A stretch of DNA of 64,000 bases from Chelativorans sp. YIM 93263 (GTDB lineage: Bacteria > Pseudomonadota > Alphaproteobacteria > Rhizobiales > Rhizobiaceae), in assembly GCF_028767125.1 (NCBI RefSeq), contig NZ_JAKCWP010000004.1, positions 1-64,000 on the forward strand, in the 5' to 3' direction. The notes under the pieces are model-generated. The model was not told where the DNA came from, did not search any database, and saw nothing but the letters and a program-made list of their open reading frames with translations. The position numbers were made by a program, and so were the translations under genes. Shown here one piece after another: positions 1 to 64,000 of the stretch. Position 1 is the first letter of the stretch. Every line of letters begins with the position of its first letter.

Positions 1-9
1 GGCGGGACA

Positions 10-3000
10 ATGAGGGCGATGAGAAGGGGAACCTTGCGGATGCGGTTCGGTCATGGTGCGTTTCTTCTGACCGCCAGCGCGTCGGTTCTGGCGCTGCTGA
101 TGCCCGCGGCGGGGGCGCAGGAGGCCTGCACGGACGGTGCCTGCCTGCCGGCTGTCACCGGCAAGGCGCTCAACGACAGCGCCAGCGGCACCACGCCGGT
201 GGGGGCGAACACGGAACGGGCGCGTGCGGGAGACGAACCGTCCATTCCCTTCCGTATCAGCGTCGATGGCGAGACGGTGGACGAGAGCGCCGCGGCTGGC
301 GAAGCCGCAGCCGATCTGGCACCGGGAGAGGCAAAGCCGCCCCTTCGGCAGGCTCAGGAACGCCCGGTTGACCGGCAGCGGCAGACGGATGTGGGGCTTT
401 CGGCCGTCGACATCCAGGTGAAGTTCGACGGGCTGGAGGTGGAGCCGCTGCTCAACGTGTCCACCATGCCGGTGGAGCGCACCTATCGCGCCGGCGAGAC
501 GGTCACCTTCTTTGCCACCAGCAACTATCCCGCCTTCATCGAGCGCGCCGAGATCCGCATCTATCAGGCGGACCGGGTGGCCGAGGGCCGGCCGGTGGCC
601 GTTGTCCCGGTGGCCATCAACGGCACGGCGGACTGGCAGATGCCGGCGGCCGGCGATGGCGACTTCGCCTATGTGCTGCGCGTCTACGGCGAGCGCGAGC
701 GCTATGACGAGACGGTGCCGCTGACGATCGCCCGCTCCGAGCGCGAGCTGGAGCGCCATCGCGCCGAGGCGGTCGCGCCGGGCTGGGGCGAGGACCGCAC
801 GGCGTTCAGGAACATTCCGCTCAATGGCGGGGCGGTGACGGTCTATGGCCGCAACGTGCCGCCGGGCTACCGGGTCGAGGCGCTCGGCGAGACCATTCCC
901 GTCGACCCTGACCAGGCGTTCGTCGTGAGCCGCATCCTGCCGCCCGGCGACCACGCGGTGGATGTCGGGGTGAAGGGGGCGTCGAAGACGGGCGGGCTGT
1001 CCTTCTCCCGCGACATCAACATCCCCGACGACGACTGGTTCTATGTCGGCCTGGCCGACCTGACGATCGGCAAGCGCACCGGCGACGACGGCATCGAGGC
1101 GGTGCGGCCGGGCGAGTATGACGAGGTCTATTCCAAGGGCCGGCTTGCCTTTTATCTCAAGGGCAAGATCAAGGGCGAGTATCTGCTGACGGCCGCCGCC
1201 GACACGGGCGAGGACGATCTGGACAGCCTGTGGCGCAATCTCGACAAGCAGGATCCGCGCCGCATCCTGCGCCGGCTCGACCCGGACGACTACTATCCCG
1301 TCTATGGCGACGATTCGACCATGGTCGAGGACGCGCCAACCAACGGCAAGTTCTATGTCCGGCTGGAGCGCGGCGACAGCCATGTGATGTGGGGCAACTA
1401 CAAGACGCGCATTTCCGGCACGGAGTTCTTGCGCTCCGACCGGGCGCTTTACGGCGCCAGCGCCACCTACCGTTCGCAGGAGACGACGTCGTTCGGCGAG
1501 CGGCGCACGGAGGCCACGGCCTATGCCGCCCAGCCCGACACGCTGCCGCAGCGCGAGGAGTTCCTCGGCACCGGCGGCTCGGCCTACTTCCTGAAGCGAC
1601 AGGACATCGTCGAGGGCTCGGAGACGCTGACGGTTCAGCGGCGCGACGCGGTGACCGGCCGTGTGATCGAGCGCACGGTGCTCACCTATGGTGAGGACTA
1701 TTCCTTCGACTACATGCAGGGCGTGATCATCCTGCGCCGGCCGCTCCACTCGATGACGGGCACGGACGGACCGGTGCGCAACGGCGCCATCGGCGGCGAC
1801 GATCTCTATCTGGTGGCCGATTACGAGTACGAGCCGGTGGCCGGCGAGGTGGACGGCTATGTCTATGGCGGCCGCGCCCAGCACTGGCTGAACGACCATG
1901 TACGCGTCGGCGTGACCGGCATGGACGAGGACACCGGGATGGCCGACCAGCGCGCCTATGGCGCCGATATCCGCATACGCCATTCCGAGCGCACCTTTCT
2001 GGAGGCCGAGATCGCCCACTCGAAGGGGCCGGGCTTCAACCGCTCGGTCTCGACCGATGGCGGGCTGAGCTGGGGCAACGACCTGGACGACGCCGATGAT
2101 CCGATCGACCGCGCGGCGACGGCCTGGCGGGTGGAAGGCCAGGTGGCGCTCGACGAGATCGGCGCCGGTGTCGACGGCACCGTGGGCGGCTATTACGAGG
2201 AGAAGGAGCGGGGTTTTTCCACGCTCCACGACCAGGCCCGCGCCAACCGGCGCGTGTGGGGCGCCCATGCCGATCTGGCGCTGAGCGAGGACGCGGCACT
2301 TGCGCTGTCCTATGACGATCTGAGCGACGATGACGGGCAGCGCAAGCGCGATGGCGCGGCGGCGGTCAGCTGGCAATACGACCAGCACTGGAAGATCTCC
2401 TTCGGGGTCACCTATTCCGAGATCATGTCGCGCTTCGACCACCGCGGCGACAAGCACGCCCGCGACGGCTCGCGCCTCGACGCCGGCGTGCGGGTGGACT
2501 ACCGCATCGACGACGACCGTCTGGTCTATGCGTTCGGCCAGGGCACGCTGGACCACACCCGCGACATCGACCGCAACGACCGGGTCGGCGTCGGTGCGGA
2601 GGTTCAGTTCACCGACACGATCGGCGTGACCGGCGAGGTCTCCTACGGCACGCAAGGGGTCGGCGGGCTGGCCGGGGTGACCTACGATCCGACGGCCGAC
2701 GAGCACTATTATCTCGGCTACAAGCTCGATCCGGACCGGGCCTTCAGCCTGACCCGGAACCGGACGCTTTCCGGGCGCGACAAGGGCACCATCGTGGCCG
2801 GCATGCGCCGGCGCATGGGCGATACCCTGTCGTCCTACACGGAAAGCAACTACGACCTGTATGGCGACCGCCGCTCGCTCACCCAGACCTATGGCGTGCT
2901 CTATACGCCGGACGCTCAATGGACCGTCGATGGCGGGCTGGAAGTCGGCCGTGTGCGCGACGACACGGTGGACGACAACGGCAACCTGCGCGAGGACTTC

Positions 3001-3783
3001 GACCGTTATGCTCCTTCGCTTGCCATCGGCTATGAGGACGAGGAGGCGGGCATCAAGGCACGCGTGCGCGGCGAGGTGCGCATCGAGCGCTCCGATGACG
3101 AGACCCGCGACCAGAACACCTACCTGTTCGCCGCCGGGCTGAACTGGAAGACCAATCCGGACTGGCGGCTGTTGACCAGCGTCGATGCCGTGATCTCCGA
3201 CAGCGGCTCCAACCAGACCGCCTTCACCGACACGGACTATGTCGAGGCCTCGCTCGGCTATGCCTACCGGCCGGTCGAGCACGACAAGCTCAACGCGCTG
3301 TTCAAATACACCTGGCTCTACGACCTGCCGGGCAACAACCAGGTGATCAGCGGCGCCACGGGCGACCGGTTTGCCCCGGCCCAGCGCAGCCACATCGTCT
3401 CCGCCGACGTCGTTTATGACGTCAAGCCGTGGCTGTCGGTGGGCGGCAAGTACGGCTTCCGCTATGGCGAGGTGCGCTACCGCGTCGACGACGGCACGGG
3501 CACCGGCTTCGAGAACGAATGGCAGAAATCCTCCGCCCATCTCGGCATCCTGCGCACCGACCTGCACTTCGTGAAGAACTGGGACCTGCTGCTCGAAGGC
3601 CGCGTCATGCACATGCCCGAGGCCGACACCACCGAATACGGCGCCCTCGCCGCCGTCTACCGCCACGTCGGCGACAACTTCAAGGTCGGCCTCGGATACA
3701 ACTTCGGACACTTCTCCGACGACCTTAGAGACCTGACAATGGACGACCAGGGCGTCTTCCTCAACATCATCGGGAAGTTGTGA
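10..3783 (+). CDS. Large outer-membrane beta-barrel surface protein
   Basis: Predicted exported protein of 1257 residues. A signal peptide covers about residues 10-37 and ends in AGAQ. It is followed by a Pro/Glu-rich linker to about 130, Ig-like or carrier-like modules to about 340, and a long C-terminal stretch of alternating polar and aromatic residues (about 370-1257) typical of outer-membrane beta-strands. Segments around 425-600 (YPVYGDDST, SHVMWGNYKT, FLGTGGSAYFLKRQDI, EDYSFDYMQG) resemble a conserved block I associate with large DUF11-type surface proteins; that is recall, not a search. The protein ends in GKL. The ATG at 10 lies at the window edge, so upstream partners cannot be seen; ATG at 19 is an alternative start. 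Function unknown, perhaps export or anchoring of an adjacent surface protein. Confidence 0.7.
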   Translation: MRAMRRGTLRMRFGHGAFLLTASASVLALLMPAAGAQEACTDGACLPAVTGKALNDSASGTTPVGANTERARAGDEPSIPFRISVDGETVDESAAAGEAAADLAPGEAKPPLRQAQERPVDRQRQTDVGLSAVDIQVKFDGLEVEPLLNVSTMPVERTYRAGETVTFFATSNYPAFIERAEIRIYQADRVAEGRPVAVVPVAINGTADWQMPAAGDGDFAYVLRVYGERERYDETVPLTIARSERELERHRAEAVAPGWGEDRTAFRNIPLNGGAVTVYGRNVPPGYRVEALGETIPVDPDQAFVVSRILPPGDHAVDVGVKGASKTGGLSFSRDINIPDDDWFYVGLADLTIGKRTGDDGIEAVRPGEYDEVYSKGRLAFYLKGKIKGEYLLTAAADTGEDDLDSLWRNLDKQDPRRILRRLDPDDYYPVYGDDSTMVEDAPTNGKFYVRLERGDSHVMWGNYKTRISGTEFLRSDRALYGASATYRSQETTSFGERRTEATAYAAQPDTLPQREEFLGTGGSAYFLKRQDIVEGSETLTVQRRDAVTGRVIERTVLTYGEDYSFDYMQGVIILRRPLHSMTGTDGPVRNGAIGGDDLYLVADYEYEPVAGEVDGYVYGGRAQHWLNDHVRVGVTGMDEDTGMADQRAYGADIRIRHSERTFLEAEIAHSKGPGFNRSVSTDGGLSWGNDLDDADDPIDRAATAWRVEGQVALDEIGAGVDGTVGGYYEEKERGFSTLHDQARANRRVWGAHADLALSEDAALALSYDDLSDDDGQRKRDGAAAVSWQYDQHWKISFGVTYSEIMSRFDHRGDKHARDGSRLDAGVRVDYRIDDDRLVYAFGQGTLDHTRDIDRNDRVGVGAEVQFTDTIGVTGEVSYGTQGVGGLAGVTYDPTADEHYYLGYKLDPDRAFSLTRNRTLSGRDKGTIVAGMRRRMGDTLSSYTESNYDLYGDRRSLTQTYGVLYTPDAQWTVDGGLEVGRVRDDTVDDNGNLREDFDRYAPSLAIGYEDEEAGIKARVRGEVRIERSDDETRDQNTYLFAAGLNWKTNPDWRLLTSVDAVISDSGSNQTAFTDTDYVEASLGYAYRPVEHDKLNALFKYTWLYDLPGNNQVISGATGDRFAPAQRSHIVSADVVYDVKPWLSVGGKYGFRYGEVRYRVDDGTGTGFENEWQKSSAHLGILRTDLHFVKNWDLLLEGRVMHMPEADTTEYGALAAVYRHVGDNFKVGLGYNFGHFSDDLRDLTMDDQGVFLNIIGKL

Positions 3784-3794
3784 GGAAGGCATGG

Positions 3795-3820
3795 AGTCTC
3801 CGCCCAGGCGGGCGGAGACT
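3795..3820. terminator. Hairpin terminator after the outer-membrane gene
   Basis: A perfect 11-bp stem (AGTCTCCGCCC pairing with GGGCGGAGACT) closes a 4-base AGGC loop, starting 12 bases after the stop codon at 3783. No long T run follows, so it is a terminator-like hairpin rather than a textbook intrinsic terminator. Confidence 0.6.
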
Positions 3821-3959
3821 GGGACTACAGTTGTAAACCGGCGGAACAGAGGGGTGCGGCGGAAAACAACTGTAAAGCTGGCCCAAATCATCCTCCTTGC
3901 ATTGTCCAGATCGAGCGGACAAAGTGCGCTAAATCGAGAGTAGCGCATTTGAGGAGCGG

Positions 3960-5129
3960 ATGATGCCGGTCATCAATCGGATTGCAGAGTTTCACGACGA
4001 CATCACGGAGTGGCGGCGCGACATCCACGCCCATCCGGAGCTGCAATTCGAGGTGCACCGTACGGCAGCACTTGTTGCCGAGAAGCTGCGGGAGTTCGGC
4101 GTCGACGAGGTGGTGACCGGGATCGGGCGCACCGGCGTGGTTGGCGTGATCAAGGGGCGAAAGGCGGAAAGCGGCAGGACTATCGGTCTGCGCGCGGACA
4201 TGGATGCGCTGCCGATCGAGGAGGCCACAGACGTACCCCACAAGTCCAGGACGCCCGGCATAATGCACGCGTGCGGCCATGACGGGCATACGGCCATGCT
4301 CTTGGGCGCGGCACGCTACCTGGCCGAGACGCGCAATTTCGATGGCACGGCAGTGGTGATCTTTCAGCCCGCGGAAGAGGGCGGCGGCGGTGGGCGCGAG
4401 ATGGTTGACGACGGCATGATGGAGCGCTTCTCCATCGACGAGGTGTACGGCATGCACAACGCGCCGAGCATTCCGTTCGGTCAGTTCGCACTGCGTCCGG
4501 GGTCGATGATGGCAGCGGCCGACATGTTCATCATCGACATCGAAGGCGTCGGTGGCCATGCGGCACGGCCGCAGCGCTGTATCGACACCACGCTCGTGGG
4601 CGCGCACATCATGACCGCGCTTCAATCCGTGGTCTCGCGCAACGTCGATCCGGTCGAATCCGGTGTCATTTCGGTGACCACCTTCAAGGCAGGTGACGCG
4701 TTCAATGTGATCCCGCAAACCGCGCGCCTGACCGGCACTGCGCGCACTCTCTCGCCGACGGTGCGTGACCTGCTCGAAGAGCGCATGGCAAAGGTCGTGG
4801 AGAATACGGCCGCCGCCTTCGGCGCAAAGGCGACGCTGGATTACCAGCGTCATTATCCGGTTCTCTCAAACCATCCCGCGCAGACGGAATTCGCCGCCGA
4901 AGTGGCGCGGCAGGTGGCCGGAGACAAAGTCGATCCGGAAACGCCGCCGGTGATGGGCGGTGAGGATTTTGCCTTCATGCTGGAGGCCCGCCCTGGCGCC
5001 TTCATTTATCTCGGGCAGGGGGACACTCAGTATGTCCATCATCCCGAATACGACTTCAACGACGAGATCATCCCGATCGGCTGCTCCTATTGGGCAAGGC
5101 TCGTGGAAACGGCGCTGCCTGTCATGTAG
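3960..5129 (+). CDS. M20-family amidohydrolase (hippurate/N-acyl amino acid hydrolase type)
   Basis: A 389-residue cytosolic metallohydrolase of the M20D aminoacylase/hippurate hydrolase group, expected to cleave N-acyl amino acids or small amide-linked compounds. Visible family motifs are the RRDIHAHPEL block near residue 20, RADMDALPI, the metal-binding segment MHACGHDGHTAM near 103, FQPAEEGGGG, the GVGGHAARPQ dimerisation-domain segment near 195, and MGGEDFAF near the C-terminus. The length is normal for the family. GAGGAG sits just before tandem ATG codons at 3960 and 3963. It converges on the Dpp-type importer, which suggests hydrolysis of imported acylated amino acids or peptides (inference from position). 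The exact substrate cannot be told. Confidence 0.9.
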   Translation: MMPVINRIAEFHDDITEWRRDIHAHPELQFEVHRTAALVAEKLREFGVDEVVTGIGRTGVVGVIKGRKAESGRTIGLRADMDALPIEEATDVPHKSRTPGIMHACGHDGHTAMLLGAARYLAETRNFDGTAVVIFQPAEEGGGGGREMVDDGMMERFSIDEVYGMHNAPSIPFGQFALRPGSMMAAADMFIIDIEGVGGHAARPQRCIDTTLVGAHIMTALQSVVSRNVDPVESGVISVTTFKAGDAFNVIPQTARLTGTARTLSPTVRDLLEERMAKVVENTAAAFGAKATLDYQRHYPVLSNHPAQTEFAAEVARQVAGDKVDPETPPVMGGEDFAFMLEARPGAFIYLGQGDTQYVHHPEYDFNDEIIPIGCSYWARLVETALPVM

Positions 5130-5143
5130 GCACAGTAACGGAC

Positions 5144-5166
5144 CTGATATATCAGAGATATATCAG
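5144..5166. repeat. AT-rich palindrome pair between convergent genes
   Basis: CTGATATATCAG (5144-5155) is a perfect palindrome and is followed directly by a partial second copy, GATATATCAG (5157-5166). A related CTGATATCA occurs near 5180. The sequence lies between the convergent M20 and ABC transporter genes, so it may act in termination; a protein-binding site is also possible. Confidence 0.4.
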
Positions 5167-5188
5167 AATTCGGTCAACTGGGCTGATA

Positions 5189-6223
5189 TCACGTGCTTCC
5201 GTAAAGGAGACAGCGGACGCTCGTGTTCCCGGCATGTTCCACCGGAGGTATAACCGTCTTGCAGTGCGCCATAACGCGCGGGCAGCGGGGATGAAAATGA
5301 CATCCGGGAGGTGGTGTGATCGGGTTGGGAATCTCGCCCGCGATGGAGCGGCGCTCAATGCCTTCCATGGCGATATCTGGCACCGCATCGAGAAGCATGC
5401 GGGTATAAGGATGTTTCGGCTCCGAAAAAAGCTCCTGTGCGGAAGCTTCCTCCACTAGGCGGCCGAGATAAAGGACGCCGACTTGCGATGCCATGTGACG
5501 GACGACCGCCAGATTGTGGCTGATGAAGAGATAGGTGAGGCCGAGGCGCTGCTGGAGATCGCGCAGCAGGTTGAGGACCTGAGCCTGCACGGACACGTCC
5601 AGCGCCGAGGTCGGCTCGTCGCAGACGATGAACTCCGGCTCGGATGCAAGCGCCCGGGCGATGGCGATGCGTTGGCGCTGGCCGCCTGAGAACTCGTGCG
5701 GGAACTTCTGTCCGTCACGCGGATCGAGGCCCACCAGCGACAGAAGCTCTGCGACACGCTCCGCCCGGTCGGCCGGGTTGGTAATGAGCCCGAAGGCTTT
5801 GATGGGTTCGGCGATGATCGATTGAACGCGCCAGCGCTGGTTCAGACTGGCGAACGGATCCTGAAAGATCATCTGGATGCGCCGTCGCATCGCCCGCTGC
5901 TCAGCGGCTTGCGCTTTGGCCCAGACATCCGTACCCGCGATGCTGACGGAACCGGCCGTGGGTTTCAGGAGCCCGACCACCATTCTGGCGATGGTCGATT
6001 TGCCCGAGCCTGACTCTCCAACGAGTGCGTAGGTCTCCCCCCTCCTGATGGAGAAATCCACGCCGTCTACGGCAGTCAGGGTAACGCGTCCCTCGCGCTC
6101 GATCAGACGGTTGAGCCAGGGGCGGGACAGGTCGAAAACACGGCGCAGATCGCGCGCTTCCACCAGCGTTTCCTGGCTGGGGACAGTGCCCGAAGCAGGC
6201 TGCTTGATCTCCGCGACATTCAT
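5189..6223 (-). CDS. dppF: Dipeptide/oligopeptide ABC transporter ATP-binding protein (DppF type)
   Basis: ATPase of a peptide/nickel-type importer, 344 residues from the ATG at 6223. Walker A is GESGSGKST, the signature is EFSGGQRQR, Walker B is FIVCDEPTSALD, and the H-loop is in LFISHNLAV. The C-terminal oligopeptide/dipeptide transporter extension with CHFHPRCP is present; in this family such Cys-rich tails are linked to an iron-sulfur cluster. The start overlaps the stop of the upstream ATPase gene by 4 nt (ATGA), indicating translational coupling. It pairs with that protein as an ATPase heterodimer. Confidence 0.93.
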   Translation of the reverse strand: MNVAEIKQPASGTVPSQETLVEARDLRRVFDLSRPWLNRLIEREGRVTLTAVDGVDFSIRRGETYALVGESGSGKSTIARMVVGLLKPTAGSVSIAGTDVWAKAQAAEQRAMRRRIQMIFQDPFASLNQRWRVQSIIAEPIKAFGLITNPADRAERVAELLSLVGLDPRDGQKFPHEFSGGQRQRIAIARALASEPEFIVCDEPTSALDVSVQAQVLNLLRDLQQRLGLTYLFISHNLAVVRHMASQVGVLYLGRLVEEASAQELFSEPKHPYTRMLLDAVPDIAMEGIERRSIAGEIPNPITPPPGCHFHPRCPRVMAHCKTVIPPVEHAGNTSVRCLLYGST

Positions 6224-7275
6224 GAGACTGTATCCTCGGTTCGGCCTTTCACGGCGATTCCCGCCTTCTCCGCGCGCCGGGCATTTTCGACCGGAGGGAG
6301 TTTGGATCCACCCGTGTCGTGCAGGAAACAGGCGGCCCGTCCCGATGTCGTGGGATAAGGCTCTGGACGCTCCGCACTGCAGCGCTCGAAAGCGAACTGG
6401 CAACGCGGGTTGAAAGCGCAGCCGGAGGGGATGGCGCCGAGACGTGGCATGGAGCCGGGGATCTGCGCAAGGCTCTCGTGGGGATCCATCGTCAGCGAGG
6501 GAATGGCTGCCATCAGGCCAACCGTGTAAGGATGCTGCGGCCTCTTCACCACATCCTGAACCGAGCCAATCTCGGCCATCCGACCGGCATAGAGCACGCA
6601 AACCCGGTCGGCAGTCTCTGCGATCACGCCCATGTCATGCGTAATCAGCAGGACCGACGTGCCGCGATCCTCACACAATCGCTTCAATAGCGCGATGATC
6701 TGCGCCTGGACCGAAACATCAAGCGCGGTCGTGGGCTCATCGGCGATGACCAGGTCCGGATCGGCTGCAAGTGCCAACGCGATCACCACCCTCTGGCGCA
6801 TGCCGCCGGAAAACTGATGCGGATAGGAGGACAGGCGCTCCCCCGCAGCCGGAATTCCGACTTCTTCCAGCAGTTGTCGCGCCTTGGCGCGCGCGGCTGC
6901 GTGCGACATGTTCTCATGGGTCAGGATTGTCTCGATGAGCTGGTCGCCGATGCGGTAGAGCGGGTTAAGGCTCGTTAGCGGATCCTGAAAGATCATGCCG
7001 ATGCGCCGGCCTCGAATGCGGCGCATGGCGTCCGGCGGAAGCCCGTCGATACGCTCACCCTGAAGGCTGATTTCACCGGCGGCAACATGACCGGGCGGTT
7101 CCAGCAGACCGATAATTGCCGAGCCCGTGATCGACTTGCCGGCGCCCGACTCCCCCACCATCCCCAGGACTTCCCCAGGGGCGATGTCGAAGGATAGATC
7201 GTCGATCGCCACCAGCGTGCCGCGGCGTGTGGGGATCTCGACCCTGAGATTCTTGACGGAAAGAGTAGGTGTCAT
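6220..7275 (-). CDS. dppD: Dipeptide/oligopeptide ABC transporter ATP-binding protein (DppD type)
   Basis: Second ATPase subunit, 351 residues. Walker A is GESGAGKS, the signature is QFSGGMRQR, Walker B is [12 protein letters not shown], the switch is LLITHDMGV, and the C-terminal [14 protein letters not shown] motif belongs to the oligopeptide-transporter C-terminal domain. It overlaps both neighbours by 4 nt. The C-terminal tail of about 35 residues after that domain is a little longer than usual and Lys/Glu-rich. Confidence 0.93.
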
Positions 7276-8222
7276 CGCAGCTTCGGATTCAATGCGTCGC
7301 GCAGCCAGTCTCCGAGCAGGTTAACGGCGAGGGCGAGCACTGCCAGTGTAACGCCCGGGAAGATCGTGATCCACCATTCGCCGGAAAACAGGAAGTCGTT
7401 GCCGACCCGGATCAGGGTGCCAAGCGAGGGTTGCGTCAGGGGAGCGCCGACGCCCAGAAAGGAGAGCGTGGCCTCGGTGATGATGGCGAGCGCCAGATTG
7501 ATCGTCGCAATGACCAGAACCGGCCCCAGCACGTTTGGCAGGACATGGCGGAACATGATGGTGATCGGCCCCAAGCCGATGAGCCGCGCCGCCAGAACAT
7601 ATTCCTTATTGGCTTCCACGATCACGGAGCCGCGAACCGTACGCGCGTACTGAACCCAGAAACTCAATCCGATGGAAAGGATCAGCACACCGAAGACGAT
7701 CTCATCATAAGCGTGCGAACCGGCGAGCCCTCGCGCCACCCCGTCGATCAGAAGCGCGATGAGAATGGCTGGGAAGGTAAGTTGCACATCGGCGATGCGC
7801 ATGATGATGCTGTCGGTTTTTCCGCCGAAATAGCCCGCTACGAGCCCCAGGGTCACGCCGAGAACCATGGCGAAGATCACGCTGGCAAAGCCGACAGCGA
7901 GCGAAGTGCGCATACCGTAAAGGATCGTGGAAAGCAGCCCTCGGCCCTGGTCGTCGGTGCCGAGCAGAAACCGGGGATCACCGTCGGCTTCCCAGGCAGG
8001 TGGATAAAAACTGTCCATAATGGAGAGCGAGGAGGGGTCATATGGATTTTGTGGTGCAATCCAGGGCGCAAAGACCGCTGACAGGACCAGCACCAGGGTC
8101 ACGACCGCAGCCACCATGGTCAGCGGCGATTTGCGAAGTGAATAGATGAGGTCGCTGTCGAGAGCGTTCTTCAGGCGGCTGGATCTGCGCGCAGGGACCT
8201 GTGTGAGGGTTTGTTCGCTCAT
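7272..8222 (-). CDS. dppC: Peptide ABC transporter permease (DppC type)
   Basis: Inner-membrane permease of 316 residues with an N-terminal cytoplasmic segment, a first membrane helix near residue 35 (SPLTMVAAVVTLVLVL), a periplasmic region and the BPD_transp_1 fold. The EAA-type coupling loop is in the segment ending NVLGPVLVIATINLALAIITEATLSFLG. The start was placed at the ATG at 8222, which overlaps the upstream permease stop by 4 nt; the upstream extension of the open frame lacks family features. Confidence 0.93.
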   Translation of the reverse strand: MSEQTLTQVPARRSSRLKNALDSDLIYSLRKSPLTMVAAVVTLVLVLSAVFAPWIAPQNPYDPSSLSIMDSFYPPAWEADGDPRFLLGTDDQGRGLLSTILYGMRTSLAVGFASVIFAMVLGVTLGLVAGYFGGKTDSIIMRIADVQLTFPAILIALLIDGVARGLAGSHAYDEIVFGVLILSIGLSFWVQYARTVRGSVIVEANKEYVLAARLIGLGPITIMFRHVLPNVLGPVLVIATINLALAIITEATLSFLGVGAPLTQPSLGTLIRVGNDFLFSGEWWITIFPGVTLAVLALAVNLLGDWLRDALNPKLR

Positions 8223-9199
8223 GCCGGGCTCCCTCCAAGCCGGATCCGGGGATCGACGGCAACGTAAAGCAGATCGACGATGAAATTGATCACCGTGAAA
8301 AGGAAGGCGATCAGGAGCAGATAAGCCGCCATGATCGGAATATCCACGTTCTGAACTGCCTGCAGGAACAGAAGCCCCATCCCCGGCCACTGGAAGACAG
8401 TTTCGGTGATGATCGCGAAAGCGATAATCGAGCCGAGCTGCAGGCCCGTGATGGTGATGACCGGGATGAGCGTGTTCTTCAGCGCATGACCGAAATTGAT
8501 CGCGCGCCTGGAAAGCCCCCGCGCGCGGGCGAATTTGATGAAGTCGGTGCGCAGCACCTCCAGCATCTCACCGCGAACGAGGCGCATGATCAGGGTCATC
8601 TGGAAAAGGCCGAGCGTGATCGAAGGCAGGATGAGCGATAGAAGTCCGGACTTGGTCAGGAATCCGGTTGTCCAGAAGCCGCCGATCTGAACGGTGTCGC
8701 CGCGGCCGAAGGAAGGCAGCCAGCCCAGATGAACCGAAAAGACGAAAATCAGCAGAATGCCGATGAGAAAGGTTGGCAGGGATATGCCCGCTAAGCTTAT
8801 GGCCATGAAGAGGCGCGAAAGAAGCGTGTCGCGGTAAAGGCCCGTATAGACGCCCATCGGAACACCGATGAGAAGGGCGAATAACGCCGAGACAAGCGAC
8901 AGTTCCGCTGTCGCCGGAAAGCGGCTTGCGATCAGTTGCGCTACCGGCTGCTTCATCTGATAGGAGATTCCAAAGTTGAACTGCACGGCGTTGCCGACGA
9001 AGCGTGCGAACTGAACAATGATCTGGTCGTTCAGCCCGAGATCCTGGCGCAGTTGCGCACGTTCGGCCGGGCTCGTGTCCACACCAACCATCTGGTTGAT
9101 GGGGTCGCCGACGAAGCGGAACATAACGAAGGAAAAAAGTGCGACCACGAGAAGCACGCCCGCAGCCTGAAAAAGACGCCGAATGGTGAATGCGAGCAT
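8219..9199 (-). CDS. dppB: Peptide ABC transporter permease (DppB type)
   Basis: Inner-membrane permease of 326 residues that starts in the typical way for DppB/OppB with a membrane helix (FTIRRLFQAAGVLLVVALFS). A periplasmic region holds the family segment around GDPINQMVG, followed by the conserved RARGLS coupling region and GLQLGSIIAFAIITETVF. It forms the translocation pore with the downstream permease. Confidence 0.93.
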   Translation of the reverse strand: MLAFTIRRLFQAAGVLLVVALFSFVMFRFVGDPINQMVGVDTSPAERAQLRQDLGLNDQIIVQFARFVGNAVQFNFGISYQMKQPVAQLIASRFPATAELSLVSALFALLIGVPMGVYTGLYRDTLLSRLFMAISLAGISLPTFLIGILLIFVFSVHLGWLPSFGRGDTVQIGGFWTTGFLTKSGLLSLILPSITLGLFQMTLIMRLVRGEMLEVLRTDFIKFARARGLSRRAINFGHALKNTLIPVITITGLQLGSIIAFAIITETVFQWPGMGLLFLQAVQNVDIPIMAAYLLLIAFLFTVINFIVDLLYVAVDPRIRLGGSPA

Positions 9200-9214
9200 T
9201 TAACCGGCCCTAAG

Positions 9215-9252
9215 ACCGCTCCCAACCGGGGATTACCCGGCCGGGAGACGGT
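9215..9252 (-). promoter_or_regulatory. Stem-loop between binding-protein and permease genes
   Basis: A segmented stem is built from ACCG/CGGT, TCCC/GGGA and CCGGG/CCCGG around a GATTA loop. It occupies most of the 68-base gap between the substrate-binding protein stop and dppB. In binding-protein operons such structures commonly stabilise the upstream mRNA and allow excess binding protein; that role is inferred here. Confidence 0.45.
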
Positions 9253-9267
9253 CGATCATGTGGGGTT

Positions 9268-10881
9268 TCAGTGAACCTGGGCCCAGTAGAACAGGACCTG
9301 GTTGTCCGAACGCTGAACGATATCGACGTTCGACCGCTTACCCCATGCTAGGGACTGCTGGTGCAGCGGGATATGCGACGTCTCGCTGGTCAGGATCTCA
9401 TAGGCCTGCTTGATCATCGCGTCGCGTTTTTCGATGTCCGTTTCGACCACGATATCCTTTGCCAGCGCGTCGACCTCTTCGTTGCAGTAGCCGCCGAGGT
9501 TGAACGGTCCGCCAGCGCCGGACTCATCGCGGCAGGTCGCCAGGTTGGTCAGAACATTCCACGAATCGAACGAACTCGGCGTCCAGCCCAAGAGAAAGAA
9601 GTCCGTGTCATAGCCGCCGGGCGCCAGCACTTTCGCAAAGTACTGCGCCTTAGGTTGCGCATTCAGATCGATGTTCACGCCGATACCCGCGAGCATGGAC
9701 ACAACTGCCTGGCAGATAGCCTCGTCATTGACGTAGCGGTCGTTGGGGCAGTCCATCCCGACCGTAAAGCCGTCCGGATATCCGGCCTCGGCCAGAAGCT
9801 CCTTGGCTGCGTCCGGATCGTAGGGCCAACGCTCGAACTCGCCCGAATCGGCGAAGAGTTCGTTGGCGATGAGCAGCGGCACCGGCGTAGCAAGGTCGCG
9901 CATTACGCGTGTCTTGATCGCATCGATGTTGATGGCCTGGTAGAAGGCTTTGCGGACTCGCGCGTCTCGAAACGGATTCTCACCCTCGACGTCGGAGGTC
10001 GGCAGTTCATCCCGGATCTGGTTGAAGCCGAGATGGATGACGCGCAGTTCCGGTCCTGTCAAAACGTCGGTATCTGGGTTGGAATCCACACGACTGATAT
10101 CCTGGACCGGCACTGGTTCGATCAGATCGACATCGCCCGACAGCAGCGCTGCAACGCGAGTGGCGTCGGACGCGATCGGCGTGAACACGACCTGATCCAG
10201 ATTGTGTTCGACCTCACCCCACCAGTCTTCGTTGACTGTGTAGATGGTCTTCACGCCCGGCTCGTGGCTATCAATCTGGAAAGGCCCCGTGCCGTTTGCC
10301 ATGTAGGCCGCTTCACCCGGATTCGTGTCCCGCGCGGAGATCGGGTTGGTCAACCCGTTTTCCTCGGACCACTCCTTGTCCATGATGTACCAGGTGTCCC
10401 ATTCGGCAATGAGAATGGGGTTGGGCGTCTGAAGTTTGACATCCACCGTGTGGTCATCGACCTTGACCCATTCCGAATCCGCCGGAATGCGGGTTTTCAT
10501 ATCGGAATTCTCAGCCCGCACGCGCTCGGCGGAGAAGATGACGTCGTCCGCCGTGAACGGATTGCCGTTTGCGAAGGTCACATCCTCGCGAAGATGGAAG
10601 CGCCAATGCAGCGGCTCGAGCATTTCCCAGCTTTCGGCAAGGCCGGGAATGATCTCCAGATCCTCGTCGCGCTTGGTCAGACCTTCATACACGTTGCCGA
10701 GCATACCCAGCGTGAAGGTCTCGTTGAGCGAGTACGGATCGAGAGCGTTCAGCGTTCCTTGAAACGCGAAACGCAACGTATTCTCCTCCTGGGCCGTTGC
10801 CCCGGTCACGGATGCCGTCATTGCCGTTGCGGCAATGATCGCCGCCCGGAGCGATCGGGCTCCTGCAATTTTCCTTCCCAT
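9268..10881 (-). CDS. dppA: Peptide ABC transporter substrate-binding protein (SBP_bac_5)
   Basis: Periplasmic binding protein of 537 residues. The signal peptide (about 1-29) ends before QEENTLRF. Family segments are TLNALDPYSLNETFTLGMLGN, the LAESWEM...WRFHLREDVTF block, FTADDVIFSAERV, RKAFYQAINID, and PLHQQSLAWGKR near the C-terminus. The ATG at 10881 was chosen over the TTG/ATG frame extension because the predicted signal peptide starts there. It is the first gene of the minus-strand importer operon and determines specificity, probably for peptides or peptide-like amides given the M20 hydrolase next door. Confidence 0.92.
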   Translation of the reverse strand: MGRKIAGARSLRAAIIAATAMTASVTGATAQEENTLRFAFQGTLNALDPYSLNETFTLGMLGNVYEGLTKRDEDLEIIPGLAESWEMLEPLHWRFHLREDVTFANGNPFTADDVIFSAERVRAENSDMKTRIPADSEWVKVDDHTVDVKLQTPNPILIAEWDTWYIMDKEWSEENGLTNPISARDTNPGEAAYMANGTGPFQIDSHEPGVKTIYTVNEDWWGEVEHNLDQVVFTPIASDATRVAALLSGDVDLIEPVPVQDISRVDSNPDTDVLTGPELRVIHLGFNQIRDELPTSDVEGENPFRDARVRKAFYQAINIDAIKTRVMRDLATPVPLLIANELFADSGEFERWPYDPDAAKELLAEAGYPDGFTVGMDCPNDRYVNDEAICQAVVSMLAGIGVNIDLNAQPKAQYFAKVLAPGGYDTDFFLLGWTPSSFDSWNVLTNLATCRDESGAGGPFNLGGYCNEEVDALAKDIVVETDIEKRDAMIKQAYEILTSETSHIPLHQQSLAWGKRSNVDIVQRSDNQVLFYWAQVH

Positions 10882-11167
10882 ACGGTCTTCCCCTTCTCTT
10901 CGATGAGTGATTGTTTTTATTTTATCTGGATAATGTCTACCGAAACGATGCCGTGTACACAACATGCGAGCAACCCGCGATCAATATAGCGCCAGTTGAG
11001 GCTTGGCTTCCGCAGCTATGTTTTGCGCCACGCTTCATCGAGCGAAGCGGGGTCGTTGCGATCGCTGGCGAATTCGCGGGAAATCGGACGGGCGATTAGG
11101 CGACGATTGCCCTCTTGAATATACACGTTCCTGATAGCCTCTAACCCGAAGAACCGGAACCAGCAGA

Positions 11168-11968
11168 TTATACCCCGATAGAGCCGAGCGCTTCAGCGCG
11201 AGCCTGCAGCGAAGATTGCGCGCGTATGGTGCCGGCCTGCGAAAGCAGCGTGTTGACTTCCTCGGTGGCTAGCCCGGTAAGCCCGAGCGCACGCGCCTCG
11301 TTGTCCCGATCCAGTAAGCCGTAAATGAGTATGACATTGCGCTTGTGCTGAAGGTTGGCGTCGGGATTGGACGCGACCCTTTGGACGATCGGCAGCGCCT
11401 GGGCATCATCGTTGGCCAGCGCTGCCGCGAGCGCCATGTTGATCTGGACATCCAGATCGTCGGGCGCGAGCGAAAGCGCACGAGCGAACGTGTTCATTGC
11501 CGGCTGGGTCTGGCCTGCAAAGGTTTGCGCCACGCCGAGGCGGTTGTAGGCTTGGCTGGTGTTGACGCTCTGAGCACCCTCGGAAAGCGTTCTTATACCC
11601 GCTTCTGCATCGCCCTGATCGATCATCGCCCAGCCCAGTCCGACGAGGGCCGGGCCATACTTTGGTGAACGCGATAGGGCGGCGCGGTAGGCCTCCATTG
11701 CTTCGTCCGGATAGCCCGAACGCATGTAGACGTCTCCCAGACCGACAAACGTGCTGGCTGGAGCACCCGGTAGCGCAGCAGCCTGTTCGTAAAGTGTGAT
11801 AGCGGTTTCCCATTCGCCGCGCTGCTCGAGATCCGCCGCGAGACTCATGAGGCGAGAGGATTGGCTTGCCGGCTCCGCGCTCGTGTCTTCGCTTCCGCCT
11901 TGCGTTGTAGCGCAACCGGTAAGCGCGATCGCACTCATCACAAGCACAACCGCCATGCGTCGTCGCAT
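11168..11968 (-). CDS. TPR lipoprotein, TadD/PilF-like (candidate pilotin or assembly factor)
   Basis: Lipoprotein of 266 residues with a signal peptide and the lipobox LTGC near residue 20, followed by TPR repeats (AITLYEQAAALPG, VYMRSGYPDEAMEAYRAALS, AMNTFARALSLAPDDLDVQINMA). The organisation is that of TadD, the TPR lipoprotein of Tad/Flp pili, which like PilF/PilW pilotins helps outer-membrane secretin assembly. GGGAG stands before the ATG at 11968; ATG at 11974 is an alternative. It follows the CpaC-type secretin and CpaD-like genes, separated from them by the oppositely oriented sctU. No Tad pilus motor, pilin or peptidase genes are nearby, so recruitment to the T3SS is inferred. Confidence 0.7.
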   Translation of the reverse strand: MRRRMAVVLVMSAIALTGCATTQGGSEDTSAEPASQSSRLMSLAADLEQRGEWETAITLYEQAAALPGAPASTFVGLGDVYMRSGYPDEAMEAYRAALSRSPKYGPALVGLGWAMIDQGDAEAGIRTLSEGAQSVNTSQAYNRLGVAQTFAGQTQPAMNTFARALSLAPDDLDVQINMALAAALANDDAQALPIVQRVASNPDANLQHKRNVILIYGLLDRDNEARALGLTGLATEEVNTLLSQAGTIRAQSSLQARAEALGSIGV

Positions 11969-12021
11969 ATTCATCTCCCACCCATCGCGCGCGGCTTGAC
12001 AGCCCCTCCGCAGAATGCCCA

Positions 12022-12053
12022 TTTCGCCTATCATGAGCAGGTCATAGGCGAAA
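12022..12053. promoter_or_regulatory. Perfect inverted repeat directly upstream of sctU
   Basis: TTTCGCCTAT (12022-12031) and ATAGGCGAAA (12044-12053) are perfect 10-bp arms around a 12-base spacer, ending 3 bases before the sctU ATG and lying in the 88-base divergent gap to the TPR lipoprotein gene. The spacer holds the only SD-like bases (AGCAGG). It may be an operator for the divergent pair or an mRNA hairpin limiting sctU translation. Confidence 0.5.
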
Positions 12054-12056
12054 CCC

Positions 12057-13100
12057 ATGACGCAGGAAAGTGAGGAAAAACAACTTCCTCCCACTGAAAA
12101 GAAACTCAGGGAAGCGCGGCGCAAGGGACAAGTGCCGCAAAGCCGCGATCTGCCGTCGGGTTTGTCTATCTTCGCGGCCCTGACATACCTTTTCTTTGCG
12201 TGGCCCGTTATGTCCGACAGGCTTGTCGAACTGATGGACACGATCGCCAGCCGGCAGAACGATGATTTTGCCGAGGCAAGCGCCTTTGCCGTGCATCAGA
12301 CGCTGATGACGGTGCTGGCGATAATCACGCCGCTGGTGGCCATCACGGCTGCGACCGTGATTATTTTCGGCATTTTTGCGACGGGCGGCCCGGTCTTCTC
12401 TTTCGAGCCTCTCAAGCCGCAGTTTGAAAAGGTAAGTCCGGTTCAGGGCTTCAAGCGGCTGTTTTCGCTCCGCAACCTGGTCGAGTTCGGAAAGAACCTG
12501 CTCAAGGTCGTATTCCTCACCGGACTTTTGACCTTGATCCTGCTGAATTGGCTGCAGCCGCTTTTCGAGGCACCCGGGTGTGGCACGTCCTGCCTGGCAG
12601 GAACGGTCGTGGGTATCCTCACCCCGCTTGGAATAGCGGCCGCACTCGCCTTCGTCGTTATCGGCTTTCTCGACATACCGATTCAAAGTTGGCTGTTCCG
12701 GCGCGACATGCGCATGACGCGCACGGAGTACAAGCGCGAACGAAAGGACATCGAGGGCGACCCGCAGATTAGGCAGGAGTTGCGGCGTCAGCGCCGCGAC
12801 GCAGTTACGCGGCCAGTCAAGCGGGGTTTGGAGAACGCATCTCTGGTTGTTTACCACGGGGACCGTTCGGTAGCGCTGAGATACGTTGCGGGAGAGACGC
12901 CGATTCCGGTCATTGTCGCCAAGGATGAGGGACCCGCCGTCGCTCTGTCGCTTTCTCGTGCGCGCAGCCGCGGATGTCCTGTGGTCGAGGATGCGGCACT
13001 CATCGAGGCGTTGTTCCCGAACGCGCGGGTCGGAAATGACTTGCGTGAAGATCTCTTCCCACTAATTGCGCGATATCTCGTGCGGTTTGGCCTCGTGTGA
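12057..13100 (+). CDS. sctU: T3SS export-apparatus switch protein SctU (FlhB family) with degenerate cleavage motif
   Basis: 347-residue inner-membrane SctU/FlhB homologue. The N-terminus (PPTEKKLREARRKGQVPQSRDL) is canonical, four membrane helices follow, and FKRLFSLRNLVEFGKNLLK is the typical inter-helix segment. The cytoplasmic domain has RMTRTEYKRERKDIEGDP and IPVIVAKDEG. In characterised SctU/FlhB proteins the NPTH loop self-cleaves between N and P to switch substrate class. At the aligned position (residues 266-269, bases 12852-12863) this protein has YHGD, flanked by LVV and RSVALRY, which match the flanks of VI.NPTHYAVALKY. Neither Asn nor Pro is present, so autocleavage by the known mechanism seems impossible. 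The gene is separated from sctRST and lies opposite the surrounding minus-strand genes. Confidence 0.92.
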   Translation: MTQESEEKQLPPTEKKLREARRKGQVPQSRDLPSGLSIFAALTYLFFAWPVMSDRLVELMDTIASRQNDDFAEASAFAVHQTLMTVLAIITPLVAITAATVIIFGIFATGGPVFSFEPLKPQFEKVSPVQGFKRLFSLRNLVEFGKNLLKVVFLTGLLTLILLNWLQPLFEAPGCGTSCLAGTVVGILTPLGIAAALAFVVIGFLDIPIQSWLFRRDMRMTRTEYKRERKDIEGDPQIRQELRRQRRDAVTRPVKRGLENASLVVYHGDRSVALRYVAGETPIPVIVAKDEGPAVALSLSRARSRGCPVVEDAALIEALFPNARVGNDLREDLFPLIARYLVRFGLV

Positions 13101-13183
13101 GTGCAGGAAGACCAGGTGCGGCCCCGGTGTCGCCCGAGCCCCCGTTAGCATTACTGTTGTGAACTGGCAGTCATGATAGTCAG

Positions 13184-13234
13184 CGCCCATTCGCGCCCCC
13201 GCTGTCCTGCAGGACAGATGGGCGCGAATGGGCG
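13184..13234. terminator. Long hairpin between convergent sctU and cpaD-like genes
   Basis: CGCCCATTCGCGCCC (13184-13198) pairs perfectly with GGGCGCGAATGGGCG (13220-13234). Between the arms lies a second perfect palindrome, CTGTCCTGCAGGACAG (13202-13217). Together they form one extended stem of over 20 bp. The position between convergent genes and the lack of a coding frame suggest a bidirectional terminator. Confidence 0.7.
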
Positions 13235-13251
13235 TGGCTGTGGCTGTAAAG

Positions 13252-13692
13252 TTACAGCGCCATGTCTGTCGTGGCCGCGCGTTCATGAGCCCCGCCGAGC
13301 GCGTCGCCTTCTTCATAAATGTAGCGGCGGGCGGCTCTGGCCGAGGGTGCTGCTGGCGCGGCTCCAAGCGCGCGCCCCTCGATGAGATCACGTTTCTGCT
13401 CTGCCATAAGCTGCAAGTTGTAAGCGTTGGCACAGCCGGGCGGCAGGTGCGGTCCCAGTTGCGGAACAACCGTCATATGGGTTTCCGCCGGTTCCGGTGA
13501 CTGATCCGCAGGTGCGCCGAGACAGGCCTCCGGTACCAGAACCGATTGGCCGACGCCCTTTCCGGTGCTCATATAATTGTTCGAAGGCATGTAGGCGAAA
13601 TTCGATGATACATCCCTCGGCGTGTTCGTGCAGCCGGCCATGACAAAAAGGGACAACACCGCAGCGGCGCGAAATTGGTTTACTGTAGGCAT
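13252..13692 (-). CDS. CpaD-like lipoprotein (Tad pilus family) in T3SS locus
   Basis: 146-residue lipoprotein with signal peptide and lipobox VMAGC near residue 21. The central segment LPPGCANAYNLQLMAEQKR followed by DLIEGRAL resembles the CpaD hallmark (G-C-A-N-x-N-L near a D-L-x-x-G-R). CpaD is the outer-membrane-associated lipoprotein that works with the CpaC/RcpA secretin. The protein is shorter than typical CpaD (about 200-230 residues). GGGAG precedes the ATG. It lies 13 bases behind the CpaC-type secretin gene, matching the usual cpaC-cpaD order in Tad loci. Assignment is from motif memory, not a search. Confidence 0.72.
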   Translation of the reverse strand: MPTVNQFRAAAVLSLFVMAGCTNTPRDVSSNFAYMPSNNYMSTGKGVGQSVLVPEACLGAPADQSPEPAETHMTVVPQLGPHLPPGCANAYNLQLMAEQKRDLIEGRALGAAPAAPSARAARRYIYEEGDALGGAHERAATTDMAL

Positions 13693-13705
13693 CGGTGTTC
13701 TCCCG

Positions 13706-15037
13706 TTACTTTACGATCATTCCGACGTCGGATGCGCTTTTCTTGCGCGGTTTTGGCGCCGGTCTATCCATGGGCGTTGCAAGCTTGTCATGGCTGACGG
13801 GCTCGACCAGAAAGGGCGTGATGAGGATGACGAGCTCGGTCTCTTCCCGCTGATAACGCTGGGATTGGAAGAGCGCGCCAAGAACAGGTACATCGCCTAG
13901 AACCGGGAATTTCTGAAGATTGCGTGTCAATCTTTGCTGGAACAGACCGGCAAGAGCAAAGGTTTGGCCGCTCGCAACTTCCACAGTCGTATCCGCACGA
14001 CGCACCACAAAGCTGGGCAAGGTCAGGCCCTCGACGGAAACGCTCCCGCTCTCCGACAGCGAACTGACCTCCGGTTGGACGTTGAGCGCAATCCGATTTC
14101 CCCCCAGAAGCGTCGGCGTGAAACCAAGCGAGACGCCGAACGTTTTATAGCTGACGGTTATGGAATCGTTGCCCTGCGGCATGGGAACGGGCACCTCGCC
14201 ACCAGCCAGGAAACTTGCTGTCTGGCCGCTGACGGCGGTGAGATTTGGTTCTGCAAGGATCTTGACGATCCCGTTACGCTGCAAAGCCTCCAGAAACACC
14301 TCGATGTTCACATCACTCGTGCCGATGCTAAATCCGAGATTGGGGTCCGCGGTACCGCCTTGCTTGAACATCCCAAAGCTGAAGCCGCCATCGCTGATGG
14401 TGGTGTTCCAGTCCAGGCCGTAGGAAAGAAGCTCCGAACGCGAGACTTCCGCGAATCGAACACGGATGTTGACCTGCTGGGAGCCTTCGATTCTGGTGTT
14501 GTTCAGCGGCGGATGATCCGGTGGTGAATATGTGCGTGCCACGCTGTCGATATCGACAGCTTCATCCATGTTACGCACCCTTCCCGTTGCAACAATTCGA
14601 TCGCCGAAGAATGTCAGATCAGTCATTGATGTCGGTTGGAGCCGGTTGCGGGCTTCCGTCGCGGAGCTGTTATCCACGCCGACGCGAAATTCCATCGAAG
14701 CTTCGATCTGCTGGCTGGCAGTGACCGCAATGAGATTGGTCACACCGGGCTTCAATCCAAAAACGTAGATAAGATCAGATGACACGATCTGGAGGTCGGC
14801 AATCGTTGTATCAGCGATAAGAACGGACTCTACGGGCTGATCAAAACGCAAAACCTTGCCTTGGCCTACATACAAATCAACCAGTTGCACGCCGGGCTGT
14901 TGCGCATTCGCTGGAGTGCCACCCCCCTGCAGCACCATGAAAAGGCTGACGAGTGCTATTACAAGCCAGGACACTTCCTGTTGTCGGTCGAGCCAGACCC
15001 CGCCGCAGGCGCGGGGCTCGGTGGCAGAAAAACTCAT
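13706..15037 (-). CDS. Outer-membrane secretin of the Tad/Flp pilus type (CpaC/RcpA)
   Basis: 443 residues. The signal sequence ends near ANAQ. The N-terminal domain (LYVGQGKVLRFDQPVESVLIADTTIADLQIVSSDLIYVFGLKPGVTNLIAV) is the T2SS/T3SS_N2 type found in CpaC. A BON-like ring follows, then the secretin core with VNIRVRFAEVSRSELLSYGLDW, ILAEPNLTAVSGQTASFLAGGEVPVP, FGVSLGFTPTLLGGNRIALNV, and FPVLGDVPVLGALFQSQRYQREETELVILITPFLV. This is CpaC/RcpA architecture rather than SctC. The gene lies downstream of sctV in the same direction and before the CpaD-like gene. It probably supplies the outer-membrane pore of this T3SS, with the separate SctC N-domain protein at 29.3 kb as adaptor (inference). Confidence 0.88.
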   Translation of the reverse strand: MSFSATEPRACGGVWLDRQQEVSWLVIALVSLFMVLQGGGTPANAQQPGVQLVDLYVGQGKVLRFDQPVESVLIADTTIADLQIVSSDLIYVFGLKPGVTNLIAVTASQQIEASMEFRVGVDNSSATEARNRLQPTSMTDLTFFGDRIVATGRVRNMDEAVDIDSVARTYSPPDHPPLNNTRIEGSQQVNIRVRFAEVSRSELLSYGLDWNTTISDGGFSFGMFKQGGTADPNLGFSIGTSDVNIEVFLEALQRNGIVKILAEPNLTAVSGQTASFLAGGEVPVPMPQGNDSITVSYKTFGVSLGFTPTLLGGNRIALNVQPEVSSLSESGSVSVEGLTLPSFVVRRADTTVEVASGQTFALAGLFQQRLTRNLQKFPVLGDVPVLGALFQSQRYQREETELVILITPFLVEPVSHDKLATPMDRPAPKPRKKSASDVGMIVK

Positions 15038-15068
15038 TCTAAAGTTCCCCTCTCAAGCAGTAGGCTAT

Positions 15069-15308
15069 TTAAACGGTTGGTCTAAGTTGGCTCCTTGGAT
15101 CACTTTCGAGCATCTTCGACACATTTAAGGGCGACTTTGGCCCGGCCCTGAAGGGCCCGCGCACAAACTTGCCGGTTGGCGTCGCTGTCGCCGAATGTGC
15201 TCGGCATGTCCTTGCTTCTCGCTCTAAGAGCCGACAGGATTTGCCCCGAGGCGCAGACAAATGGCCACCACTGCTCCTCATGTAATTCGACGGCTCGGGC
15301 ATGTTCAC
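15069..15308 (-). CDS. Small hypothetical ORF coupled to sctV
   Basis: 79 codons starting at a GTG that overlaps the sctV TGA by 4 nt (GTGA), with an ATG two codons later. The product is basic and Ser/Pro-rich with no recognised domain. A competing minus-strand frame over the same DNA reads as a plausible helical peptide (ending ALKCVEDARK) but lacks an ATG, GTG or TTG near its beginning. Either frame, or neither, could be real; third-position base use does not separate them. Confidence 0.3.
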   Translation of the reverse strand: MNMPEPSNYMRSSGGHLSAPRGKSCRLLEREARTCRAHSATATPTGKFVRGPFRAGPKSPLNVSKMLESDPRSQLRPTV

Positions 15309-17452
15309 GTTTGCGCAGCCGGGAGCGATTTTGGTCGCTCTCGTGCCTCCACCCGCTGTTGCCGGCTGGTTATGGTGGCCAGTGGCTGGACGTTGAGTTC
15401 CGGCGCGAGTTCCTGATACGAAAGCACCGGGAGTTTCACCTTCTGGCGCGTTAGCAGACTGCGCACGTGACGCCGCACATCCATTCCCGTCAGAACCACC
15501 GGGGCGGTTCCGGCCGTCGCCTTTGAAAGCGCCTCTTCTATCTGCTGGGCGATGAACCGCGCCTCGTCGTCGCCGATATTGACGAATCCACCGGCGGATG
15601 TGTTTTGGACCGCCTTTCGCAATGCTTCTTCCGCCGAAGGCTGCAGGATGTAGGCGGCAATGATCCCGTCGCGGTCGGCCATACGAAAGCTGATCTGACG
15701 CCTCAGCGCGATGCGCACATACTCACACAAAAGTGCCGCATCTTTCTCTCGTTGGCCCCATTCGATAAGTGCTTCCAGTATGATGCGCAGATTGTTGATT
15801 GGAATGTCCTCAGCGACGAGCCGGCGCAGGATTTCCGAGAGCTTTTGAAGCGGTACGATCTCCTGTGCCTCGCGAACGAGATCGGCGTATTCATCTTCCT
15901 GCGAAGACAACAGTTTGCGCGTTTCCTGAATGCCGATGAAATGGTCGGCGTAGCCGCGCAATGCGTGCTCGATGACCTGTCCAAGAAATTCCGCATGCTG
16001 AAGATGCCCCAAATTCGCCTTCGCCAGGTTAGCCACGTGGCGGCTTTCAACCCATATCGGCTTCTGCCGGCCTGCTACCGGTGACCCCGTCGTATAAGGC
16101 ACTTCCAGGAGCTCCAGGTCCGTTGGATTTGCGGTGACAAGCACCTGATCGCGTGGAGCCTCCACGGAGAGAATGGGGGCGCCTTCAAGATCGACCCGCA
16201 TGCGATTGGATTCAATTCCGTCGTCGACATAGGTACCGATGGACGGCACTTCGATGCCGAGGTCGGCCTTGAGGGCCGCCCGGACCTGTTCACATCGCGC
16301 GCTGAGCTCTGCCTTTGGCACCAAGTTGCCGAGATCGTTTCCAAGCCACACAACAATGCGGTCCGGTGCGGGCAGGCTGGGCGCTTTCTCGTATTCCAAT
16401 GGTCGGGGTTCGGCGTCTGCCGGTGTTTGATCCTGATCCTCGGTTGACGGGGTAACGTTGACCGGTTTGGTCTCGCCTGGGCGCCGGTAAATTCCATAGG
16501 CGCCAGCCCCCAGGATTGCGCCCAGGATGAGAAATACCAGCGAGGGGAAGCCTGGCACCAGGCTCAAGGCTACGAGAATAACGGCACCGAAGGTGAGGGT
16601 TCTGGCGTCACGCAGCAATTGTCCGGTGATTTGCCGGCCAAGGTCGCCCTGATCTTCCGCTCCCGTGACCCGTGTAATCATCGTACCCGAAGCCACGGAA
16701 ATCAGCAGCGCCGGGATTTGTGCAACAAGGCCGTCTCCCACCGTCAAAAGGGAGTAGGTCTGCATGGCGTCACCGAGCGACATACCCCGCTGCAGCGTTC
16801 CGACGGCAAAACCGCCGATCAGATTGACCAGGATTATGAGAATGCCGGCGATCACATCGCCTTTGACGAACTTCATGGCGCCATCCATCGCGCCATAGAG
16901 TTGGCTTTCATGCTCGAGTTGCTTGCGCAGGCGCCGAGCCTCGGCCTGGTCGATATCGCCATTGCGCAGTTCGGCATCAATGCTCATCTGTTTGCCCGGC
17001 AAAGCGTCGAGCATGAAACGCGCAGCCACTTCGGCGACTCGTTCCGCGCCCTTGGCAATCACCACGAACTGCGCGACCGTAATGATGAGGAAGATGACGA
17101 GCCCGACCGCGATACTGCCGCCGACGACGAAGGCGCCGAAGGCCGTCACGATCTCGCCCGCGTCGGCCTGAAGGAGGATGAGCCGCGTCGTGGTGATGGT
17201 AATGGCAAGGCGAAAGAGCGTCGCCAACAGGATCACCGACGGCAGCGACGAAAATTGCAGGGGATGCGTGACGTAAAGCGCCGCAAGCAGGATCAACACA
17301 CTGAATGCGATGTTGGCCGTAATGAGAATGTCCACAAGCCACGTCGGCAGCGGAATCAGCATCATCGTCACTGCGACGAGCATAAGGACGGCGACAACCA
17401 GATCGCTGCGCCGGGAAAGCTTCGACAGGAACGGCAGAATCCGTTCAAGCAC
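15305..17452 (-). CDS. sctV: T3SS export gate protein SctV (FlhA family)
   Basis: 715 residues from a GTG at 17452 preceded by AGGAGG. The N-terminal half carries about eight membrane helices with the canonical FSSLPSVILLATLFRLAI...TTRLILLQ block, the FHIPEP-region equivalent (RFMLDALPGKQMSIDAELRNGDIDQAEARRLR), and GDGLVAQIPALLISVASGTMITRV. The C-terminal cytoplasmic domain forms the nonameric ring that receives export substrates. The start overlaps the end of sctY by 8 nt. Two upstream in-frame ATG codons would place the start inside sctY and are less likely. Confidence 0.95.
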   Translation of the reverse strand: MLERILPFLSKLSRRSDLVVAVLMLVAVTMMLIPLPTWLVDILITANIAFSVLILLAALYVTHPLQFSSLPSVILLATLFRLAITITTTRLILLQADAGEIVTAFGAFVVGGSIAVGLVIFLIITVAQFVVIAKGAERVAEVAARFMLDALPGKQMSIDAELRNGDIDQAEARRLRKQLEHESQLYGAMDGAMKFVKGDVIAGILIILVNLIGGFAVGTLQRGMSLGDAMQTYSLLTVGDGLVAQIPALLISVASGTMITRVTGAEDQGDLGRQITGQLLRDARTLTFGAVILVALSLVPGFPSLVFLILGAILGAGAYGIYRRPGETKPVNVTPSTEDQDQTPADAEPRPLEYEKAPSLPAPDRIVVWLGNDLGNLVPKAELSARCEQVRAALKADLGIEVPSIGTYVDDGIESNRMRVDLEGAPILSVEAPRDQVLVTANPTDLELLEVPYTTGSPVAGRQKPIWVESRHVANLAKANLGHLQHAEFLGQVIEHALRGYADHFIGIQETRKLLSSQEDEYADLVREAQEIVPLQKLSEILRRLVAEDIPINNLRIILEALIEWGQREKDAALLCEYVRIALRRQISFRMADRDGIIAAYILQPSAEEALRKAVQNTSAGGFVNIGDDEARFIAQQIEEALSKATAGTAPVVLTGMDVRRHVRSLLTRQKVKLPVLSYQELAPELNVQPLATITSRQQRVEARERPKSLPAAQT

Positions 17453-17780
17453 GTGCTTCGTCCTCCTGCCCGGCAAGGAACTTCCGGAAAGACGCACGTG
17501 CTTCATCCGTCCGTCCGGCAAGCGTCAATGCGCGGCTCCTCAACAAGGCGAGGGCGGGATGTCGGGCAGTGTCTTCCATGGTCTCCAGCCGCTCGATCGT
17601 AGCCAATGCCTTATCCGCTTCGCCATCACGAACAAGAAGATGCGCGAGAGTACGCAGGATGCCGGAATCCTCGGGAGCGAGTTGAACTGCAATCAGCAAA
17701 TAGGCCACCCCTCGCTTCACCTGTCCGTGACTGCCGTAGAGGTGACCGAGAACATGCAGCAGATGCACCGTGTCACGCAC
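17445..17780 (-). CDS. sctY: SctY-like TPR protein (YscY family candidate)
   Basis: 111 residues built from TPR-like helices (LLHVLGHLYGSHGQVKRGVA, LTLAGRTDEARASFRKFLAG). Length, helix pattern and C-terminal motif are like YscY, the TPR chaperone that binds YscX in the Ysc-family T3SS. Position agrees: in Yersinia yscX-yscY precede the sctV homologue directly, as here. The alternative is a YscG-like needle chaperone. Assignment rests on remembered sequence and synteny. Confidence 0.65.
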   Translation of the reverse strand: MRDTVHLLHVLGHLYGSHGQVKRGVAYLLIAVQLAPEDSGILRTLAHLLVRDGEADKALATIERLETMEDTARHPALALLRSRALTLAGRTDEARASFRKFLAGQEDEARA

Positions 17781-17781
17781 G

Positions 17782-18219
17782 TCAATCAGGCTCCACTCCC
17801 TCCTGCATCCTTTCGAGAAGGTACTGATGGCGTTCTATTTCCTCCTCTATCAAGGTGGTAGCCATCTTGTGGAGCTCTTCACCCCCTCTCAGCTCTGGAA
17901 CCAGCTCGGTTACGAATTGCTCCAGGATGGATGCAGAACGCTGAAGAATGTCCCCATCCGGAATTCCAGGTGCCACGAAATCGGCAAGGAGTTCGTCGGG
18001 CGAGCGCTTCCGATCGGGGGACGCCGAACGGGCCGGGTCTTGAAGTTCCGCCCCGCCGGGCGTTTGCGATTCCTGTGCGCGGTCCGCCTGGAGTCGGACT
18101 TTATCGATCTGCTGACGCCGTACAGCCTCGTCGCGCTGCACCTCGGGATTCTGCGCCGAGCGCGCGTTCGAATGGATGCTGGACGTATCAACCCGAAGTG
18201 CTTCGATGCGCCGCGTCAT
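17782..18219 (-). CDS. sctX: SctX-like T3SS early-substrate/export accessory protein (YscX candidate)
   Basis: 145-residue soluble protein with a disordered, Arg/Gln-rich N-terminal half and a helical C-terminal half. The junction carries LLADFVAPG, matching the remembered YscX segment (LWDFASPG), and is followed by two long helices (ILQRSASILEQFVTELVPEL; LIEEEIERHQYLLERM) as in YscX. It is one base apart from the SctY candidate and overlaps the sctD stop by 4 nt. In Yersinia, YscX is an early export substrate required for secretion. Confidence 0.6.
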   Translation of the reverse strand: MTRRIEALRVDTSSIHSNARSAQNPEVQRDEAVRRQQIDKVRLQADRAQESQTPGGAELQDPARSASPDRKRSPDELLADFVAPGIPDGDILQRSASILEQFVTELVPELRGGEELHKMATTLIEEEIERHQYLLERMQEGVEPD

Positions 18220-19220
18220 CGATACTCGATGGCCATTTCTGTCCCACCTTTGGCCAGAAGCAGCCGCTCTTCCCCAATTTCCTTGATGATCCAGCCGCCA
18301 TCGACGAACGCCCCTTCGTGGTAGCGTGCGCCGCCGGCAGTAATGATATAGGGGCGCTCGCCATACCAGATCGCCCGCAACGGAAGCCGCGGTACTTCGC
18401 TGGCGTTACCGATCACGACATTGGACATCAACAGAAGTCGCCCGCCGTGAACCTCGTCGAACCAGGCTTGAACAGATCTCCACGCCTCGGCTCTGTGATC
18501 GGGAACGCTGCCGGAGACGACGATACGGCCTTTCTCGGCCGTTAAGGAGAGGCCGCTAAGGCCCGCCTGTTTCATTTGCGACTGCAGCGCACCAAGCGCT
18601 TGCTGTTCTGGCGCGGGTTGTTCTTGTGAGGTCGCACCGCCTGAAGCATCTGCGCGCGCCAAGTTTACATGCGCGCTGTCCGAATCTTCGGCATTGCCCG
18701 GAGAAAGCGTGTTGGACGCGACCGGAACGGCGAAGATCGCCGCCGCCAACCCGACTGCAATCATGAACGAGCGGTTCGAGAATGGCAATTTCGCCGGGCG
18801 CGGTGGACGTGTGTCGAGCAGGCGCAAATTCGCACCGCCGAGGGAAATCTCCAAGGGCAGCCGGCAGCGCCGGCCATACCCTTCCGGGACGGTGTCTCCG
18901 TCGATAATTCGAACTGCCCCGCCAAGCGCTTCCAGATCCACACGGTCGTCTACGATACGCAGCCGCACATGGATGTCCGCGATTTCGGGATCGCTTAGGA
19001 CAACATCGGCTTCGACACTCGATCCGACGGTGAACGTCGTTTCGCCAAAATCCAGCCGGGCACCCGAATGCAGGCCACCGGTCACTTCGAAATCGATATA
19101 GGGCTCACCGCTCTGCACGCGATCGGCATCCATTTCCAGGCCGGGAATGTTGTGTGAAATCCGGAGTACGAGGGCCGTGTCCCTAACGCGGTCAACAAAT
19201 TTCGTCATCTCGGCCATCAT
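18216..19220 (-). CDS. sctD: T3SS inner-membrane ring protein SctD (YscD/PrgH type)
   Basis: 334 residues. An N-terminal FHA-like domain (about 40-140; FTVGSSVEADVVLSD, IADIHVRLRI) is followed by one membrane helix near 152-170 (SFMIAVGLAAAIFAVPVAS) and a periplasmic part with a BON/ring-building-like repeat (GLSGLSLTAEKGRIVVSGSVPD). This is SctD architecture, though the periplasmic portion is short for the family (usually about 400 residues in total). The short periplasmic region may matter for docking onto the non-canonical secretin. It lies between the needle-like gene and sctX. Confidence 0.85.
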   Translation of the reverse strand: MMAEMTKFVDRVRDTALVLRISHNIPGLEMDADRVQSGEPYIDFEVTGGLHSGARLDFGETTFTVGSSVEADVVLSDPEIADIHVRLRIVDDRVDLEALGGAVRIIDGDTVPEGYGRRCRLPLEISLGGANLRLLDTRPPRPAKLPFSNRSFMIAVGLAAAIFAVPVASNTLSPGNAEDSDSAHVNLARADASGGATSQEQPAPEQQALGALQSQMKQAGLSGLSLTAEKGRIVVSGSVPDHRAEAWRSVQAWFDEVHGGRLLLMSNVVIGNASEVPRLPLRAIWYGERPYIITAGGARYHEGAFVDGGWIIKEIGEERLLLAKGGTEMAIEYR

Positions 19221-19337
19221 TCAGGCGCACCTCCCAAGGACTTGCGATATGCTCGAACACCGCGGATCAAATTCCCATGGCCCGGAATGCGCGTGTCGCG
19301 TCAAGGCCCGCGACACGCGTTCCGCGTACACGCTGCG

Positions 19338-19520
19338 CTAGGCCTTCTGGCCAGCTTCACCGATTTTTCGCGAGATGCTCATATTGTAGTCGTGCTCGGA
19401 CTTGGCCATCTCGGCCTTGATGCTCAGATTGAACATCTCCTTCTGGTGCTCAACCATCTTGTCGAGATTGGCATCATTGCTCGACGCGCTGGAGATGGCG
19501 CCGGGTGAAGAGTCGCTCAT
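19338..19520 (-). CDS. Candidate T3SS needle subunit SctF (small helical protein)
   Basis: 60 residues: a Ser/Ala/Asn-rich N-terminus, then one long amphipathic helix (MVEHQKEMFNLSIKAEMAKS onward) ending IGEAGQKA. No signal peptide or Cys. The size is below typical needle subunits (about 70-85), but the position at the head of the operon before sctD and sctV corresponds to nopA-sctD-rhcV in rhizobial systems as I recall them. An inner-rod (SctI-type) identity is the alternative; SctI is better placed before sctJ at 30.2 kb. Confidence 0.5.
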   Translation of the reverse strand: MSDSSPGAISSASSNDANLDKMVEHQKEMFNLSIKAEMAKSEHDYNMSISRKIGEAGQKA

Positions 19521-19627
19521 TATTCACTCCCTCGATGTGAACCAAACCATGGATGTGCAAGTACCCCTTGATTCAATGGGTGTGCGCACCAAGCGAGTGT
19601 AGGATACCGATAGCCGAAATGAAAGTC

Positions 19628-19661
19628 CATTTGGAATTTTTTTAGAACCTTGTTCCAAATG
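19628..19661. promoter_or_regulatory. Inverted repeat CATTTGGAA-N16-TTCCAAATG in divergent promoter
   Basis: Perfect 9-bp arms at 19628-19636 and 19653-19661 lie in the gap between the left T3SS operon (minus) and the RpiR regulator gene (plus). The right arm extended to 19666 (TTCCAAATGTTGCA) recurs in reverse orientation at 29213-29226 upstream of the right T3SS arm. The nearby A/T tracts suit a promoter. A binding site for the adjacent RpiR-type regulator is likely but unproven. Confidence 0.6.
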
Positions 19662-19719
19662 TTGCATTTTTATGAAGGTGGCCGTAATCTTCAACCGGGC
19701 AAGGGGCAAAGAGACAGAG

Positions 19720-20586
19720 ATGAAACAGGGACCATTGGCAGAGCTTTTGATCGAGCGATACGAGTCGATGCCGCGGCAATTGCAGATGGCGAGCCGTTAT
19801 GTACTCGACCATCCGGATGATGTTGCGCTGATGTCCATGCGCGAGCAGGCAAACCGGGCCGGCGTTTCGCACAGCACCATGATGCGCCTGGCGCGCACGC
19901 TGGGGCTGAAAAGCTACGAAGATATCCGTGCGCTTTACGCAAGGGAACTGCGTAACCCCCACGCCGAGATCGAGCTTTCCGCGCCGGTCGATATCGGGGG
20001 CGATGACCAGGGGCTTTTTTCTCGGATTGGCAGCATGTCGGATACGCTTGCCGCGCAGATCGCGAGCCTGGGCGAATACGTTAGCGCAAAGCAGCTCCTT
20101 GCGGCGGGAGACGCGCTCGCCGGAGCGCGACGTCTGTTTTGCCTCGGTGGCCAGGCGGAACATGCTGTTGCACACCATTTCGCGCATACGCTTTCCTTTC
20201 TCGGGGAAGATGTGATCCTGCTGGATTCGGGTGGAGGAACGGGAGTCGAACCTCTCCGGCACGCCGGCGCGGGTGATGCCATCCTCGTCGTCGGGCTCGA
20301 GCCCTACGCACGTACGTCCGTGGAGATCGCACGGAAGGCGGCCGATCTCGGTGTCACTCTTGTGGCCGTTACCGATAGTCCTGTCTCGCCACTCGCGCGA
20401 GTGGCGCACCATAGCCTTATCGTTACGGCTCGTTCGCAATCGGGTTTCCGCAGTGTGGTGCCAGCCGTCGCGGCTGGTGAGCTGTTGGTTGGCCTGATTG
20501 CTGACCAACGTGGGATCGACGTCGAGGGCGCTCTGAGCCGCGCGAAGGAGGAGCTCGCCGCCTTCGAGGTTTATTGGAAGCCCTGA
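19720..20586 (+). CDS. MurR/RpiR-family transcriptional regulator
   Basis: 288 residues from the ATG at 19720, which follows GAGACAGAG; an upstream ATG at 19672 lies inside the candidate operator region and adds a non-conserved tail. An N-terminal HTH_6 domain (MSMREQANRAGVSHSTMMRLARTLGLKSYEDIRALYA) is followed by a SIS sugar-phosphate-binding domain (ARRLFCLGGQAEHAVAHHFAHTL; ILVVGLEPYARTSVEIARKA; LVAVTDSPVSPLA). RpiR proteins respond to phosphosugars or metabolites. It is divergent from the left T3SS arm and sits immediately before the giant LysM gene, so it is the obvious candidate for controlling the locus. Confidence 0.88.
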   Translation: MKQGPLAELLIERYESMPRQLQMASRYVLDHPDDVALMSMREQANRAGVSHSTMMRLARTLGLKSYEDIRALYARELRNPHAEIELSAPVDIGGDDQGLFSRIGSMSDTLAAQIASLGEYVSAKQLLAAGDALAGARRLFCLGGQAEHAVAHHFAHTLSFLGEDVILLDSGGGTGVEPLRHAGAGDAILVVGLEPYARTSVEIARKAADLGVTLVAVTDSPVSPLARVAHHSLIVTARSQSGFRSVVPAVAAGELLVGLIADQRGIDVEGALSRAKEELAAFEVYWKP

Positions 20587-20656
20587 GAGCGCTTGTCCGC
20601 TGGGGAGGAGATGGCCGGCGACGTTCTTCGGGCTTGATTTGAGGGAGAGGATACTG

Positions 20657-23600
20657 ATGCCCGTACGCCGGATTTCGCCGCTGATGAAAGCGCCGTGGGA
20701 AGCGATGGCCGCCATCCGGGCTGCCGTGGCGGAGCTCCAACGCCAGCAGGCGGAGGCCACGAAGCAGTCAACGACGGCTTCATCGCAGGTAACTCGCCCG
20801 TCGAGCGGAGATAACTCTGTCAACGGCAGTAACGGGACACAACCGACCAGTGCCACGCCCGCCGATTGGACACCCTCGAATGATGGTCAGAATGCCGGTG
20901 GTCCCGTGCCTGGCAACGACCCGGACATGCGATTCACATTCACGGCTGTCAGCTTCGAAGACGGATCGCTTCAAAACAAGCCTTCTGAGGCTGACCAGGA
21001 AACAGCGGATGCAATCCTGGAGGATATTGAAGCAGGTCACAGCATCGATGCCGTAGCCGAGGACCAGGATTTGTCTCGCGACGAGGTGGCCGAAGCGCTT
21101 GAATCCGATGGCTATTCGGTCGAAACGGCGGAACCGGAGAGCGGCGACGATGGCGTACATACCACCGAGATCACCGATCCGGACGGTGAGCGCACCGTAA
21201 CGGAATACCATGACCAGAGTGATGGAACGTACCACACCGGTATCCAGGAGGAGGGCAGTGAGGAGGAACTGTCGTCCGTTCGTGATGAGCGCGGGTGGAA
21301 GGTTGAAGAGGAACACGATTCCGAAACCGGCGTGACAACGACCCGTTACGAAGATGATCTGGATTCCGGCACGGTTGTCGAGGAACGAGAATTGCCGAGC
21401 GGGGTGGTTGTGCGAGAGACCACGCCAGAGGACGGTGAGACAACCACGGTCGTTATCTCGGACGGAGAGGAGACGGAACTCGCCGCGGATCAGGACACGA
21501 CAAAAGGCGGAACTGCTAACATTCTCGATGATGTGGTCGAGGGCAAGAGCATCGGCACCATAGCAGAAGAGCGCGGCTTGACGCGAGAACAGGTTATCGC
21601 CCAGCTCGAGGCGGCCGGATACGAGGTCGACATTTCAGACCCGGACCAAGACGTCCCGATTTCCAGCGAGATCGAGATCCGGGATGCCAAATCCGGTGAA
21701 GTCGAGGCCAGCTATTTCCGACACTACCGAAACGGCACGATCATCCAGGAATACGTGGATGAGGATGGTAACCGGGTTAGGCGTGTCGAACAGGACGACG
21801 GAACGATACGCGAAACGGTGACCGATCCGGAAGGACGCGAGACCCTTACGACCACTACGCCTGTCAATGATGGCGTCCCCGTAGAGCACGAGGTCGACGA
21901 GGGTGAATCGCTGCACTCCATCGCCGAAGAGTACGGTGTTCCCGTCGAGGAGTTGAAGGAACAGAACGAGGAACTGTTCGAAGGCCGTGGTGATGTCATC
22001 CGTCCCGGTGAGACAATTATCATCGATGGCGCCACCGAAACCACCGTCGAAGAGATATTCAACGGTTATACGCTGACAACCGGTCCTGACGGCGAACTAG
22101 CGCTGGAGAACCACGAGAACGAGACGGAAATAGAGATCGAAGCGGGGAGTATCGAGGAAGCGCTGGCCCGCACCCTGATCTCCATTAATCCGAACAGTGA
22201 CAATGCGTCTGAGGCCGAGGAAGATGCGATCGTCAAAACCGTCATCGAAGGCATGTTCGCTGGCGAAACCTATGGGGATGTTAAAGGCGACGCTGAAGAA
22301 GCAGCCGCCGCTACTGACGCAGCGATCGAGGAACACGGGCTTGGCCCGGAAGCGACGCCCGTAACGGAAGTCGATGAAAACGGCAATGTGGTGATCATCG
22401 ATTTCCAAGGCGAGCCGCCGCAAGACCCGGACGTCGATCATGTGCCGGTCCAGATCGAGGGGACCTGGCATTGGGTACACCCCGAGGTGGCCGAAGCCAT
22501 CATGGCTCAAAAGGTGGCTCTCGGTGAATTGATCGCGCACCAGACCGAAATGGAGCGCATACAGGCGCAGATCGATATCTGGGCCCTTGATCCCGGTTCG
22601 GAAGATGCCTGGAACGCAGCGGGCAACACGCTCGACGAGGTGTTCCGCGAGGCACTTGGCGATCGCTATTCCTGGCGCAGACCGGAACCGCAAGCCGATG
22701 ATCTTGAGGATGCACTGGAACGGTTGACGGATGCCGAAACCAGTGTGGAAGAAGCCGGCGAAGCTTTGGAAGCCTCTGAGGAAGCCGAGCGCCTCATGGG
22801 AGAGGCTATCGAGAAGCGCGGTGATATGCCCTCGATGCGTCCTGATCCGGACGGCGAGAATATCACCGAGCCGGGCAGCGATTTCGACATAGACGAAGAA
22901 GTTAAAGAGTACGACGAGGATTTCGCCGAGTTCAAATCGCTCGTCTACCAAGCCGATTACCAATCCGCGCTGGGGGACAGCATCCTGACCGACTTGATGG
23001 TCAGGAATATTGAAAGCAGTTTTGATACCTCGGTCGAGGGGTTGCCGGATGATGTGGATCGGGTGGAAATCGAAGTCGGCGACCAGAGCGTCGAAGTCGC
23101 GCCGGAAGTCGCTGAAGCCTTTGACGAAGAGGGACTGTCGGCGCTTGCTGACGGCGGGCAGCCCGTCAGGATACGGTTTGATGCCGATGGTGACGGTGCG
23201 GCGGAATGGCATTGGGTCAGCGCGGAGGAGGCCGCATCCTGGCTTCAGTTCAAGGAGGAACAGGCCGCATTTGATAAACAACTGGAGATAACAGGTGCTT
23301 ACGCGGAATTCTATCAGGTCAGGAGTGATCGTGCCGCGATGGAGCTCGAAGCACACGACATCAAGGAACGACTGCTGGAGGCTTATAACGAAGGGAATGA
23401 ACATCTCTTCGAGGAGGGTAAAAAGCATTCGACCATAGGCGGTGATTATCTTGGCACTTTGCGAGGCCAGGAAGTGATCGAGGAAGACGGGCAGCTCTGG
23501 ATCGTCAACACCTTTTCGGATGGCGAAACACGGCAACAGCTGACCTACGATCTGGCGGATGTCGAAGGGGATGAAAGCTACCGCTTTCATGAGCTGAACG

Positions 23601-26600
23601 AGGAATGGAATTCGCTGCTGATAGGCGAGCCGGACTCCGGCGCTCCTGTCTGTACGCAGAATCACCCGGCGGCCTTGAGGGCCGCAGAGCTTCAGGCGGG
23701 CGAAACCGTCAATCGCACCCTCGAGGAGCAACTGGACGTCCGGATCGAGGATATCAATGGCCAGATCGAGGAACTCGAACAGGAGTACAACGAACTTCTC
23801 GAAGAGCATGGTTTGGGCAGCATAGAGCCGCCGGAAGGCGCGCTCCCGGATGGGATCGACCCGGTCGAGATCAATGTGAACGGCACGCCGGTGAAAGTGC
23901 ACCCCGACGTCGCCGACGATTATGAGGCACAGGGCCTCGAGGCGCTGAATGGCGATGCGCCGGTGGCCATCCACATCGACACCGATGAAGATGGCGAGGC
24001 GGATGAATGGCGCTGGGTTGCCCCCGAAATCGCGCAGAGTCGGATCGCCCTGGATCTGGCGCGCGACCTTCGTGACGAGCTCGACCAGATCCGCGCCACC
24101 GCCGATACAGCCGCCGACTGGTACTCTTTCCAGCAAACGCAGCCCTTGAAGCTTTTGGACGACAGCGCCTCTCACGAGCATGCAAGAGAGCTGGAGTTCG
24201 CTTATTTCGACGAGCGCAGGGACGACGTGCTGGAGCGTGTCCAACTCCAAGTGCAATCGCTCTACGATGGCGGATATGATGAAACCTTCCGTTCCGTGAC
24301 CGATGAGACCATCATCGAAGCCTTGCACCTCGATACCTCGACCGATGAAGGCAGCGAAGCGCTCGATAAGGTTCGCGAGGAGATCCGGGATATCGGCGGT
24401 GATAACGCCGAAGTCCGCACTGTGCCGATTTTCTACATCGATAACGAAATCGGCATGCAGCAGAGCGCACTCTTCGCCGTCAAGAATGATGATGGCGACA
24501 CGCGCTATGTCGATGTCGCGGGAAAGGCCTTCGACAGCGTCAAGGACTTTCAGGACAACAACAATCAATACTCCGAAGACGGCGATCTGATTGTTCCTAC
24601 CGATTTCCGGATGAATCCGGATGCCGATGGACACATCAAACTCGATGTTGTTCAGGCCCGGAACGTCTCGGCATTGGACAAGGTGGTTGATCCGCTGGTC
24701 GGTATCGGCACCGGAGTTGCGACCGTCCTCTCATTTACGCCCGCCGCACCGGTCGCTGCGCCACTGGCGGTTGCCGGAGCAGGTTACCTCGGCACACGCG
24801 CCGCTATACATCAGGTTAATCACCTGCGGCACGGCGGTGAATGGGGCGAAACCGAATCCTGGATGAACATGGCGATGGTCGCCACGACCGTGCTGCCGAT
24901 GGCAGGCAGCGGCCTGCGAATGGTTGGAATGGCGCGCAGCCTTAATATGACGAAAGGCCAGGCGTTCCTGGCCGGGATGGGCGCACTGCGCACGACGGGT
25001 ACGGCCAATGCCGCGGCCGATGCCGGGCGTCTCAGTCAGCTTTGGCACAAGGCTCCCTATGCCGCCGGACAGGTGGACGACTATATCCGGACAGCAGGCG
25101 GATTAAACATGGCCGCACACACGCTCGATGCGAGCGCGATGGCAGTCGGTACTCCGCTGATGTACGTCACGGCAAAGGATCTTGCCCTGCATCACGACCA
25201 GATGTCGGGACTGCAGATTGCCGATGCGATAACTGGCTTTGCGACAGGGCTTGCCGGCACCGGCCTCGGAGCAAAAAGCATTTCCGCTTATGCTAGGGCC
25301 GACAAGAAGCCGTTCACCCGCGCGACCGACGAAAATGGCCAAAGCATCAGTGCCGCTGTCTCTGGGCGTCAGCCGGTGGACGAAGACCAGGTTTATGTGC
25401 CGCGGGCGGACGGTCCGCAGATGCGCGGGGATGAGCCGGAGCTCGCGGGCAAGACGCATATTCTGGTGCGCGATCCCGATATGGGAGAGTCGTCCATTGC
25501 ACCCCCCTGGGACCGTGGCGGACCCCAGAATCATCGAGCGGCTTCTTCTTCAGAACCGGACGCTTCGACCGGTGAAATCGTAAGCATCGATCTGCCATTG
25601 CGCTCCCATGCCGATCCGGCTGGATGGCCATCCTTCTCTCTCGATGGAAAAACGGTTCGCGGCTTTTCCGCCGATGACATCGCGAACCTGTCAAAGATTG
25701 AACTGCGCGCAATCGAGCCAAAGGCGTTTGAGCAGCTTTCCGCCGAGCAGATGGCGGCATTTTCACCCGAGCAAATTAACTGGATGCGGTTCGACCAGAT
25801 TGCCGCTCTTCGTCCCAAGCAGCTTCGCGCAATGAACGGTGAGCAGTTGCGGGCGATCCGGCCGTTCTCGCTGGAAGCCATCAAGCCTGGACGGCTTACT
25901 TACTTGAGTGCAGAGCAGACGGCTTCCTTCACCCCGAGACAACTCGCGGCAATGACGCCGGAACAGGTTGCAAAGCTGACGCCCGATCATTTCGCCGCCT
26001 TCAACGATGATCAACTTTTTGTATTCAGGAGCGAACAGTCGGCTGCCATTCGACCCGCTCAAACGGCCAAACTGGACCAAGCGCAGATCGACCTCCTTCG
26101 AACAGATGGTCAGGAAAATAACCATCAAACGAGGAATGTAGCAGGCAGAGCAAAGGATTTGGCCTATCATTACGGGCCTTATCTCGGCTCGAATGTGACG
26201 CTCGCTGCTACTCTCCCGCCTGAAGTCCTGATCGCAGGTAACGGCGCTAGCCTTATCCTCAGGGGCATGGCAACCACCCCACTCGCACTGGCGCCGAAGC
26301 ATACGGACGTCAATACAAAGCTCGGTCGCAGCTTGCGGGGAGCGATCGCGATCTCCTTCTTTTTGAACGGTCCTTACCACGTTACCTCTTTCTCCACTGG
26401 TGAAGGGACACCGTATAATCAGCTTTATGCCGTCTGGGATCACACCGAAGGAGCGCAGTACGGGCATCAGGCAATAAAGGGAAAGGAGTACGAACCCTCG
26501 AAAGTTGAAAAGTATGCGGGATTGACGGCTCTGGGTGCGGCCAATGCCCTCCTCATGGCCACCTACTCGGTTCCCGCCGGGCCTAGTGCTTGGATACCGA

Positions 26601-27391
26601 ATGCTCTCTCTGGTATCGGGTCCGCGTATTTGGGGTATAAGAGCGTGCGCGCCGATATAGACGCTTTCCGCGCCTCAAGGAGAGGCCCAGGGGATACCAC
26701 AGCATCGACGGAACCAAAGAGCAGTGGCCTTTCCGACGCGGCAAAGGAACGGCTGGCGAGAGGGGCTGTCGGAGTCGGAGTTACGGGCTTTGGTATCCAT
26801 TATTGGATCGAGAATGTATTGGCGGGGGACGAAAACGAGGTGACAACTCCCGTGGAGGAGAGTTCTCCGCCTGGTCAGGAAGAACCGGAGGAAACTCCGT
26901 CGCCGTCGGCGCCCGGCGATTCCGATGGGCCGACCGAGCCCACTCCGACGTCCGAGCTGCAGCCGGAGGATCGGGAGGAGTCGGACGAACGGCCGCAATT
27001 ACGCGAGGAACCGGGGATCGGAGACAACCGGAAAACCATGCTCCAGCCGGCCGCCTTGATAGAGGAAAACGGCAGGCGTGAAACCGACGAGACCGGTCGG
27101 GAATGGGGTGCCGTGCGCGGTCGTGACTGGGCGGGCAATGAGCATGAAGGCTGGGTGTCCACCAACTATGTGGAACCGCACGAGGAAGGCGAACAGACCC
27201 GCGATGGTCGCATCAATCCGGATCTCGAAAATGAAGGCTATGAATGGATCGAGGTGAAATCCGGGCAGTCGTTTGGCAGTATAGCGCGAGAAAGGTCAAT
27301 CGATACTGCCGAAGCTGTCATGCTGAACGATCATATTTTCGACCCCAACATGATCTTCGAGGGTGACCGGATCTATCTGCCTCCCGCGTAA
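20657..27391 (+). CDS. Giant 2244-residue LysM/SH3-like protein, candidate T3SS substrate or envelope protein
   Basis: Starts at the ATG at 20657 behind GGGAGAGG. No signal peptide. In order: a Gln/Thr-rich N-terminus; two similar helical modules (about 115-160 and 285-330; GHSIDAVAEDQDLSRDEV, GKSIGTIAEERGLTREQV); a LysM domain (about 407-457; GESLHSIAEEYGVPVEELKE); three related modules ending in a WHWV or WRWV motif (about 590, 800-865, 1070-1135); an Ala/Gly-rich hydrophobic region (about 1338-1548) that recalls DUF4781; 18 tandem octapeptides (1671-1814); a hydrophobic segment; an acidic Pro/Glu linker; an SH3-like domain (about 2125-2175); and a C-terminal LysM (about 2193-2244). Highly acidic. 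It lies between the T3SS arms and is the only very large non-core gene there. A secreted effector or peptidoglycan-binding T3SS accessory is inferred. Confidence 0.85.
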   Translation: MPVRRISPLMKAPWEAMAAIRAAVAELQRQQAEATKQSTTASSQVTRPSSGDNSVNGSNGTQPTSATPADWTPSNDGQNAGGPVPGNDPDMRFTFTAVSFEDGSLQNKPSEADQETADAILEDIEAGHSIDAVAEDQDLSRDEVAEALESDGYSVETAEPESGDDGVHTTEITDPDGERTVTEYHDQSDGTYHTGIQEEGSEEELSSVRDERGWKVEEEHDSETGVTTTRYEDDLDSGTVVEERELPSGVVVRETTPEDGETTTVVISDGEETELAADQDTTKGGTANILDDVVEGKSIGTIAEERGLTREQVIAQLEAAGYEVDISDPDQDVPISSEIEIRDAKSGEVEASYFRHYRNGTIIQEYVDEDGNRVRRVEQDDGTIRETVTDPEGRETLTTTTPVNDGVPVEHEVDEGESLHSIAEEYGVPVEELKEQNEELFEGRGDVIRPGETIIIDGATETTVEEIFNGYTLTTGPDGELALENHENETEIEIEAGSIEEALARTLISINPNSDNASEAEEDAIVKTVIEGMFAGETYGDVKGDAEEAAAATDAAIEEHGLGPEATPVTEVDENGNVVIIDFQGEPPQDPDVDHVPVQIEGTWHWVHPEVAEAIMAQKVALGELIAHQTEMERIQAQIDIWALDPGSEDAWNAAGNTLDEVFREALGDRYSWRRPEPQADDLEDALERLTDAETSVEEAGEALEASEEAERLMGEAIEKRGDMPSMRPDPDGENITEPGSDFDIDEEVKEYDEDFAEFKSLVYQADYQSALGDSILTDLMVRNIESSFDTSVEGLPDDVDRVEIEVGDQSVEVAPEVAEAFDEEGLSALADGGQPVRIRFDADGDGAAEWHWVSAEEAASWLQFKEEQAAFDKQLEITGAYAEFYQVRSDRAAMELEAHDIKERLLEAYNEGNEHLFEEGKKHSTIGGDYLGTLRGQEVIEEDGQLWIVNTFSDGETRQQLTYDLADVEGDESYRFHELNEEWNSLLIGEPDSGAPVCTQNHPAALRAAELQAGETVNRTLEEQLDVRIEDINGQIEELEQEYNELLEEHGLGSIEPPEGALPDGIDPVEINVNGTPVKVHPDVADDYEAQGLEALNGDAPVAIHIDTDEDGEADEWRWVAPEIAQSRIALDLARDLRDELDQIRATADTAADWYSFQQTQPLKLLDDSASHEHARELEFAYFDERRDDVLERVQLQVQSLYDGGYDETFRSVTDETIIEALHLDTSTDEGSEALDKVREEIRDIGGDNAEVRTVPIFYIDNEIGMQQSALFAVKNDDGDTRYVDVAGKAFDSVKDFQDNNNQYSEDGDLIVPTDFRMNPDADGHIKLDVVQARNVSALDKVVDPLVGIGTGVATVLSFTPAAPVAAPLAVAGAGYLGTRAAIHQVNHLRHGGEWGETESWMNMAMVATTVLPMAGSGLRMVGMARSLNMTKGQAFLAGMGALRTTGTANAAADAGRLSQLWHKAPYAAGQVDDYIRTAGGLNMAAHTLDASAMAVGTPLMYVTAKDLALHHDQMSGLQIADAITGFATGLAGTGLGAKSISAYARADKKPFTRATDENGQSISAAVSGRQPVDEDQVYVPRADGPQMRGDEPELAGKTHILVRDPDMGESSIAPPWDRGGPQNHRAASSSEPDASTGEIVSIDLPLRSHADPAGWPSFSLDGKTVRGFSADDIANLSKIELRAIEPKAFEQLSAEQMAAFSPEQINWMRFDQIAALRPKQLRAMNGEQLRAIRPFSLEAIKPGRLTYLSAEQTASFTPRQLAAMTPEQVAKLTPDHFAAFNDDQLFVFRSEQSAAIRPAQTAKLDQAQIDLLRTDGQENNHQTRNVAGRAKDLAYHYGPYLGSNVTLAATLPPEVLIAGNGASLILRGMATTPLALAPKHTDVNTKLGRSLRGAIAISFFLNGPYHVTSFSTGEGTPYNQLYAVWDHTEGAQYGHQAIKGKEYEPSKVEKYAGLTALGAANALLMATYSVPAGPSAWIPNALSGIGSAYLGYKSVRADIDAFRASRRGPGDTTASTEPKSSGLSDAAKERLARGAVGVGVTGFGIHYWIENVLAGDENEVTTPVEESSPPGQEEPEETPSPSAPGDSDGPTEPTPTSELQPEDREESDERPQLREEPGIGDNRKTMLQPAALIEENGRRETDETGREWGAVRGRDWAGNEHEGWVSTNYVEPHEEGEQTRDGRINPDLENEGYEWIEVKSGQSFGSIARERSIDTAEAVMLNDHIFDPNMIFEGDRIYLPPA

Positions 27392-27426
27392 ACGAGTACA
27401 CGGCAGGTGAGTGCGCGCGGTGAGGG

Positions 27427-28356
27427 TCAGCCGGTTTTCGCCTGTAGCATCACCTGCCGCTGCATCGAGTAGGTCTTTGCAACCTTGGCGGCCAAAAGGG
27501 CAGCGTGCTCGGCAATGGGATTGAATGGATCCATCGAAAAAGACGCTGTGAATTCCAGGTTCGAGGGGTGCCATTCGCAACTGATGGTCCGCAGCTCGCC
27601 TCTTTCCAATGGCTCCGCCACGACATCGTAGGGAAGCGCCCCGATACCAATTCCATTGACGACCATGCGCAGCGCAGCGGCCAGCGAGTTGACCGGGAAC
27701 ATCCGCGGCGGATCGTCCATGTCCGTACTCAGCTTGTGGTAGAGCTCGTTGTGTGGGCGCGTCGTGCGGGCGTAGGTGAGGATCGGAAAACGCACCAATT
27801 CGCAGAGCGTCACTGTCGTCTGCGGCAGACTGAGATGCGGTGCGCAGACCCAGACCAGTGGGACCGAGGGCACATTGATGTTTTCGATCCGGTACTCCGA
27901 TACAGGGCCCATGAGAATAGCGGTATCGAGCCGGTGCGAAATAAGGTCGTTGCGCAGATTTAGAGTGACGTCCACGACCAGGTCGACGTCGATCCGTGGA
28001 TAGTTATCGTGGAATTCCTTCAGGAAATCGGACAACCACGTGTGTACAATGGTTTCGGCAACGCCGAGACGCAGCACACCATTCACCGTCGACAGTGTGT
28101 TGGCCGCCCTTTGTAGGCGATCCGCCGTGCGCAAGGTCCGCTGTACCAGCGGAAGTAATTGCTGGCCCATCGAGGTAAGGCGAACGGTGTTGCTTAAACG
28201 CTCGAAAAGCCGCACGTCCAGTGCTCGCTCAAGACTTGCGATGCGAGCGGAAACGGCCGGCTGTGTCGTGTTCAGTTGATTGGCCGCCTTGCGGAAACTG
28301 CCGAGGGTGGCCACCCAGATGAATGTCTCAAGCTGCTTGATGTTAAAGGGAATCAC
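27427..28356 (-). CDS. LysR-family transcriptional regulator
   Basis: 309 residues from the GTG at 28356, which has GAGGA upstream; a longer frame from 28386 is possible. The N-terminal winged helix (LETFIWVATLGSFRKAANQLNTTQPAVSARIASLERAL) is followed by a substrate-binding domain (LRLGVAETIVHTWLSDFLKEF). The GVAETIVHT segment is shared with the second LysR at 38.4 kb, so the two belong to the same subfamily. It lies convergent to the giant gene and upstream of nothing obvious of its own, within the T3SS locus. Effector and targets unknown. Confidence 0.9.
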   Translation of the reverse strand: MIPFNIKQLETFIWVATLGSFRKAANQLNTTQPAVSARIASLERALDVRLFERLSNTVRLTSMGQQLLPLVQRTLRTADRLQRAANTLSTVNGVLRLGVAETIVHTWLSDFLKEFHDNYPRIDVDLVVDVTLNLRNDLISHRLDTAILMGPVSEYRIENINVPSVPLVWVCAPHLSLPQTTVTLCELVRFPILTYARTTRPHNELYHKLSTDMDDPPRMFPVNSLAAALRMVVNGIGIGALPYDVVAEPLERGELRTISCEWHPSNLEFTASFSMDPFNPIAEHAALLAAKVAKTYSMQRQVMLQAKTG

Positions 28357-28454
28357 GGCGATCCTCGCGTCACAATCTGCAGCCACAACCTTTGCATGCA
28401 GACCCCGATGTCCACAATCGCTGCCCGTCTCTGTCGAAAATTACGATCCCGCCA

Positions 28455-29156
28455 TCAGTCCCGGACAATGACCGTTGCGCCAGTTGCTACCCTCTCATAA
28501 AGATCGATAGCATCCTCATTGGTCAGTCGAATGCAACCGGACGAGGTCGCTTGACCCACCGTCCAGGGCTGGTTCGTTCCATGAATGCGATAAAGGGTAT
28601 TCCCGATATAGAGCGCGCGCGCGCCGAGCGGATTGTTCGGCCCGCCTTCGACATGCGCGGGCAAGATATTGCCTTTTGCCGCCTCCCGCCGACGCATTTC
28701 CTCCGGCGGTCTCCAGTCCGGCCATTCGCGTTTTTCCGTTATGCGGTCCCGACCGCTCCAACTGAAGCCTTCGCGTCCAACGCCCACGGTGTATTGCAAC
28801 GCCTTTCCGTTGCTCTGCACCAGATATAGCCGCCTCTGTGACGTGCTGATGACGATCGTACCGGCCGGTACGGGTTCCGTAAACGGCACCACCACGCGTG
28901 TAGACTGGCCCCGATTCGAATGCGTACCGGGATATCCGTGCATCTGGGGCTGTCCGGGATCGACGAGGGTGTGCGTCGTCTCGTCAAAGGTCCAGGTCCT
29001 GGGATCGTAGCCGCCCGGCTGCGCAAGCGCACCGGAAGCGGCCAGTGCCAGGATGCCGATCAGCGCATATATCCATCGAGTGAGGCGGCATACGACGTTG
29101 GCTGCCGGAAGAAATCGGCAAAAACAGTCGCACGCCAGGTCCAGCCATAACTTCAT
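28455..29156 (-). CDS. L,D-transpeptidase (YkuD family)
   Basis: 233-residue exported enzyme. An N-terminal membrane or signal segment (WIYALIGILALAASGALAQ) precedes a YkuD domain with the catalytic motif IHGTNQPWTVGQATSSGCIR near the C-terminus (His and Cys of the HXnSXGCXR/A pattern both present). The segment VISTSQRRLYLVQSNGKA is the usual YkuD opening. Such enzymes make 3-3 peptidoglycan crosslinks or attach lipoproteins to the wall. It lies 178 bases upstream of, and divergent from, the right T3SS arm, so a role in wall remodelling for needle-complex assembly is possible (inference). Confidence 0.9.
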   Translation of the reverse strand: MKLWLDLACDCFCRFLPAANVVCRLTRWIYALIGILALAASGALAQPGGYDPRTWTFDETTHTLVDPGQPQMHGYPGTHSNRGQSTRVVVPFTEPVPAGTIVISTSQRRLYLVQSNGKALQYTVGVGREGFSWSGRDRITEKREWPDWRPPEEMRRREAAKGNILPAHVEGGPNNPLGARALYIGNTLYRIHGTNQPWTVGQATSSGCIRLTNEDAIDLYERVATGATVIVRD

Positions 29157-29212
29157 TCGAATCCCATTGGACTATCCATAAGATTCTGCAGCATACCCGG
29201 TTCTTTGGGTGA

Positions 29213-29254
29213 TGCAACATTTGGAATTTTTTCCGCATGTCGGTCCAATTGGAC
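29213..29254. promoter_or_regulatory. Palindromic operator candidates upstream of right T3SS arm
   Basis: An imperfect palindrome with arms CATTTGGAA (29218-29226) and TTCCGCATG (29231-29239) around four T residues is followed by a perfect 12-bp palindrome GTCCAATTGGAC (29243-29254). TGCAACATTTGGAA (29213-29226) is the exact reverse complement of 19653-19666 beside the RpiR gene. The gap is divergent between the L,D-transpeptidase and the SctC N-domain gene. Confidence 0.6.
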
Positions 29255-29334
29255 TTTTCTTTCGGGCCGGCTGGCTATAGGGTGAAGCAGGATCTCCTTG
29301 TGTCGGCCGACCGGCAAATGCGGACTGCGAGAGC

Positions 29335-29958
29335 ATGGAATTCAGCTTCGGCGAAATGACGAGACCGTCCCTTAGGTTTTACGGCTTCGTGCTTGCTGCA
29401 TGCGTGTGCGTCAGTGCTCCGGTCCTGGCCGCGGAGCCGGAGTGGCCTTCCGGCACGTACAAGTACATCACCATCGAGCAGCCGGTGGAGAACGCTCTGC
29501 GTGAGTTTGGACGCAATGTGGGCATGCCGGTGCAAGTGAGCGAACAGGTGCGGGGCACGCTTAATCACGGCATGCCGCGGGGCACCGCGCAGGAGTTTTT
29601 GGAGTGGATCTGCGACCGGTACGGTCTTGTCTGGTACTATGACGGTACGATCCTGCACGTGGCCGCGGAAGGGGAGGTGCGCACCGAAATGGTGAAGTTG
29701 GCCGCGGAGGATATGCAGGATGTTCGCCTGCGCCTGGACGGCCTCGGTGTCAGTGATCCGCGCTACCCAATCCGCCTTCGCGACGAGAACATTCTCTCGG
29801 TTTCCGGTCCGCCGGCCTACATCGGAGCCGTAAGAGAAGCACTGGGTTTGCTGTCAGGGCCGGCGACCTCTCATATCGCGAGAGAAACGGAGCGTTCCGG
29901 CCCCGTTCGTGTCTTTCGCGGACGGAGCGTGGCCGAAGTCGAACCCGGTGGGAATTAG
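29335..29958 (+). CDS. Separate SctC N0-N1 domain protein (RhcC1 type)
   Basis: 207 residues with a signal peptide ending near PVLAAEP. Domain N0: WPSGTYKYITIEQPVENALR, VQVSEQVRGTLNHGMPRGTAQEFLEW, YGLVWYYDGTILHVA. Domain N1: LDGLGVSDPRYPIRLRDENI, LSVSGPPAYIGAVREAL. These are typical of the periplasmic N-terminal rings of SctC secretins, but there is no secretin pore domain. Rhizobial T3SS commonly have SctC split into RhcC1 and RhcC2; here the pore partner in the locus is a CpaC-type secretin instead. Start at ATG 29335; an internal ATG at 29356 is possible. First gene of the right arm. Confidence 0.85.
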   Translation: MEFSFGEMTRPSLRFYGFVLAACVCVSAPVLAAEPEWPSGTYKYITIEQPVENALREFGRNVGMPVQVSEQVRGTLNHGMPRGTAQEFLEWICDRYGLVWYYDGTILHVAAEGEVRTEMVKLAAEDMQDVRLRLDGLGVSDPRYPIRLRDENILSVSGPPAYIGAVREALGLLSGPATSHIARETERSGPVRVFRGRSVAEVEPGGN

Positions 29959-29970
29959 TAATAGGGAGAG

Positions 29971-30168
29971 ATGATCATGCGAGTAGATGCTTCTGGGACG
30001 GATCTGCAACTCCAGGCAAATCAGAAAGTGAAGTCCAAAGAGCATGCCCTGGAGGCGCAGATAAGCAACGCGATGGCCGAGCAGCCCCTGAATAAGGGTA
30101 CTCAGGTCAACAACTCCGCCAATGAGGCGATCAAGGAAGCGCAGCAGGGCGAGTCCGACGAAGGATAG
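29971..30168 (+). CDS. Small hydrophilic T3SS-operon protein, unknown
   Basis: 65 residues (ATG at 29971; ATG at 29977 better spaced from AGGGAGAG). Polar, helical, rich in Gln, Asn, Glu and Lys, with no Cys, no signal peptide and no membrane segment. It lies 12 bases after the SctC N-domain gene and 33 before the SctI candidate. Its size would suit a needle subunit or small chaperone, but no family motif was recognised. Confidence 0.6.
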   Translation: MIMRVDASGTDLQLQANQKVKSKEHALEAQISNAMAEQPLNKGTQVNNSANEAIKEAQQGESDEG

Positions 30169-30201
30169 CTGGTCCTGCAAGGCGGTTTAGGAGAGGGAAT
30201 T

Positions 30202-30639
30202 ATGGAAGCGACATCGGGAATTGCTCCCTCGCAGGCATTCTTGCCGTCGGAGGTTCAGCCAGCTCAGGCCCCCGTTTCCATGGAGCAGAACCTTTTCGAC
30301 TACATGATCGAGGTCGAAAAGGGGACGGGCGTCGTCGGCGGGTTCAACGATCCGTCGGCTTTTCTCGGCTCCGCGCTGGAGACGGTCGACGGGGTAGCGC
30401 AACAGCTCAAGGACGCATTCGAAAAAGCGGCGCCTCAATCCGAGAATGCGCAGGCTTACAATTCGGCAACTGAGATCGCGCCGCAGGGTGGCTCAAGTGC
30501 GAGTGAAACCAGCACCGATCTTGCAGCGACACTCGATCGGGCGATTTCGGTCATGTGGGCGGCCGCAAACGCATCTATGGCAGTCAATGGGATGACGGCA
30601 GCCTCTTCGTCCGCAAACACATTGATCAAGCAGCAGTAG
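30202..30639 (+). CDS. Candidate T3SS inner-rod protein SctI (NolB position)
   Basis: 145 residues. A Ser/Gln/Pro-rich N-terminus is followed by a helix near 90-135 (TDLAATLDRAISVMWAAANA) and ends TLIKQQ, a C-terminal pattern similar to rod and needle subunits. It sits directly before sctJ, the place of nolB/sctI in rhizobial and Hrp-type clusters. It has no signal peptide, as expected for a T3SS-exported early substrate. GGAGAGGG precedes the ATG. The call is mainly positional. Confidence 0.6.
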   Translation: MEATSGIAPSQAFLPSEVQPAQAPVSMEQNLFDYMIEVEKGTGVVGGFNDPSAFLGSALETVDGVAQQLKDAFEKAAPQSENAQAYNSATEIAPQGGSSASETSTDLAATLDRAISVMWAAANASMAVNGMTAASSSANTLIKQQ

Positions 30640-30647
30640 CTCGTCTC

Positions 30648-31463
30648 GTGAACACAGCCTTTCTGCAACGGCCTTCATTTGCCAGGTGGCTGGGCCAGCG
30701 CCGCGGCGTATTCGTTGTCGCGGCGATGCTGCTGTTGCAGGCCTGCTCCGTCGAACTCTACACCGGCCTGGACCAGCGTCAGGCGAATGAGATCGTGGCT
30801 ACGCTGGTGCGCCATGGAATTCCCGCTCAACGGCGTGCGGATAACGATGGCGCCATGACGGTTACGGTCGAGAAGGGGCGTTTTGCCGACGCTATGGCCG
30901 TCCTGGACGACGCAGGACTTCCCAAGACCGAATACGAGACCTTGGGGGATGTATTCAAGCGGGACGGCCTTGTGTCGTCTCCGGTCGAGGAACGCGCGGC
31001 CATGGTTTACGGGCTCAGCCAGGAGCTTTCCCGGACGATAGCGGATATCGACGGTGTTCTGTCAGCCCGTGTGCACTTGGTCCTGCCCGACAATGATCCT
31101 CTTCGCCGGGAACTTGTGCCTTCATCCGCTTCGGTTTTTATCCGCCACCGCGCTTCGGTGGAGATGGGCGACTATGTTCCCCAGGTGAAGATGCTCGTTG
31201 CAAACGGGGTCGCCGGCCTGACCTACGATAATGTTTCCGTGGTTCTGGTGCCCGCCCGGGGTGCCCCGGTTTCGGCTTCCGGCAATGCGGGGTTCACCAC
31301 CTTTCTCGGGATGTGGCTGCATCCGGACAGCGTTGCTCGCGCACGGTGGCTGTTCTACGGCCTCGGTTTGCTTGTCCTCGGCCTGGCGGGCGGCCTCGGT
31401 TTCGAATATTGGCGGCAGCGCCGCAATGTCTACACGCTTCCGGTACCCGCGAAGAAGACATGA
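30648..31463 (+). CDS. sctJ: T3SS inner-membrane ring lipoprotein SctJ (YscJ/FliF family)
   Basis: 271 residues from the GTG at 30648, 8 bases after the sctI stop. Signal sequence with lipobox LLLQAC (around residue 30), then the two YscJ ring domains (VELYTGLDQRQANEIVATLVRHGIPA; SSPVEERAAMVYGLSQELSRTIADIDGVLSARVHLVLP; SASVFIRHR), a membrane helix near 240 (LFYGLGLLVLGLAGGLGFEY) and a short cytoplasmic tail. All family features are present. No strong SD is visible, so coupling to the upstream gene is likely. Confidence 0.95.
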   Translation: MNTAFLQRPSFARWLGQRRGVFVVAAMLLLQACSVELYTGLDQRQANEIVATLVRHGIPAQRRADNDGAMTVTVEKGRFADAMAVLDDAGLPKTEYETLGDVFKRDGLVSSPVEERAAMVYGLSQELSRTIADIDGVLSARVHLVLPDNDPLRRELVPSSASVFIRHRASVEMGDYVPQVKMLVANGVAGLTYDNVSVVLVPARGAPVSASGNAGFTTFLGMWLHPDSVARARWLFYGLGLLVLGLAGGLGFEYWRQRRNVYTLPVPAKKT

Positions 31464-32092
31464 CACGATCCAGCGAGGCAGGAACAGACGAACCGCACGT
31501 GTGGCGGTCCTTTTTGCAGGAGCCTGCTGCATATGCGGACCCGGAGCATCTCGCGCGGTCATTTAACCATGCAGTCAGTCCGGCGGGATGTAAGCGTCTC
31601 CTGCAAAGCGAGCGGTTGCACGAACGCCTGTCGGAATTGCTTAACGATCACTTCGAGTTGCCCGCTCCTTCCGCCACACCCGAAAGCGATGTCGACGAGG
31701 CGGATCGCCGGGTCGCATCGACAAGCCGGGAGCGCCTTGATGAAATCGTGCTGCGTGCCGGCGCGGTCTATTGGGGGAATGTTCTTGCCGGCACCATTTT
31801 GGGGCGAAATGCAGCTGCCCTGCGGGAGGTATTGAACACGGAACTGAGCACCTTCGCGGTAGCGAACAAGGATCTGGCCGGCCCCATGCAGCCGCTTGAA
31901 CCGCTGGAGACCCTGCGCGAGCGTATAGAAGCGGACGGATGGCGGTGTTTGGCGGCTTGGTGCGAGGTCGTCGATCCTGCCATCAGTACGCGATTTCGCT
32001 TGAAGGCCCCGCGATCCTCTCCGCTCCAGGAAGCGCCGGCGGAGAGTTTTAACGAGACAGGACCGGCGATCATTCGCCGGACAGCGCTTTGA
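31460..32092 (+). CDS. sctK: T3SS sorting-platform protein SctK (NolU type)
   Basis: 210-residue cytosolic protein. The start overlaps the sctJ stop by 4 nt (ATGA); the longer frame to 31313 lies inside sctJ. SctK is poorly conserved. The pattern here (PEHLARSFN near the N-terminus, a helical middle, and a C-terminal GWRCLAAWCEVVDPAISTRFRLKAP) and the position between sctJ and sctL agree with NolU/SctK, which links SctD to SctQ in the sorting platform. Confidence 0.75.
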   Translation: MTRSSEAGTDEPHVWRSFLQEPAAYADPEHLARSFNHAVSPAGCKRLLQSERLHERLSELLNDHFELPAPSATPESDVDEADRRVASTSRERLDEIVLRAGAVYWGNVLAGTILGRNAAALREVLNTELSTFAVANKDLAGPMQPLEPLETLRERIEADGWRCLAAWCEVVDPAISTRFRLKAPRSSPLQEAPAESFNETGPAIIRRTAL

Positions 32093-32114
32093 GCCATTCT
32101 TTTGGGGAGGCGAG

Positions 32115-32744
32115 ATGGTCAAGATAGGAGAAAGCGAAGCGCTTCACGATCTGCTGCCTGCAAAACCGTCCGGGCGCGTGCTCAAGCCGGCGGAAGCGCA
32201 GGCATGGCGGAGCGGCTTCGACTTCTTCGAAACGGCGAAGCACGAAGCCAGTCAAATGCGGGAGCGGGCCCGCCAGGGATATGCCAGCGAGTACGCGCAA
32301 GGGTACCAGGACGGAAAGGCAGCAGGTGAAGCGGAGGCAGCCCGTCTCATCAATGACACGGTTGCCAAGGTTGACGACTATTTGCACGGCATTGAGAACG
32401 AGGTCGTGGGGCTTGCACTCGACATCGTAAGGCGTGTCCTGGGCGACCTCGATATCAAGCAACGCGTGGTTCAGGCGGCCAAACAGGCCATCGCCGATAT
32501 CCGGCGGGCGAAGTACATCCGTATCACTGTTCATCCAGACATGGTGGCCGATGTCGAGAGCGAACTGGCGGTATTGGTGGACGAAGACACGCTCGGTTGC
32601 ACGGTGGAGGTCGATGGCGACAGTTCCCTGACGATGCAGGCGTGCATTGTTGCCACGGACGTTTCAGTGTTCGACGCCAGCATCGAAGCCCAGCTCGAAG
32701 CGCTGGCGAACGCTATCGGCGTTGAAGGAGCGAGCGGGCGATGA
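32115..32744 (+). CDS. sctL: T3SS ATPase stator SctL (NolV/FliH family)
   Basis: 209 residues. The N-terminal part is charged and contains repeated Gly-spaced small-residue motifs (GYASEYAQGYQDGKAAGEAE) typical of FliH/SctL, followed by the C-terminal HrpE/YscL-like domain (IVRRVLGDLDIKQRVVQAAKQAI; YIRITVHPDMV). It binds the ATPase and SctQ. The stop overlaps sctN by 4 nt. Confidence 0.92.
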   Translation: MVKIGESEALHDLLPAKPSGRVLKPAEAQAWRSGFDFFETAKHEASQMRERARQGYASEYAQGYQDGKAAGEAEAARLINDTVAKVDDYLHGIENEVVGLALDIVRRVLGDLDIKQRVVQAAKQAIADIRRAKYIRITVHPDMVADVESELAVLVDEDTLGCTVEVDGDSSLTMQACIVATDVSVFDASIEAQLEALANAIGVEGASGR

Positions 32745-34093
32745 GCCAAACAACGCCTGCCGTCGACGCCCGGCTCACCGGAATTGTACCGCGACTGCGC
32801 GAGCGGCTGCGTGATGATGCGGCCCGTCCGCGAAACGGCCGTGTGCGGCGGGTGATCGGCGTTGTCATTCATGCTGCGGTCGACGAGGTAAGGCTGGGTG
32901 AGATCTGCGAGCTCGTGGATCCGAAGACCGGACGTCGGGCCAAAGCGGAAGTCGTCGGGTTCGCGGATGAGGAGGCCGTGCTCGTACCATTGGGCGATGT
33001 GACTGGGCTTTCCAGTCTGACCGAGGTGGTACCGACGGGAAAGGATTTGCAGGTCCCGGTGGGAAGAGGGCTCCTCGGACGTGTGATCAGTGCGCTGGGC
33101 GATCCGCTGGACGACGGACCCTGGCCGCCTGGCGAAGTTGAAGGCACTTATCCTGTCCACGCCTACCCGCCGCCTCCGCTTTCGCGCGTTCTGATTTCAG
33201 AGCCGATCCAGTTTGGCATTCGGGCCCTGGACGGCCTTTTGAGCTGCGCGCGCGGTCAGCGTCTGGGCGTCTTCGGTGAACCCGGTGTTGGAAAGTCCAT
33301 GCTCACTGCCGATATCGTGCGCGGGACGGATGCCGATATCGCGGTGGTGGCGTTGGTCGGCGAACGCGGCCGGGAAGTGCGCGAATTCGTGGAACGCCAG
33401 CTCAGCTCGGAAGGGAGAGCCCGGACCGTCATCGTTGCCGCGACGTCGGACCGACCGGCCATCGAGCGGGTCAAAGCCGCCTACGTGGCCACCACCATTG
33501 CCGAATATTTCCGCGATCAGGGCAAGCATGTGCTTCTGGCCATGGACAATATCACCCGTTTTGCCCGCGCCCAGCGCGAGATCGGACTGGCTTCGGGAGA
33601 GCCGCCGACGCGGCGCGGATTTCCTTCGTCGCTTTTTGCGGCTTTGCCAAGATTACTGGAGCGTTCCGGGCCGGGAGAACGCGGTTCGATCACCGGACTG
33701 TACAGCGTTCTGACAGAGGGCGACGGCACGCTCGACCCTGTCGCGGAAGAGCTTCAGGCGCTGCTGGATGGCCACGTGTTCTTGTCCAACGATCTCGCCC
33801 GGCGCGACCACTTTCCGGCAATTGATGTTCTTCGCAGCCGGAGCCGACTCATGGACAACGTCGTGCCCCAGGAGCACAGGGCCGCCGCGGGTAAGTTGCG
33901 TTCTCTCCTGGCGCGCTATCAGGAGGTGGAACTTCTGCTCCGTGTTGGTGAATACAAGGAAGGCGCGGATCCGCTGACCGACGAAGCAGTGCAGAAGATC
34001 GACCGCATCCACGATTTTTTGCGTCAGCCGTCGAACACGCGTGAAACCATGAAGACGACGCGCGAACGCCTGCAGGAGATAGCCGATGCGTGA
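32741..34093 (+). CDS. sctN: T3SS ATPase SctN (FliI/YscN family)
   Basis: 450 residues. Walker A GEPGVGKSM near 186, GERGREVREFVE, Walker B region VLLAMDNITRFARAQREIGL (the usual DS..TR is DN.TR here), GEPPTRRGFPSSLFAALPRLLER and LLDGHVFLSNDLARRDHFPAID. It powers chaperone release and substrate unfolding at the export gate. Full length for the family. It overlaps sctL and sctO. The replacement of Ser by Asn in the DSxTR motif is a minor oddity. Confidence 0.96.
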   Translation: MSQTTPAVDARLTGIVPRLRERLRDDAARPRNGRVRRVIGVVIHAAVDEVRLGEICELVDPKTGRRAKAEVVGFADEEAVLVPLGDVTGLSSLTEVVPTGKDLQVPVGRGLLGRVISALGDPLDDGPWPPGEVEGTYPVHAYPPPPLSRVLISEPIQFGIRALDGLLSCARGQRLGVFGEPGVGKSMLTADIVRGTDADIAVVALVGERGREVREFVERQLSSEGRARTVIVAATSDRPAIERVKAAYVATTIAEYFRDQGKHVLLAMDNITRFARAQREIGLASGEPPTRRGFPSSLFAALPRLLERSGPGERGSITGLYSVLTEGDGTLDPVAEELQALLDGHVFLSNDLARRDHFPAIDVLRSRSRLMDNVVPQEHRAAAGKLRSLLARYQEVELLLRVGEYKEGADPLTDEAVQKIDRIHDFLRQPSNTRETMKTTRERLQEIADA

Positions 34094-34574
34094 GGCTGAG
34101 ATCATCGCCCGGCTCCGTGACTTGCGCCGCCTGCGCGAGCAGCGCGCAAGGGAAACCGTTATCCGCCGGAGTGCCGCGGCGGTCGATGCGGAGATAGCCA
34201 TGCGGGAGGCCTCCGAGGCTACGGCTTTGCACCTTCAGCAAGCCGCATCGGAGGAAACGGCGAAGCTGGGTTCCCTGGTTGGGCAACAAGTCGATGTAAA
34301 CAGCATTCATCAACTCCAGGGGCTGTTCCACCAGCGCGCAGATGAACTTGCCCGGTTGCGCGAGGCCGAAGACAACGCGGCTGCCTCCGCACGGCGGCGT
34401 GAGAGGGATTTGGCCGATGCTCGCACGGAGCACCGGACGCGTACCCGGGCGGTGTCAAAGCTGGACCTGGTTCTGGAGAAGCTTTCGTCCGATCCCGTTT
34501 ATGGCAAGACGGCTCGCGAAGAGCTCGGGGAGGAGGAAAGCACAGCCGAACACGGGACCTTCAACAAGAAATGA
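34086..34574 (+). CDS. sctO: T3SS central stalk protein SctO (YscO/FliJ-like)
   Basis: 162 residues, nearly all helical coiled coil rich in Arg, Glu and Ala (EIIARLRDLRRLREQRARET), as expected for SctO, the stalk linking the ATPase hexamer to SctV. Overlaps sctN by 8 nt and sctQ by 4 nt. Sequence conservation in this family is low, so the call relies on position, size and coiled-coil character. Confidence 0.85.
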   Translation: MREAEIIARLRDLRRLREQRARETVIRRSAAAVDAEIAMREASEATALHLQQAASEETAKLGSLVGQQVDVNSIHQLQGLFHQRADELARLREAEDNAAASARRRERDLADARTEHRTRTRAVSKLDLVLEKLSSDPVYGKTAREELGEEESTAEHGTFNKK

Positions 34575-35668
34575 GCATGGCCCAAGGTACGGCTGAAAAA
34601 CCGAAAAAGCGCCGCGCGTCGAGTGCAAAAAGGGTGCGAGAGTCGGCTTCGCCCGTCAAGCTTCGCGAGATCGCTCTCCCGAGGATGCGTGCGTTCAACC
34701 AGCTATATCGCTGGCGGGCGCCTTCAAAACTGACGATTTTCGGAGAGCGGGTTTTGGTTTCCGCCGTCTGGCCGCCTTCCGATGACGGCGTGGCGCGCGG
34801 GACGGTCACCTTTGCCATTGATAAATCGCGCGGCCGCCTCGCTGTCCCGCTGACCGCAATCGATGAATGGATCGCGAAGTTTGATCCTGATGCCGATCTC
34901 GCGCGGCTCGCGCCGGACCATGCCGCACTCCTGCTGGAATGCCTGCTGGAAGACGAAATAGGCCAGCTCGAACAATACTTCGATTGCCGGATCGCGCTGC
35001 TGTCCGTCGACCGCGCACCAGCGACGGCCCGCGAGTATCCTTATGCATTCAAGTTTGTACGTGGCACAGAGGAAAGCGAGTGTCTTCTCGACCTTGAGGA
35101 CGGCTGGGCCATTCGCCTTGGGCGCGCTCTGAACGAAATGCAGCGGAAGACACGTTCACCGCGCCTGGATATCCCCGTCAGTGCCAGCATCTGGCGCGGC
35201 GCGATCAGCCTGCCATTTGCGGAATTGCGAGGCCTTCAGCCGGGGGACGTGATTGTTCCGGACGAAATCAACCCGGCCGAGGACGTTGCGGTAGCCATCT
35301 TTGCAAATCGCTTTGCCGCACCCGTCCGGGCGACCGAGGACGGTTGGCTTTTAACGGCGCGGCCCAGCTCCGTTGCGGCCACGAAATGGGAGTGGATCAT
35401 GGATCAGTCGAAAAGATCGGACGCAGCCGCGATCGAGGATTCCGAACTCGAGGAACTGCCGCTGACGGTGGCGTTTGAGATCGGGCGCGTGGGAATGTCC
35501 TTGAAGGAGATTTCCCAGCTTACTCCCGGGGCCGTTGTCAGGGTTACCGATGTGCCTGATCAGACGGTGGACCTGCTGGCCAATGGCAAGCGCATTGGGC
35601 GCGGCGAGATCGTGCGGGTCGGGGAGGGGCTGGGCGTGCAGGTCACTCGGATTTTCGGCGATGCTTGA
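34571..35668 (+). CDS. sctQ: T3SS sorting-platform/C-ring protein SctQ
   Basis: 365 residues. A Lys/Arg-rich N-terminus is followed by a variable domain and two SpoA-type regions: about 195-265 (RLDIPVSASIWRGAISLPFA, LQPGDVIVPDEI) and the C-terminal surface-presentation domain (LPLTVAFEIGRVGMSLKEIS, LTPGAVVRVTD, GRGEIVRVGEGLGVQVTRIF). It forms the cytosolic pods with SctK and SctL. ATGA overlap with sctO; a second ATG two codons later is possible. No internal SctQ-C start was verified. Confidence 0.92.
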   Translation: MSMAQGTAEKPKKRRASSAKRVRESASPVKLREIALPRMRAFNQLYRWRAPSKLTIFGERVLVSAVWPPSDDGVARGTVTFAIDKSRGRLAVPLTAIDEWIAKFDPDADLARLAPDHAALLLECLLEDEIGQLEQYFDCRIALLSVDRAPATAREYPYAFKFVRGTEESECLLDLEDGWAIRLGRALNEMQRKTRSPRLDIPVSASIWRGAISLPFAELRGLQPGDVIVPDEINPAEDVAVAIFANRFAAPVRATEDGWLLTARPSSVAATKWEWIMDQSKRSDAAAIEDSELEELPLTVAFEIGRVGMSLKEISQLTPGAVVRVTDVPDQTVDLLANGKRIGRGEIVRVGEGLGVQVTRIFGDA

Positions 35669-36314
35669 GAGCTCGCCTAATTTCCTGGGCATTCTGGTCG
35701 CCATCGGCGCCATCGGGATATTCCCGCTGGCGGTGGTAACGATGACAGGCTTCCTAAAGATTTCGGTGGTGCTGTTTCTGATCCGAAATGCGCTCGGCAT
35801 CCAGAATACGCCGCCCAATCTGGTGCTCTATGGAATAGCGCTCGTCTTGACCGTTTACGTCACGGCACCCCTGGTCAGCGAAATTTCGGGGCGTCTGGAA
35901 GAGAACAACATCACCTTCCAATCCAGCCAGGATATGCAGAGGGCGGCCGAACTTATCCGTCAGCCTCTAACGCAGCATCTAATGAATTTTACGCGCTCGG
36001 ACGAACGGTCGTTTTTTCTCCAGGCGACCAATCGGCTCTGGCCGGAAGGCGCACGCGAGGACATTCAAGGTGATGATCTTTCGATCCTGGTCCCTGCTTT
36101 CGTGGCTTCGGAGTTGAGCCGGGCGTTCGAGATCGGATTTTTGATCTACCTGCCATTCCTCGTCGTTGATGTGGTGGTCGCCAGCGTCCTGATGACGCTC
36201 GGCATGATCATGGTTCCACCGGTGCTCATTTCCGTCCCACTGAAGCTGTTTTTGTTCGTCGCCGTCGATGGCTGGTCACGGCTGATGCAGGGACTTATCC
36301 TGAGCTATGTCTAG
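35661..36314 (+). CDS. sctR: T3SS export apparatus protein SctR (FliP family)
   Basis: 217 residues from the ATG at 35661, overlapping sctQ by 8 nt. Canonical segments: VTMTGFLKISVVLFLIRNALG, NLVLYGIALVLTVYV, and the C-terminal LVPAFVASELSRAFEIGFLI followed by YLPFLVVDVVVASVLMTLGM. Together with SctS and SctT it builds the helical export gate. Confidence 0.97.
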   Translation: MLESSPNFLGILVAIGAIGIFPLAVVTMTGFLKISVVLFLIRNALGIQNTPPNLVLYGIALVLTVYVTAPLVSEISGRLEENNITFQSSQDMQRAAELIRQPLTQHLMNFTRSDERSFFLQATNRLWPEGAREDIQGDDLSILVPAFVASELSRAFEIGFLIYLPFLVVDVVVASVLMTLGMIMVPPVLISVPLKLFLFVAVDGWSRLMQGLILSYV

Positions 36315-36325
36315 GGTGGGCTATC

Positions 36326-36595
36326 ATGAGCGGTGATCTGGTTCTCGCCAAGGTCCAAACCTCCCTGGTGGTCATACTCCTTGTCTCGGCTCCCGTCATC
36401 ATTACTGCGCTTGCTGTCGGTCTGCTCATCGGCCTGGCGCAAGCTCTCACCCAGATCCAGGACCAGAGCCTGCCGCAGATCGTCAAGCTGGTGGCGGTGC
36501 TGTTGGTGATCCTGTTTTTCGGTCCTTTCATGGCTTATCAGGTTGCCGATCAAGCCTCGCTCGCCCTTGAGCAGTTTCCGCGCGTGACTCGATAG
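36326..36595 (+). CDS. sctS: T3SS export apparatus protein SctS (FliQ family)
   Basis: 89 residues with two membrane helices and the family pattern (ALAVGLLIGLAQALTQIQDQ, LPQIVKLVAVLLVILFFGPF). It follows sctR by 11 bases and precedes sctT by 2. Confidence 0.96.
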   Translation: MSGDLVLAKVQTSLVVILLVSAPVIITALAVGLLIGLAQALTQIQDQSLPQIVKLVAVLLVILFFGPFMAYQVADQASLALEQFPRVTR

Positions 36596-36597
36596 GC

Positions 36598-37416
36598 ATG
36601 CCGGATTTGGGACCATTCCTGGAGGGGATACAGGGGTTCGAATACTATGTCGTCGCCGCCACGTTTGCGCTGGCGCGCATGATCGGCCTTATGTCGATTA
36701 TGCCGCTATTCACGCGAACACGGCTGACGGGCGTGTTGCGCAACGGTGCTGCACTTGCTTTTGCCATTCCGGTCATTCCGATGATCGCGGCGTCGTTGCC
36801 GCAAATGGAAGCGTCGGCGCCGCTCATCATACTTTTCATGTTCAAGGAGGTTCTGATCGGGCTGGTTCTTGGCCTGGTCCTCGGCGTTCCGTTCTGGGCG
36901 GCGGAGGCGGCGGGTGATATCGTCGACCTGCAGCGCGGTTCGACTATGGCCGGGCTGCTGGATCCCATGATGACGCAACAGACCAGCCCTACGGGAACTC
37001 TGCTGGGCATCGTCATGCTGATGATTTTTCTGTCCGCCGGAGGTCTCGAACTGATTCTCACGCTGCATTACCGCAGCTACGAATTCTGGCCGATGGATAA
37101 ACTCGTTCCGCAGTTCAGTCCCGAGGCAGCGGAAATCCTCCTCGAACTGCTCGATCGAATTCTTGGAATGGCCGTGCTTTTGATGTTTCCTCTGATCGTC
37201 GGTCTTCTGCTTTCCGATGTTGTCCTGGGCTTTCTTACGCGCGCATCACCGCATCTGAACATCTTTGCGCTTTCCCTGGTCGTCAAAGCGCTGGTCTTCA
37301 GCGTCATGCTCGTTCTGTATTCATCCTTCCTTGTTCATTACATGGATGCCAACATCAGCTTTATGCGTGATGCATCACGCTATTTCGAGATGATCGCCTG
37401 CCCGTCTTGCCCTTGA
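36598..37416 (+). CDS. sctT: T3SS export apparatus protein SctT (FliR family)
   Basis: 272-residue polytopic protein with FliR/SctT segments ALARMIGLMSIMPLFTRTRL, LFMFKEVLIGLVLGLVLGVP, FWAAEAAGDIVDLQRGSTMA, and SPTGTLLGIVMLMIFLSAGG. Last gene of the right arm. The usual downstream partner sctU is absent here and found at 12.1 kb. A modest 6-bp stem (TCAGGC/GCCTGA, 37421-37440) after the stop may end the transcript. Confidence 0.95.
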   Translation: MPDLGPFLEGIQGFEYYVVAATFALARMIGLMSIMPLFTRTRLTGVLRNGAALAFAIPVIPMIAASLPQMEASAPLIILFMFKEVLIGLVLGLVLGVPFWAAEAAGDIVDLQRGSTMAGLLDPMMTQQTSPTGTLLGIVMLMIFLSAGGLELILTLHYRSYEFWPMDKLVPQFSPEAAEILLELLDRILGMAVLLMFPLIVGLLLSDVVLGFLTRASPHLNIFALSLVVKALVFSVMLVLYSSFLVHYMDANISFMRDASRYFEMIACPSCP

Positions 37417-37555
37417 ACAATCAGGCATTTCTTGGCCTGAAGGCATCCAGGTAAAGAAAAAATCTATTGCGATGGAAAAAAACTAAAAATTTGACAGTAA
37501 TCGTCGCTGTGAAGATGTTCGACACCACGCGAACAAAGCCGAGAGGGGCGGCGTT

Positions 37556-38392
37556 GTGGTGTTTATCCATCGTTGTCGAGCGTTATCGTTTCACGAAGCG
37601 CTAAGCGCCAAAGATGCCGGAGGACTGCGGAAGATCATCCGGCAGGGTGCTTACGGGGGACAAACCTCGGGGCTCGCGCCGGGGAAACTGCAGGCCAATC
37701 TGGTCATTCTTCCCCGTCGGTTCGCGGACGATTTTCTGCGATTCTGCAAGCGCAACCCCAAGCCGCTGCCGCTGGTTGGCGTCAGCCGCAGTGGCGTACC
37801 GGCCATCCCCCAGCTCGGCGATCTGGATCTGCGCACGGATGTGCCGCGCTACGATGTCTATCGGTTTGGAGCGCTTGTCGGCCAGCCGACGAATATAAGT
37901 GCTCTCTGGCGAGATGACTTCTCGGCCTTCGTTATCGGATCCAGCCATACATTCGACCACGCCCTTGCGGCGCGGAGCATTCGGTTGCGCCCGATGGGCG
38001 GATACAAGGCCTTGCCGATGTATCGCACCATAATTCCCGTCGCGCCTGCGGGGCGCTTTGGTGGGAATTGCGTGGTGTCCATGCGAGCCATCCGCAAGGC
38101 GGATATAGACAAGGTTCGGGCCGTGACAGCCCGGTTTCCCCAGGCCCATGGCGCGCCGGTTCACATCGGCGAGCCGGGGATTATCGGCATTTCAGATCTG
38201 GACACGCCGGCGTGGGGTGAGCCGATTGACTTGGAGCCGGATGAGGTCCCGGCTTTCTGGGCTTGCGGTGCAACGGCCCACGACGCCTTGCGGCGCGCCC
38301 AACTGGATATTTGCATCATGCAGTCGCCTGGTCATATGTTGCTGACCGATATTGACGGTCGGGCGGATATCGGCCCCTTTAAGGTGTATTGA
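37556..38392 (+). CDS. DUF1445 protein, D-glutamate cyclase-like hydro-lyase (copy 1)
   Basis: 278 residues from a GTG behind GAGAGGGG. Family segments: GQTSGLAPGKLQANLVILP, FCKRNPKPLPLVGV, LDLRTDVPRYDVYR, FVIGSSHTFDHAL, PMYRTIIPV, FPQAHGAPVHIGEP, VPAFWACGATAHDAL and QSPGHMLLTDID. DUF1445 includes the D-glutamate cyclase that interconverts D-glutamate and 5-oxo-D-proline; most bacterial members are only called putative hydro-lyases. A second copy lies at 39.4 kb. A TTGACA at 37491 may be part of its promoter. Confidence 0.88.
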   Translation: MVFIHRCRALSFHEALSAKDAGGLRKIIRQGAYGGQTSGLAPGKLQANLVILPRRFADDFLRFCKRNPKPLPLVGVSRSGVPAIPQLGDLDLRTDVPRYDVYRFGALVGQPTNISALWRDDFSAFVIGSSHTFDHALAARSIRLRPMGGYKALPMYRTIIPVAPAGRFGGNCVVSMRAIRKADIDKVRAVTARFPQAHGAPVHIGEPGIIGISDLDTPAWGEPIDLEPDEVPAFWACGATAHDALRRAQLDICIMQSPGHMLLTDIDGRADIGPFKVY

Positions 38393-38447
38393 ACCAAGCG
38401 GCCGCTCCTCCCGCGAAAACATATAAATGCGGCGGCAGGAGAAATGC

Positions 38448-39362
38448 ATGTTCGGCTTTCGCGACATCGAGATTGTGCGTGAGATTGTACGCGCTGGTGG
38501 TTTCCGTGCTGCCGCCCAGCGCTCCGGCCTCGCCCAGTCGGCTATTTCCACCCGCATCGCGGCATTGGAGAAGCGGCTTGGCATTGTGCTGTTCGACCGC
38601 GTCGGCCGCCAGGTGCGTCTTTCGAGTTGCGGCCGGCGATTTCTGGAAGAAGCGGACCGGTTGATCCAGACCCGCGACCGCATCATTCAGGAGCTGACCC
38701 GAAAAGGGGGGCTGAATGGAACCGTGCGCATCGGCGTTGCCGAGACGATTGTCCACACCTTCTTGACCACCATGCTCAACCTTTTGCGTGTCGGCCACGA
38801 GACCGTCCGCTTCGAGCTTTCCGTCGACACTTCGGAGCAGCTCTCACGCAAGCTTGTGGAGGACGAGATCGACGTTGGCATTCTCCTGCGTGAATCTCTG
38901 CCGAAGGGGGCGGTATCGACGCCTCTCCAGCCGATCGAACTTGGCTGGTACGCCAGCAGCGCCATTCCCCTTCCGCCTGAGCCTCTGACGATAGCCGAGT
39001 TGGCGGGCCATCCCGTCGTTACCTTCTCCAAAGGCACGACGCCCTTCGAGCAGATTGAAAGACTGCTTTCCCAGGCTGACGGCGCGCCTCCCGTCCTACA
39101 CGGATCGGCCTCCCTGTCCACCGTAATGCACCTTGTGGCTGACGGATTCGGGATCGGCGTGGTCCCGACCCGTATGGTGGAGGCCGCCGACCCACTCGGC
39201 CTGGGGGAGCGCATCCGACGGCTGCCGACGCGGCCTGAAGCGCATATCCAGAACCTCCAGTTCGTCGCCGCCTACTTCCATGAGAGGAACCATAAGGCCG
39301 GCGAGGTCATTACAGCTGCGGCAGTTGAAGCTGATCAAATTGATCTTAAAAAGAGATCGTAA
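38448..39362 (+). CDS. LysR-family transcriptional regulator
   Basis: 304 residues from the ATG at 38448 behind AGGAG. HTH: IEIVREIVRAGGFRAAAQRS, then GLAQSAISTRIAALEKRLG. Effector domain begins VRIGVAETIVHTFLTTMLNL. It sits between the two DUF1445 genes and ahead of the TRAP transporter on the same strand, so it probably regulates that unit. It is the same subfamily as the LysR at 27.4 kb, judged by the shared VAETIVHT segment. Confidence 0.92.
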   Translation: MFGFRDIEIVREIVRAGGFRAAAQRSGLAQSAISTRIAALEKRLGIVLFDRVGRQVRLSSCGRRFLEEADRLIQTRDRIIQELTRKGGLNGTVRIGVAETIVHTFLTTMLNLLRVGHETVRFELSVDTSEQLSRKLVEDEIDVGILLRESLPKGAVSTPLQPIELGWYASSAIPLPPEPLTIAELAGHPVVTFSKGTTPFEQIERLLSQADGAPPVLHGSASLSTVMHLVADGFGIGVVPTRMVEAADPLGLGERIRRLPTRPEAHIQNLQFVAAYFHERNHKAGEVITAAAVEADQIDLKKRS

Positions 39363-39423
39363 AAATATCTATCCGATACATTGACAAGATCATTCCATTC
39401 TGAAATGTTCAGTTTGGGAGAAC

Positions 39424-40293
39424 GTGAAATTGAACGATACAGCGAATAAAGCCGGCACCACCGGTCGCGAGATGGGTATAGTTTCAGACGTCGGAGGCGA
39501 TACGCCGGTGACTTTGCGGCGGGCCATCCGTGCACAGGAGCATAACGGGCAGACCGCGGGTCGAGCCCCGGGCTATCTCCAGGGCAATCTGGCCATTGTG
39601 CCGAAAGCGCTCGCCGCGGATTTTCTTCTGTTTTGTCAGCGCAATCCGAAGCCGTGCCCCATTGTGGGGATTTCCGAGCCTGGCTCCCCGGTTATCCCGA
39701 AATTGGGGGCGGATCTCGATATCCGCACGGATCTCCCCGCCTACCGCGTCTTTCGAAATGGCCGGTTTGAGGAGAATGTGCGCGATTTGACGGACATCTG
39801 GCGTGACGATCTCGTCGCGTTCGTGCTGGGGTGTTCGTTCTCGTTCGAAGAGGCCTTGTGCGCGGCGCAGATCCCGTTGCGGCACATTGATGCCGGCCGC
39901 AACGTCGCGATGTATCGCACATCGATAGAGGCCGTGCCGGCGGGGCCGTTTGCGGGTCCTCTCGTTGTCTCCATGCGGGCTTTTCGCCCGGCAGACGCAA
40001 TTCAGGCGATTCTTTTGTCGGCGCGCTTTCCGCTAGCTCATGGCGCGCCAATTCATATCGGTGATCCGGCACGGATCGGGATCGCGAACCTGCAAGAGCC
40101 CGATTTCGGCGACAAACCCATCATGGATGAAGGCGATATCCCGGTCTTCTGGGCGTGTGGGGTGACTCCGCAACTGGCGTTGCTTTCGTCCGGGGCGGAT
40201 ATCATTATCACGCACGATCCGGGTCATATGCTCATCACCGATGTTCCCGTGGCTGCCGCCGAGACGTATTTGTCCGGCGTGGTCGCGCCATAA
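39424..40293 (+). CDS. DUF1445 protein, D-glutamate cyclase-like hydro-lyase (copy 2)
   Basis: 289 residues from a GTG behind GGGAG. It shares all family segments with copy 1 ([85 protein letters not shown]). The copies are clearly diverged, so this is an old duplication or two separate acquisitions. It leads directly into dctP (38-base gap), suggesting that the transported substrate is processed by this enzyme. A TTGACA at 39382 may be its -35 element. Confidence 0.88.
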
Positions 40294-40331
40294 CAAAAAC
40301 ACGTCAAACGACCAACAGAGAGGACCGAGCA

Positions 40332-41378
40332 ATGAAATTCTTTCGAAATGCATGCCTTGCCGGCACCGCCATCATCTTGGCCGCGCCTGCTTCTGCGTGG
40401 GCAGTGGATCTGAACGTCGTGGGGAGCTGGAGCAATCTTCCCCTTTACCAAAATTATGAAGAGAAATTCTGGCGTGAGACGCTACCCGCCGCCTCCGACG
40501 GCGAAATCAACGTCAACATGACCACCTTCGATCAGATGGGCATTGCAGGAGCTGATGTTTTCCGGCTTCTCGGCGATGGCGTTTTCGATGTCGGAATGAC
40601 GGTGGCTGATTACACCGTTGGTGACGCGCCGGAGCTTGAAGGACTGGACGTGCCTCTGGTCGCGACGACCGCCGACGAGGCTCAGGCCATGGTGGATGCT
40701 GCGCGCCCCATGGTCGAAGACATCATGGAAAGCCGCTTCAATTCCAAGCTCCTGGCAATCGCGCCTTATCCGCCGCAGGTGGTCTTCTGTCGCGATGAGG
40801 TCAAGTCCCTGGCGGACCTGGAAGGCCGGCAGATCCGCGGCTCCGGCCGTATGACGACGAACTTCATCGAGGCATTGGGTGCCGAGGGCATTAATGTGGC
40901 GTTTTCGGAGGTGCCGGGCGCGCTCGAGCGCGGTGTAATCGATTGTGCGGTCACCGGTGCCGGCTCGGGCTATAGCGCCGGCTGGTGGGAAGTCACCGAT
41001 TATCTCATGACGCTGCCACTTGGCGGTTGGGATTCCGTACCCACCGCGATGAATCTCGACAAATGGAACAGCCTGTCGGAAGAACATCAGGAACTGATCC
41101 AGTCCCAGATCAAGACCGAGTTTGAGGAGCCCGTCTGGGCGAATGCTCAGGGCGCATTGACGGAGGACGTGGCCTGCTTGACCGGCAATGGCGAATGCAC
41201 CCGAGGCGAGCCGGCGGGGATGGTGCTGGTAGAGCCGACGGAAGAGGATGAGGAAACCGCGCGTGAGATCCTCACGCAAACCGTCCTGCCGGATTGGGCG
41301 GAACGTGCCGGCGACGACTGGGCCCAGCGCTGGAACGAGAGCGTCGGCGAGACCGTCGGAACCCAGATCCCGCTGTAA
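40332..41378 (+). CDS. dctP: TRAP transporter substrate-binding protein (DctP family)
   Basis: 348 residues from the ATG at 40332 behind AGAGAGG. The signal peptide (MKFFRNACLAGTAIILAAPA) is cleaved near AWA. The DctP fold is visible in FRLLGDGVFDVGMTVADY, LADLEGRQIRGSGRMTTNFI, the conserved-type binding segment VPGALERGVIDCAVTGA, and TAMNLDKWNSLSEEHQELIQ. Binds an organic acid in the periplasm; substrate not readable from sequence, but the DUF1445 partner suggests pyroglutamate, glutamate or a related acid. Confidence 0.92.
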   Translation: MKFFRNACLAGTAIILAAPASAWAVDLNVVGSWSNLPLYQNYEEKFWRETLPAASDGEINVNMTTFDQMGIAGADVFRLLGDGVFDVGMTVADYTVGDAPELEGLDVPLVATTADEAQAMVDAARPMVEDIMESRFNSKLLAIAPYPPQVVFCRDEVKSLADLEGRQIRGSGRMTTNFIEALGAEGINVAFSEVPGALERGVIDCAVTGAGSGYSAGWWEVTDYLMTLPLGGWDSVPTAMNLDKWNSLSEEHQELIQSQIKTEFEEPVWANAQGALTEDVACLTGNGECTRGEPAGMVLVEPTEEDEETAREILTQTVLPDWAERAGDDWAQRWNESVGETVGTQIPL

Positions 41379-41408
41379 TACAGGGCTGGCGGTACCGGAG
41401 ACAATGAC

Positions 41409-41966
41409 ATGATTTTCGAGCGCATTCTGGCGGTCATGCGTCGCCTCAATACGGGTATCGCCCTGGCGGTCGGCGTACTTCTGACGCTGACCGTCGCCTT
41501 CATCATCGTTGACATCACCATGCGCCAAGTCAGTCGATCGCTCGGCGGCTCCGATGAGGTATCGGGCTATGTCATGGCAATCGTCGCGAGTTGGGGATTG
41601 TCCTACGCCCTGCTCGAACTCGCGCATGTTCGCATTGATCTATTGCGTATGCGCCTGCAATCGAGCGGGCGCTTTCTGCTGGACGTGCTGTCGATGTTCT
41701 CTGTGGCGGCAATCGCCTGTGTTGTCGCGTTCTATGCCTGGCCGGTGCTGGCAAAAAGCATCCAGCAGGGCTCGCGCGCCAACACACCGCTGGAAACGCC
41801 GCTTTGGATCCCTCAGGTCCTCTGGTTTTCCGGTTGGGTCTGGTTTGCTCTGACGGCAACCGTAATGCTGATTTGCGCGATCGGAATGCTCGCGCAGAGG
41901 CAGACGGCTCAGTTTGAGAAGAGCTTCGGTGTTGTTGCGGATCAGGCAGCGGAGCCGGCGGAATGA
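41409..41966 (+). CDS. dctQ: TRAP transporter small membrane subunit (DctQ family)
   Basis: 185 residues with four predicted membrane helices (for example ALAVGVLLTLTVAFIIVDIT) and the DctQ-typical segment QVSRSLGGSDEVSGYVMAIV. GGAG precedes the ATG at 41409. It overlaps dctM by 4 nt. Confidence 0.93.
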   Translation: MIFERILAVMRRLNTGIALAVGVLLTLTVAFIIVDITMRQVSRSLGGSDEVSGYVMAIVASWGLSYALLELAHVRIDLLRMRLQSSGRFLLDVLSMFSVAAIACVVAFYAWPVLAKSIQQGSRANTPLETPLWIPQVLWFSGWVWFALTATVMLICAIGMLAQRQTAQFEKSFGVVADQAAEPAE

Positions 41967-43243
41967 TCTGGGTTGTTGGTTCCTCCCTGCTTGTGCTGCT
42001 GACGGTTTCGATTCCCGTTGGCATCGTCCTGTTCCTGCTGGGCATTGGCGTTGATCAGTTCTTTTCGCCGCTTCCCCTTATGCGGGGGCTCGGCCAGGTG
42101 GTCTGGTCGTCTTCCAACAGCTCGACGCTGATAGCGATTCCCTTCTTTGTGCTTCTGGGGGAGATCCTGGTCCGCAGCGGGATTGCCGCGCGTACTTATG
42201 CTTCGCTCGACAAATGGTTTTCCTGGCTTCCGGGCGGGTTGATCCATGCCAATATCGGCACGGCCACCATGTTCTCTGCTACCTCCGGCTCGTCGGTGGC
42301 GACGGCCGCCACGGTGGCGACAGTCGCAATGCCGCAGGCCGAAAAGCTTGGGTATGACCAGCGGTTGTTTTCCGGCGCGATCGCGGCGGGCGGAACGCTG
42401 GGCATCCTTATACCGCCGTCCATCAATCTGATTATCTACGGCTTTCTGACCGAGACCTCCATTCCTCGCCTGTTTATGGCCGGCCTGCTTCCCGGGGCGC
42501 TCATGGCGGTTATGTTCATGGTGATGGTCGCGTTCTTATGCACCATTCGCCCGGAACTGGGCGGGCCGAAGCGGAGCTTCTCCTGGTCCGAGCGTGTCGC
42601 CAGCCTTCTGCAGCTCTTGCCCATCATCTTGCTTTTCATAGTCGTGATCGGTTCGATCTATGCGGGATTGGCCACGCCGACCGAGTCCGCCGCAATCGGG
42701 GTTGTCATGGCATTGGCCATCGCCGGTGCGAGTGGCGGAGTGAATTTTTCAGTCCTGCGCAACGCGCTGCTCGGTACGGTCAAGATCACGGCCATGGTCA
42801 TGCTTGTGATCATGGGTGCCTACTTCCTGAATTTCACGCTGACCTCTGCGGGGCTTGGCCGGGAATTGACCCAGCTTCTGGAGTCCTCCGGGCTGACGCC
42901 GTTCGGCACTCTTTTGCTGGTCATCTGTTTGTACGTGGTGCTGGGCTTCTTCATCGAAACCCTGTCGCTCATGGTCGCCACCATCCCCATCATCGTGCCG
43001 ATCATGGCCGGCCTTGGCTATGACAAGATCTGGTTCGGCGTGCTCTTGATCGTCCTGGTGGAAATGGCGCTGATCACCCCGCCGGTGGGCCTCAACCTCT
43101 ACGTCGTGCAAGGCGCGCGGCGGTCGGGGAACCTGGGCGAAGTGATGGTAGGCGCCTTGCCTTTCGTGCTGATCATGCTGCTCATGGTGGCTTTGCTCAT
43201 CATGATCCCCGGCCTGGCGCTCTATCTGCCCTCGGTGATTTGA
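41963..43243 (+). CDS. dctM: TRAP transporter large membrane subunit (DctM family)
   Basis: 426-residue polytopic permease with the DctM signature regions: IAIPFFVLLGEILVRSGIA, ATSGSSVATAATVATVAMPQ, GAIAAGGTLGILIPPSINLI, GLATPTESAAIGVV and ALITPPVGLNLYVVQGARR. It forms the Na+-coupled transport path with DctQ. Last gene of the operon, followed by a strong hairpin. Confidence 0.95.
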   Translation: MIWVVGSSLLVLLTVSIPVGIVLFLLGIGVDQFFSPLPLMRGLGQVVWSSSNSSTLIAIPFFVLLGEILVRSGIAARTYASLDKWFSWLPGGLIHANIGTATMFSATSGSSVATAATVATVAMPQAEKLGYDQRLFSGAIAAGGTLGILIPPSINLIIYGFLTETSIPRLFMAGLLPGALMAVMFMVMVAFLCTIRPELGGPKRSFSWSERVASLLQLLPIILLFIVVIGSIYAGLATPTESAAIGVVMALAIAGASGGVNFSVLRNALLGTVKITAMVMLVIMGAYFLNFTLTSAGLGRELTQLLESSGLTPFGTLLLVICLYVVLGFFIETLSLMVATIPIIVPIMAGLGYDKIWFGVLLIVLVEMALITPPVGLNLYVVQGARRSGNLGEVMVGALPFVLIMLLMVALLIMIPGLALYLPSVI

Positions 43244-43303
43244 TTTGCTTGAGCTGGCGTGCGCGGGGCCGGCTACTCCGCCCAGTTCGGCCCGGCGGCA
43301 GGA

Positions 43304-43338
43304 CGAATGCGGCGTCCGCGGGGCGGCCGCCGCATTCG
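43304..43338. terminator. Bidirectional terminator hairpin
   Basis: CGAATGCGGCG (43304-43314) pairs perfectly with CGCCGCATTCG (43328-43338), an 11-bp stem. It lies between the convergent dctM and DUF1236 genes. Confidence 0.65.
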
Positions 43339-43351
43339 ATGCTTCTGCCGA

Positions 43352-43663
43352 TTACTCGATGATGTAGACTATCTCGCGCGTATCGGGGTCCACCAGAACC
43401 GTCCGATCTTCGACCACAACGTATCGGTACTGGACGTCTAGCTCCGGCGCCTCAAGCGGATGAAGCTCGACGGTGTCCGGCAGGGTGGTGCCGACTTCTA
43501 TGGTTACATCCGCCGGAACTTCGCTCGGTGCAACCTGTTGCGTCGTCACGTAGTCCCGAATCACTGTTTCCTGCTCGGGTTGAATGACAACCTCCTGCGC
43601 GGCCGCCATACTGGCGCTTGCGAGAAAAACGAGGCCGGCAAGGATGAAGCGTTTCATCAACAT
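43352..43663 (-). CDS. DUF1236 exported protein
   Basis: 103 residues with signal peptide (FILAGLVFLASASMAAAQ), then Val/Glu-rich repeats and the C-terminal pattern YRYVVVEDRTVLVDPDTREI, which is the DUF1236 hallmark of small periplasmic proteins common in Rhizobiales. Function unknown. The second Met (43657) has the better spacing to the AGGAGA-like SD. Confidence 0.82.
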   Translation of the reverse strand: MLMKRFILAGLVFLASASMAAAQEVVIQPEQETVIRDYVTTQQVAPSEVPADVTIEVGTTLPDTVELHPLEAPELDVQYRYVVVEDRTVLVDPDTREIVYIIE

Positions 43664-43689
43664 CTCCTTTGTAGTTGGAACCGGCTAAC

Positions 43690-44290
43690 GAACTCTCACC
43701 CGCCGAACTGGTTCCAATGGCGTTTATTCATTACCGACCGCCAATTCCCGCCCGCATGTAACCACAACTGATGGACGTCCCACCATCCGGTTCTGGGCAG
43801 CGCTATTTGCTAACTGGATTACTGCCTGGCTCGCGTCGGAGTGTCGCGCAATCGGCAACGACATAGTGCGACTGAGGATGCGTATCTGACATCCGGACTT
43901 TATCTCCATCTGAACAGCGCATCGATGCGCTTGCCCGCATCACCAAATGTCCACCGGTAAAGACGAGAAGCCAATAAAGCCACGTCCTTCGGGAGACCTA
44001 CCGAGGCGAGAACCCAAGAGGAGAGCGGAGAGCCCAAAAGTGAGCCAGCAGGTCTGTGATTTAGGAGAAAGCGAGGAAACCAAGTGGCTGGGGAACCAGG
44101 ATTCGCAGCCAGTATCGATATACCTCCGCGCACTCTTGGAAATCCAAGGAGTGTTCGCCGCCCAAGGCCCTCTGTGTATTAGTTTTGTGCCCCGGTTTGG
44201 TGCGGCGGTCAATAAAGGAATATGATTTCCGGTCGGAAGCTGATCGCTAAGCCGAAAGAGCGCCACGCTCGGATCATCCGCAACCGGTGA
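43690..44290. other. Gene-poor stretch at the edge of the decayed region
   Basis: No gene I can support. A 92-codon plus-strand frame (43947-44225) and a 140-codon minus-strand frame overlap here, but neither has a recognisable domain, a convincing start, or neighbours of the same type. Confidence 0.4.
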
Positions 44291-44299
44291 TGCGATGCA

Positions 44300-44895
44300 A
44301 AACATGCCGTATGGGCGCGCGGGTACATCGTCAAGACGGGCGTGCCTTGGCGCTGGATGCAACCAATAATCTGCCGTCCTGGGAGATCGTCTACCAGCAA
44401 GCCCAGCGCTGGTTGCGGGCTGGTTGTTTCGAGGCCCTTGGCCGAAGACTTGCGTAAGCTCTTGCGCCTAGCCGCCGGCAAGGTGCGCAGCCGAGCGCGG
44501 CCATAATCGACAGCCGCACCTGCGCTCCACGCCCGAGAGCGGCGCAATGCCGGGTATGACGGAACCATGCGCAAAAGCGCTCAAAGCTGCATCTGGCTGT
44601 TGACACGCTCGGTCATCTGCTCGCCCTGCATGTCACGCCGCCACCGCCGACGACCGCGCCGAGGTCGACCGCATGGCCAGGCCATCCAGGCCGCCACCGA
44701 TATAATGTTGAGATCGCCTTCGTCGATCGCGCTATACCGGCGACAGGCCGGCGGCGGCCGCCAATGCACACGGCATCGAGCTGGAGCTCGCTAGGCTGTC
44801 CGAGGCCAAATGCGGCTTCGTGCTCTTGCCCAGACGCTGGGTCATCGAACGATCCTTCTGTGAACCCCGCTTCCGGCGCATACGTTCGATGTAGT
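44300..44895 (+). pseudogene. IS5-type transposase remnant with several frameshifts and stops
   Basis: Fragments in different plus-strand frames match the remembered IS5 (IS1031/IS427-like) transposase order: WEIVYQQAQRWLRAGCFEAL; AAIIDSRTCA; KLHLAVDTLGHLLALHVTP; VEIAFVD; and LPRRWVIERSF at the end. Stop codons and frame changes separate them, so no functional transposase is made. Terminal inverted repeats could not be fixed. The 3' end abuts a minus-strand gene fragment. Confidence 0.75.
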
Positions 44896-45165
44896 CCTGC
44901 CACTGCTTGAGAGTGCGAGGAAGTCTCGCGTTCTCTGCACGCTCTGCGGCGAGATCTTGAACAATCCTCTTGGCGAAAACACCCAGAGCCTTGGCCTGGC
45001 CGACAACTTCATCGACGGCCGCCGCATAGGAGGCATCTTCACGCTCTGCGTGCTCCCCGCATCGCGTTGGCAGCGGCTTTCACAGTGCCGCCGATAGCTG
45101 CGCCGGCGAAACCGCCTGCGGCGATGGTTTGGAAGTTGAATATTCCCCGGGTGCGGCTCCTGCAT
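44880..45165 (-). pseudogene. Broken gene fragment next to the IS remnant
   Basis: On the minus strand one frame reads FQTIAAGGFAGAAIGGTVKA and, after a frame change near 45060, another reads ASYAAAVDEVVGQAKALGVF, VQDLAAERAENARLPRTLKQ and WQDYIERM. These look like parts of one coiled-coil or phage-like protein disrupted by a frameshift and by the IS remnant at its far end. Family not recognised. Confidence 0.45.
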
Positions 45166-45251
45166 CGTTAACCTCCTTTAACTGATCCAGTCTTTACCGG
45201 GTTTCGATTCCCTTTTGAGCCCTGAATCGAAATTTTTTCAAGAAAAATTCG

Positions 45252-45282
45252 TTGACAAGCTACGAGACCAAAAGGTTTCGTA
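45252..45282 (+). promoter_or_regulatory. Promoter/operator candidate before the DNA methyltransferase
   Basis: TTGACA (45252-45257) is followed by a near-perfect inverted repeat TACGAGACC-AAAA-GGTTTCGTA (45261-45282, one mismatch) in an AT-rich stretch about 85 bases upstream of the gene. A good -10 box at 17 bases is not obvious. The layout suits a repressor-controlled phage-type promoter. Confidence 0.4.
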
Positions 45283-45367
45283 AACACATTTTGCATTTCG
45301 GAGGACTTGCTTTTATTTCGCCGTCGGCAAATCATTTTGTTTATACATCAACAAAAGGGATTGCTTC

Positions 45368-46825
45368 ATGCTAAGAGTACTTTCAACATTCTCAGGAATA
45401 TCTGCTGCCAGCATTGCCTGGAGAGGGCTCGGATATACTTTCGTCGGATTCGCAGAAATTGAGCCGTTTCCGTGCCATGTCCTCGCCAACCGCTGTGGGG
45501 CTTCGAGGCCGAAATATTTGCCCGATCCCGATGAGCTGGGGATCGATGGCAAGGAAAAGAAGACGAGGGCTTCCCGGATCAAAGCCGTCGCCGATCTTCC
45601 GGAAGAGGGCGTAATCAATTTTGGCGATATCAGCCAGATCACGGATCACGATCTCCGGGCACTGGGCCGTGTTGATGTCCTTGAAGGCGGATCTCCATGT
45701 CAAGGATTCAGCTTTGCAGGCTTGAGAGGCGGTCTCGAAGATGACCGCAGCAACCTGCTTTTACAGTTTGTAAAAGTTGCTCAAAGGATGAGGAGATATA
45801 ATGACTTACGATATGTCGTGTGGGAAAACGTTCCGGGAATTCTTAGCGACCGGACAAACGGATTTGGAAGTCTGTTGGGAGCTCTTGCCGGAGAGGACAG
45901 GCCGCTGGTCGCGCCAGGGAAACGGTGGTCGAACGCAGGTTGTGTGTTGGGACACGAGGGGAGCGTCAGCTGGAGAATACTCGACGCACAATTTTGGGGA
46001 GTGCCCCAACGTCGCCGTCGCGTGTTCGCTTTCTGCGATTTTAGAGACCGATCCAACGCATCTGGAACCGTATTATTTGAGTCGAAAAGCGAAATCCGGA
46101 ATTCTCCGGAGGTCGGAGAAACGGGGGAAACCGCTGCCAGAGGTGGTCGAGGTGGCCCTGAGACAATAGTAGCACACCCCCTCGGCATGGATCCAAAACT
46201 GTGTACAGGGTTCGAGAAAGCCTTTGCGCTTAAATCCACAAACGGTCAGAATCCGCAGTGCGTAGCGTACGCTTTACCTGACGACTGCGAGCCGAAAACC
46301 GCAGAAAGCGTCGCTTACACATTGCGGTCTGGGTCGCCGACAGGCGGCGGCCGGCATCAAATGGTAGCGCATTCTTTTCCTTGCATCGCCTTCTCCGCAG
46401 GGCAGGGCGCGAAAGCCGGAGGCATAGGAGCATCGGACAAGGTCGCTCCGACGCTCAAAGCTTCGGAAAGCGGCACCAATATGGTTCCTTCGGTTGTCCA
46501 TCCGACATTTGCAGGAACTCATTTCGCCAGCGGAGCGGAACTCACTCGCCCCGCTGGAATGGCATCTGACGTCGATATCGTTCATCCTGGCGACGCCATT
46601 CGCTGGATCGTGCGCCGCCTGCTTCCTGTTGAATGCGAGCGGCTACAAGGCTTCCCCGACGGATGGACCGACGTAGTATTCCGCGGGAAGACCGCATCTG
46701 ACGGCCCCCGTTACAAAGCGATCGGCAATAGCATGGCGGTACCGTGCATGTCCTTCATTGGCCGCCGTCTCCTCCAATTCCATAAAGAACAAATCCTGAA
46801 CGATGTAAGGCGGGAGGCGGCATGA
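45368..46825 (+). CDS. Orphan phage-type DNA (cytosine-5) methyltransferase
   Basis: 485 residues. Motif I is VLSTFSGISAASIAWRGLGY, motif IV GGSPCQGFSFAGLRGGLED with the catalytic Cys, motif VI VVWENVPG, motif VIII QRRRRVFAF, then a long Gly-rich target-recognition-like insert with Ser/Thr, and C-terminal motifs RRLLPVECERLQGFPDGWTD and RYKAIGNSMAVP. All catalytic motifs are present, so it may be active. The long variable insert and the RRLLPVECERLQGFPD end are typical of prophage-encoded enzymes. No restriction endonuclease is visible nearby. Base composition upstream is AT-richer than the flanks, consistent with transfer. Confidence 0.9.
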   Translation: MLRVLSTFSGISAASIAWRGLGYTFVGFAEIEPFPCHVLANRCGASRPKYLPDPDELGIDGKEKKTRASRIKAVADLPEEGVINFGDISQITDHDLRALGRVDVLEGGSPCQGFSFAGLRGGLEDDRSNLLLQFVKVAQRMRRYNDLRYVVWENVPGILSDRTNGFGSLLGALAGEDRPLVAPGKRWSNAGCVLGHEGSVSWRILDAQFWGVPQRRRRVFAFCDFRDRSNASGTVLFESKSEIRNSPEVGETGETAARGGRGGPETIVAHPLGMDPKLCTGFEKAFALKSTNGQNPQCVAYALPDDCEPKTAESVAYTLRSGSPTGGGRHQMVAHSFPCIAFSAGQGAKAGGIGASDKVAPTLKASESGTNMVPSVVHPTFAGTHFASGAELTRPAGMASDVDIVHPGDAIRWIVRRLLPVECERLQGFPDGWTDVVFRGKTASDGPRYKAIGNSMAVPCMSFIGRRLLQFHKEQILNDVRREAA

Positions 46826-46840
46826 ACGATGACCATTGTC

Positions 46841-47437
46841 CAAACGCCGTCCGGAAAAGAGGTGTTATTGAACCGGATACCCTTTGGGCTGGCGATTCAG
46901 CTGTAAACGCCGTTTGGTGAAGTAATGGGGGGAGAACACAGGGCAAGGTAAACGGCGTTTGTTAGGAGATCGCCACCAGGATGTTCGAATCCGCAGCGAG
47001 ACTCGAAGCCGAGGCAGCGCAGACGGGACCGAACAGGGTCAGGCTTCGGCATCGTCCTCATTCGGCTCGGTGTCTCTGTCCTCGATAAGATGCCGCTTGC
47101 GTTGAAAGCTCCAGCCGGAGCGGTACTTGTCGACGAGATCTTCAAGCACGGTTTCGGTTTCCTTTTTGTCGAAACCCTGTTCCTGAAGACTGGCGACGAT
47201 CCGGTCCAGAAGACGTCCGAGTACCTCCTAGCGGCCATGCCGGACGTTTTCGGTGATGGCGAAGTGCAGCAGCGCCCGGGCGATGTCGTCGCGCGTCGGC
47301 CTGCGCCGTGCCCTGGTGGCCGCGCGCAAAGCCCGCTGCCGTTCCCTTTGCCGAGCCAGCCTCTCGCTCCGGGACTGTGCCATGGCCGTCTCCCTTCCTT
47401 GTCTCCGCCCGTCCGCCTGCCGCGCAAACGCCGTTTG
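46841..47437. repeat. Dispersed palindromic motif AAACGSCGTTT
   Basis: Copies: TAAACGCCGTTTG (46904-46916), TAAACGGCGTTTG (46949-46961), CAAACGCCGTTTG (47425-47437), and a partial CAAACGCCGTCCG (46841-46853). Two copies are 45 bases apart, and the third lies directly upstream of the amber-interrupted gene. Operator, partition-like or recombination sites are all possible. Confidence 0.5.
47039..47383 (-). pseudogene. Gene with in-frame amber codon, unknown function
   Basis: From the ATG at 47383 (GGAAGGGAG upstream) the frame reads an Arg-rich N-terminus (MAQSRSERLARQRERQR) then ARALLHFAITENVRHGR, meets TAG at 47228-47230, and continues in the same frame with EVLGRLLDRIVASLQEQGFD, then LEDLVDKYRSGWSFQRKRHL to a TGA at 47039. 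The protein-like character is equal on both sides of the TAG, so it is most simply one 114-codon gene with a nonsense mutation. No family recognised. Confidence 0.55.
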
Positions 47438-47712
47438 CAAATGTAACGGCAAACGGGTTAACGGAATCGTCTTTCCAGAGCGCTGAATCGGTTTCCAGGC
47501 GTTTTGAATCGAAACAGCACAAATCATTTCGACTTACCCGCATGTCGCGATGATTTGCATGCAGGCTGTTTTTTCAGTTTGACTCAGCCGTCCGGAACGC
47601 GGCAGCGCTTGTGTGTCGTCGGTGCCGGTCACGTAACGTCAGGCGTGGCACTTCTCCGGCGATCAGGCGGATTCCAAGGGACTTATTCAACTGCCTTTCG
47701 GCTGGCACGCGA
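47384..47712. other. Intergenic stretch without a supported gene
   Basis: Apart from the palindromic motif at 47425 I see only overlapping low-quality frames here. A run of TAACGG-like words near 47445-47462 is probably incidental. Confidence 0.35.
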
Positions 47713-47904
47713 TCACTTTCGACGTTTATCTGCCCGGCCGGAAGTCTTGGGTTGCCCTTCGATGCGGCTTTGTCGAAGGATCTCTTCAAGCACCGGTGGT
47801 TCGTGCCTTTCCTCCGGTGGCGGATCGAGGGTCAGGTCGTACGGTCGTCCCTTCCGTCCGAAATGCGCGTTCACGTCCTTTCCGGTCGCATTTTTTGGCT
47901 TCAT
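47713..47904 (-). CDS. Small hypothetical protein
   Basis: 63 residues, strongly charged (begins MKPKNATGKDVNAHFGRKGR; ends RADKRRK), with no membrane segment. The composition is plausible for a real small DNA-associated protein of a mobile element. GAGAGCGGG upstream is only a fair SD. No family recognised; overlapping frames compete. Confidence 0.4.
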   Translation of the reverse strand: MKPKNATGKDVNAHFGRKGRPYDLTLDPPPEERHEPPVLEEILRQSRIEGQPKTSGRADKRRK

Positions 47905-48105
47905 TGCGCCCGCTCTCGACCGCCTCGGAGCGCTGAACCCGGCCTAGATCTGAGGAAAGAGCGAGCTCATCCGTTGGGAGCTGACGAGATTAGCGGCTGG
48001 GCGGTTTAGACGCCCTCAAGCTTTCCTCGTAGCGGGCCCCTTCTGTTGTGCAGAAGCCGGTCAGTGTCGGCACGGCTCGGATGAGACATGGAATTCTGTC
48101 AATGA

Positions 48106-49829
48106 TCATGGAAACGGGACCCCTGGTTTTTCGCCCATGATCATTGACACCAGTGCCCGCGCAGAGGGGGCGACCGTGTCGCCTGCGTCCGGCGCCGAAG
48201 TGGCGATTGGGCTCGGGGGCACCCTGATACTTGCCCTCAGTTCTCTGAACTTCGACTGAGCCGCCAATCTTGCGGTCAACGCGCCAACGTGTTCAGCCAC
48301 GCATTCTCTAATTGTTGATGGCTCCACGACCGGCGCGCCTTGGCGCTCGAAGGCGACTTTGCCTTCATGAACGCACCTGTCCAAGGCAGCAAGCAACGTC
48401 AATTGGTCTTTGGTCCCATCCAGTTCGGGCAGTAACCACGCATCAACGACGCCAAGATGTACTGGTTCGTGCCAGGCGTTAAATGTCGTCGCGGAGCCTT
48501 CGTTGCGTAAGATCTCCGCGGTCCGCCGGATCGTCCTGTCTATGTTGAGAGGCTCGCCTGCGGGGGCAATTGAAACCGGAGACAAGCGGATCCTTGCCCA
48601 GCCCTTTATAATGAGCATTTCCAGCAGCTCATCCACGATGGCTTGGACAGCCTGACGCCATGCCGACGCGCATTTCTTGGACGTGCGCTTCACCAAGTCG
48701 TCGTAGGAAACGGTTTCGGCCAGCTTGCCGAGAGGATTTCAAGTGCGGCCTTCATTTCGACCCGCTGTGTCGTGATGCTGGATCCTGTGGCTCCGAAAGT
48801 TTGGGGAGAGTCGTCTAGGTGGCTTTCACCGTCGAGGCAAGGCAGATGGGCCGCATAGTGGAATTTGCGCAGCCTCTCACCGTCGAGCCGATACCGGATT
48901 TCGCTGCCTCTGTCGCCGTTAACCAGAAGGGTTTGCCTGAAGGTTCGATTTACGATGAAATCGAGATATTGCTCGACCAGCACCTGGCTATGGCCACACT
49001 CCTTCAGCAAAGGGGCCGCGACCTGTTCACCATAGTTGTCGGCAAACATTGTCGATGGGTGGGCTTCTGCCAGATAGGCGAGTCCGTGGCCGTTGGCGCG
49101 TTCAACGAATTGCTGGAAGTAGCAGGGGGCGTTGAACGGCTCCAGGTATTCGTGGGCAAGGTAATAGTCTTGCTGATGCCGCAACTCCGGCAGGGTCAGT
49201 TCCATGGTCTTGGAAAGGACGCTGTCCTTCGGCGCGACTTGCTCGAGAAAGTCGAGCATCCCCTTGGCGTAGCTCAATTGCTCGGCCGATGTGGCGCGTG
49301 AGCCGCCACGCAGCATCATGGCATCGCGAACGATTTCCTTGGCTTTCCAGCCTGGGTACACATTGTAGCTGACATAAGCGACGCCATTTGCCGTGAGGTT
49401 TTCCTTGCAGATGCGCAGGATCGCGTCCTGCACATGCGGTGGAACCCAGCTATAGACGCCGTGGCAGATGATGTAGTCGAAGCTGCCGAGCTCCTTGGAA
49501 TCCAAGGCTGAAAGATCGCCTTCCATGAGCTTGATATTGGAAACGCCGAGGGCCTCGATGCGCTTTCTGCCCATGTCGATCTGCACGCCGGAAAGGTCGA
49601 TGCCAAGGGTCTGTGCTTCAGGCGCGCGAGCGGCAAAAGGGATGAGATTTCCACCGGAGGAGCATCCGAGTTCCAGGACGCGAGCGGTAGCGGCAGGCGG
49701 TGTGTCCAGCCCGAACAGGTGTGCGACCGCCGCTAAGTTCTCCGGAGCCGAGTGGGGAAATGGGTGCGAAGCATATGGAACCTCGTCATACGCACTCTTG
49801 AGTTGGCCGACCGCGATACTCATGGGCAA
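48106..49829 (-). pseudogene. Protein-lysine methyltransferase-like gene (Rickettsia PKMT family), frameshifted
   Basis: The first frame (49829-48690, 379 residues) starts YDEVPYASHPFPHSAPENLA and has the SAM-binding motif VLELGCSSGGNLIPFA, then FDYIICHGVYSWVP and VAYVSYNVYPGWKAKEIVRD, followed by a regulatory/middle domain. It runs out of frame near 48705-48720; the C-terminal helical domain continues in another frame (48696-48106, about 195 residues). The whole would be about 565 residues. The architecture and motifs match the family of Rickettsia PKMT1/PKMT2, which methylate lysines of the autotransporter OmpB. The catalytic domain is intact in the first ORF. The gene is last in the adhesin operon, which makes the adhesin a candidate substrate. 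The frameshift may be a real mutation or a sequence error. Confidence 0.75.
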
Positions 49830-49848
49830 AGCACCTTATTTAGAAGTT

Positions 49849-50430
49849 TTAGCTGCCATTGATGGCGCTGAGGCGGTCGAGCGCAGCGGTAAGACCACTG
49901 AGTGATACAGGGAAAGTCATCGACGTGTTTGCCGCGGTTGTAACGATCAGCTTCAGCGTCGAGCCGGTTCGCATTCTATCGAGCGTTGCTTGATCGGTGG
50001 GCATCACAGCGATGCAGCCCCTCGGCAGGCAGGTCCGGAACCGTACAGGTGGCAATGGCGCCTGGTCATCAATTTGTGGGGTTACGCCGGGTTCGAAAAG
50101 GATACCGAAGGGAAGGAGTAACGTTGCGACAGCTCCATCCGAACCCACACCGATCTCGACAGCCAGCAGTCTTTGACCATTCTCCTGTGTCTGGTCCTGC
50201 GATACGGCACACGCTCGCGTATTCTCACGAACAGCGCAGCTTAGCTGCCAATCCTGATATGTCTCCTGCAGTGAGTTCGCACCGTTCGGAAGCGTGGCTT
50301 GCTGGGCCAACGCCGGCATCGATAAAGTTAGCATCGCGGCGCATAACATCGGCTGCAAACGCAGCAGTGCCCAGCGCCCCTTCCAGGCCGCGCTTGGCAC
50401 AGTACGTTTCTGATTGAAATCAGGTGGCAT
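49849..50430 (-). CDS. IalB-family (invasion-associated locus B) exported protein, copy 2
   Basis: 193 residues from the ATG at 50430 (a TTG at 50484 would lengthen it). Signal peptide around LCAAMLTLSMPALAQ. IalB-type features: YQDWQLSCA, then CAVSQDQTQENGQRLLAVEI, LLLPFGILFEPGV and RFRTCLPRGCIAVMP. IalB proteins are periplasmic or outer-membrane proteins first linked to Bartonella erythrocyte invasion; biochemical role uncertain. It sits 19 bases before the methyltransferase gene. Confidence 0.8.
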   Translation of the reverse strand: MPPDFNQKRTVPSAAWKGRWALLRLQPMLCAAMLTLSMPALAQQATLPNGANSLQETYQDWQLSCAVRENTRACAVSQDQTQENGQRLLAVEIGVGSDGAVATLLLPFGILFEPGVTPQIDDQAPLPPVRFRTCLPRGCIAVMPTDQATLDRMRTGSTLKLIVTTAANTSMTFPVSLSGLTAALDRLSAINGS

Positions 50431-50508
50431 GAATGTCGAGACAGGCAAGTGACGCGCCCTTCTGTTTTGAGTCCAACTCCTCAAGGACGCGATGCCGCTG
50501 GTTCAGCA

Positions 50509-51021
50509 TTATGTGCAAACCCATTCACGAATTTCGCATTTGCCTTCGCCGGCTTTACATGCACGAAGAGCTTGGTCCTCAGCCTCGCGGCGGGTTGGCG
50601 CCGATCTCGCGCCCCAAGGCGTGATCTGGCCCGGCTGCTCCTCGCTGATCGCCAGGGCACCGCAAGGATAGTACGGAAAGCCGGTCTGGTCGTCATCATT
50701 CCAGTGCCGGTGATTGCGGAAGACCTCAACGACCTTGCATGCCTCCCCGCCAGCATTCACGCAATGTTCAAAAGCGATATCCATTGCCTCCTGGCGCTTG
50801 TCGGCGCCCCAGAAGAAGCCGTGTTTCCGGTCAATTTCGGAATAGGCGATCGCAGCCCAGATACCGCGTTCTTCCTGTGGCGGTGGAATTGTTGCTTCTT
50901 GAGATGACGGAACCGGCGCTTCAATCATGGCGCTCGGGAGATCGGCCGCAGCAATGTGTCCGGTTTGAATCAAGAGAATTGCGGCTGCGACGAGAGCGGC
51001 GATAGCAGGACTAATCTTCAT
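50509..51021 (-). CDS. DUF4189 exported protein
   Basis: 170 residues, signal peptide ending near HIAAAD. Features of DUF4189: WAAIAYSEIDRKHGFFWGAD, ADKRQEAMDIAFEHCVNAGG, CKVVEVFRNH, CGALAISEE, EAEDQALRAC. Six Cys in the mature part suggest disulfides. Function unknown. Tightly packed between other exported-protein genes of the adhesin operon. Confidence 0.75.
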   Translation of the reverse strand: MKISPAIAALVAAAILLIQTGHIAAADLPSAMIEAPVPSSQEATIPPPQEERGIWAAIAYSEIDRKHGFFWGADKRQEAMDIAFEHCVNAGGEACKVVEVFRNHRHWNDDDQTGFPYYPCGALAISEEQPGQITPWGARSAPTRREAEDQALRACKAGEGKCEIREWVCT

Positions 51022-51046
51022 TGTGACCTCCCCCTCGGCTGCTGCA

Positions 51047-51727
51047 TCAGCCCTGAACTGCTGATGCTATTGAAACAACTATGCACGTTTCGCCTGCGGG
51101 TAGAAGGAGTGCATCGCCGCCATTGTTGGCAAGCGAATAGACGGCCACGTTTCCAAGATTGTTGGCGAGCTTGCTTCCAGCGGGCAGAAGCGCCGAGATG
51201 TCGTTACACGGTCTTGAGAACGGTGCCACCCGGACCATGGAGCCTTCGCAGACTGAACCCGTTGGAGCGGCAAATACGAAACCTGCAGCCGTTCCCGTGT
51301 AGCTTTCGGCCTGGTAAGTCATGCCTACCAAAGATTGCACCGCATGCTCGTCCGGCTTTTCGGAGTTCCAGGTTGATTGAACCTGATATTGCGATCCGTT
51401 TGTCAGCAGTTCTCCAAGTGCTGGAAAGACCGTGGAGCATGTCTCCAGGCCGGCCTGTTCAGCGTGCTGCAGGAACGGGGTATCGGCCAGTTCGGGCACA
51501 GCTTCTTTCGTTTCAGCGACTGCCTCCTGTGAGAAGAAGCCCCTGACCGCATCAGAGCGCATGGCCCCATAACCGGCCGCCGCAATGACGACAACGCCGA
51601 GCAGAGAGAGGGCGGCTGCTTTCAGCCATTTTCTGTCGAACTTGCCCAGCGTGACGTCTCCGGCATTTTCCAGAGGATCTGGCTGATTGCGAGACATTAT
51701 CCGATCGTGAATCGATTTCTGGCTCAT
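51047..51727 (-). CDS. Exported or membrane-anchored protein, unknown
   Basis: 226 residues with a cytoplasmic N-terminus of about 34 residues, one membrane helix (AALSLLGVVVIAAAGYGAM) and a periplasmic domain with paired Cys (LETCSTVF, SVCEGSMVR, RPCNDIS, GETCIVV). No family recognised. It lies 10 bases after the first IalB gene and 25 before the DUF4189 gene, so it is part of the same transcript. Confidence 0.7.
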   Translation of the reverse strand: MSQKSIHDRIMSRNQPDPLENAGDVTLGKFDRKWLKAAALSLLGVVVIAAAGYGAMRSDAVRGFFSQEAVAETKEAVPELADTPFLQHAEQAGLETCSTVFPALGELLTNGSQYQVQSTWNSEKPDEHAVQSLVGMTYQAESYTGTAAGFVFAAPTGSVCEGSMVRVAPFSRPCNDISALLPAGSKLANNLGNVAVYSLANNGGDALLLPAGETCIVVSIASAVQG

Positions 51728-51737
51728 TGAATTCCTA

Positions 51738-52313
51738 TCAGTTGATGGCCTCGACGGCCGTCGAAAGGCCCTTCAGCGTTGCGGTCACGGTAATCGTGCT
51801 TTCGTCTGTGGTCGTATAGGAGATCTGCGGGGCTGCACCTTTCGATATCTGCTCGCGCATGATCGGGCCGACCGGGACCATGCCGACACAGACCACCTCG
51901 TTGCACCCATCAAACTGGACGTTGACCGGCTCCTTGCGTCCTGCGAATTTCAAAGAAATGAGCCCGTCGCTGTTCGCATGAGGGGCCGTGCGCAAAATCA
52001 TGTAAGGTTTCCCCTCCTCCGTGGCGGCCAGCGACCAACTGAACGCCATCTGTCCCGACTGATCCTCGATGATTTGAGTCACGTTACAGACCTTCCGGCG
52101 CGCTTCCAGATTTTCGTCGCAAATCAGGGTCCAGTTTTCGAACGGGCGAGTGATCCGCTGGTAATCCCCAAGCTTCACGTTCGCCGGCACAGCCACTTCC
52201 GACGGCTTGATCCGGTAGTCGGGAGGGGCCTGCTCCTGCCCGGCTGCGAGTGAGCCGGGCAGGAGCAGGCAAGCCAGCAACAGTGGGGGTCTGTATTTGA
52301 CTTGCCTCAGCAT
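51738..52313 (-). CDS. IalB-family (invasion-associated locus B) exported protein, copy 1
   Basis: 191 residues. Signal peptide LLLACLLLPGSLAAGQE. Family segments: FENWTLICDENLEARRKVCN, VTQIIEDQSGQMAFSWSLA, PVNVQFDGCNEVVCVGMVPV and the C-terminal TLKGLSTAVEAIN, which parallels SLSGLTAALDRLSAI in copy 2. The start is 7 bases after the adhesin stop, indicating coupled expression. Confidence 0.85.
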   Translation of the reverse strand: MLRQVKYRPPLLLACLLLPGSLAAGQEQAPPDYRIKPSEVAVPANVKLGDYQRITRPFENWTLICDENLEARRKVCNVTQIIEDQSGQMAFSWSLAATEEGKPYMILRTAPHANSDGLISLKFAGRKEPVNVQFDGCNEVVCVGMVPVGPIMREQISKGAAPQISYTTTDESTITVTATLKGLSTAVEAIN

Positions 52314-52320
52314 ACCGGCC

Positions 52321-55300
52321 TCAGTTCAAGGTAAAGCTGAGGCCGGCACCAACACCCCAGTTTCCGCCGGCGGTCGTACCCGAGACATTGGCGCGAACAC
52401 GTCCGTTTTCGCTCGTGTAGCCGGCACCGAAGGCCAGTGCCCCCTCGCCTTGCCAATAACCTCCGCCCGCCGCAACGCTCAACTTGCCGGGCCGATCGTC
52501 GTAACGAAGCGATGCCGCGGCTAGGCCAATCGCCGCTGCCTGTCGCGCTTCTTCCCTGACCTCGCCGAACTGCTGGTTCAGCTGCCCGAACTTCTGGTCC
52601 GTGTAATCGTTGGCCTCGTCCAGCGTCGTCGCGGCGACTTTATCCGTATATTCGTTGGAGGTCTCGATAGCGTAGTCGACGCGCTCGTCCGTGTAGGATT
52701 TGGACTCGGTAATGCCCTCATTCAATTGCGAGACGTTGACGGCGTCGTTATCCTCGACGCCCTTGCCGACATTCGAGATGACAACCGGCGCATTCACGTC
52801 GCCACCGACCAGGGTGACACTGTTCGTCTTGTCGCCATTCTCATCGACGCCATACTGGACCGCATTCTTGTCGAGTTCTCCAACACCGGTCTGCAGATCC
52901 TCGATCGCCGTATTGGTGGCATGAAGCTGCGACCCGTTCACGGCATCCGTGCTGTCCTCCGAAATTCTTCCGGCGGCCACGTTGGTGACCGTCCGTTCCG
53001 CTCCGTCGTCGCCGACGCTGACGGTGCCGGTCGGGGACTTGCCGGCAAATTCGTACCTCTCGCCATTGATGGTGGTGCCGAAAGTGCCGACGGCCTTGTC
53101 TGTCACGGAACCCGAGCCCAGGGCGACATCATTGGCATTGTTGGCTTGCGCACCTTCGCCGAGAGCGACGGAGCTCTGCCCAGCCGCTGCCGCACCATGG
53201 CCTGCGGCCAGGCTGTCGGTGCCGCTTGCAACGCTCTCGGGACCGATCGCGACGCTGTCCGTACCGGTGGCCGAGGAATCGGCCAATGTTGAATTGGCGT
53301 GGAAGTATTTGATGCCGCCGCCATTGTTGATGTTGGTTATGACGTTGTCGATCGCCTCAAAGCTTTCATGAACGGTCGTGTAGTTGTCTCCTTGGATATT
53401 GTAAGTCGGGTGGATGATCGTGCCGTCCTTATGAACCTTCGAGCCACCGCCGAGATGGTCGGTAAACTCGCTGGCCACGGCCCTCAACTGGCTCACATTC
53501 ACGGCGTCCGTTTCTGCCGAACCGGCGGCGACATTGGTCAGCTTGCGTTCCGATCCGGCCGAACCGACGGACACTTCGCCGACCGATGTCTGTGGTGCTG
53601 CGAGCCCGAATGCCGTGTAGCCGATTTGCGCGCCCACCGTTGTGATTGACGATCCGCCGATCGCGACGCTGTTACCGTGAAGGCTTTCGGCACCTGCACC
53701 GAGAGCAAGCGACTGAACCCCTCCGGCTTTGGCCTGCGTGCCCAGCGCCACACCATCGGCCCGCATGACATGGGCGTTCTGCCCTATTGCCGTGCCTCCC
53801 GGTGCAATCTGATCGACGATTGCACCATTGCCGACACCGATTCCATTGTCAGCGTTGACGACGGTTTCCGGACCGACCGCGATCGACTCGGCTCCGACGG
53901 CCAGGGAGTCATTTGCCGCCGAGTTGGCGTGGAAGTATTTGGTCGGAGTTACGGCGAACGAGGCCAAGGCCCCCTGGAGCTGCCGAACTGTAACCGCATC
54001 GTGTTCGTCGGTGCCGTCCGCTACATTTGTGATCTGCCGGTATGACAAGGCCGATCCGACCGAGACGGCGCCGAGCAACGTGTCATCGGTGGTGTTGTAC
54101 GGGACGCCCCCACCAAGATCTCCCGAGGCCGGAGCCAGGGCACGATCGGAGATCGATCCCGACCCGAGAGCGACGCCGCCGTCAATTGTGACTTTGCTCT
54201 CACGGCCAAGCGCGAGGGAACTGTCTGCTGCGGCGGTCGCATTGTAACCGACCGCGCTGGAGCCAATCCCTTGCGCGAAGGAGTCGCTTTTCGTCAGAGT
54301 GCGTTCGTTTGTCCTGACATACCGGATACCCATGCCATTGGCGTCGGTGTAGTTCTTGGTCGTGTCGCCGGCGATATTGATGAAGTTGTTGTCAAGATTG
54401 GCGATGTCCGTCGTGTTCTGGGTGACCTGCTGGTTTGTCGCATAGAGCTGTGAGCCGTTGACGCCATCAGTCGAGGTGGCGCTCAGCCGGCCGGCCGCAA
54501 CGTTCTGGATCTGCCGTTCTGCTCCTGCCGAGCCCACCGAGAACGCACCGCTCGGCGTATCTCCGGCAAACGTATAATTGTTGCCGCCGATCGTCGCACT
54601 GGCGACGGCCGTCGTCGCGCTCGATTCAGCATCCAGACCGATCGCCACATCGCCCGCATTGTTGGCCACCGCGTTCGGGCCGATGGCAACGGAATCCGTT
54701 CCGATCGCCTGTGAGTCCGGCAGCGTCGAGTTGGCACGGAAATACTTGATGCCGCCGCCGGTATTGATGTTGTTAACCGTGGTCGACAGGCTGTCTACTG
54801 CCTGATTGGTCGCAAAAAGCTGCGATCCGTTGATGCCGTCGGTCGAGGTGGCGCTGATGCGGCCCGCCGCGACATTGGTGATCGTGCGTTCCGCCCCTGA
54901 GTCACCAACACTGACCGTGGAGCCCGGCGTGGTGCCTGCGAAGGTATAGGTCGTGCCGGCTATGGTCGCGCTACCCGTTCCGACGGCGGCAGCGGTCGTG
55001 GAGCCGGAACCAAGCGCCACGTCGCCGGCATTGTTGGCAACCGCCGTATCGCCGAAAGCGAGCGAGCCGGCTTGCAGCGCGCTCGAGGTGTTGCCGAGCG
55101 CGACCGAGCCCTGGCCGACGGCCTTGTTGGAGTTGCCGATGGCGACCGCGCCATTGGCCGTATTGGCGGCGGTGGCGCTCGCCGTTCCGTCGGCGTTGGC
55201 GATGTTGTTCGCGCCGCCGACAAAGGCGCCGGCGCCGCTGGCATAGCTCGGATCGCCGATCGCGACCGCGCCATCGCCGAAGGCGGTGTTGCGCGAACCG

Positions 55301-58300
55301 ATAGACACGGCCCTGCCGCCGGTTGCCACCGCGACGGTGCCGATCGCGACCGCTTCATCGGCATCCGCCTTTGCACCGGTGCCCATCGCCATTGAATTGA
55401 CCGCCGAGGCGTTCGCGTCCACACCGATTGCCGTCGTATTGTTCGAACTCGCATCCGCACGTGCGCCGATCGCGGTCGCGCCGCTGATTCCGCTTGCACT
55501 CGCTTCAAGGCCGATCGCGACAGTATTGGCGCCATTAGCGCTGGCCAGGTTGCCCATGGCGACTGACGCCTGGCCTCCTGCTACAGCCTTGAAGCCTATC
55601 CCTGTCGCAAACAGTCCGGCTGCACCGGCCTGGTTGCCCATGGCAATTGAGTTCTCGCCTGTCGCGTTCGCCGCGGCGCCCAGCGCCAGCGAACTGGCCC
55701 CCGAGGCGACGGACGAACGACCCACTGCCGTCGCGTTAACCCCGTCCGCCAGCGCGATTCGGCCGATGGCGACCGCGCCACTCGCCGCCGCCCTGGCGGC
55801 CGAACCGAGAGCGGTCGAAACGTCGCCCGAAGCCTCGGAATTGAAGCCGAACGCCGAGGCCGCGCTGTCGAGGGCCCTGGCTTCGCGTCCGACCGCCGTG
55901 GCGTTCGTACCAGTCGCCTTCGCCAACGCGCCGATCGCCGTGCTGATTGCCCCCGATGCTTCGGTGTTGAGTCCGAGCGCCGTCGAACTGTTTCCACTTG
56001 CCGAAGCGGCCACACCGCCCGCCAGCGATTTGAGGCCGGTGGCGCCGTCATTGTTATAGTTTCCACCGACCGTGCCGCCGTCATTCACGCTGTAATAATG
56101 CGTTGCCGCTCCCGCGATCGTCGACTGCAGCGCCTGGTTGGTCGCATAAAGCTGCGAGCCGTTAATAGCGTCCGTGGAGGTGCTACTGATCCGGCCTGCG
56201 GCGACGTTGGTGATCGTGCGTTCTGCCCCTGCGTCGCCAACACTGACCGTGGAGCCCGGCGACGTGCCGGCGAAGTTATATGTGGTTCCGCCGATAACGA
56301 TGCTTGGCGTGGCCACGGCCGCGGCGGTCACCGAGCCCGTGCCGAGCGCGACCGCATTGGCATTGCCCGCCGTTGCATTGGCGCCCAGCGCGACCGCGTT
56401 GCCGCCGCTTGCATTGGCGGCCGATCCGGCTGCCAAGGCGTATACGCCCGCTTTCGTGTTGACGCCGAGAGCCGTCCCGGCAAAACCGGAGGCGGTTGCC
56501 TCGGGGCCGACAGCGGTGGCGAGCCCCACCGCATCGGCCCCCCTGCCGAGCGCCGCCGCATATTGCCCGCGGGCAATCGCCGATTCACCGAGTGCGGTGG
56601 TGCCCGAAGCAACTGCCTGGGCCCCGTTGCCGATCGCGGTCGCAGCGCCAGCCCCTGGGGCATTCGTACTGTCGGCGACCGCATTGGCGCCCATGGCGAT
56701 GTCACCGCCCAGGGCGGTCGTTGCCGTATCGCCGATAGCGATGGTTCCGGCTGCAGCCGCAACATTGTTGTTGCCCAGGGCCACGCTGCCCTGACCGACG
56801 ACGGTGTTCTGATAGCCGATGCCGACCGCGCCCTGTGCCGCCGTGCCGGGGGTGCCCACCGCCTGTCCGCCGCCACCGACCATGTTGGTGTTGCCCATTG
56901 CCACCGAGCCATTGCCGGTCGCGGTGTTGTCCATGCCCTGCGCCACCGCGCCGTCGCCGGTCGCTGTGTTGGGATCGCCAATGGCGACCGCGCCGTTGCC
57001 GCTGGCCAGGTTGCCGGCGCCCACCGCAACCGCCCGGCCGCCGGTGGCGGTCGAGCCGTTGCCGATGGCAACGGCATCCTTTGAATCGGCGGTGGTGTTT
57101 GTACCCATGGCGACGGCGTTGGCTGCGCTGGCCATCGCATTGAATCCGATCGACGTCGTCGCGTTGCTGGCAACGCCAATGCCCGCATTAGTGCCGATCG
57201 CGATGTTGTCGTCGCCGGTTACATTGGAGCCCGCAGATGCTGGGATCGTGGGGTCATAGTCCACGGTGCCATCGCCGGAGCCCAAGGCGATGTTCCGCGT
57301 GCCTGTTACGCCCGAACCGGCACCTCTCATGAGGGTGGCATCGGTGCCACCTCCGCCGACGGCAACATTCTGCGAACCGCTGACGAATTGGCCCGCAGCG
57401 ATGCCCATGGCAAGTGAATTGGTGTTTCCGGTTGACTGGCTACCCGCGCCGTGTCCGACAGCTACCGCGCCTGTGCCGACGGCATGTGCCGCCCAGCCAA
57501 GAGCCGTGGTTCTATCGTTTACCCCTAGACTGCCACTGCCGATGGCCGTCGCGCCTTCCCCTGTCCCCTCCGCCGAGCGTCCGAAAGCCGTAGCGAGTTC
57601 TGCCGATGCGATCGAGTTCGAGCCAATCGCCGAGGAATAAGCGGAAGTGGCTTCGGCCGTCCAGCCAATGGCGGTGCCGTGAAACCCGGACTCCGCCACG
57701 CGCCCGATCGCGACGCCGGAAGCGCCTTCAGCCACCGCCTCTGAGCCTATAGCGATGGAATAGAGGCCTTTGGACGTTGTATCGGTGCCGATGGCGATGG
57801 ATTGCGATGCTTGCGCACTATCGTTGTTGTAGTTGCCTCGAACTGTGTTGAAGTCGTTGATGCTCACATAGTGCGGCGCCGCGCCAGCGACCGCCGATTG
57901 CAGGGAGTCCTGCACGGCATAGAGCTGCGATCCGTTGACCGCGTCCGTGGAGGTGCTGCTGATCCGGCCTGCCGCAACATTGGTGATGGTCCGCTCGGAA
58001 CCGCCGGCACCGACGCTGACCGTCGAGGTCGGATTTGTGCCGGCAAAGTTGTAGGTTGTGCCCCGAATCGTCGTGCTCTTCGTGGCCACGGCCGCTGCCG
58101 TCACCGAGCCCGAGCCGAGCGCCACGTCCCCGGCATTGTCGGCAATCGCCGCATCGCCGAAAGCGAGCGAGCCGGCCGCAAGCGCTTGGCTGGTGTTGCC
58201 GAGCGCGACCGAGCCCTGGCCGATGACCTCGTTCTGATAGCCGATGCCCACGGCGCCCTGCGCGGGCGTGCCGGGGGTGCTCACCGCCTGGCCGCCGCCG

Positions 58301-59718
58301 CCCACCATGTTGGTGTTGCCCATCGCCACGGAGCCGTTGCCGGTCGCGGTGTTGTCCATGCCCTGAGCGACCGCGCCGTCGCCGGTGGCGGTGTTGGGAT
58401 CGCCAATTGCCACCGCGCCGTCGCCGCTGGCGAGGTTGCCGGAGCCGATCGCGACCGCCTTGCCGGCGGTGGCTTTGGAGCCGTTGCCGATGGCGACGGC
58501 GTCGGCAGCGTCCGCCGTTGCATCGGTGCCCATGGCAATGGCGTCCAGCGCGCTCGCCGTGGCGCCGCGGCCGAGGGCCGTCGCATGATCGGCGCTCGCG
58601 GTCGCGCGCCGGCCGAGCGCCAATGCGGAGGCGGAGCCAGAGGCCTCGGCGAAGATGCCGAGCGCGACGTTGCTCTGCCCGGTGCTCTGGGCACCGTTTC
58701 CTATGGCGACCGAATTGATGTCGGTGACGGACGTGTTGTAGCCGATGGCGAGCGAGGATCCGGCCGCCGCATCGGTTGCGGCGTTTTGGCCGATCGCGAT
58801 GGAATTGGAGGCGGCCGCCTTGGCGCCAAAGCCGATCGCCGTGCTGGTGCCGGCCGACGCGGCCGCGCCATCGCCCAGCGCGATCGAGCTCTTTCCCGAA
58901 GCCGCTGAATTCACGCCGAGGGCGGTGGCCCCCTCAGCCGAAGCTGTCGCGCTGCGCCCAAACGCCGAAGCCAAGATTCCCGAGGCGACGGAGTTCTGCC
59001 CGACAGCAGTAGAAGCATTGCCGGTTGCGGTGGAACCCACACCGACTGCCGTTCCAGTCAGGGCCGCACTTGATGATGAGCCGATAGCAACCCCATATTT
59101 GTCAGTGACCGTCGCTGACCAACCAAGCGCCACGCCATTGAGGCCCTGGGACTCCGCCAGGCGCCCGACTGCGACCGCGGAATCGGCATTCGCGACGGAA
59201 GCCGATCCAAACGCGATGGAGGCAACGCCCTCGGATTTTGCCGCGATGCCCATTCCGATAGCATGATTGCCACTGGCAGTGACGTTTCGGCCGATGCCAA
59301 CGGCGTGATCCCCGCTGACGACGGTGTTCATTCCCATACCGACCCCAGAAAGCCCGCTTACCGTGACGGTGCAGCCGATGCCGGTGCTGTAATCGGCCAC
59401 GAAAGTATGGCAAAGCGGACCCGTGCCGATTGACACCGCGCCCTGACCAGTGCCGGTGAGCTGGCCGTTGCCGGCGGCGTAACCCGCCAGGGCGGAGGTC
59501 GCGGACATGCCCAGGGCGACTGCCGCAATCGAGCCGCCGATACCGAGCGAGCCGAGCCCCAGCCGGCTGCGCCCCATACCAAGGACCGAGTGCGCCTTGC
59601 GCAGCACCGCCATAAGCCGGCGCCGGAGCGAGCGGCTTTCGGCAGCACCCGAAATCCAGTTGCTCACGAACCCGCGATGCGAATCACCCTGCAGGCGCCG
59701 ATTGCTCGGTTCAGTCAT
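52321..59718 (-). CDS. Giant trimeric autotransporter adhesin (YadA family)
   Basis: 2465 residues from the ATG at 59718 (AAGGAG upstream). An extended basic N-terminus and signal sequence (SVLGMGRSRLGLGSLGIGGS, then ALGMSATSALAG) is followed by very many YadA-head repeats of the AxAxGxxSxAxG type. Eight necks are visible (for example ISSTSTDAVNGSQLYAV, ISATSTDGINGSQLFATN, NVAAGSAETDAVNVSQL, GVEDNDAVNVSQL). A short stalk leads to the membrane anchor (YTDQKFGQLNQQFGEVREEA, RQAAAIGLAAASLRYDDRPG) ending GAGLSFTLN. The last residue is Asn rather than the aromatic usual in outer-membrane barrels. Trimers of such proteins mediate adhesion and autoagglutination. Head-rich and stalk-poor for its size. 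First large gene of the operon with IalB-type partners. Confidence 0.96.
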   Translation of the reverse strand: MTEPSNRRLQGDSHRGFVSNWISGAAESRSLRRRLMAVLRKAHSVLGMGRSRLGLGSLGIGGSIAAVALGMSATSALAGYAAGNGQLTGTGQGAVSIGTGPLCHTFVADYSTGIGCTVTVSGLSGVGMGMNTVVSGDHAVGIGRNVTASGNHAIGMGIAAKSEGVASIAFGSASVANADSAVAVGRLAESQGLNGVALGWSATVTDKYGVAIGSSSSAALTGTAVGVGSTATGNASTAVGQNSVASGILASAFGRSATASAEGATALGVNSAASGKSSIALGDGAAASAGTSTAIGFGAKAAASNSIAIGQNAATDAAAGSSLAIGYNTSVTDINSVAIGNGAQSTGQSNVALGIFAEASGSASALALGRRATASADHATALGRGATASALDAIAMGTDATADAADAVAIGNGSKATAGKAVAIGSGNLASGDGAVAIGDPNTATGDGAVAQGMDNTATGNGSVAMGNTNMVGGGGQAVSTPGTPAQGAVGIGYQNEVIGQGSVALGNTSQALAAGSLAFGDAAIADNAGDVALGSGSVTAAAVATKSTTIRGTTYNFAGTNPTSTVSVGAGGSERTITNVAAGRISSTSTDAVNGSQLYAVQDSLQSAVAGAAPHYVSINDFNTVRGNYNNDSAQASQSIAIGTDTTSKGLYSIAIGSEAVAEGASGVAIGRVAESGFHGTAIGWTAEATSAYSSAIGSNSIASAELATAFGRSAEGTGEGATAIGSGSLGVNDRTTALGWAAHAVGTGAVAVGHGAGSQSTGNTNSLAMGIAAGQFVSGSQNVAVGGGGTDATLMRGAGSGVTGTRNIALGSGDGTVDYDPTIPASAGSNVTGDDNIAIGTNAGIGVASNATTSIGFNAMASAANAVAMGTNTTADSKDAVAIGNGSTATGGRAVAVGAGNLASGNGAVAIGDPNTATGDGAVAQGMDNTATGNGSVAMGNTNMVGGGGQAVGTPGTAAQGAVGIGYQNTVVGQGSVALGNNNVAAAAGTIAIGDTATTALGGDIAMGANAVADSTNAPGAGAATAIGNGAQAVASGTTALGESAIARGQYAAALGRGADAVGLATAVGPEATASGFAGTALGVNTKAGVYALAAGSAANASGGNAVALGANATAGNANAVALGTGSVTAAAVATPSIVIGGTTYNFAGTSPGSTVSVGDAGAERTITNVAAGRISSTSTDAINGSQLYATNQALQSTIAGAATHYYSVNDGGTVGGNYNNDGATGLKSLAGGVAASASGNSSTALGLNTEASGAISTAIGALAKATGTNATAVGREARALDSAASAFGFNSEASGDVSTALGSAARAAASGAVAIGRIALADGVNATAVGRSSVASGASSLALGAAANATGENSIAMGNQAGAAGLFATGIGFKAVAGGQASVAMGNLASANGANTVAIGLEASASGISGATAIGARADASSNNTTAIGVDANASAVNSMAMGTGAKADADEAVAIGTVAVATGGRAVSIGSRNTAFGDGAVAIGDPSYASGAGAFVGGANNIANADGTASATAANTANGAVAIGNSNKAVGQGSVALGNTSSALQAGSLAFGDTAVANNAGDVALGSGSTTAAAVGTGSATIAGTTYTFAGTTPGSTVSVGDSGAERTITNVAAGRISATSTDGINGSQLFATNQAVDSLSTTVNNINTGGGIKYFRANSTLPDSQAIGTDSVAIGPNAVANNAGDVAIGLDAESSATTAVASATIGGNNYTFAGDTPSGAFSVGSAGAERQIQNVAAGRLSATSTDGVNGSQLYATNQQVTQNTTDIANLDNNFINIAGDTTKNYTDANGMGIRYVRTNERTLTKSDSFAQGIGSSAVGYNATAAADSSLALGRESKVTIDGGVALGSGSISDRALAPASGDLGGGVPYNTTDDTLLGAVSVGSALSYRQITNVADGTDEHDAVTVRQLQGALASFAVTPTKYFHANSAANDSLAVGAESIAVGPETVVNADNGIGVGNGAIVDQIAPGGTAIGQNAHVMRADGVALGTQAKAGGVQSLALGAGAESLHGNSVAIGGSSITTVGAQIGYTAFGLAAPQTSVGEVSVGSAGSERKLTNVAAGSAETDAVNVSQLRAVASEFTDHLGGGSKVHKDGTIIHPTYNIQGDNYTTVHESFEAIDNVITNINNGGGIKYFHANSTLADSSATGTDSVAIGPESVASGTDSLAAGHGAAAAGQSSVALGEGAQANNANDVALGSGSVTDKAVGTFGTTINGERYEFAGKSPTGTVSVGDDGAERTVTNVAAGRISEDSTDAVNGSQLHATNTAIEDLQTGVGELDKNAVQYGVDENGDKTNSVTLVGGDVNAPVVISNVGKGVEDNDAVNVSQLNEGITESKSYTDERVDYAIETSNEYTDKVAATTLDEANDYTDQKFGQLNQQFGEVREEARQAAAIGLAAASLRYDDRPGKLSVAAGGGYWQGEGALAFGAGYTSENGRVRANVSGTTAGGNWGVGAGLSFTLN
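56812..58530. repeat. Long internal duplication in the adhesin gene
   Basis: The stretch around 56812-57080 and the one around 58232-58500 are nearly identical DNA and encode the same run of head repeats (GDGAVAIGDPNTATGDGAVA, then GMDNTATGNGSVAMGNTNMV). They lie about 1.4 kb apart in the same orientation, so recombination between them could delete or expand one head block. Confidence 0.75.
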
Positions 59719-60149
59719 GGCAAGTTCTCCTTGAATTCCGCGGGGGTCGCCTGGCGCACCTCTGCGCCGTTGCTTGCGCGGACCTCTCCAGTGCGTATCT
59801 GTTCTGCTATTTCGCGCCCCATTTCGGTGCCGCGATGCTCCATGGTCTTGTACGCTGATGCCACCCATGGCTCTTTGGAAACCGGAATTGCATGCAGGGC
59901 ATCGTGGGCGCGTTCAGGCGGCACATTCAGTTCGAGCAGGGCTCGGCAAATATCCAAATGCGCTGAGGGTTCGTCGTCGTCGAACGAGGGAGCCGTTAAG
60001 CCGTATATGAAAACTGCATAAAAATGATCGATCTCCGCGTCGGATATTTTGGAAGCGAAGCGGCCTCTCAGGGCCTTCCACGCGGCCTCGGCCTTCGGAG
60101 CGAAGACATCGATTTCCGGATTCCGGTTTGAACAATGTGATTCTGTCAT
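59715..60149 (-). CDS. 144-residue soluble protein translationally coupled to the adhesin
   Basis: From the ATG at 60149 the product (begins MTESHCSNRNPEIDVFAPKA) is acidic and helical, with no signal peptide (AEAAWKALRGRFASKISDAE, AHLDICRALLELNVPPERAH, TEMGREIAEQIRTGEVRASN). Its TGA overlaps the adhesin ATG by 4 nt. The longer open frame upstream (to 60701) is not protein-like. No SD is evident. No family recognised; a cytosolic regulator or export helper for the adhesin is possible. Confidence 0.65.
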   Translation of the reverse strand: MTESHCSNRNPEIDVFAPKAEAAWKALRGRFASKISDAEIDHFYAVFIYGLTAPSFDDDEPSAHLDICRALLELNVPPERAHDALHAIPVSKEPWVASAYKTMEHRGTEMGREIAEQIRTGEVRASNGAEVRQATPAEFKENLP

Positions 60150-60899
60150 TGGTTTTGCCAAGCTGTCTGGTAAATGGCGCCGAAGACGTCCTGCTCTGTC
60201 GCAAGGTCTGGTTAAAGCCGGTCGCTTTCTGCTTGGTACTGACGACCGTAAGAACCGCGCCCGTCGCGGAAGCGTGCAAGCTGTGCTGAATACGGATATT
60301 ACCCGGTAGCCTAGAGAGATACCGGCCGCGGGCAATCCTAGGACCAGTGAGCCCGCATATATCGTCAGTTGTATTAACGATCGTTGGTCGAACGCCGCAT
60401 TCGACACTATATCCCCCATTAACACTTGATGCGACGAGGAAGGCATAGATCTGCAGCCATTTCTATAGACAAAGCTACGAACTTTTATAGAGAAATCATG
60501 CTCCAGTAATGTTCTTTCCCCGTGATGCAATAATACAACAGCAGTCCGGACGAGTTCAGAACAGGACTTGGCAGGATGGGCCAGGACAATGGGAGAAGCT
60601 ATGAATCTGATACAAGATACTTGCGTTTGTGGCTTATGAAGCAGAAGCCTCAGGTTGAATCCATCTGGGATCGCCATCTTCAAAAGGTTGTCGAACGCCA
60701 CGCTAAATTTTGTTCACCTCACCGTCATGCTTCCCGGCAGCAGGCGAGGGCTTTCATTCGTTCAGACATCCCGCTCGAGCTCCTGGAAGCTGCCGGTCCG
60801 CGATGCCGCTGCTGATGTCCAGAATGGGGTGGTTTGCCGCCGGTCGGTTTTCGAGCGATAAGATCAAAAGCGGACAACGACGGCGCAACGGAGCACAGT
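60150..60899. other. Long gap containing the adhesin operon promoter region
   Basis: About 750 bases without a gene I can support; plus-strand frames of 60-87 codons near 60576-60973 have no domain or matching context. The stretch 60430-60560 is AT-richer and holds TATAG-rich words (TTTCTATAGA at about 60461, TTTTATAGAGAAA at about 60484), a reasonable place for the minus-strand promoter. Confidence 0.4.
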
Positions 60900-61341
60900 A
60901 TGATTTTTGGCCTTCTCGCTCTGATAACAGCCGCGTTCTTCTCGGGCGCTGCAATCTACATCAATGTCGCTGAGCAGCCTGCGCGGCTCATGCTTGATGA
61001 CAGGTCGCAGCTCGCGGAATGGAAACCCTCGTATAAGCGCGGCTTTGCAATGCAGGCATCTCTCGCGGTGATCGGCTTTCTTCTTGGTCTGATTCGCCTG
61101 GTGGCAAACCGGGGTGATTGCGTTCCTGGTGGGTGGGAGCTTGATGATTGCCAATTGGCCATGGACGCTTGTCGCCATGATGTCGATCAACAACAAGCTA
61201 CACGAAACCGACCTCGAGGATGCAGGTCCGGCGTCCCGAATGTTGGTGGAAGAGTGGGGCGGCTTGCATGCGGTTCGTTCCGCCCTCGGACTGGCTGCCA
61301 CCTTTGCCTTCCTCATCGCTTGCTCGTCTGTGTCGCTTTAG
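60900..61341 (+). pseudogene. DUF1772-type membrane protein gene with one frameshift
   Basis: The ATG at 60900 (GGAG upstream) opens [20 protein letters not shown], then [20 protein letters not shown] and [20 protein letters not shown], as in DUF1772 (anthrone-oxygenase-like) membrane proteins. The frame is lost near 61090. The rest of the protein follows in another frame: [40 protein letters not shown], to ACSSVSL and TAG at 61341. Either a real single-base mutation or a sequence error; otherwise full length (about 145 residues). Confidence 0.7.
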
Positions 61342-61379
61342 GAATCGGACGGTTCGCCGAGGTTGAGGCTTGGTGGATT

Positions 61380-62068
61380 CCTGCCCGACTGCTTTTGGGG
61401 GCGGAGCTGGGAAATGCCAGGCTGCGCTCACAGGGCTGCGCGAATATGCGGCGATGAACGAAGGCAATCTGCTCGAGGCGGCCATCGAAGCGGCACGCGC
61501 GCGGGCGACCTGGGCGAGATTTCTCAGGCCATGGAAGATGTGTTCGGCCGCCACGCAGCCTTTACCCGTGTGCTCTCGGGCGTTTATGGCGCCCATTATG
61601 CCGATGATCCCCAATACTCCGCCATGCAGGACAGGATCGCCCGGTTTACGGATGCCCACAAACGCCCGCCCGCGATCTTTACCGCCAAGATGGGCCAGGA
61701 TGGGCACGACCGGGGGGCCAAAGTGATCGCTACGGCCTTTGCCGATATCGGGTTCGAATTCCATATGGGCGCGCTGTTCGACACCCCCCCACGAGGTCGC
61801 CGCCCATGCCGAGAACCTCAAGGTCGATGCGGTCGGGGTCTCTTCGCTCGCCGCGGGGCACAAGACGCTGGTGCCCGAGTTGATCGATGCGCTCAAAGCG
61901 CGTGGGCTCGATCAGGTGGCCGTGTTCGTAGGCGGGGTGAATTCCGCGTCTGACTATGACGAGCTGTTTGCCCTGGGCGTTGCCGAAATCTTCGGCCCGG
62001 GCACCAATGTGCTCGACGCCGCGTTCGCCGCGCTCGACCGCATCGAAAAAAAGCGGACCAACCGATGA
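61380..62068 (+). pseudogene. Methylmalonyl-CoA mutase fragment (B12-binding C-terminus), truncated and frameshifted
   Basis: Pieces in three frames join into the C-terminal part of a methylmalonyl-CoA mutase large subunit: [30 protein letters not shown], then GDLGEISQAMEDVFGRHAAF, FTAKMGQDGHDRGAKVIATA (the cobalamin-binding DxHxxG motif), and HEVAAHAENLKVDAVGVSSL, VAVFVGGV. The N-terminal catalytic barrel is missing. Frame changes lie near 61505 and at a run of seven C at about 61784-61790. Directly followed by the epimerase gene (overlap 4 nt). Confidence 0.75.
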
Positions 62069-62502
62069 TCGGCAAGCTCAATCACATCGCCATCGCCGTG
62101 CCCGATCTCGTCCAAGCCGCAGCGCAATATCGCGACCGTCTGGGTGTACTGGTTAGCGCCCCCCAGGCATTTCCCGAACACGGTGTGACCGTGGTGTTCA
62201 TCGATACGGGCAACACCAAAATCGAATTGCTCGAGCCCTTGGGGGAGACCTCACCGATTACCAAATTCCTTGCCGCCAATCCCGACGGCGGCATGCATCA
62301 CATGTGCTTTGAGGTTGATGACATCACTGCAGCGGCAGCCCAGCTTGCCGCCACGGGCGCGCGCGTTCTGGGCGATGGCAAACCGAAGACTGGTGCTCAC
62401 GGCCAGCCGGTCCTGTTCGTGCACCCCAAGGATTTTTTGGGCACGCTGATCGAACTCGAACAGCGCGCCGGCGTTGAGCGGGCAGGGGGCACGTGTGGCT
62501 GA
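62065..62502 (+). CDS. mce: Methylmalonyl-CoA epimerase
   Basis: 145 residues of the vicinal-oxygen-chelate fold: IGKLNHIAIAVPDLVQAAAQ at the start, the metal-ligand region GVTVVFIDTGNTKIELLEPL, MHHMCFEVDDI and VLFVHPKDFLGTLIELEQ at the end, with metal-binding His and Glu in the usual places. Converts the (2S) and (2R) epimers of methylmalonyl-CoA in propionate metabolism. The ATG overlaps the mutase fragment stop by 4 nt, showing they were once one operon. Confidence 0.92.
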   Translation: MIGKLNHIAIAVPDLVQAAAQYRDRLGVLVSAPQAFPEHGVTVVFIDTGNTKIELLEPLGETSPITKFLAANPDGGMHHMCFEVDDITAAAAQLAATGARVLGDGKPKTGAHGQPVLFVHPKDFLGTLIELEQRAGVERAGGTCG

Positions 62503-62524
62503 AAAGTCGGGAGGCAAGGCGAGA

Positions 62525-63538
62525 TTATTTCGAGGGGATTGCAGGACCGGTGGTTTTGCGAATCACAAGCTGGCATTTGACCTGAACGTGGTCGTAAGCG
62601 CCCTCGTCCCGGTTCATGGCCGACTCGAGAATCGCCATGGTCGCATTGACCATCTTGGGCACGTCCTGACGAACCGTCGTCAGTTCCACGCCCGTCCATG
62701 CGGCCATATCGATATCGTCAAAGCCCACGACCGAAACATCGCCCGGCACTTTGAGTCCAAGCTCGTACCGCAGCGCGAAAAGGCCGCCGATTGCGAGTCG
62801 GTCATTGGCAAAGAAAATGGCCTCGGGCGCGCTGTCCATGACCTGTTTAGCGGACAGCACACCGGCCTCGTGGGAATATTCCAGCCCGCCGCCCACAGCC
62901 GTCAGCGTCATGCCCAGTTCCGCCAACCTTTGCGTATAGGCCGCCTCGCGCTCCATGCTCGTCGGCGTGCCCGTGGGGCCGCCGACAAACGCCACCCGGT
63001 TCAGGCCAAGCGAATGAAAATGGTCTGCGACCGTTCGGGAGCTGCCGAAATTGTCCGAATGGACATTGGCGACCTGGCCTTCGGTCTTGGCCCTGTTCAC
63101 CAGGATAACCGACCGCCCGTCTTCGGCCCATTTGGCGACCGCGGCATTGGAAATACGGCCCGAAATCACCACCACGTGACGGACATTGTACTGGCGCAGC
63201 ACATCGAGCTGGTCGGACCCATCGGCCCCGGCGGGCAGGTTGAACAACAGCGGATGAAGTCCGATCGCCTGCATCCGCGAGGATAGCTTGTCGAGCAGGT
63301 CCAGATACAAGGGGCTGTGGATATCGGCCGTCACAACGCCGACGATGTCAGAGGTGTGCTTTGAAAGGATACGGGCGATGGCGTTGGGGCGATAGCCCAA
63401 TTGCTGTGCCGCTTCTATGACTTTGCGGCGTGTTTCGGGCGATACGCTGTCCTGTTTTGAAAAGGTGCGCGATATCGTCGATTGGCTGACGCCAATCATC
63501 CTGGCCAGCTGACGCGAAGTCAGCGGTTTCTTTTCCAT
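62525..63538 (-). CDS. LacI-family transcriptional repressor
   Basis: 337 residues from the ATG at 63538. HTH: LTSRQLARMIGVSQSTISRT, then VSPETRRKVIEAAQQLGYRP. The hinge and sugar-binding-type domain follow: IVGVVTADIHSPLYLDLLDK, VAFVGGPTGTPTSMEREAAY and GDVSVVGFDDIDMAAWTG. It is divergent from a CoA-transferase gene, which it probably regulates together with downstream genes outside the window. Ligand unknown. Confidence 0.93.
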   Translation of the reverse strand: MEKKPLTSRQLARMIGVSQSTISRTFSKQDSVSPETRRKVIEAAQQLGYRPNAIARILSKHTSDIVGVVTADIHSPLYLDLLDKLSSRMQAIGLHPLLFNLPAGADGSDQLDVLRQYNVRHVVVISGRISNAAVAKWAEDGRSVILVNRAKTEGQVANVHSDNFGSSRTVADHFHSLGLNRVAFVGGPTGTPTSMEREAAYTQRLAELGMTLTAVGGGLEYSHEAGVLSAKQVMDSAPEAIFFANDRLAIGGLFALRYELGLKVPGDVSVVGFDDIDMAAWTGVELTTVRQDVPKMVNATMAILESAMNRDEGAYDHVQVKCQLVIRKTTGPAIPSK

Positions 63539-63631
63539 ACGCTTGGCGACCCCTCCGGTAACTGCCACGCCTATTCTCAAGCCACCGCGATCCCGCCTTG
63601 TCAACAAATTATGCCAGAAAAGCCAAATTCA

Positions 63632-63662
63632 CCCTATTGCATCCGGATGCATAAGCCAATAG
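63632..63662. promoter_or_regulatory. Palindromic operator candidate for the LacI-type repressor
   Basis: TGCATCCGGATGCA (63638-63651) is a perfect 14-bp palindrome with the central CG step common to LacI-family operators. It lies within a wider inverted repeat CCTATTG...CAATAGG. It is about 30 bases upstream of the CoA-transferase start and 100 from the repressor start. Confidence 0.65.
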
Positions 63663-63682
63663 GCTGCCTGCAGGAGGAATAG

Positions 63683-64000
63683 ATGTCTTCACCATTCAGT
63701 TCGCTGCATGTGGTCGACCTGAGCGGATCGATCGCTGGCAATTATTGCAGCCGCTTGTTTCTGGATTTTGGTGCGCAAGTTACGCTGGCCGAACCCGAAA
63801 ACGGCGCGTCCGTGCGTCATGTGCCCCCCTTTGACAAGGACAGGCGCTCCTTGGCGTTTCATCATCTCAACACCGGCAAGCGGGTGGTTGATCTGCCCAA
63901 GTCAAAGGCGGAACTGGCCGATCTGGTTGCCGGAGCCGATGTCGCCATCGTGCCTCAGGGGTTCAAGGACGAGATTGCCAAACTGGCCGGTGACCGGTGC
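63683..64000 (+). CDS. Family III CoA-transferase (CaiB/BaiF), cut by window end
   Basis: 106 codons visible, open at the window end. ATG at 63683 behind AGGAGG. The N-terminus LHVVDLSGSIAGNYCSRLFL, DFGAQVTLAEPENGA, AFHHLNTGKRVVDL is the standard CaiB/BaiF opening (nucleotide-like fold). Transfers CoA between carboxylic acids; substrate not readable from this part. Confidence 0.88.
   Translation, partial: MSSPFSSLHVVDLSGSIAGNYCSRLFLDFGAQVTLAEPENGASVRHVPPFDKDRRSLAFHHLNTGKRVVDLPKSKAELADLVAGADVAIVPQGFKDEIAKLAGDRC

Follow-up and report, generated by a model that had tools for sequence, protein, structure and literature searches.

A Tad-type secretin with two candidate partner lipoproteins in a Rhc subgroup II type III secretion locus of Chelativorans sp. 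YIM 93263

Within the window (the whole analysed stretch of 64,000 nucleotides from Chelativorans sp. YIM 93263) we identify, at the level of sequence, a type III secretion system (T3SS) of Rhc subgroup II (Rhc-II) that carries a Tad-type secretin. We put at about 85% the probability that this T3SS works with a Tad outer-membrane module in which a TPR lipoprotein is the pilotin, a CpaD-like lipoprotein forms a collar and RhcC1 couples the secretin to SctD. As rhizobia are already known to use a Tad pore with two lipoproteins, we see the locus chiefly as a further instance of a known Rhc design. The RhcC1/RhcC2 split and its Tad origin were published by Abby & Rocha 2012 (PMC3459982), the subgroup I lipoproteins resembling CpaD and TadD by Mercante 2015, and a TPR gene of subgroup II by Gazi 2012; PMC3459982, PMC4311626, PMC4500985 and PMC3574062 describe the Rhc design for rhizobia. 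New here are the CpaD/TPR linkage counts, the conservation of a C-terminal secretin peptide, the observation that three scanned Rhc-II CpaDs match only the C-terminal part of their family, and the trees of the module. The features are:

11168..11968, minus strand: TadD-like TPR lipoprotein, likely pilotin (TPR families, lipobox, TPR tree)
12057..13100, plus strand: SctU (PF01312, 3e-77)
13252..13692, minus strand: CpaD-like lipoprotein that seems to keep the C-terminal part only (PF09476 below cut-off, profile 108 bits)
13706..15037, minus strand: Tad-type secretin, RhcC2 of Rhc subgroup II (PF00263, PF13629, RcpA match, clade)
13709..13723, minus strand: last five residues of the secretin, which probably dock the TPR lipoprotein (pattern conservation, RcpA parallel)
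15305..17521, minus strand: SctV (PF00771, 1e-208)
17445..17780, minus strand: SctY-like chaperone (NF052415, 64.2 bits against a cut-off of 70)
17782..18219, minus strand: small ORF at the SctX position (without family match; distant relatives at the same position elsewhere)
18216..19220, minus strand: SctD of Rhc type, Y4yQ (PF23893, 4.5e-22; PF21934; PF16697)
28455..29156, minus strand: L,D-transpeptidase, recurrent neighbour of Rhc-II loci (PF03734, 6e-24)
29335..29958, plus strand: RhcC1, stand-alone SctC N0-N1 protein (TIGR02516, MxiD match)
30555..31463, plus strand: SctJ, start uncertain (PF01514, 2e-28)
31313..36314, plus strand: SctK, SctL, SctN, SctO-like, SctQ and SctR (PF06578, PF06635, PF00006/PF18269, PF07321 weak and under cut-off, PF01052, PF00813)

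Gene identities

An earlier note on this DNA had read 13706-15037 as a CpaC/RcpA-type secretin, and the family matches agree: Pfam Secretin (PF00263) at 2e-43, T2SS-T3SS_pil_N (PF13629) at 1e-15 and, best among PDB sequences, RcpA (8odn) at 4.8e-54, compared with 1.9e-4 for MxiD and 4.5e-4 for InvG. By its PF13629 N-domain and TadD-docking-type C-terminus the protein is a Tad-type secretin (RcpA/CpaC family), and no single protein at the locus combines N0-N1 with a SctC-type pore. Relative to a canonical SctC secretin (InvG, MxiD), N0-N1 is matched by RhcC1, whereas the pore domain resembles Tad secretins far more closely. RhcC1 has a signal-peptide-like start and matches the SctC model TIGR02516 (6e-24) at positions 2-139 of 463, as well as the N-domains of MxiD (1.2e-8), InvG and EscC in the PDB (1e-8 to 1e-6), in keeping with its previous description as a signal-peptide protein with only SctC N0-N1 domains. 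An AlphaFold model of the chain alone was unusable (pLDDT 40).

Both proposed lipoproteins also stand. The CpaD-like protein (146 aa, lipobox MAGC) matches PF09476 at 5e-5, with 23.5 bits below the curated cut-off of 31.1 and over positions 151-198 of 200 only, and the NCBIfam CpaD model at 0.024; an iterative profile that includes CpaD of annotated Tad loci scores it at 108 bits. Three Rhc-II CpaDs that we scanned match only the C-terminal end of PF09476, whereas in the single Rhc-I CpaD scanned the match spans the whole model (1-200, 1.4e-17). The TadD-like protein (266 aa, lipobox LTGC) matches many TPR models; a start at 11974 is equally possible. This supports the claim of a Tad-derived outer-membrane set beside a retained SctC N0-N1 protein. 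The setting among sct genes held for sctU, sctV, the SctY-like gene and sctD, which matched their families; the ORF at 17782-18219, taken for SctX, matched no family model and was not confirmed as such. The idea of an unusually short SctD was mistaken, as 334 aa is ordinary for a family whose members related to the window protein are mostly about 300-350 aa; its rhizobial domain is Y4YQ_C (PF23893), and the Y4yQ type is common to Rhc subgroups I and II.

Subgroup membership and relation to Tad pili

The split secretin, RhcC1 (N0-N1) plus Tad-like RhcC2, is that of Rhc-II. The SctV-only tree, which places the window with NGR234 T3SS-2 at 62/97, did not resolve the backbone, and we therefore used a four-gene core tree (SctV+N+J+U), where the two share one clade at 100/100. 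Likewise, two secretin trees unite the window RhcC2 with the NGR234 pNGR234b secretin in one Rhc-II clade (100/100); a placement within SctC/RhcC2 had been named beforehand as what would refute the first interpretation, and the result speaks against a capture unique to this locus.

Gene order points the same way. The TPR gene lies near C2 and two ORFs separate sctD from sctV, as in the Rhc-II layout given in the available part of PMC3574062. Rhc-II systems (NGR234 pNGR234b T3SS-2, our locus L038, compared directly; P. syringae T3SS-2, from the same part of PMC3574062) share with the window the RhcC1/RhcC2 split, a sctD-X-Y-V-C2-small ORF-TPR operon and a Y4yQ-type SctD, but the window has sctU on the opposite (plus) strand, between the CpaD-like and TPR lipoprotein genes (both minus). 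The Rhc-I layout (y4yS behind sctV, C2 apart from sctV; references L035 and L041) was not found in the window. Rhc-I systems (NGR234 pNGR234a, Bosea, and M. loti from print) resemble it in NolW/RhcC1, RhcC2, a CpaD-family lipoprotein beside the secretin and the TPR lipoprotein Y4yS; they differ in that Y4yS is encoded behind sctV and away from the secretin, CpaD is longer, and secretin and TPR protein group with another Tad lineage.

A survey of T3SS loci, the window included, found CpaD beside the secretin in 30/30 Rhc-II and 9/9 Rhc-I loci, and a TPR gene in 28/30 Rhc-II loci (L050 and L051 have none in the stretch examined). CpaD was absent from 4/4 loci with SctC- or GspD-type secretins. 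We reject a unique chimera, as 29 further Rhc-II loci have both secretin and CpaD, and 27 of these also carry the TPR gene. The order in relatives is near-constant (sctD, X, Y, V, secretin, CpaD, TPR, sctU), with TPR or sctU flipped in some, and 11 other Rhc-II loci have matches to the L,D-transpeptidase. A scan of genome contigs returned one relative, a Nitratireductor MAG, at 90%. In the T3SS L135, outside Rhc-I and Rhc-II, a Tad-type secretin has an RhcC1-like gene as its immediate neighbour.

The window shares with the Tad pilus outer-membrane complex (CpaC/RcpA, CpaD, TadD) the three proteins, the secretin-CpaD adjacency and the C-terminal docking peptide, but its CpaD is shortened, its secretin is presumably coupled to SctD rather than CpaB, and it shows no match to the pilin and prepilin peptidase, CpaB, CpaE, CpaF and TadB/C of a Tad pilus locus. 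Single-sequence queries from an annotated Skermanella Tad locus for CpaB, CpaE, CpaF, TadB, TadC, Flp and CpaA gave no match in the window at E 1e-4, in line with the earlier reading of the surroundings of the three genes. The genome has its own Tad locus (L024, C1:626000-645900) with secretin, CpaB, CpaD, CpaE, CpaF, TadB and TadC. Loss of secretin and CpaD from that locus is thereby rejected, and the capture reading, which would have been undermined by a Tad locus elsewhere missing just the three genes, survives this comparison. No TadD-like protein matched within the fetched stretch of L024, which would fit a view of the three genes as strays, inserted by chance and serving the genome's own pilus. 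We consider this very improbable: L024 has a secretin and CpaD of its own, its secretin is distant from that of the window (38%), and 30 Rhc-II loci from several genera carry the same gene set, a conserved synteny that refutes it.

Docking peptide and proposed assembly

In the available part of PMC10499894, RcpA residues 412-416 bind TadD, and the last four are required for TadD recruitment and assembly. A corresponding pattern, drawn up after inspection of the tails, is kept at the secretin C-terminus in 30/30 Rhc-II and 8/9 Rhc-I loci, in 31/53 Tad rows (12 of the 22 without it deviate only at the third place) and in 2.4% of shuffled tails. By analogy, the pentapeptide likely docks the TPR lipoprotein. 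Its last residue is Lys in the window secretin versus Asp in RcpA; we looked for charge-swap covariation between this residue and the TPR groove and found none. The TPR proteins have two near-invariant Asn columns (window residues 177 and 211), both candidates in mapping TadD D139, and as no solved TadD chain was among the PDB matches, neither was assigned to it.

In the assembly that we favour, the TPR lipoprotein would target the secretin to the outer membrane by binding its last residues, the small CpaD-like protein would wrap the secretin barrel, and RhcC1, as the N0-N1 remnant of the ancestral SctC, would connect the Tad secretin with the inner-membrane protein SctD. A link of this kind through RhcC1 was proposed by Abby & Rocha (PMC3459982); we draw it by analogy with CpaI, the modelled CpaC-CpaB coupler of the Caulobacter Tad system, in which, according to the available part of PMC13170226, CpaD surrounds CpaC and CpaI bridges to CpaB. 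The TPR lipoprotein is a likely pilotin, with a candidate role in secretin targeting or assembly, given that a y4yS mutant of M. loti has reduced RhcC2 (available part of PMC4311626). CpaO, the TadD orthologue of C. crescentus, is dispensable (same part of PMC13170226), so a TPR pilotin is not required in every Tad system. Gene identities, linkage, clade membership and the C-terminal peptide were observed here, RcpA-TadD docking and the Y4yS effect on M. loti RhcC2 come from elsewhere, and from these we infer every protein contact in the window organism.

One Tad source or two

In the core T3SS gene tree, whose root we chose, Rhc-I and Rhc-II fall together (99/98), while the module trees separate them among Tad loci, which suggests either two Tad sources or exchange of the module at a later stage. 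The secretin trees hold 24/30 Rhc-II and 9/9 Rhc-I loci, without L039 and L044 (two frames) and L043, L046, L111 and L119 (thinning); L132 was removed after the first tree (branch 2.1). The trio trees hold 21/30 Rhc-II loci, further omitting L045 as well as L050 and L051 (no TPR seen), and 6/9 Rhc-I loci, the other three having no TPR gene in the stretch examined. Tad rows were best matches to an Rhc-II query (most of the same genomes came up with an Rhc-I query). Another 26 Tad loci were screened; 14 of them lacked one of the three genes and were left out, and L225, L226, L231 and L232 were dropped.

In the secretin trees Rhc-I groups with L113 and a Skermanella Tad locus (99/96 and 100/97), and in the TPR tree with the same loci (89/96), Rhc-II standing elsewhere in both; in the concatenated trio Rhc-I joins Skermanella Tad (98/94) and Rhc-II the Tad locus of G972 (95/93). 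For 21/21 Rhc-II secretins, CpaDs and TPRs the best BLAST partner outside their own group is a Tad protein, although 38 Tad rows but just 7 other rows entered these counts. The difference in CpaD extent described above also fits different sources, that is, two captures, or one ancestral capture with later replacement in one line (Rhc-I may have acquired an Azospirillaceae-like module). We regard this as an even bet. AU tests of a single Rhc-I plus Rhc-II module clade are split (p 0.01 to 0.22 across data sets): one clade is rejected for the trio (p 0.0099), for the 75-row secretin set (p 0.026 and 0.028) and for TPR minus 8 long or distant rows (p 0.034), but not once Tad rows are added (p 0.216 for the secretin with 87 rows, p 0.152 for the trio with 62) or for TPR with all rows (p 0.16). 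The Tad neighbour of Rhc-II is also weak and shifting (G972 at 85/87, 74/76, 95/93 and 89/98, but a different pair of loci, at 74/83, when the secretin tree has 87 rows). The CpaD tree, itself unresolved, pairs Rhc-II with Skermanella (64/23) and Rhc-I with L208 (95/69), and Skermanella CpaD is the best Tad partner of 14/21 Rhc-II CpaDs, whereas the other genes give that locus to Rhc-I.

The larger AU data sets are compatible with a single capture before Rhc-I and Rhc-II diverged from their common ancestor, with descent only thereafter; the apparent split would then arise from fast and uneven module evolution. This agrees with the published view of one recruitment in Rhizo (PMC3459982), with Tad-type secretins in L132, L113, Rhc-I and Rhc-II alike, and with the core tree, which unites both lines and has L132 adjoining them. 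However, none of our unconstrained module trees united Rhc-I and Rhc-II, long stems would tend to attract rather than separate, and secretin and TPR indicate the same Tad partners; we give a single capture slightly less than an even chance. That the three genes were captured as a unit, as first supposed, is favoured by their linkage and by the Tad partners shared in the secretin and TPR trees; the CpaD tree, with its weak and differing placements, does not bear it out.

Tentatively, and with a confidence that falls just short of even, we read the Tad set (secretin, CpaD, TadD-type pilotin) as an exchangeable cassette taken from at least two Tad lineages, each time with its pilotin and docking peptide, the SctC N0-N1 remnant being fixed as an adaptor to the inner-membrane ring, like CpaI in Caulobacter Tad, and subgroup II CpaD having lost its peptidoglycan-binding part. 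If so, L135 would be a further case, and a multi-ring secretion machine could swap its outer-membrane pore, with pore, collar and pilotin moving jointly and a small adaptor perhaps absorbing the mismatch. Subgroup II systems, reported to be without a y4yS gene (PMC4500985), gain a concrete pilotin candidate and a putative docking peptide. The single RhcC2 recruitment assumed in print is reopened, and injectisomes may have drawn Tad pilus parts from more than one source.

Composition of the window locus and its placement in Rhc subgroup II

The window locus is an additional member of Rhc subgroup II (Rhc-II). In a core tree of SctV, SctN, SctJ and SctU (32 rows, part of them represented by two or three of the genes, over 1770 columns, and rooted by our own choice on four other T3SS) it forms a 100/100 clade with T3SS-2 of NGR234 and other subgroup II systems, which subgroup I (Rhc-I) and L113, a further T3SS locus with a Tad-type secretin, join at 99/98, the R. 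etli type being separate. The secretin phylogeny goes against the earlier note, as the window secretin lies inside the Rhc-II clade together with the NGR234 pNGR234b secretin (100/100). The same gene set, in almost the same order, is found on plasmids of Phyllobacterium, Rhizobium, Ensifer, Sinorhizobium and Ciceribacter, and the set also occurs in a Halomonas plasmid and, beyond the class, in three genomes (G533, G750, G759). For the window secretin itself, from a genome of 4.25 Mb in 27 contigs, the sole relative in the named genome collection searched is 90% identical and belongs to an uncultured Nitratireductor MAG.

Features of the window locus
13706-15037: secretin, carrying PF13629, an N-terminal domain of the pilus type, besides its secretin domain
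29335-29958: stand-alone SctC N0-N1 protein (RhcC1), matching SctC model positions 2-139 at 6e-24
start at 11968 or 11974: TPR lipoprotein with a lipobox
between both lipoprotein genes, on the strand opposite to theirs: sctU
SctD, with the rhizobial Y4YQ_C domain

The outer-membrane components named in the earlier note are borne out. Among solved structures the Tad secretin RcpA is the top match of the window secretin (4.8e-54), followed by MxiD (1.9e-4) and InvG (4.5e-4), and the pattern is opposite for RhcC1, which matches the N-domains of MxiD, InvG and EscC. The TPR lipoprotein agrees with the TadD-like protein described there. Although the PF09476 match of the CpaD-like protein is below cut-off and confined to positions 151-198 of 200, an iterative profile (108 bits) favours homology. 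Queries from an annotated Skermanella Tad locus (L029) found no CpaB, CpaE, CpaF, TadB, TadC, pilin or prepilin peptidase in the window.

Much of this has precedents. RhcC2 groups with Tad secretins, and RhcC1 is the N-terminal part of a SctC-like secretin, perhaps retained as a linker to SctD (Abby & Rocha 2012, PMC3459982); Y4yS is a TadD-related TPR lipoprotein in whose mutant RhcC2 is reduced, and mlr8762 is similar to CpaD (Mercante 2015, PMC4311626). Gazi 2012 (PMC3574062) described the split secretin of subgroup II and a P. syringae TPR ORF between C1 and C2, Gazi 2015 (PMC4500985) reported y4yS as absent from subgroup II, and Tampakaki 2014 (PMC3973906) treated ttsI, rhcC2 and y4xK, a putative lipoprotein. 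The pNGR234a gene is also labelled 'CpaD family' in the plasmid record. The proposal of a chimeric T3SS with a captured Tad outer-membrane module holds as a Tad-derived secretin set beside an SctC N0-N1 protein and falls as a novelty, being in substance published for rhizobia. A literature search for RhcC2 together with CpaD returned Mercante 2015 alone, and a title-level search, in which subscription journals are thinly covered, found no title on a T3SS-secretin docking peptide, a subgroup II CpaD or two Tad sources. What this analysis adds is a linkage survey, a likely docking peptide, the shortening of CpaD and a hint of two Tad sources.

Linkage survey and the secretin C-terminus

We surveyed 30 Rhc-II loci in which the secretin gene is covered (the window, L026, L028, L032-L034, L038, L039, L042-L046, L049-L053, L109-L111, L114, L119-L121, L123, L124, L129-L131) and nine Rhc-I loci (L035, L041, L054-L056, L227-L230), a non-random sample because loci were found by similarity to window proteins or by PF23893. 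This domain exceeds its cut-off in 23 genomes among 397 from the order and in 20 among 398 from the phylum, the two sets overlapping. CpaD adjoins the secretin in 30/30 Rhc-II loci, with spacing from a 121-base overlap to a 15-base gap, and in 9/9 Rhc-I loci; it was not found in any of four loci with SctC- or GspD-type secretins (L037, L040, L133, L134). Of the 30 Rhc-II loci, 28 also have a gene for a TPR lipoprotein, and none was seen in L050 and L051.

Some loci show peculiarities of their own. The secretin gene is split over two frames on the Halomonas (L039:22255-23549) and Ciceribacter (L044:22209-23551) plasmids, through either decay or sequencing error. Just before sctV on the latter, where SctY is expected, the plasmid table predicts a rifampin phosphotransferase at 100% identity (L044:19642-19977), likely a misprediction. 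The R. etli-type T3SS of R. etli IE4803 (L040:25465-27567) and B. septentrionale (L037:25949-27979) carry a full secretin with a GspD-type N0 and three N-domain matches, in contrast to the description of subgroup III as lacking rhcC2; this secretin could be the outer-membrane pore of subgroup III.

In RcpA, both the recruitment of TadD and the assembly of the secretin depend on its last four residues; L414 and D416 occupy the TPR groove (PMC10499894). A C-terminal pattern devised after the tails were viewed consists of G, one of F/Y/M/L, a hydrophobic residue or S/T, and up to four further residues. It occurs in 30/30 Rhc-II secretins, 8/9 Rhc-I secretins (the ninth ends GLGVE), L113 and 31 of the 53 Tad rows; shuffled tails show it in 2.4% of cases. 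Among the 22 Tad rows missing it, 12 differ at the third place only (GFELD and similar) and ten otherwise. None of the four SctC- or GspD-type secretins checked has it.

Two further T3SS loci have PF13629 secretins. That of L132 (4460-7350), which is long-branched, ends GFITR and is accompanied by a TPR protein and a weak CpaD match; RhcC1 was not found in the stretch examined, and the core genes adjoin Rhc-I and Rhc-II in the core tree. In L135 (17436-19783), outside Rhc-I and Rhc-II, an RhcC1-like gene adjoins a diverged secretin ending GFIY, and CpaD was looked for and not found.

One Tad source or two

The core genes unite Rhc-I and Rhc-II but no unconstrained module tree does, which makes a second capture or module replacement the slightly better reading, at a probability of about 0.5. 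In the 75-row secretin tree Rhc-I and L113 group with the Skermanella Tad secretin (99/96), Rhc-II being separate, and AU tests of a single Rhc-I + Rhc-II clade give p = 0.026 and 0.028; with 87 rows the Skermanella grouping stays (100/97) and p is 0.216. The TPR tree (54 rows) places Rhc-I (89/96) with the same Tad loci, with p = 0.16 for all rows and 0.034 once eight long or distant Tad rows are removed. Concatenating secretin, CpaD and TPR lipoprotein (53 rows) joins Rhc-I to Skermanella (98/94) and Rhc-II to the G972 Tad locus (95/93) at p = 0.0099, and adding two Azospirillum loci and others (62 rows) leaves this layout unchanged (Rhc-I group 95/86, Rhc-II + G972 89/98, the bootstrap not having settled) with p = 0.152.

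We hold a single source for both modules to be nearly as probable, because the AU tests are split (p = 0.0099 to 0.216) and CpaD disagrees with the secretin and TPR protein, its weak and differing placements putting Rhc-II next to Skermanella (64/23) and Rhc-I next to L208 (95/69). In a BLAST best-partner comparison (38 Tad rows against 7 others) a Tad protein is the best partner from beyond Rhc-II for 21/21 Rhc-II secretins, CpaDs and TPR proteins, the Skermanella protein being that partner for 14 of 21 CpaDs. The Rhc-I proteins find their best partner among other T3SS always in L113 and never in Rhc-II, and Tad outscores L113 in 1/6 secretins, 5/6 CpaDs and 5/6 TPR proteins.

Apparent CpaD reduction and a proposed assembly

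Median CpaD length falls from 231 aa in Tad to 204 in Rhc-I and 151 in Rhc-II. The GC..NL core is kept in 21/21 Rhc-II and 26/37 Tad CpaDs; all three Rhc-II CpaDs tried match the end of PF09476 alone and the one Rhc-I CpaD tried matches the whole model. In the Caulobacter model CpaD surrounds the CpaC barrel, and its N-terminal OmpA-like fold may attach to peptidoglycan. A free protein resembling a secretin N-domain, CpaI, forms the bridge between CpaC and CpaB in this model, and Caulobacter can do without CpaO, its TadD orthologue (PMC13170226).

An L,D-transpeptidase (28455-29156) and a LysR regulator (27427-28386) lie near rhcC1. Transpeptidase matches occur in 11 other Rhc-II loci, located behind sctU, and beside two Tad loci (L058, L059). 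Between both T3SS arms, a 2250-aa open frame (20639-27391) matching LysM, DUF4781 and an ALTTAQ repeat could be a substrate that is secreted or a partner acting on the wall; giants with LysM or DUF4781 are likewise annotated close to the T3SS genes of Phyllobacterium, Ensifer and Bosea.

Taken with the Caulobacter model, the shorter Rhc-II CpaDs and their end-only PF09476 matches suggest that the window CpaD has probably kept barrel binding and lost wall binding. In such an assembly RhcC1 would stand in place of CpaI, and the neighbouring L,D-transpeptidase might, more speculatively, serve wall passage or anchoring.
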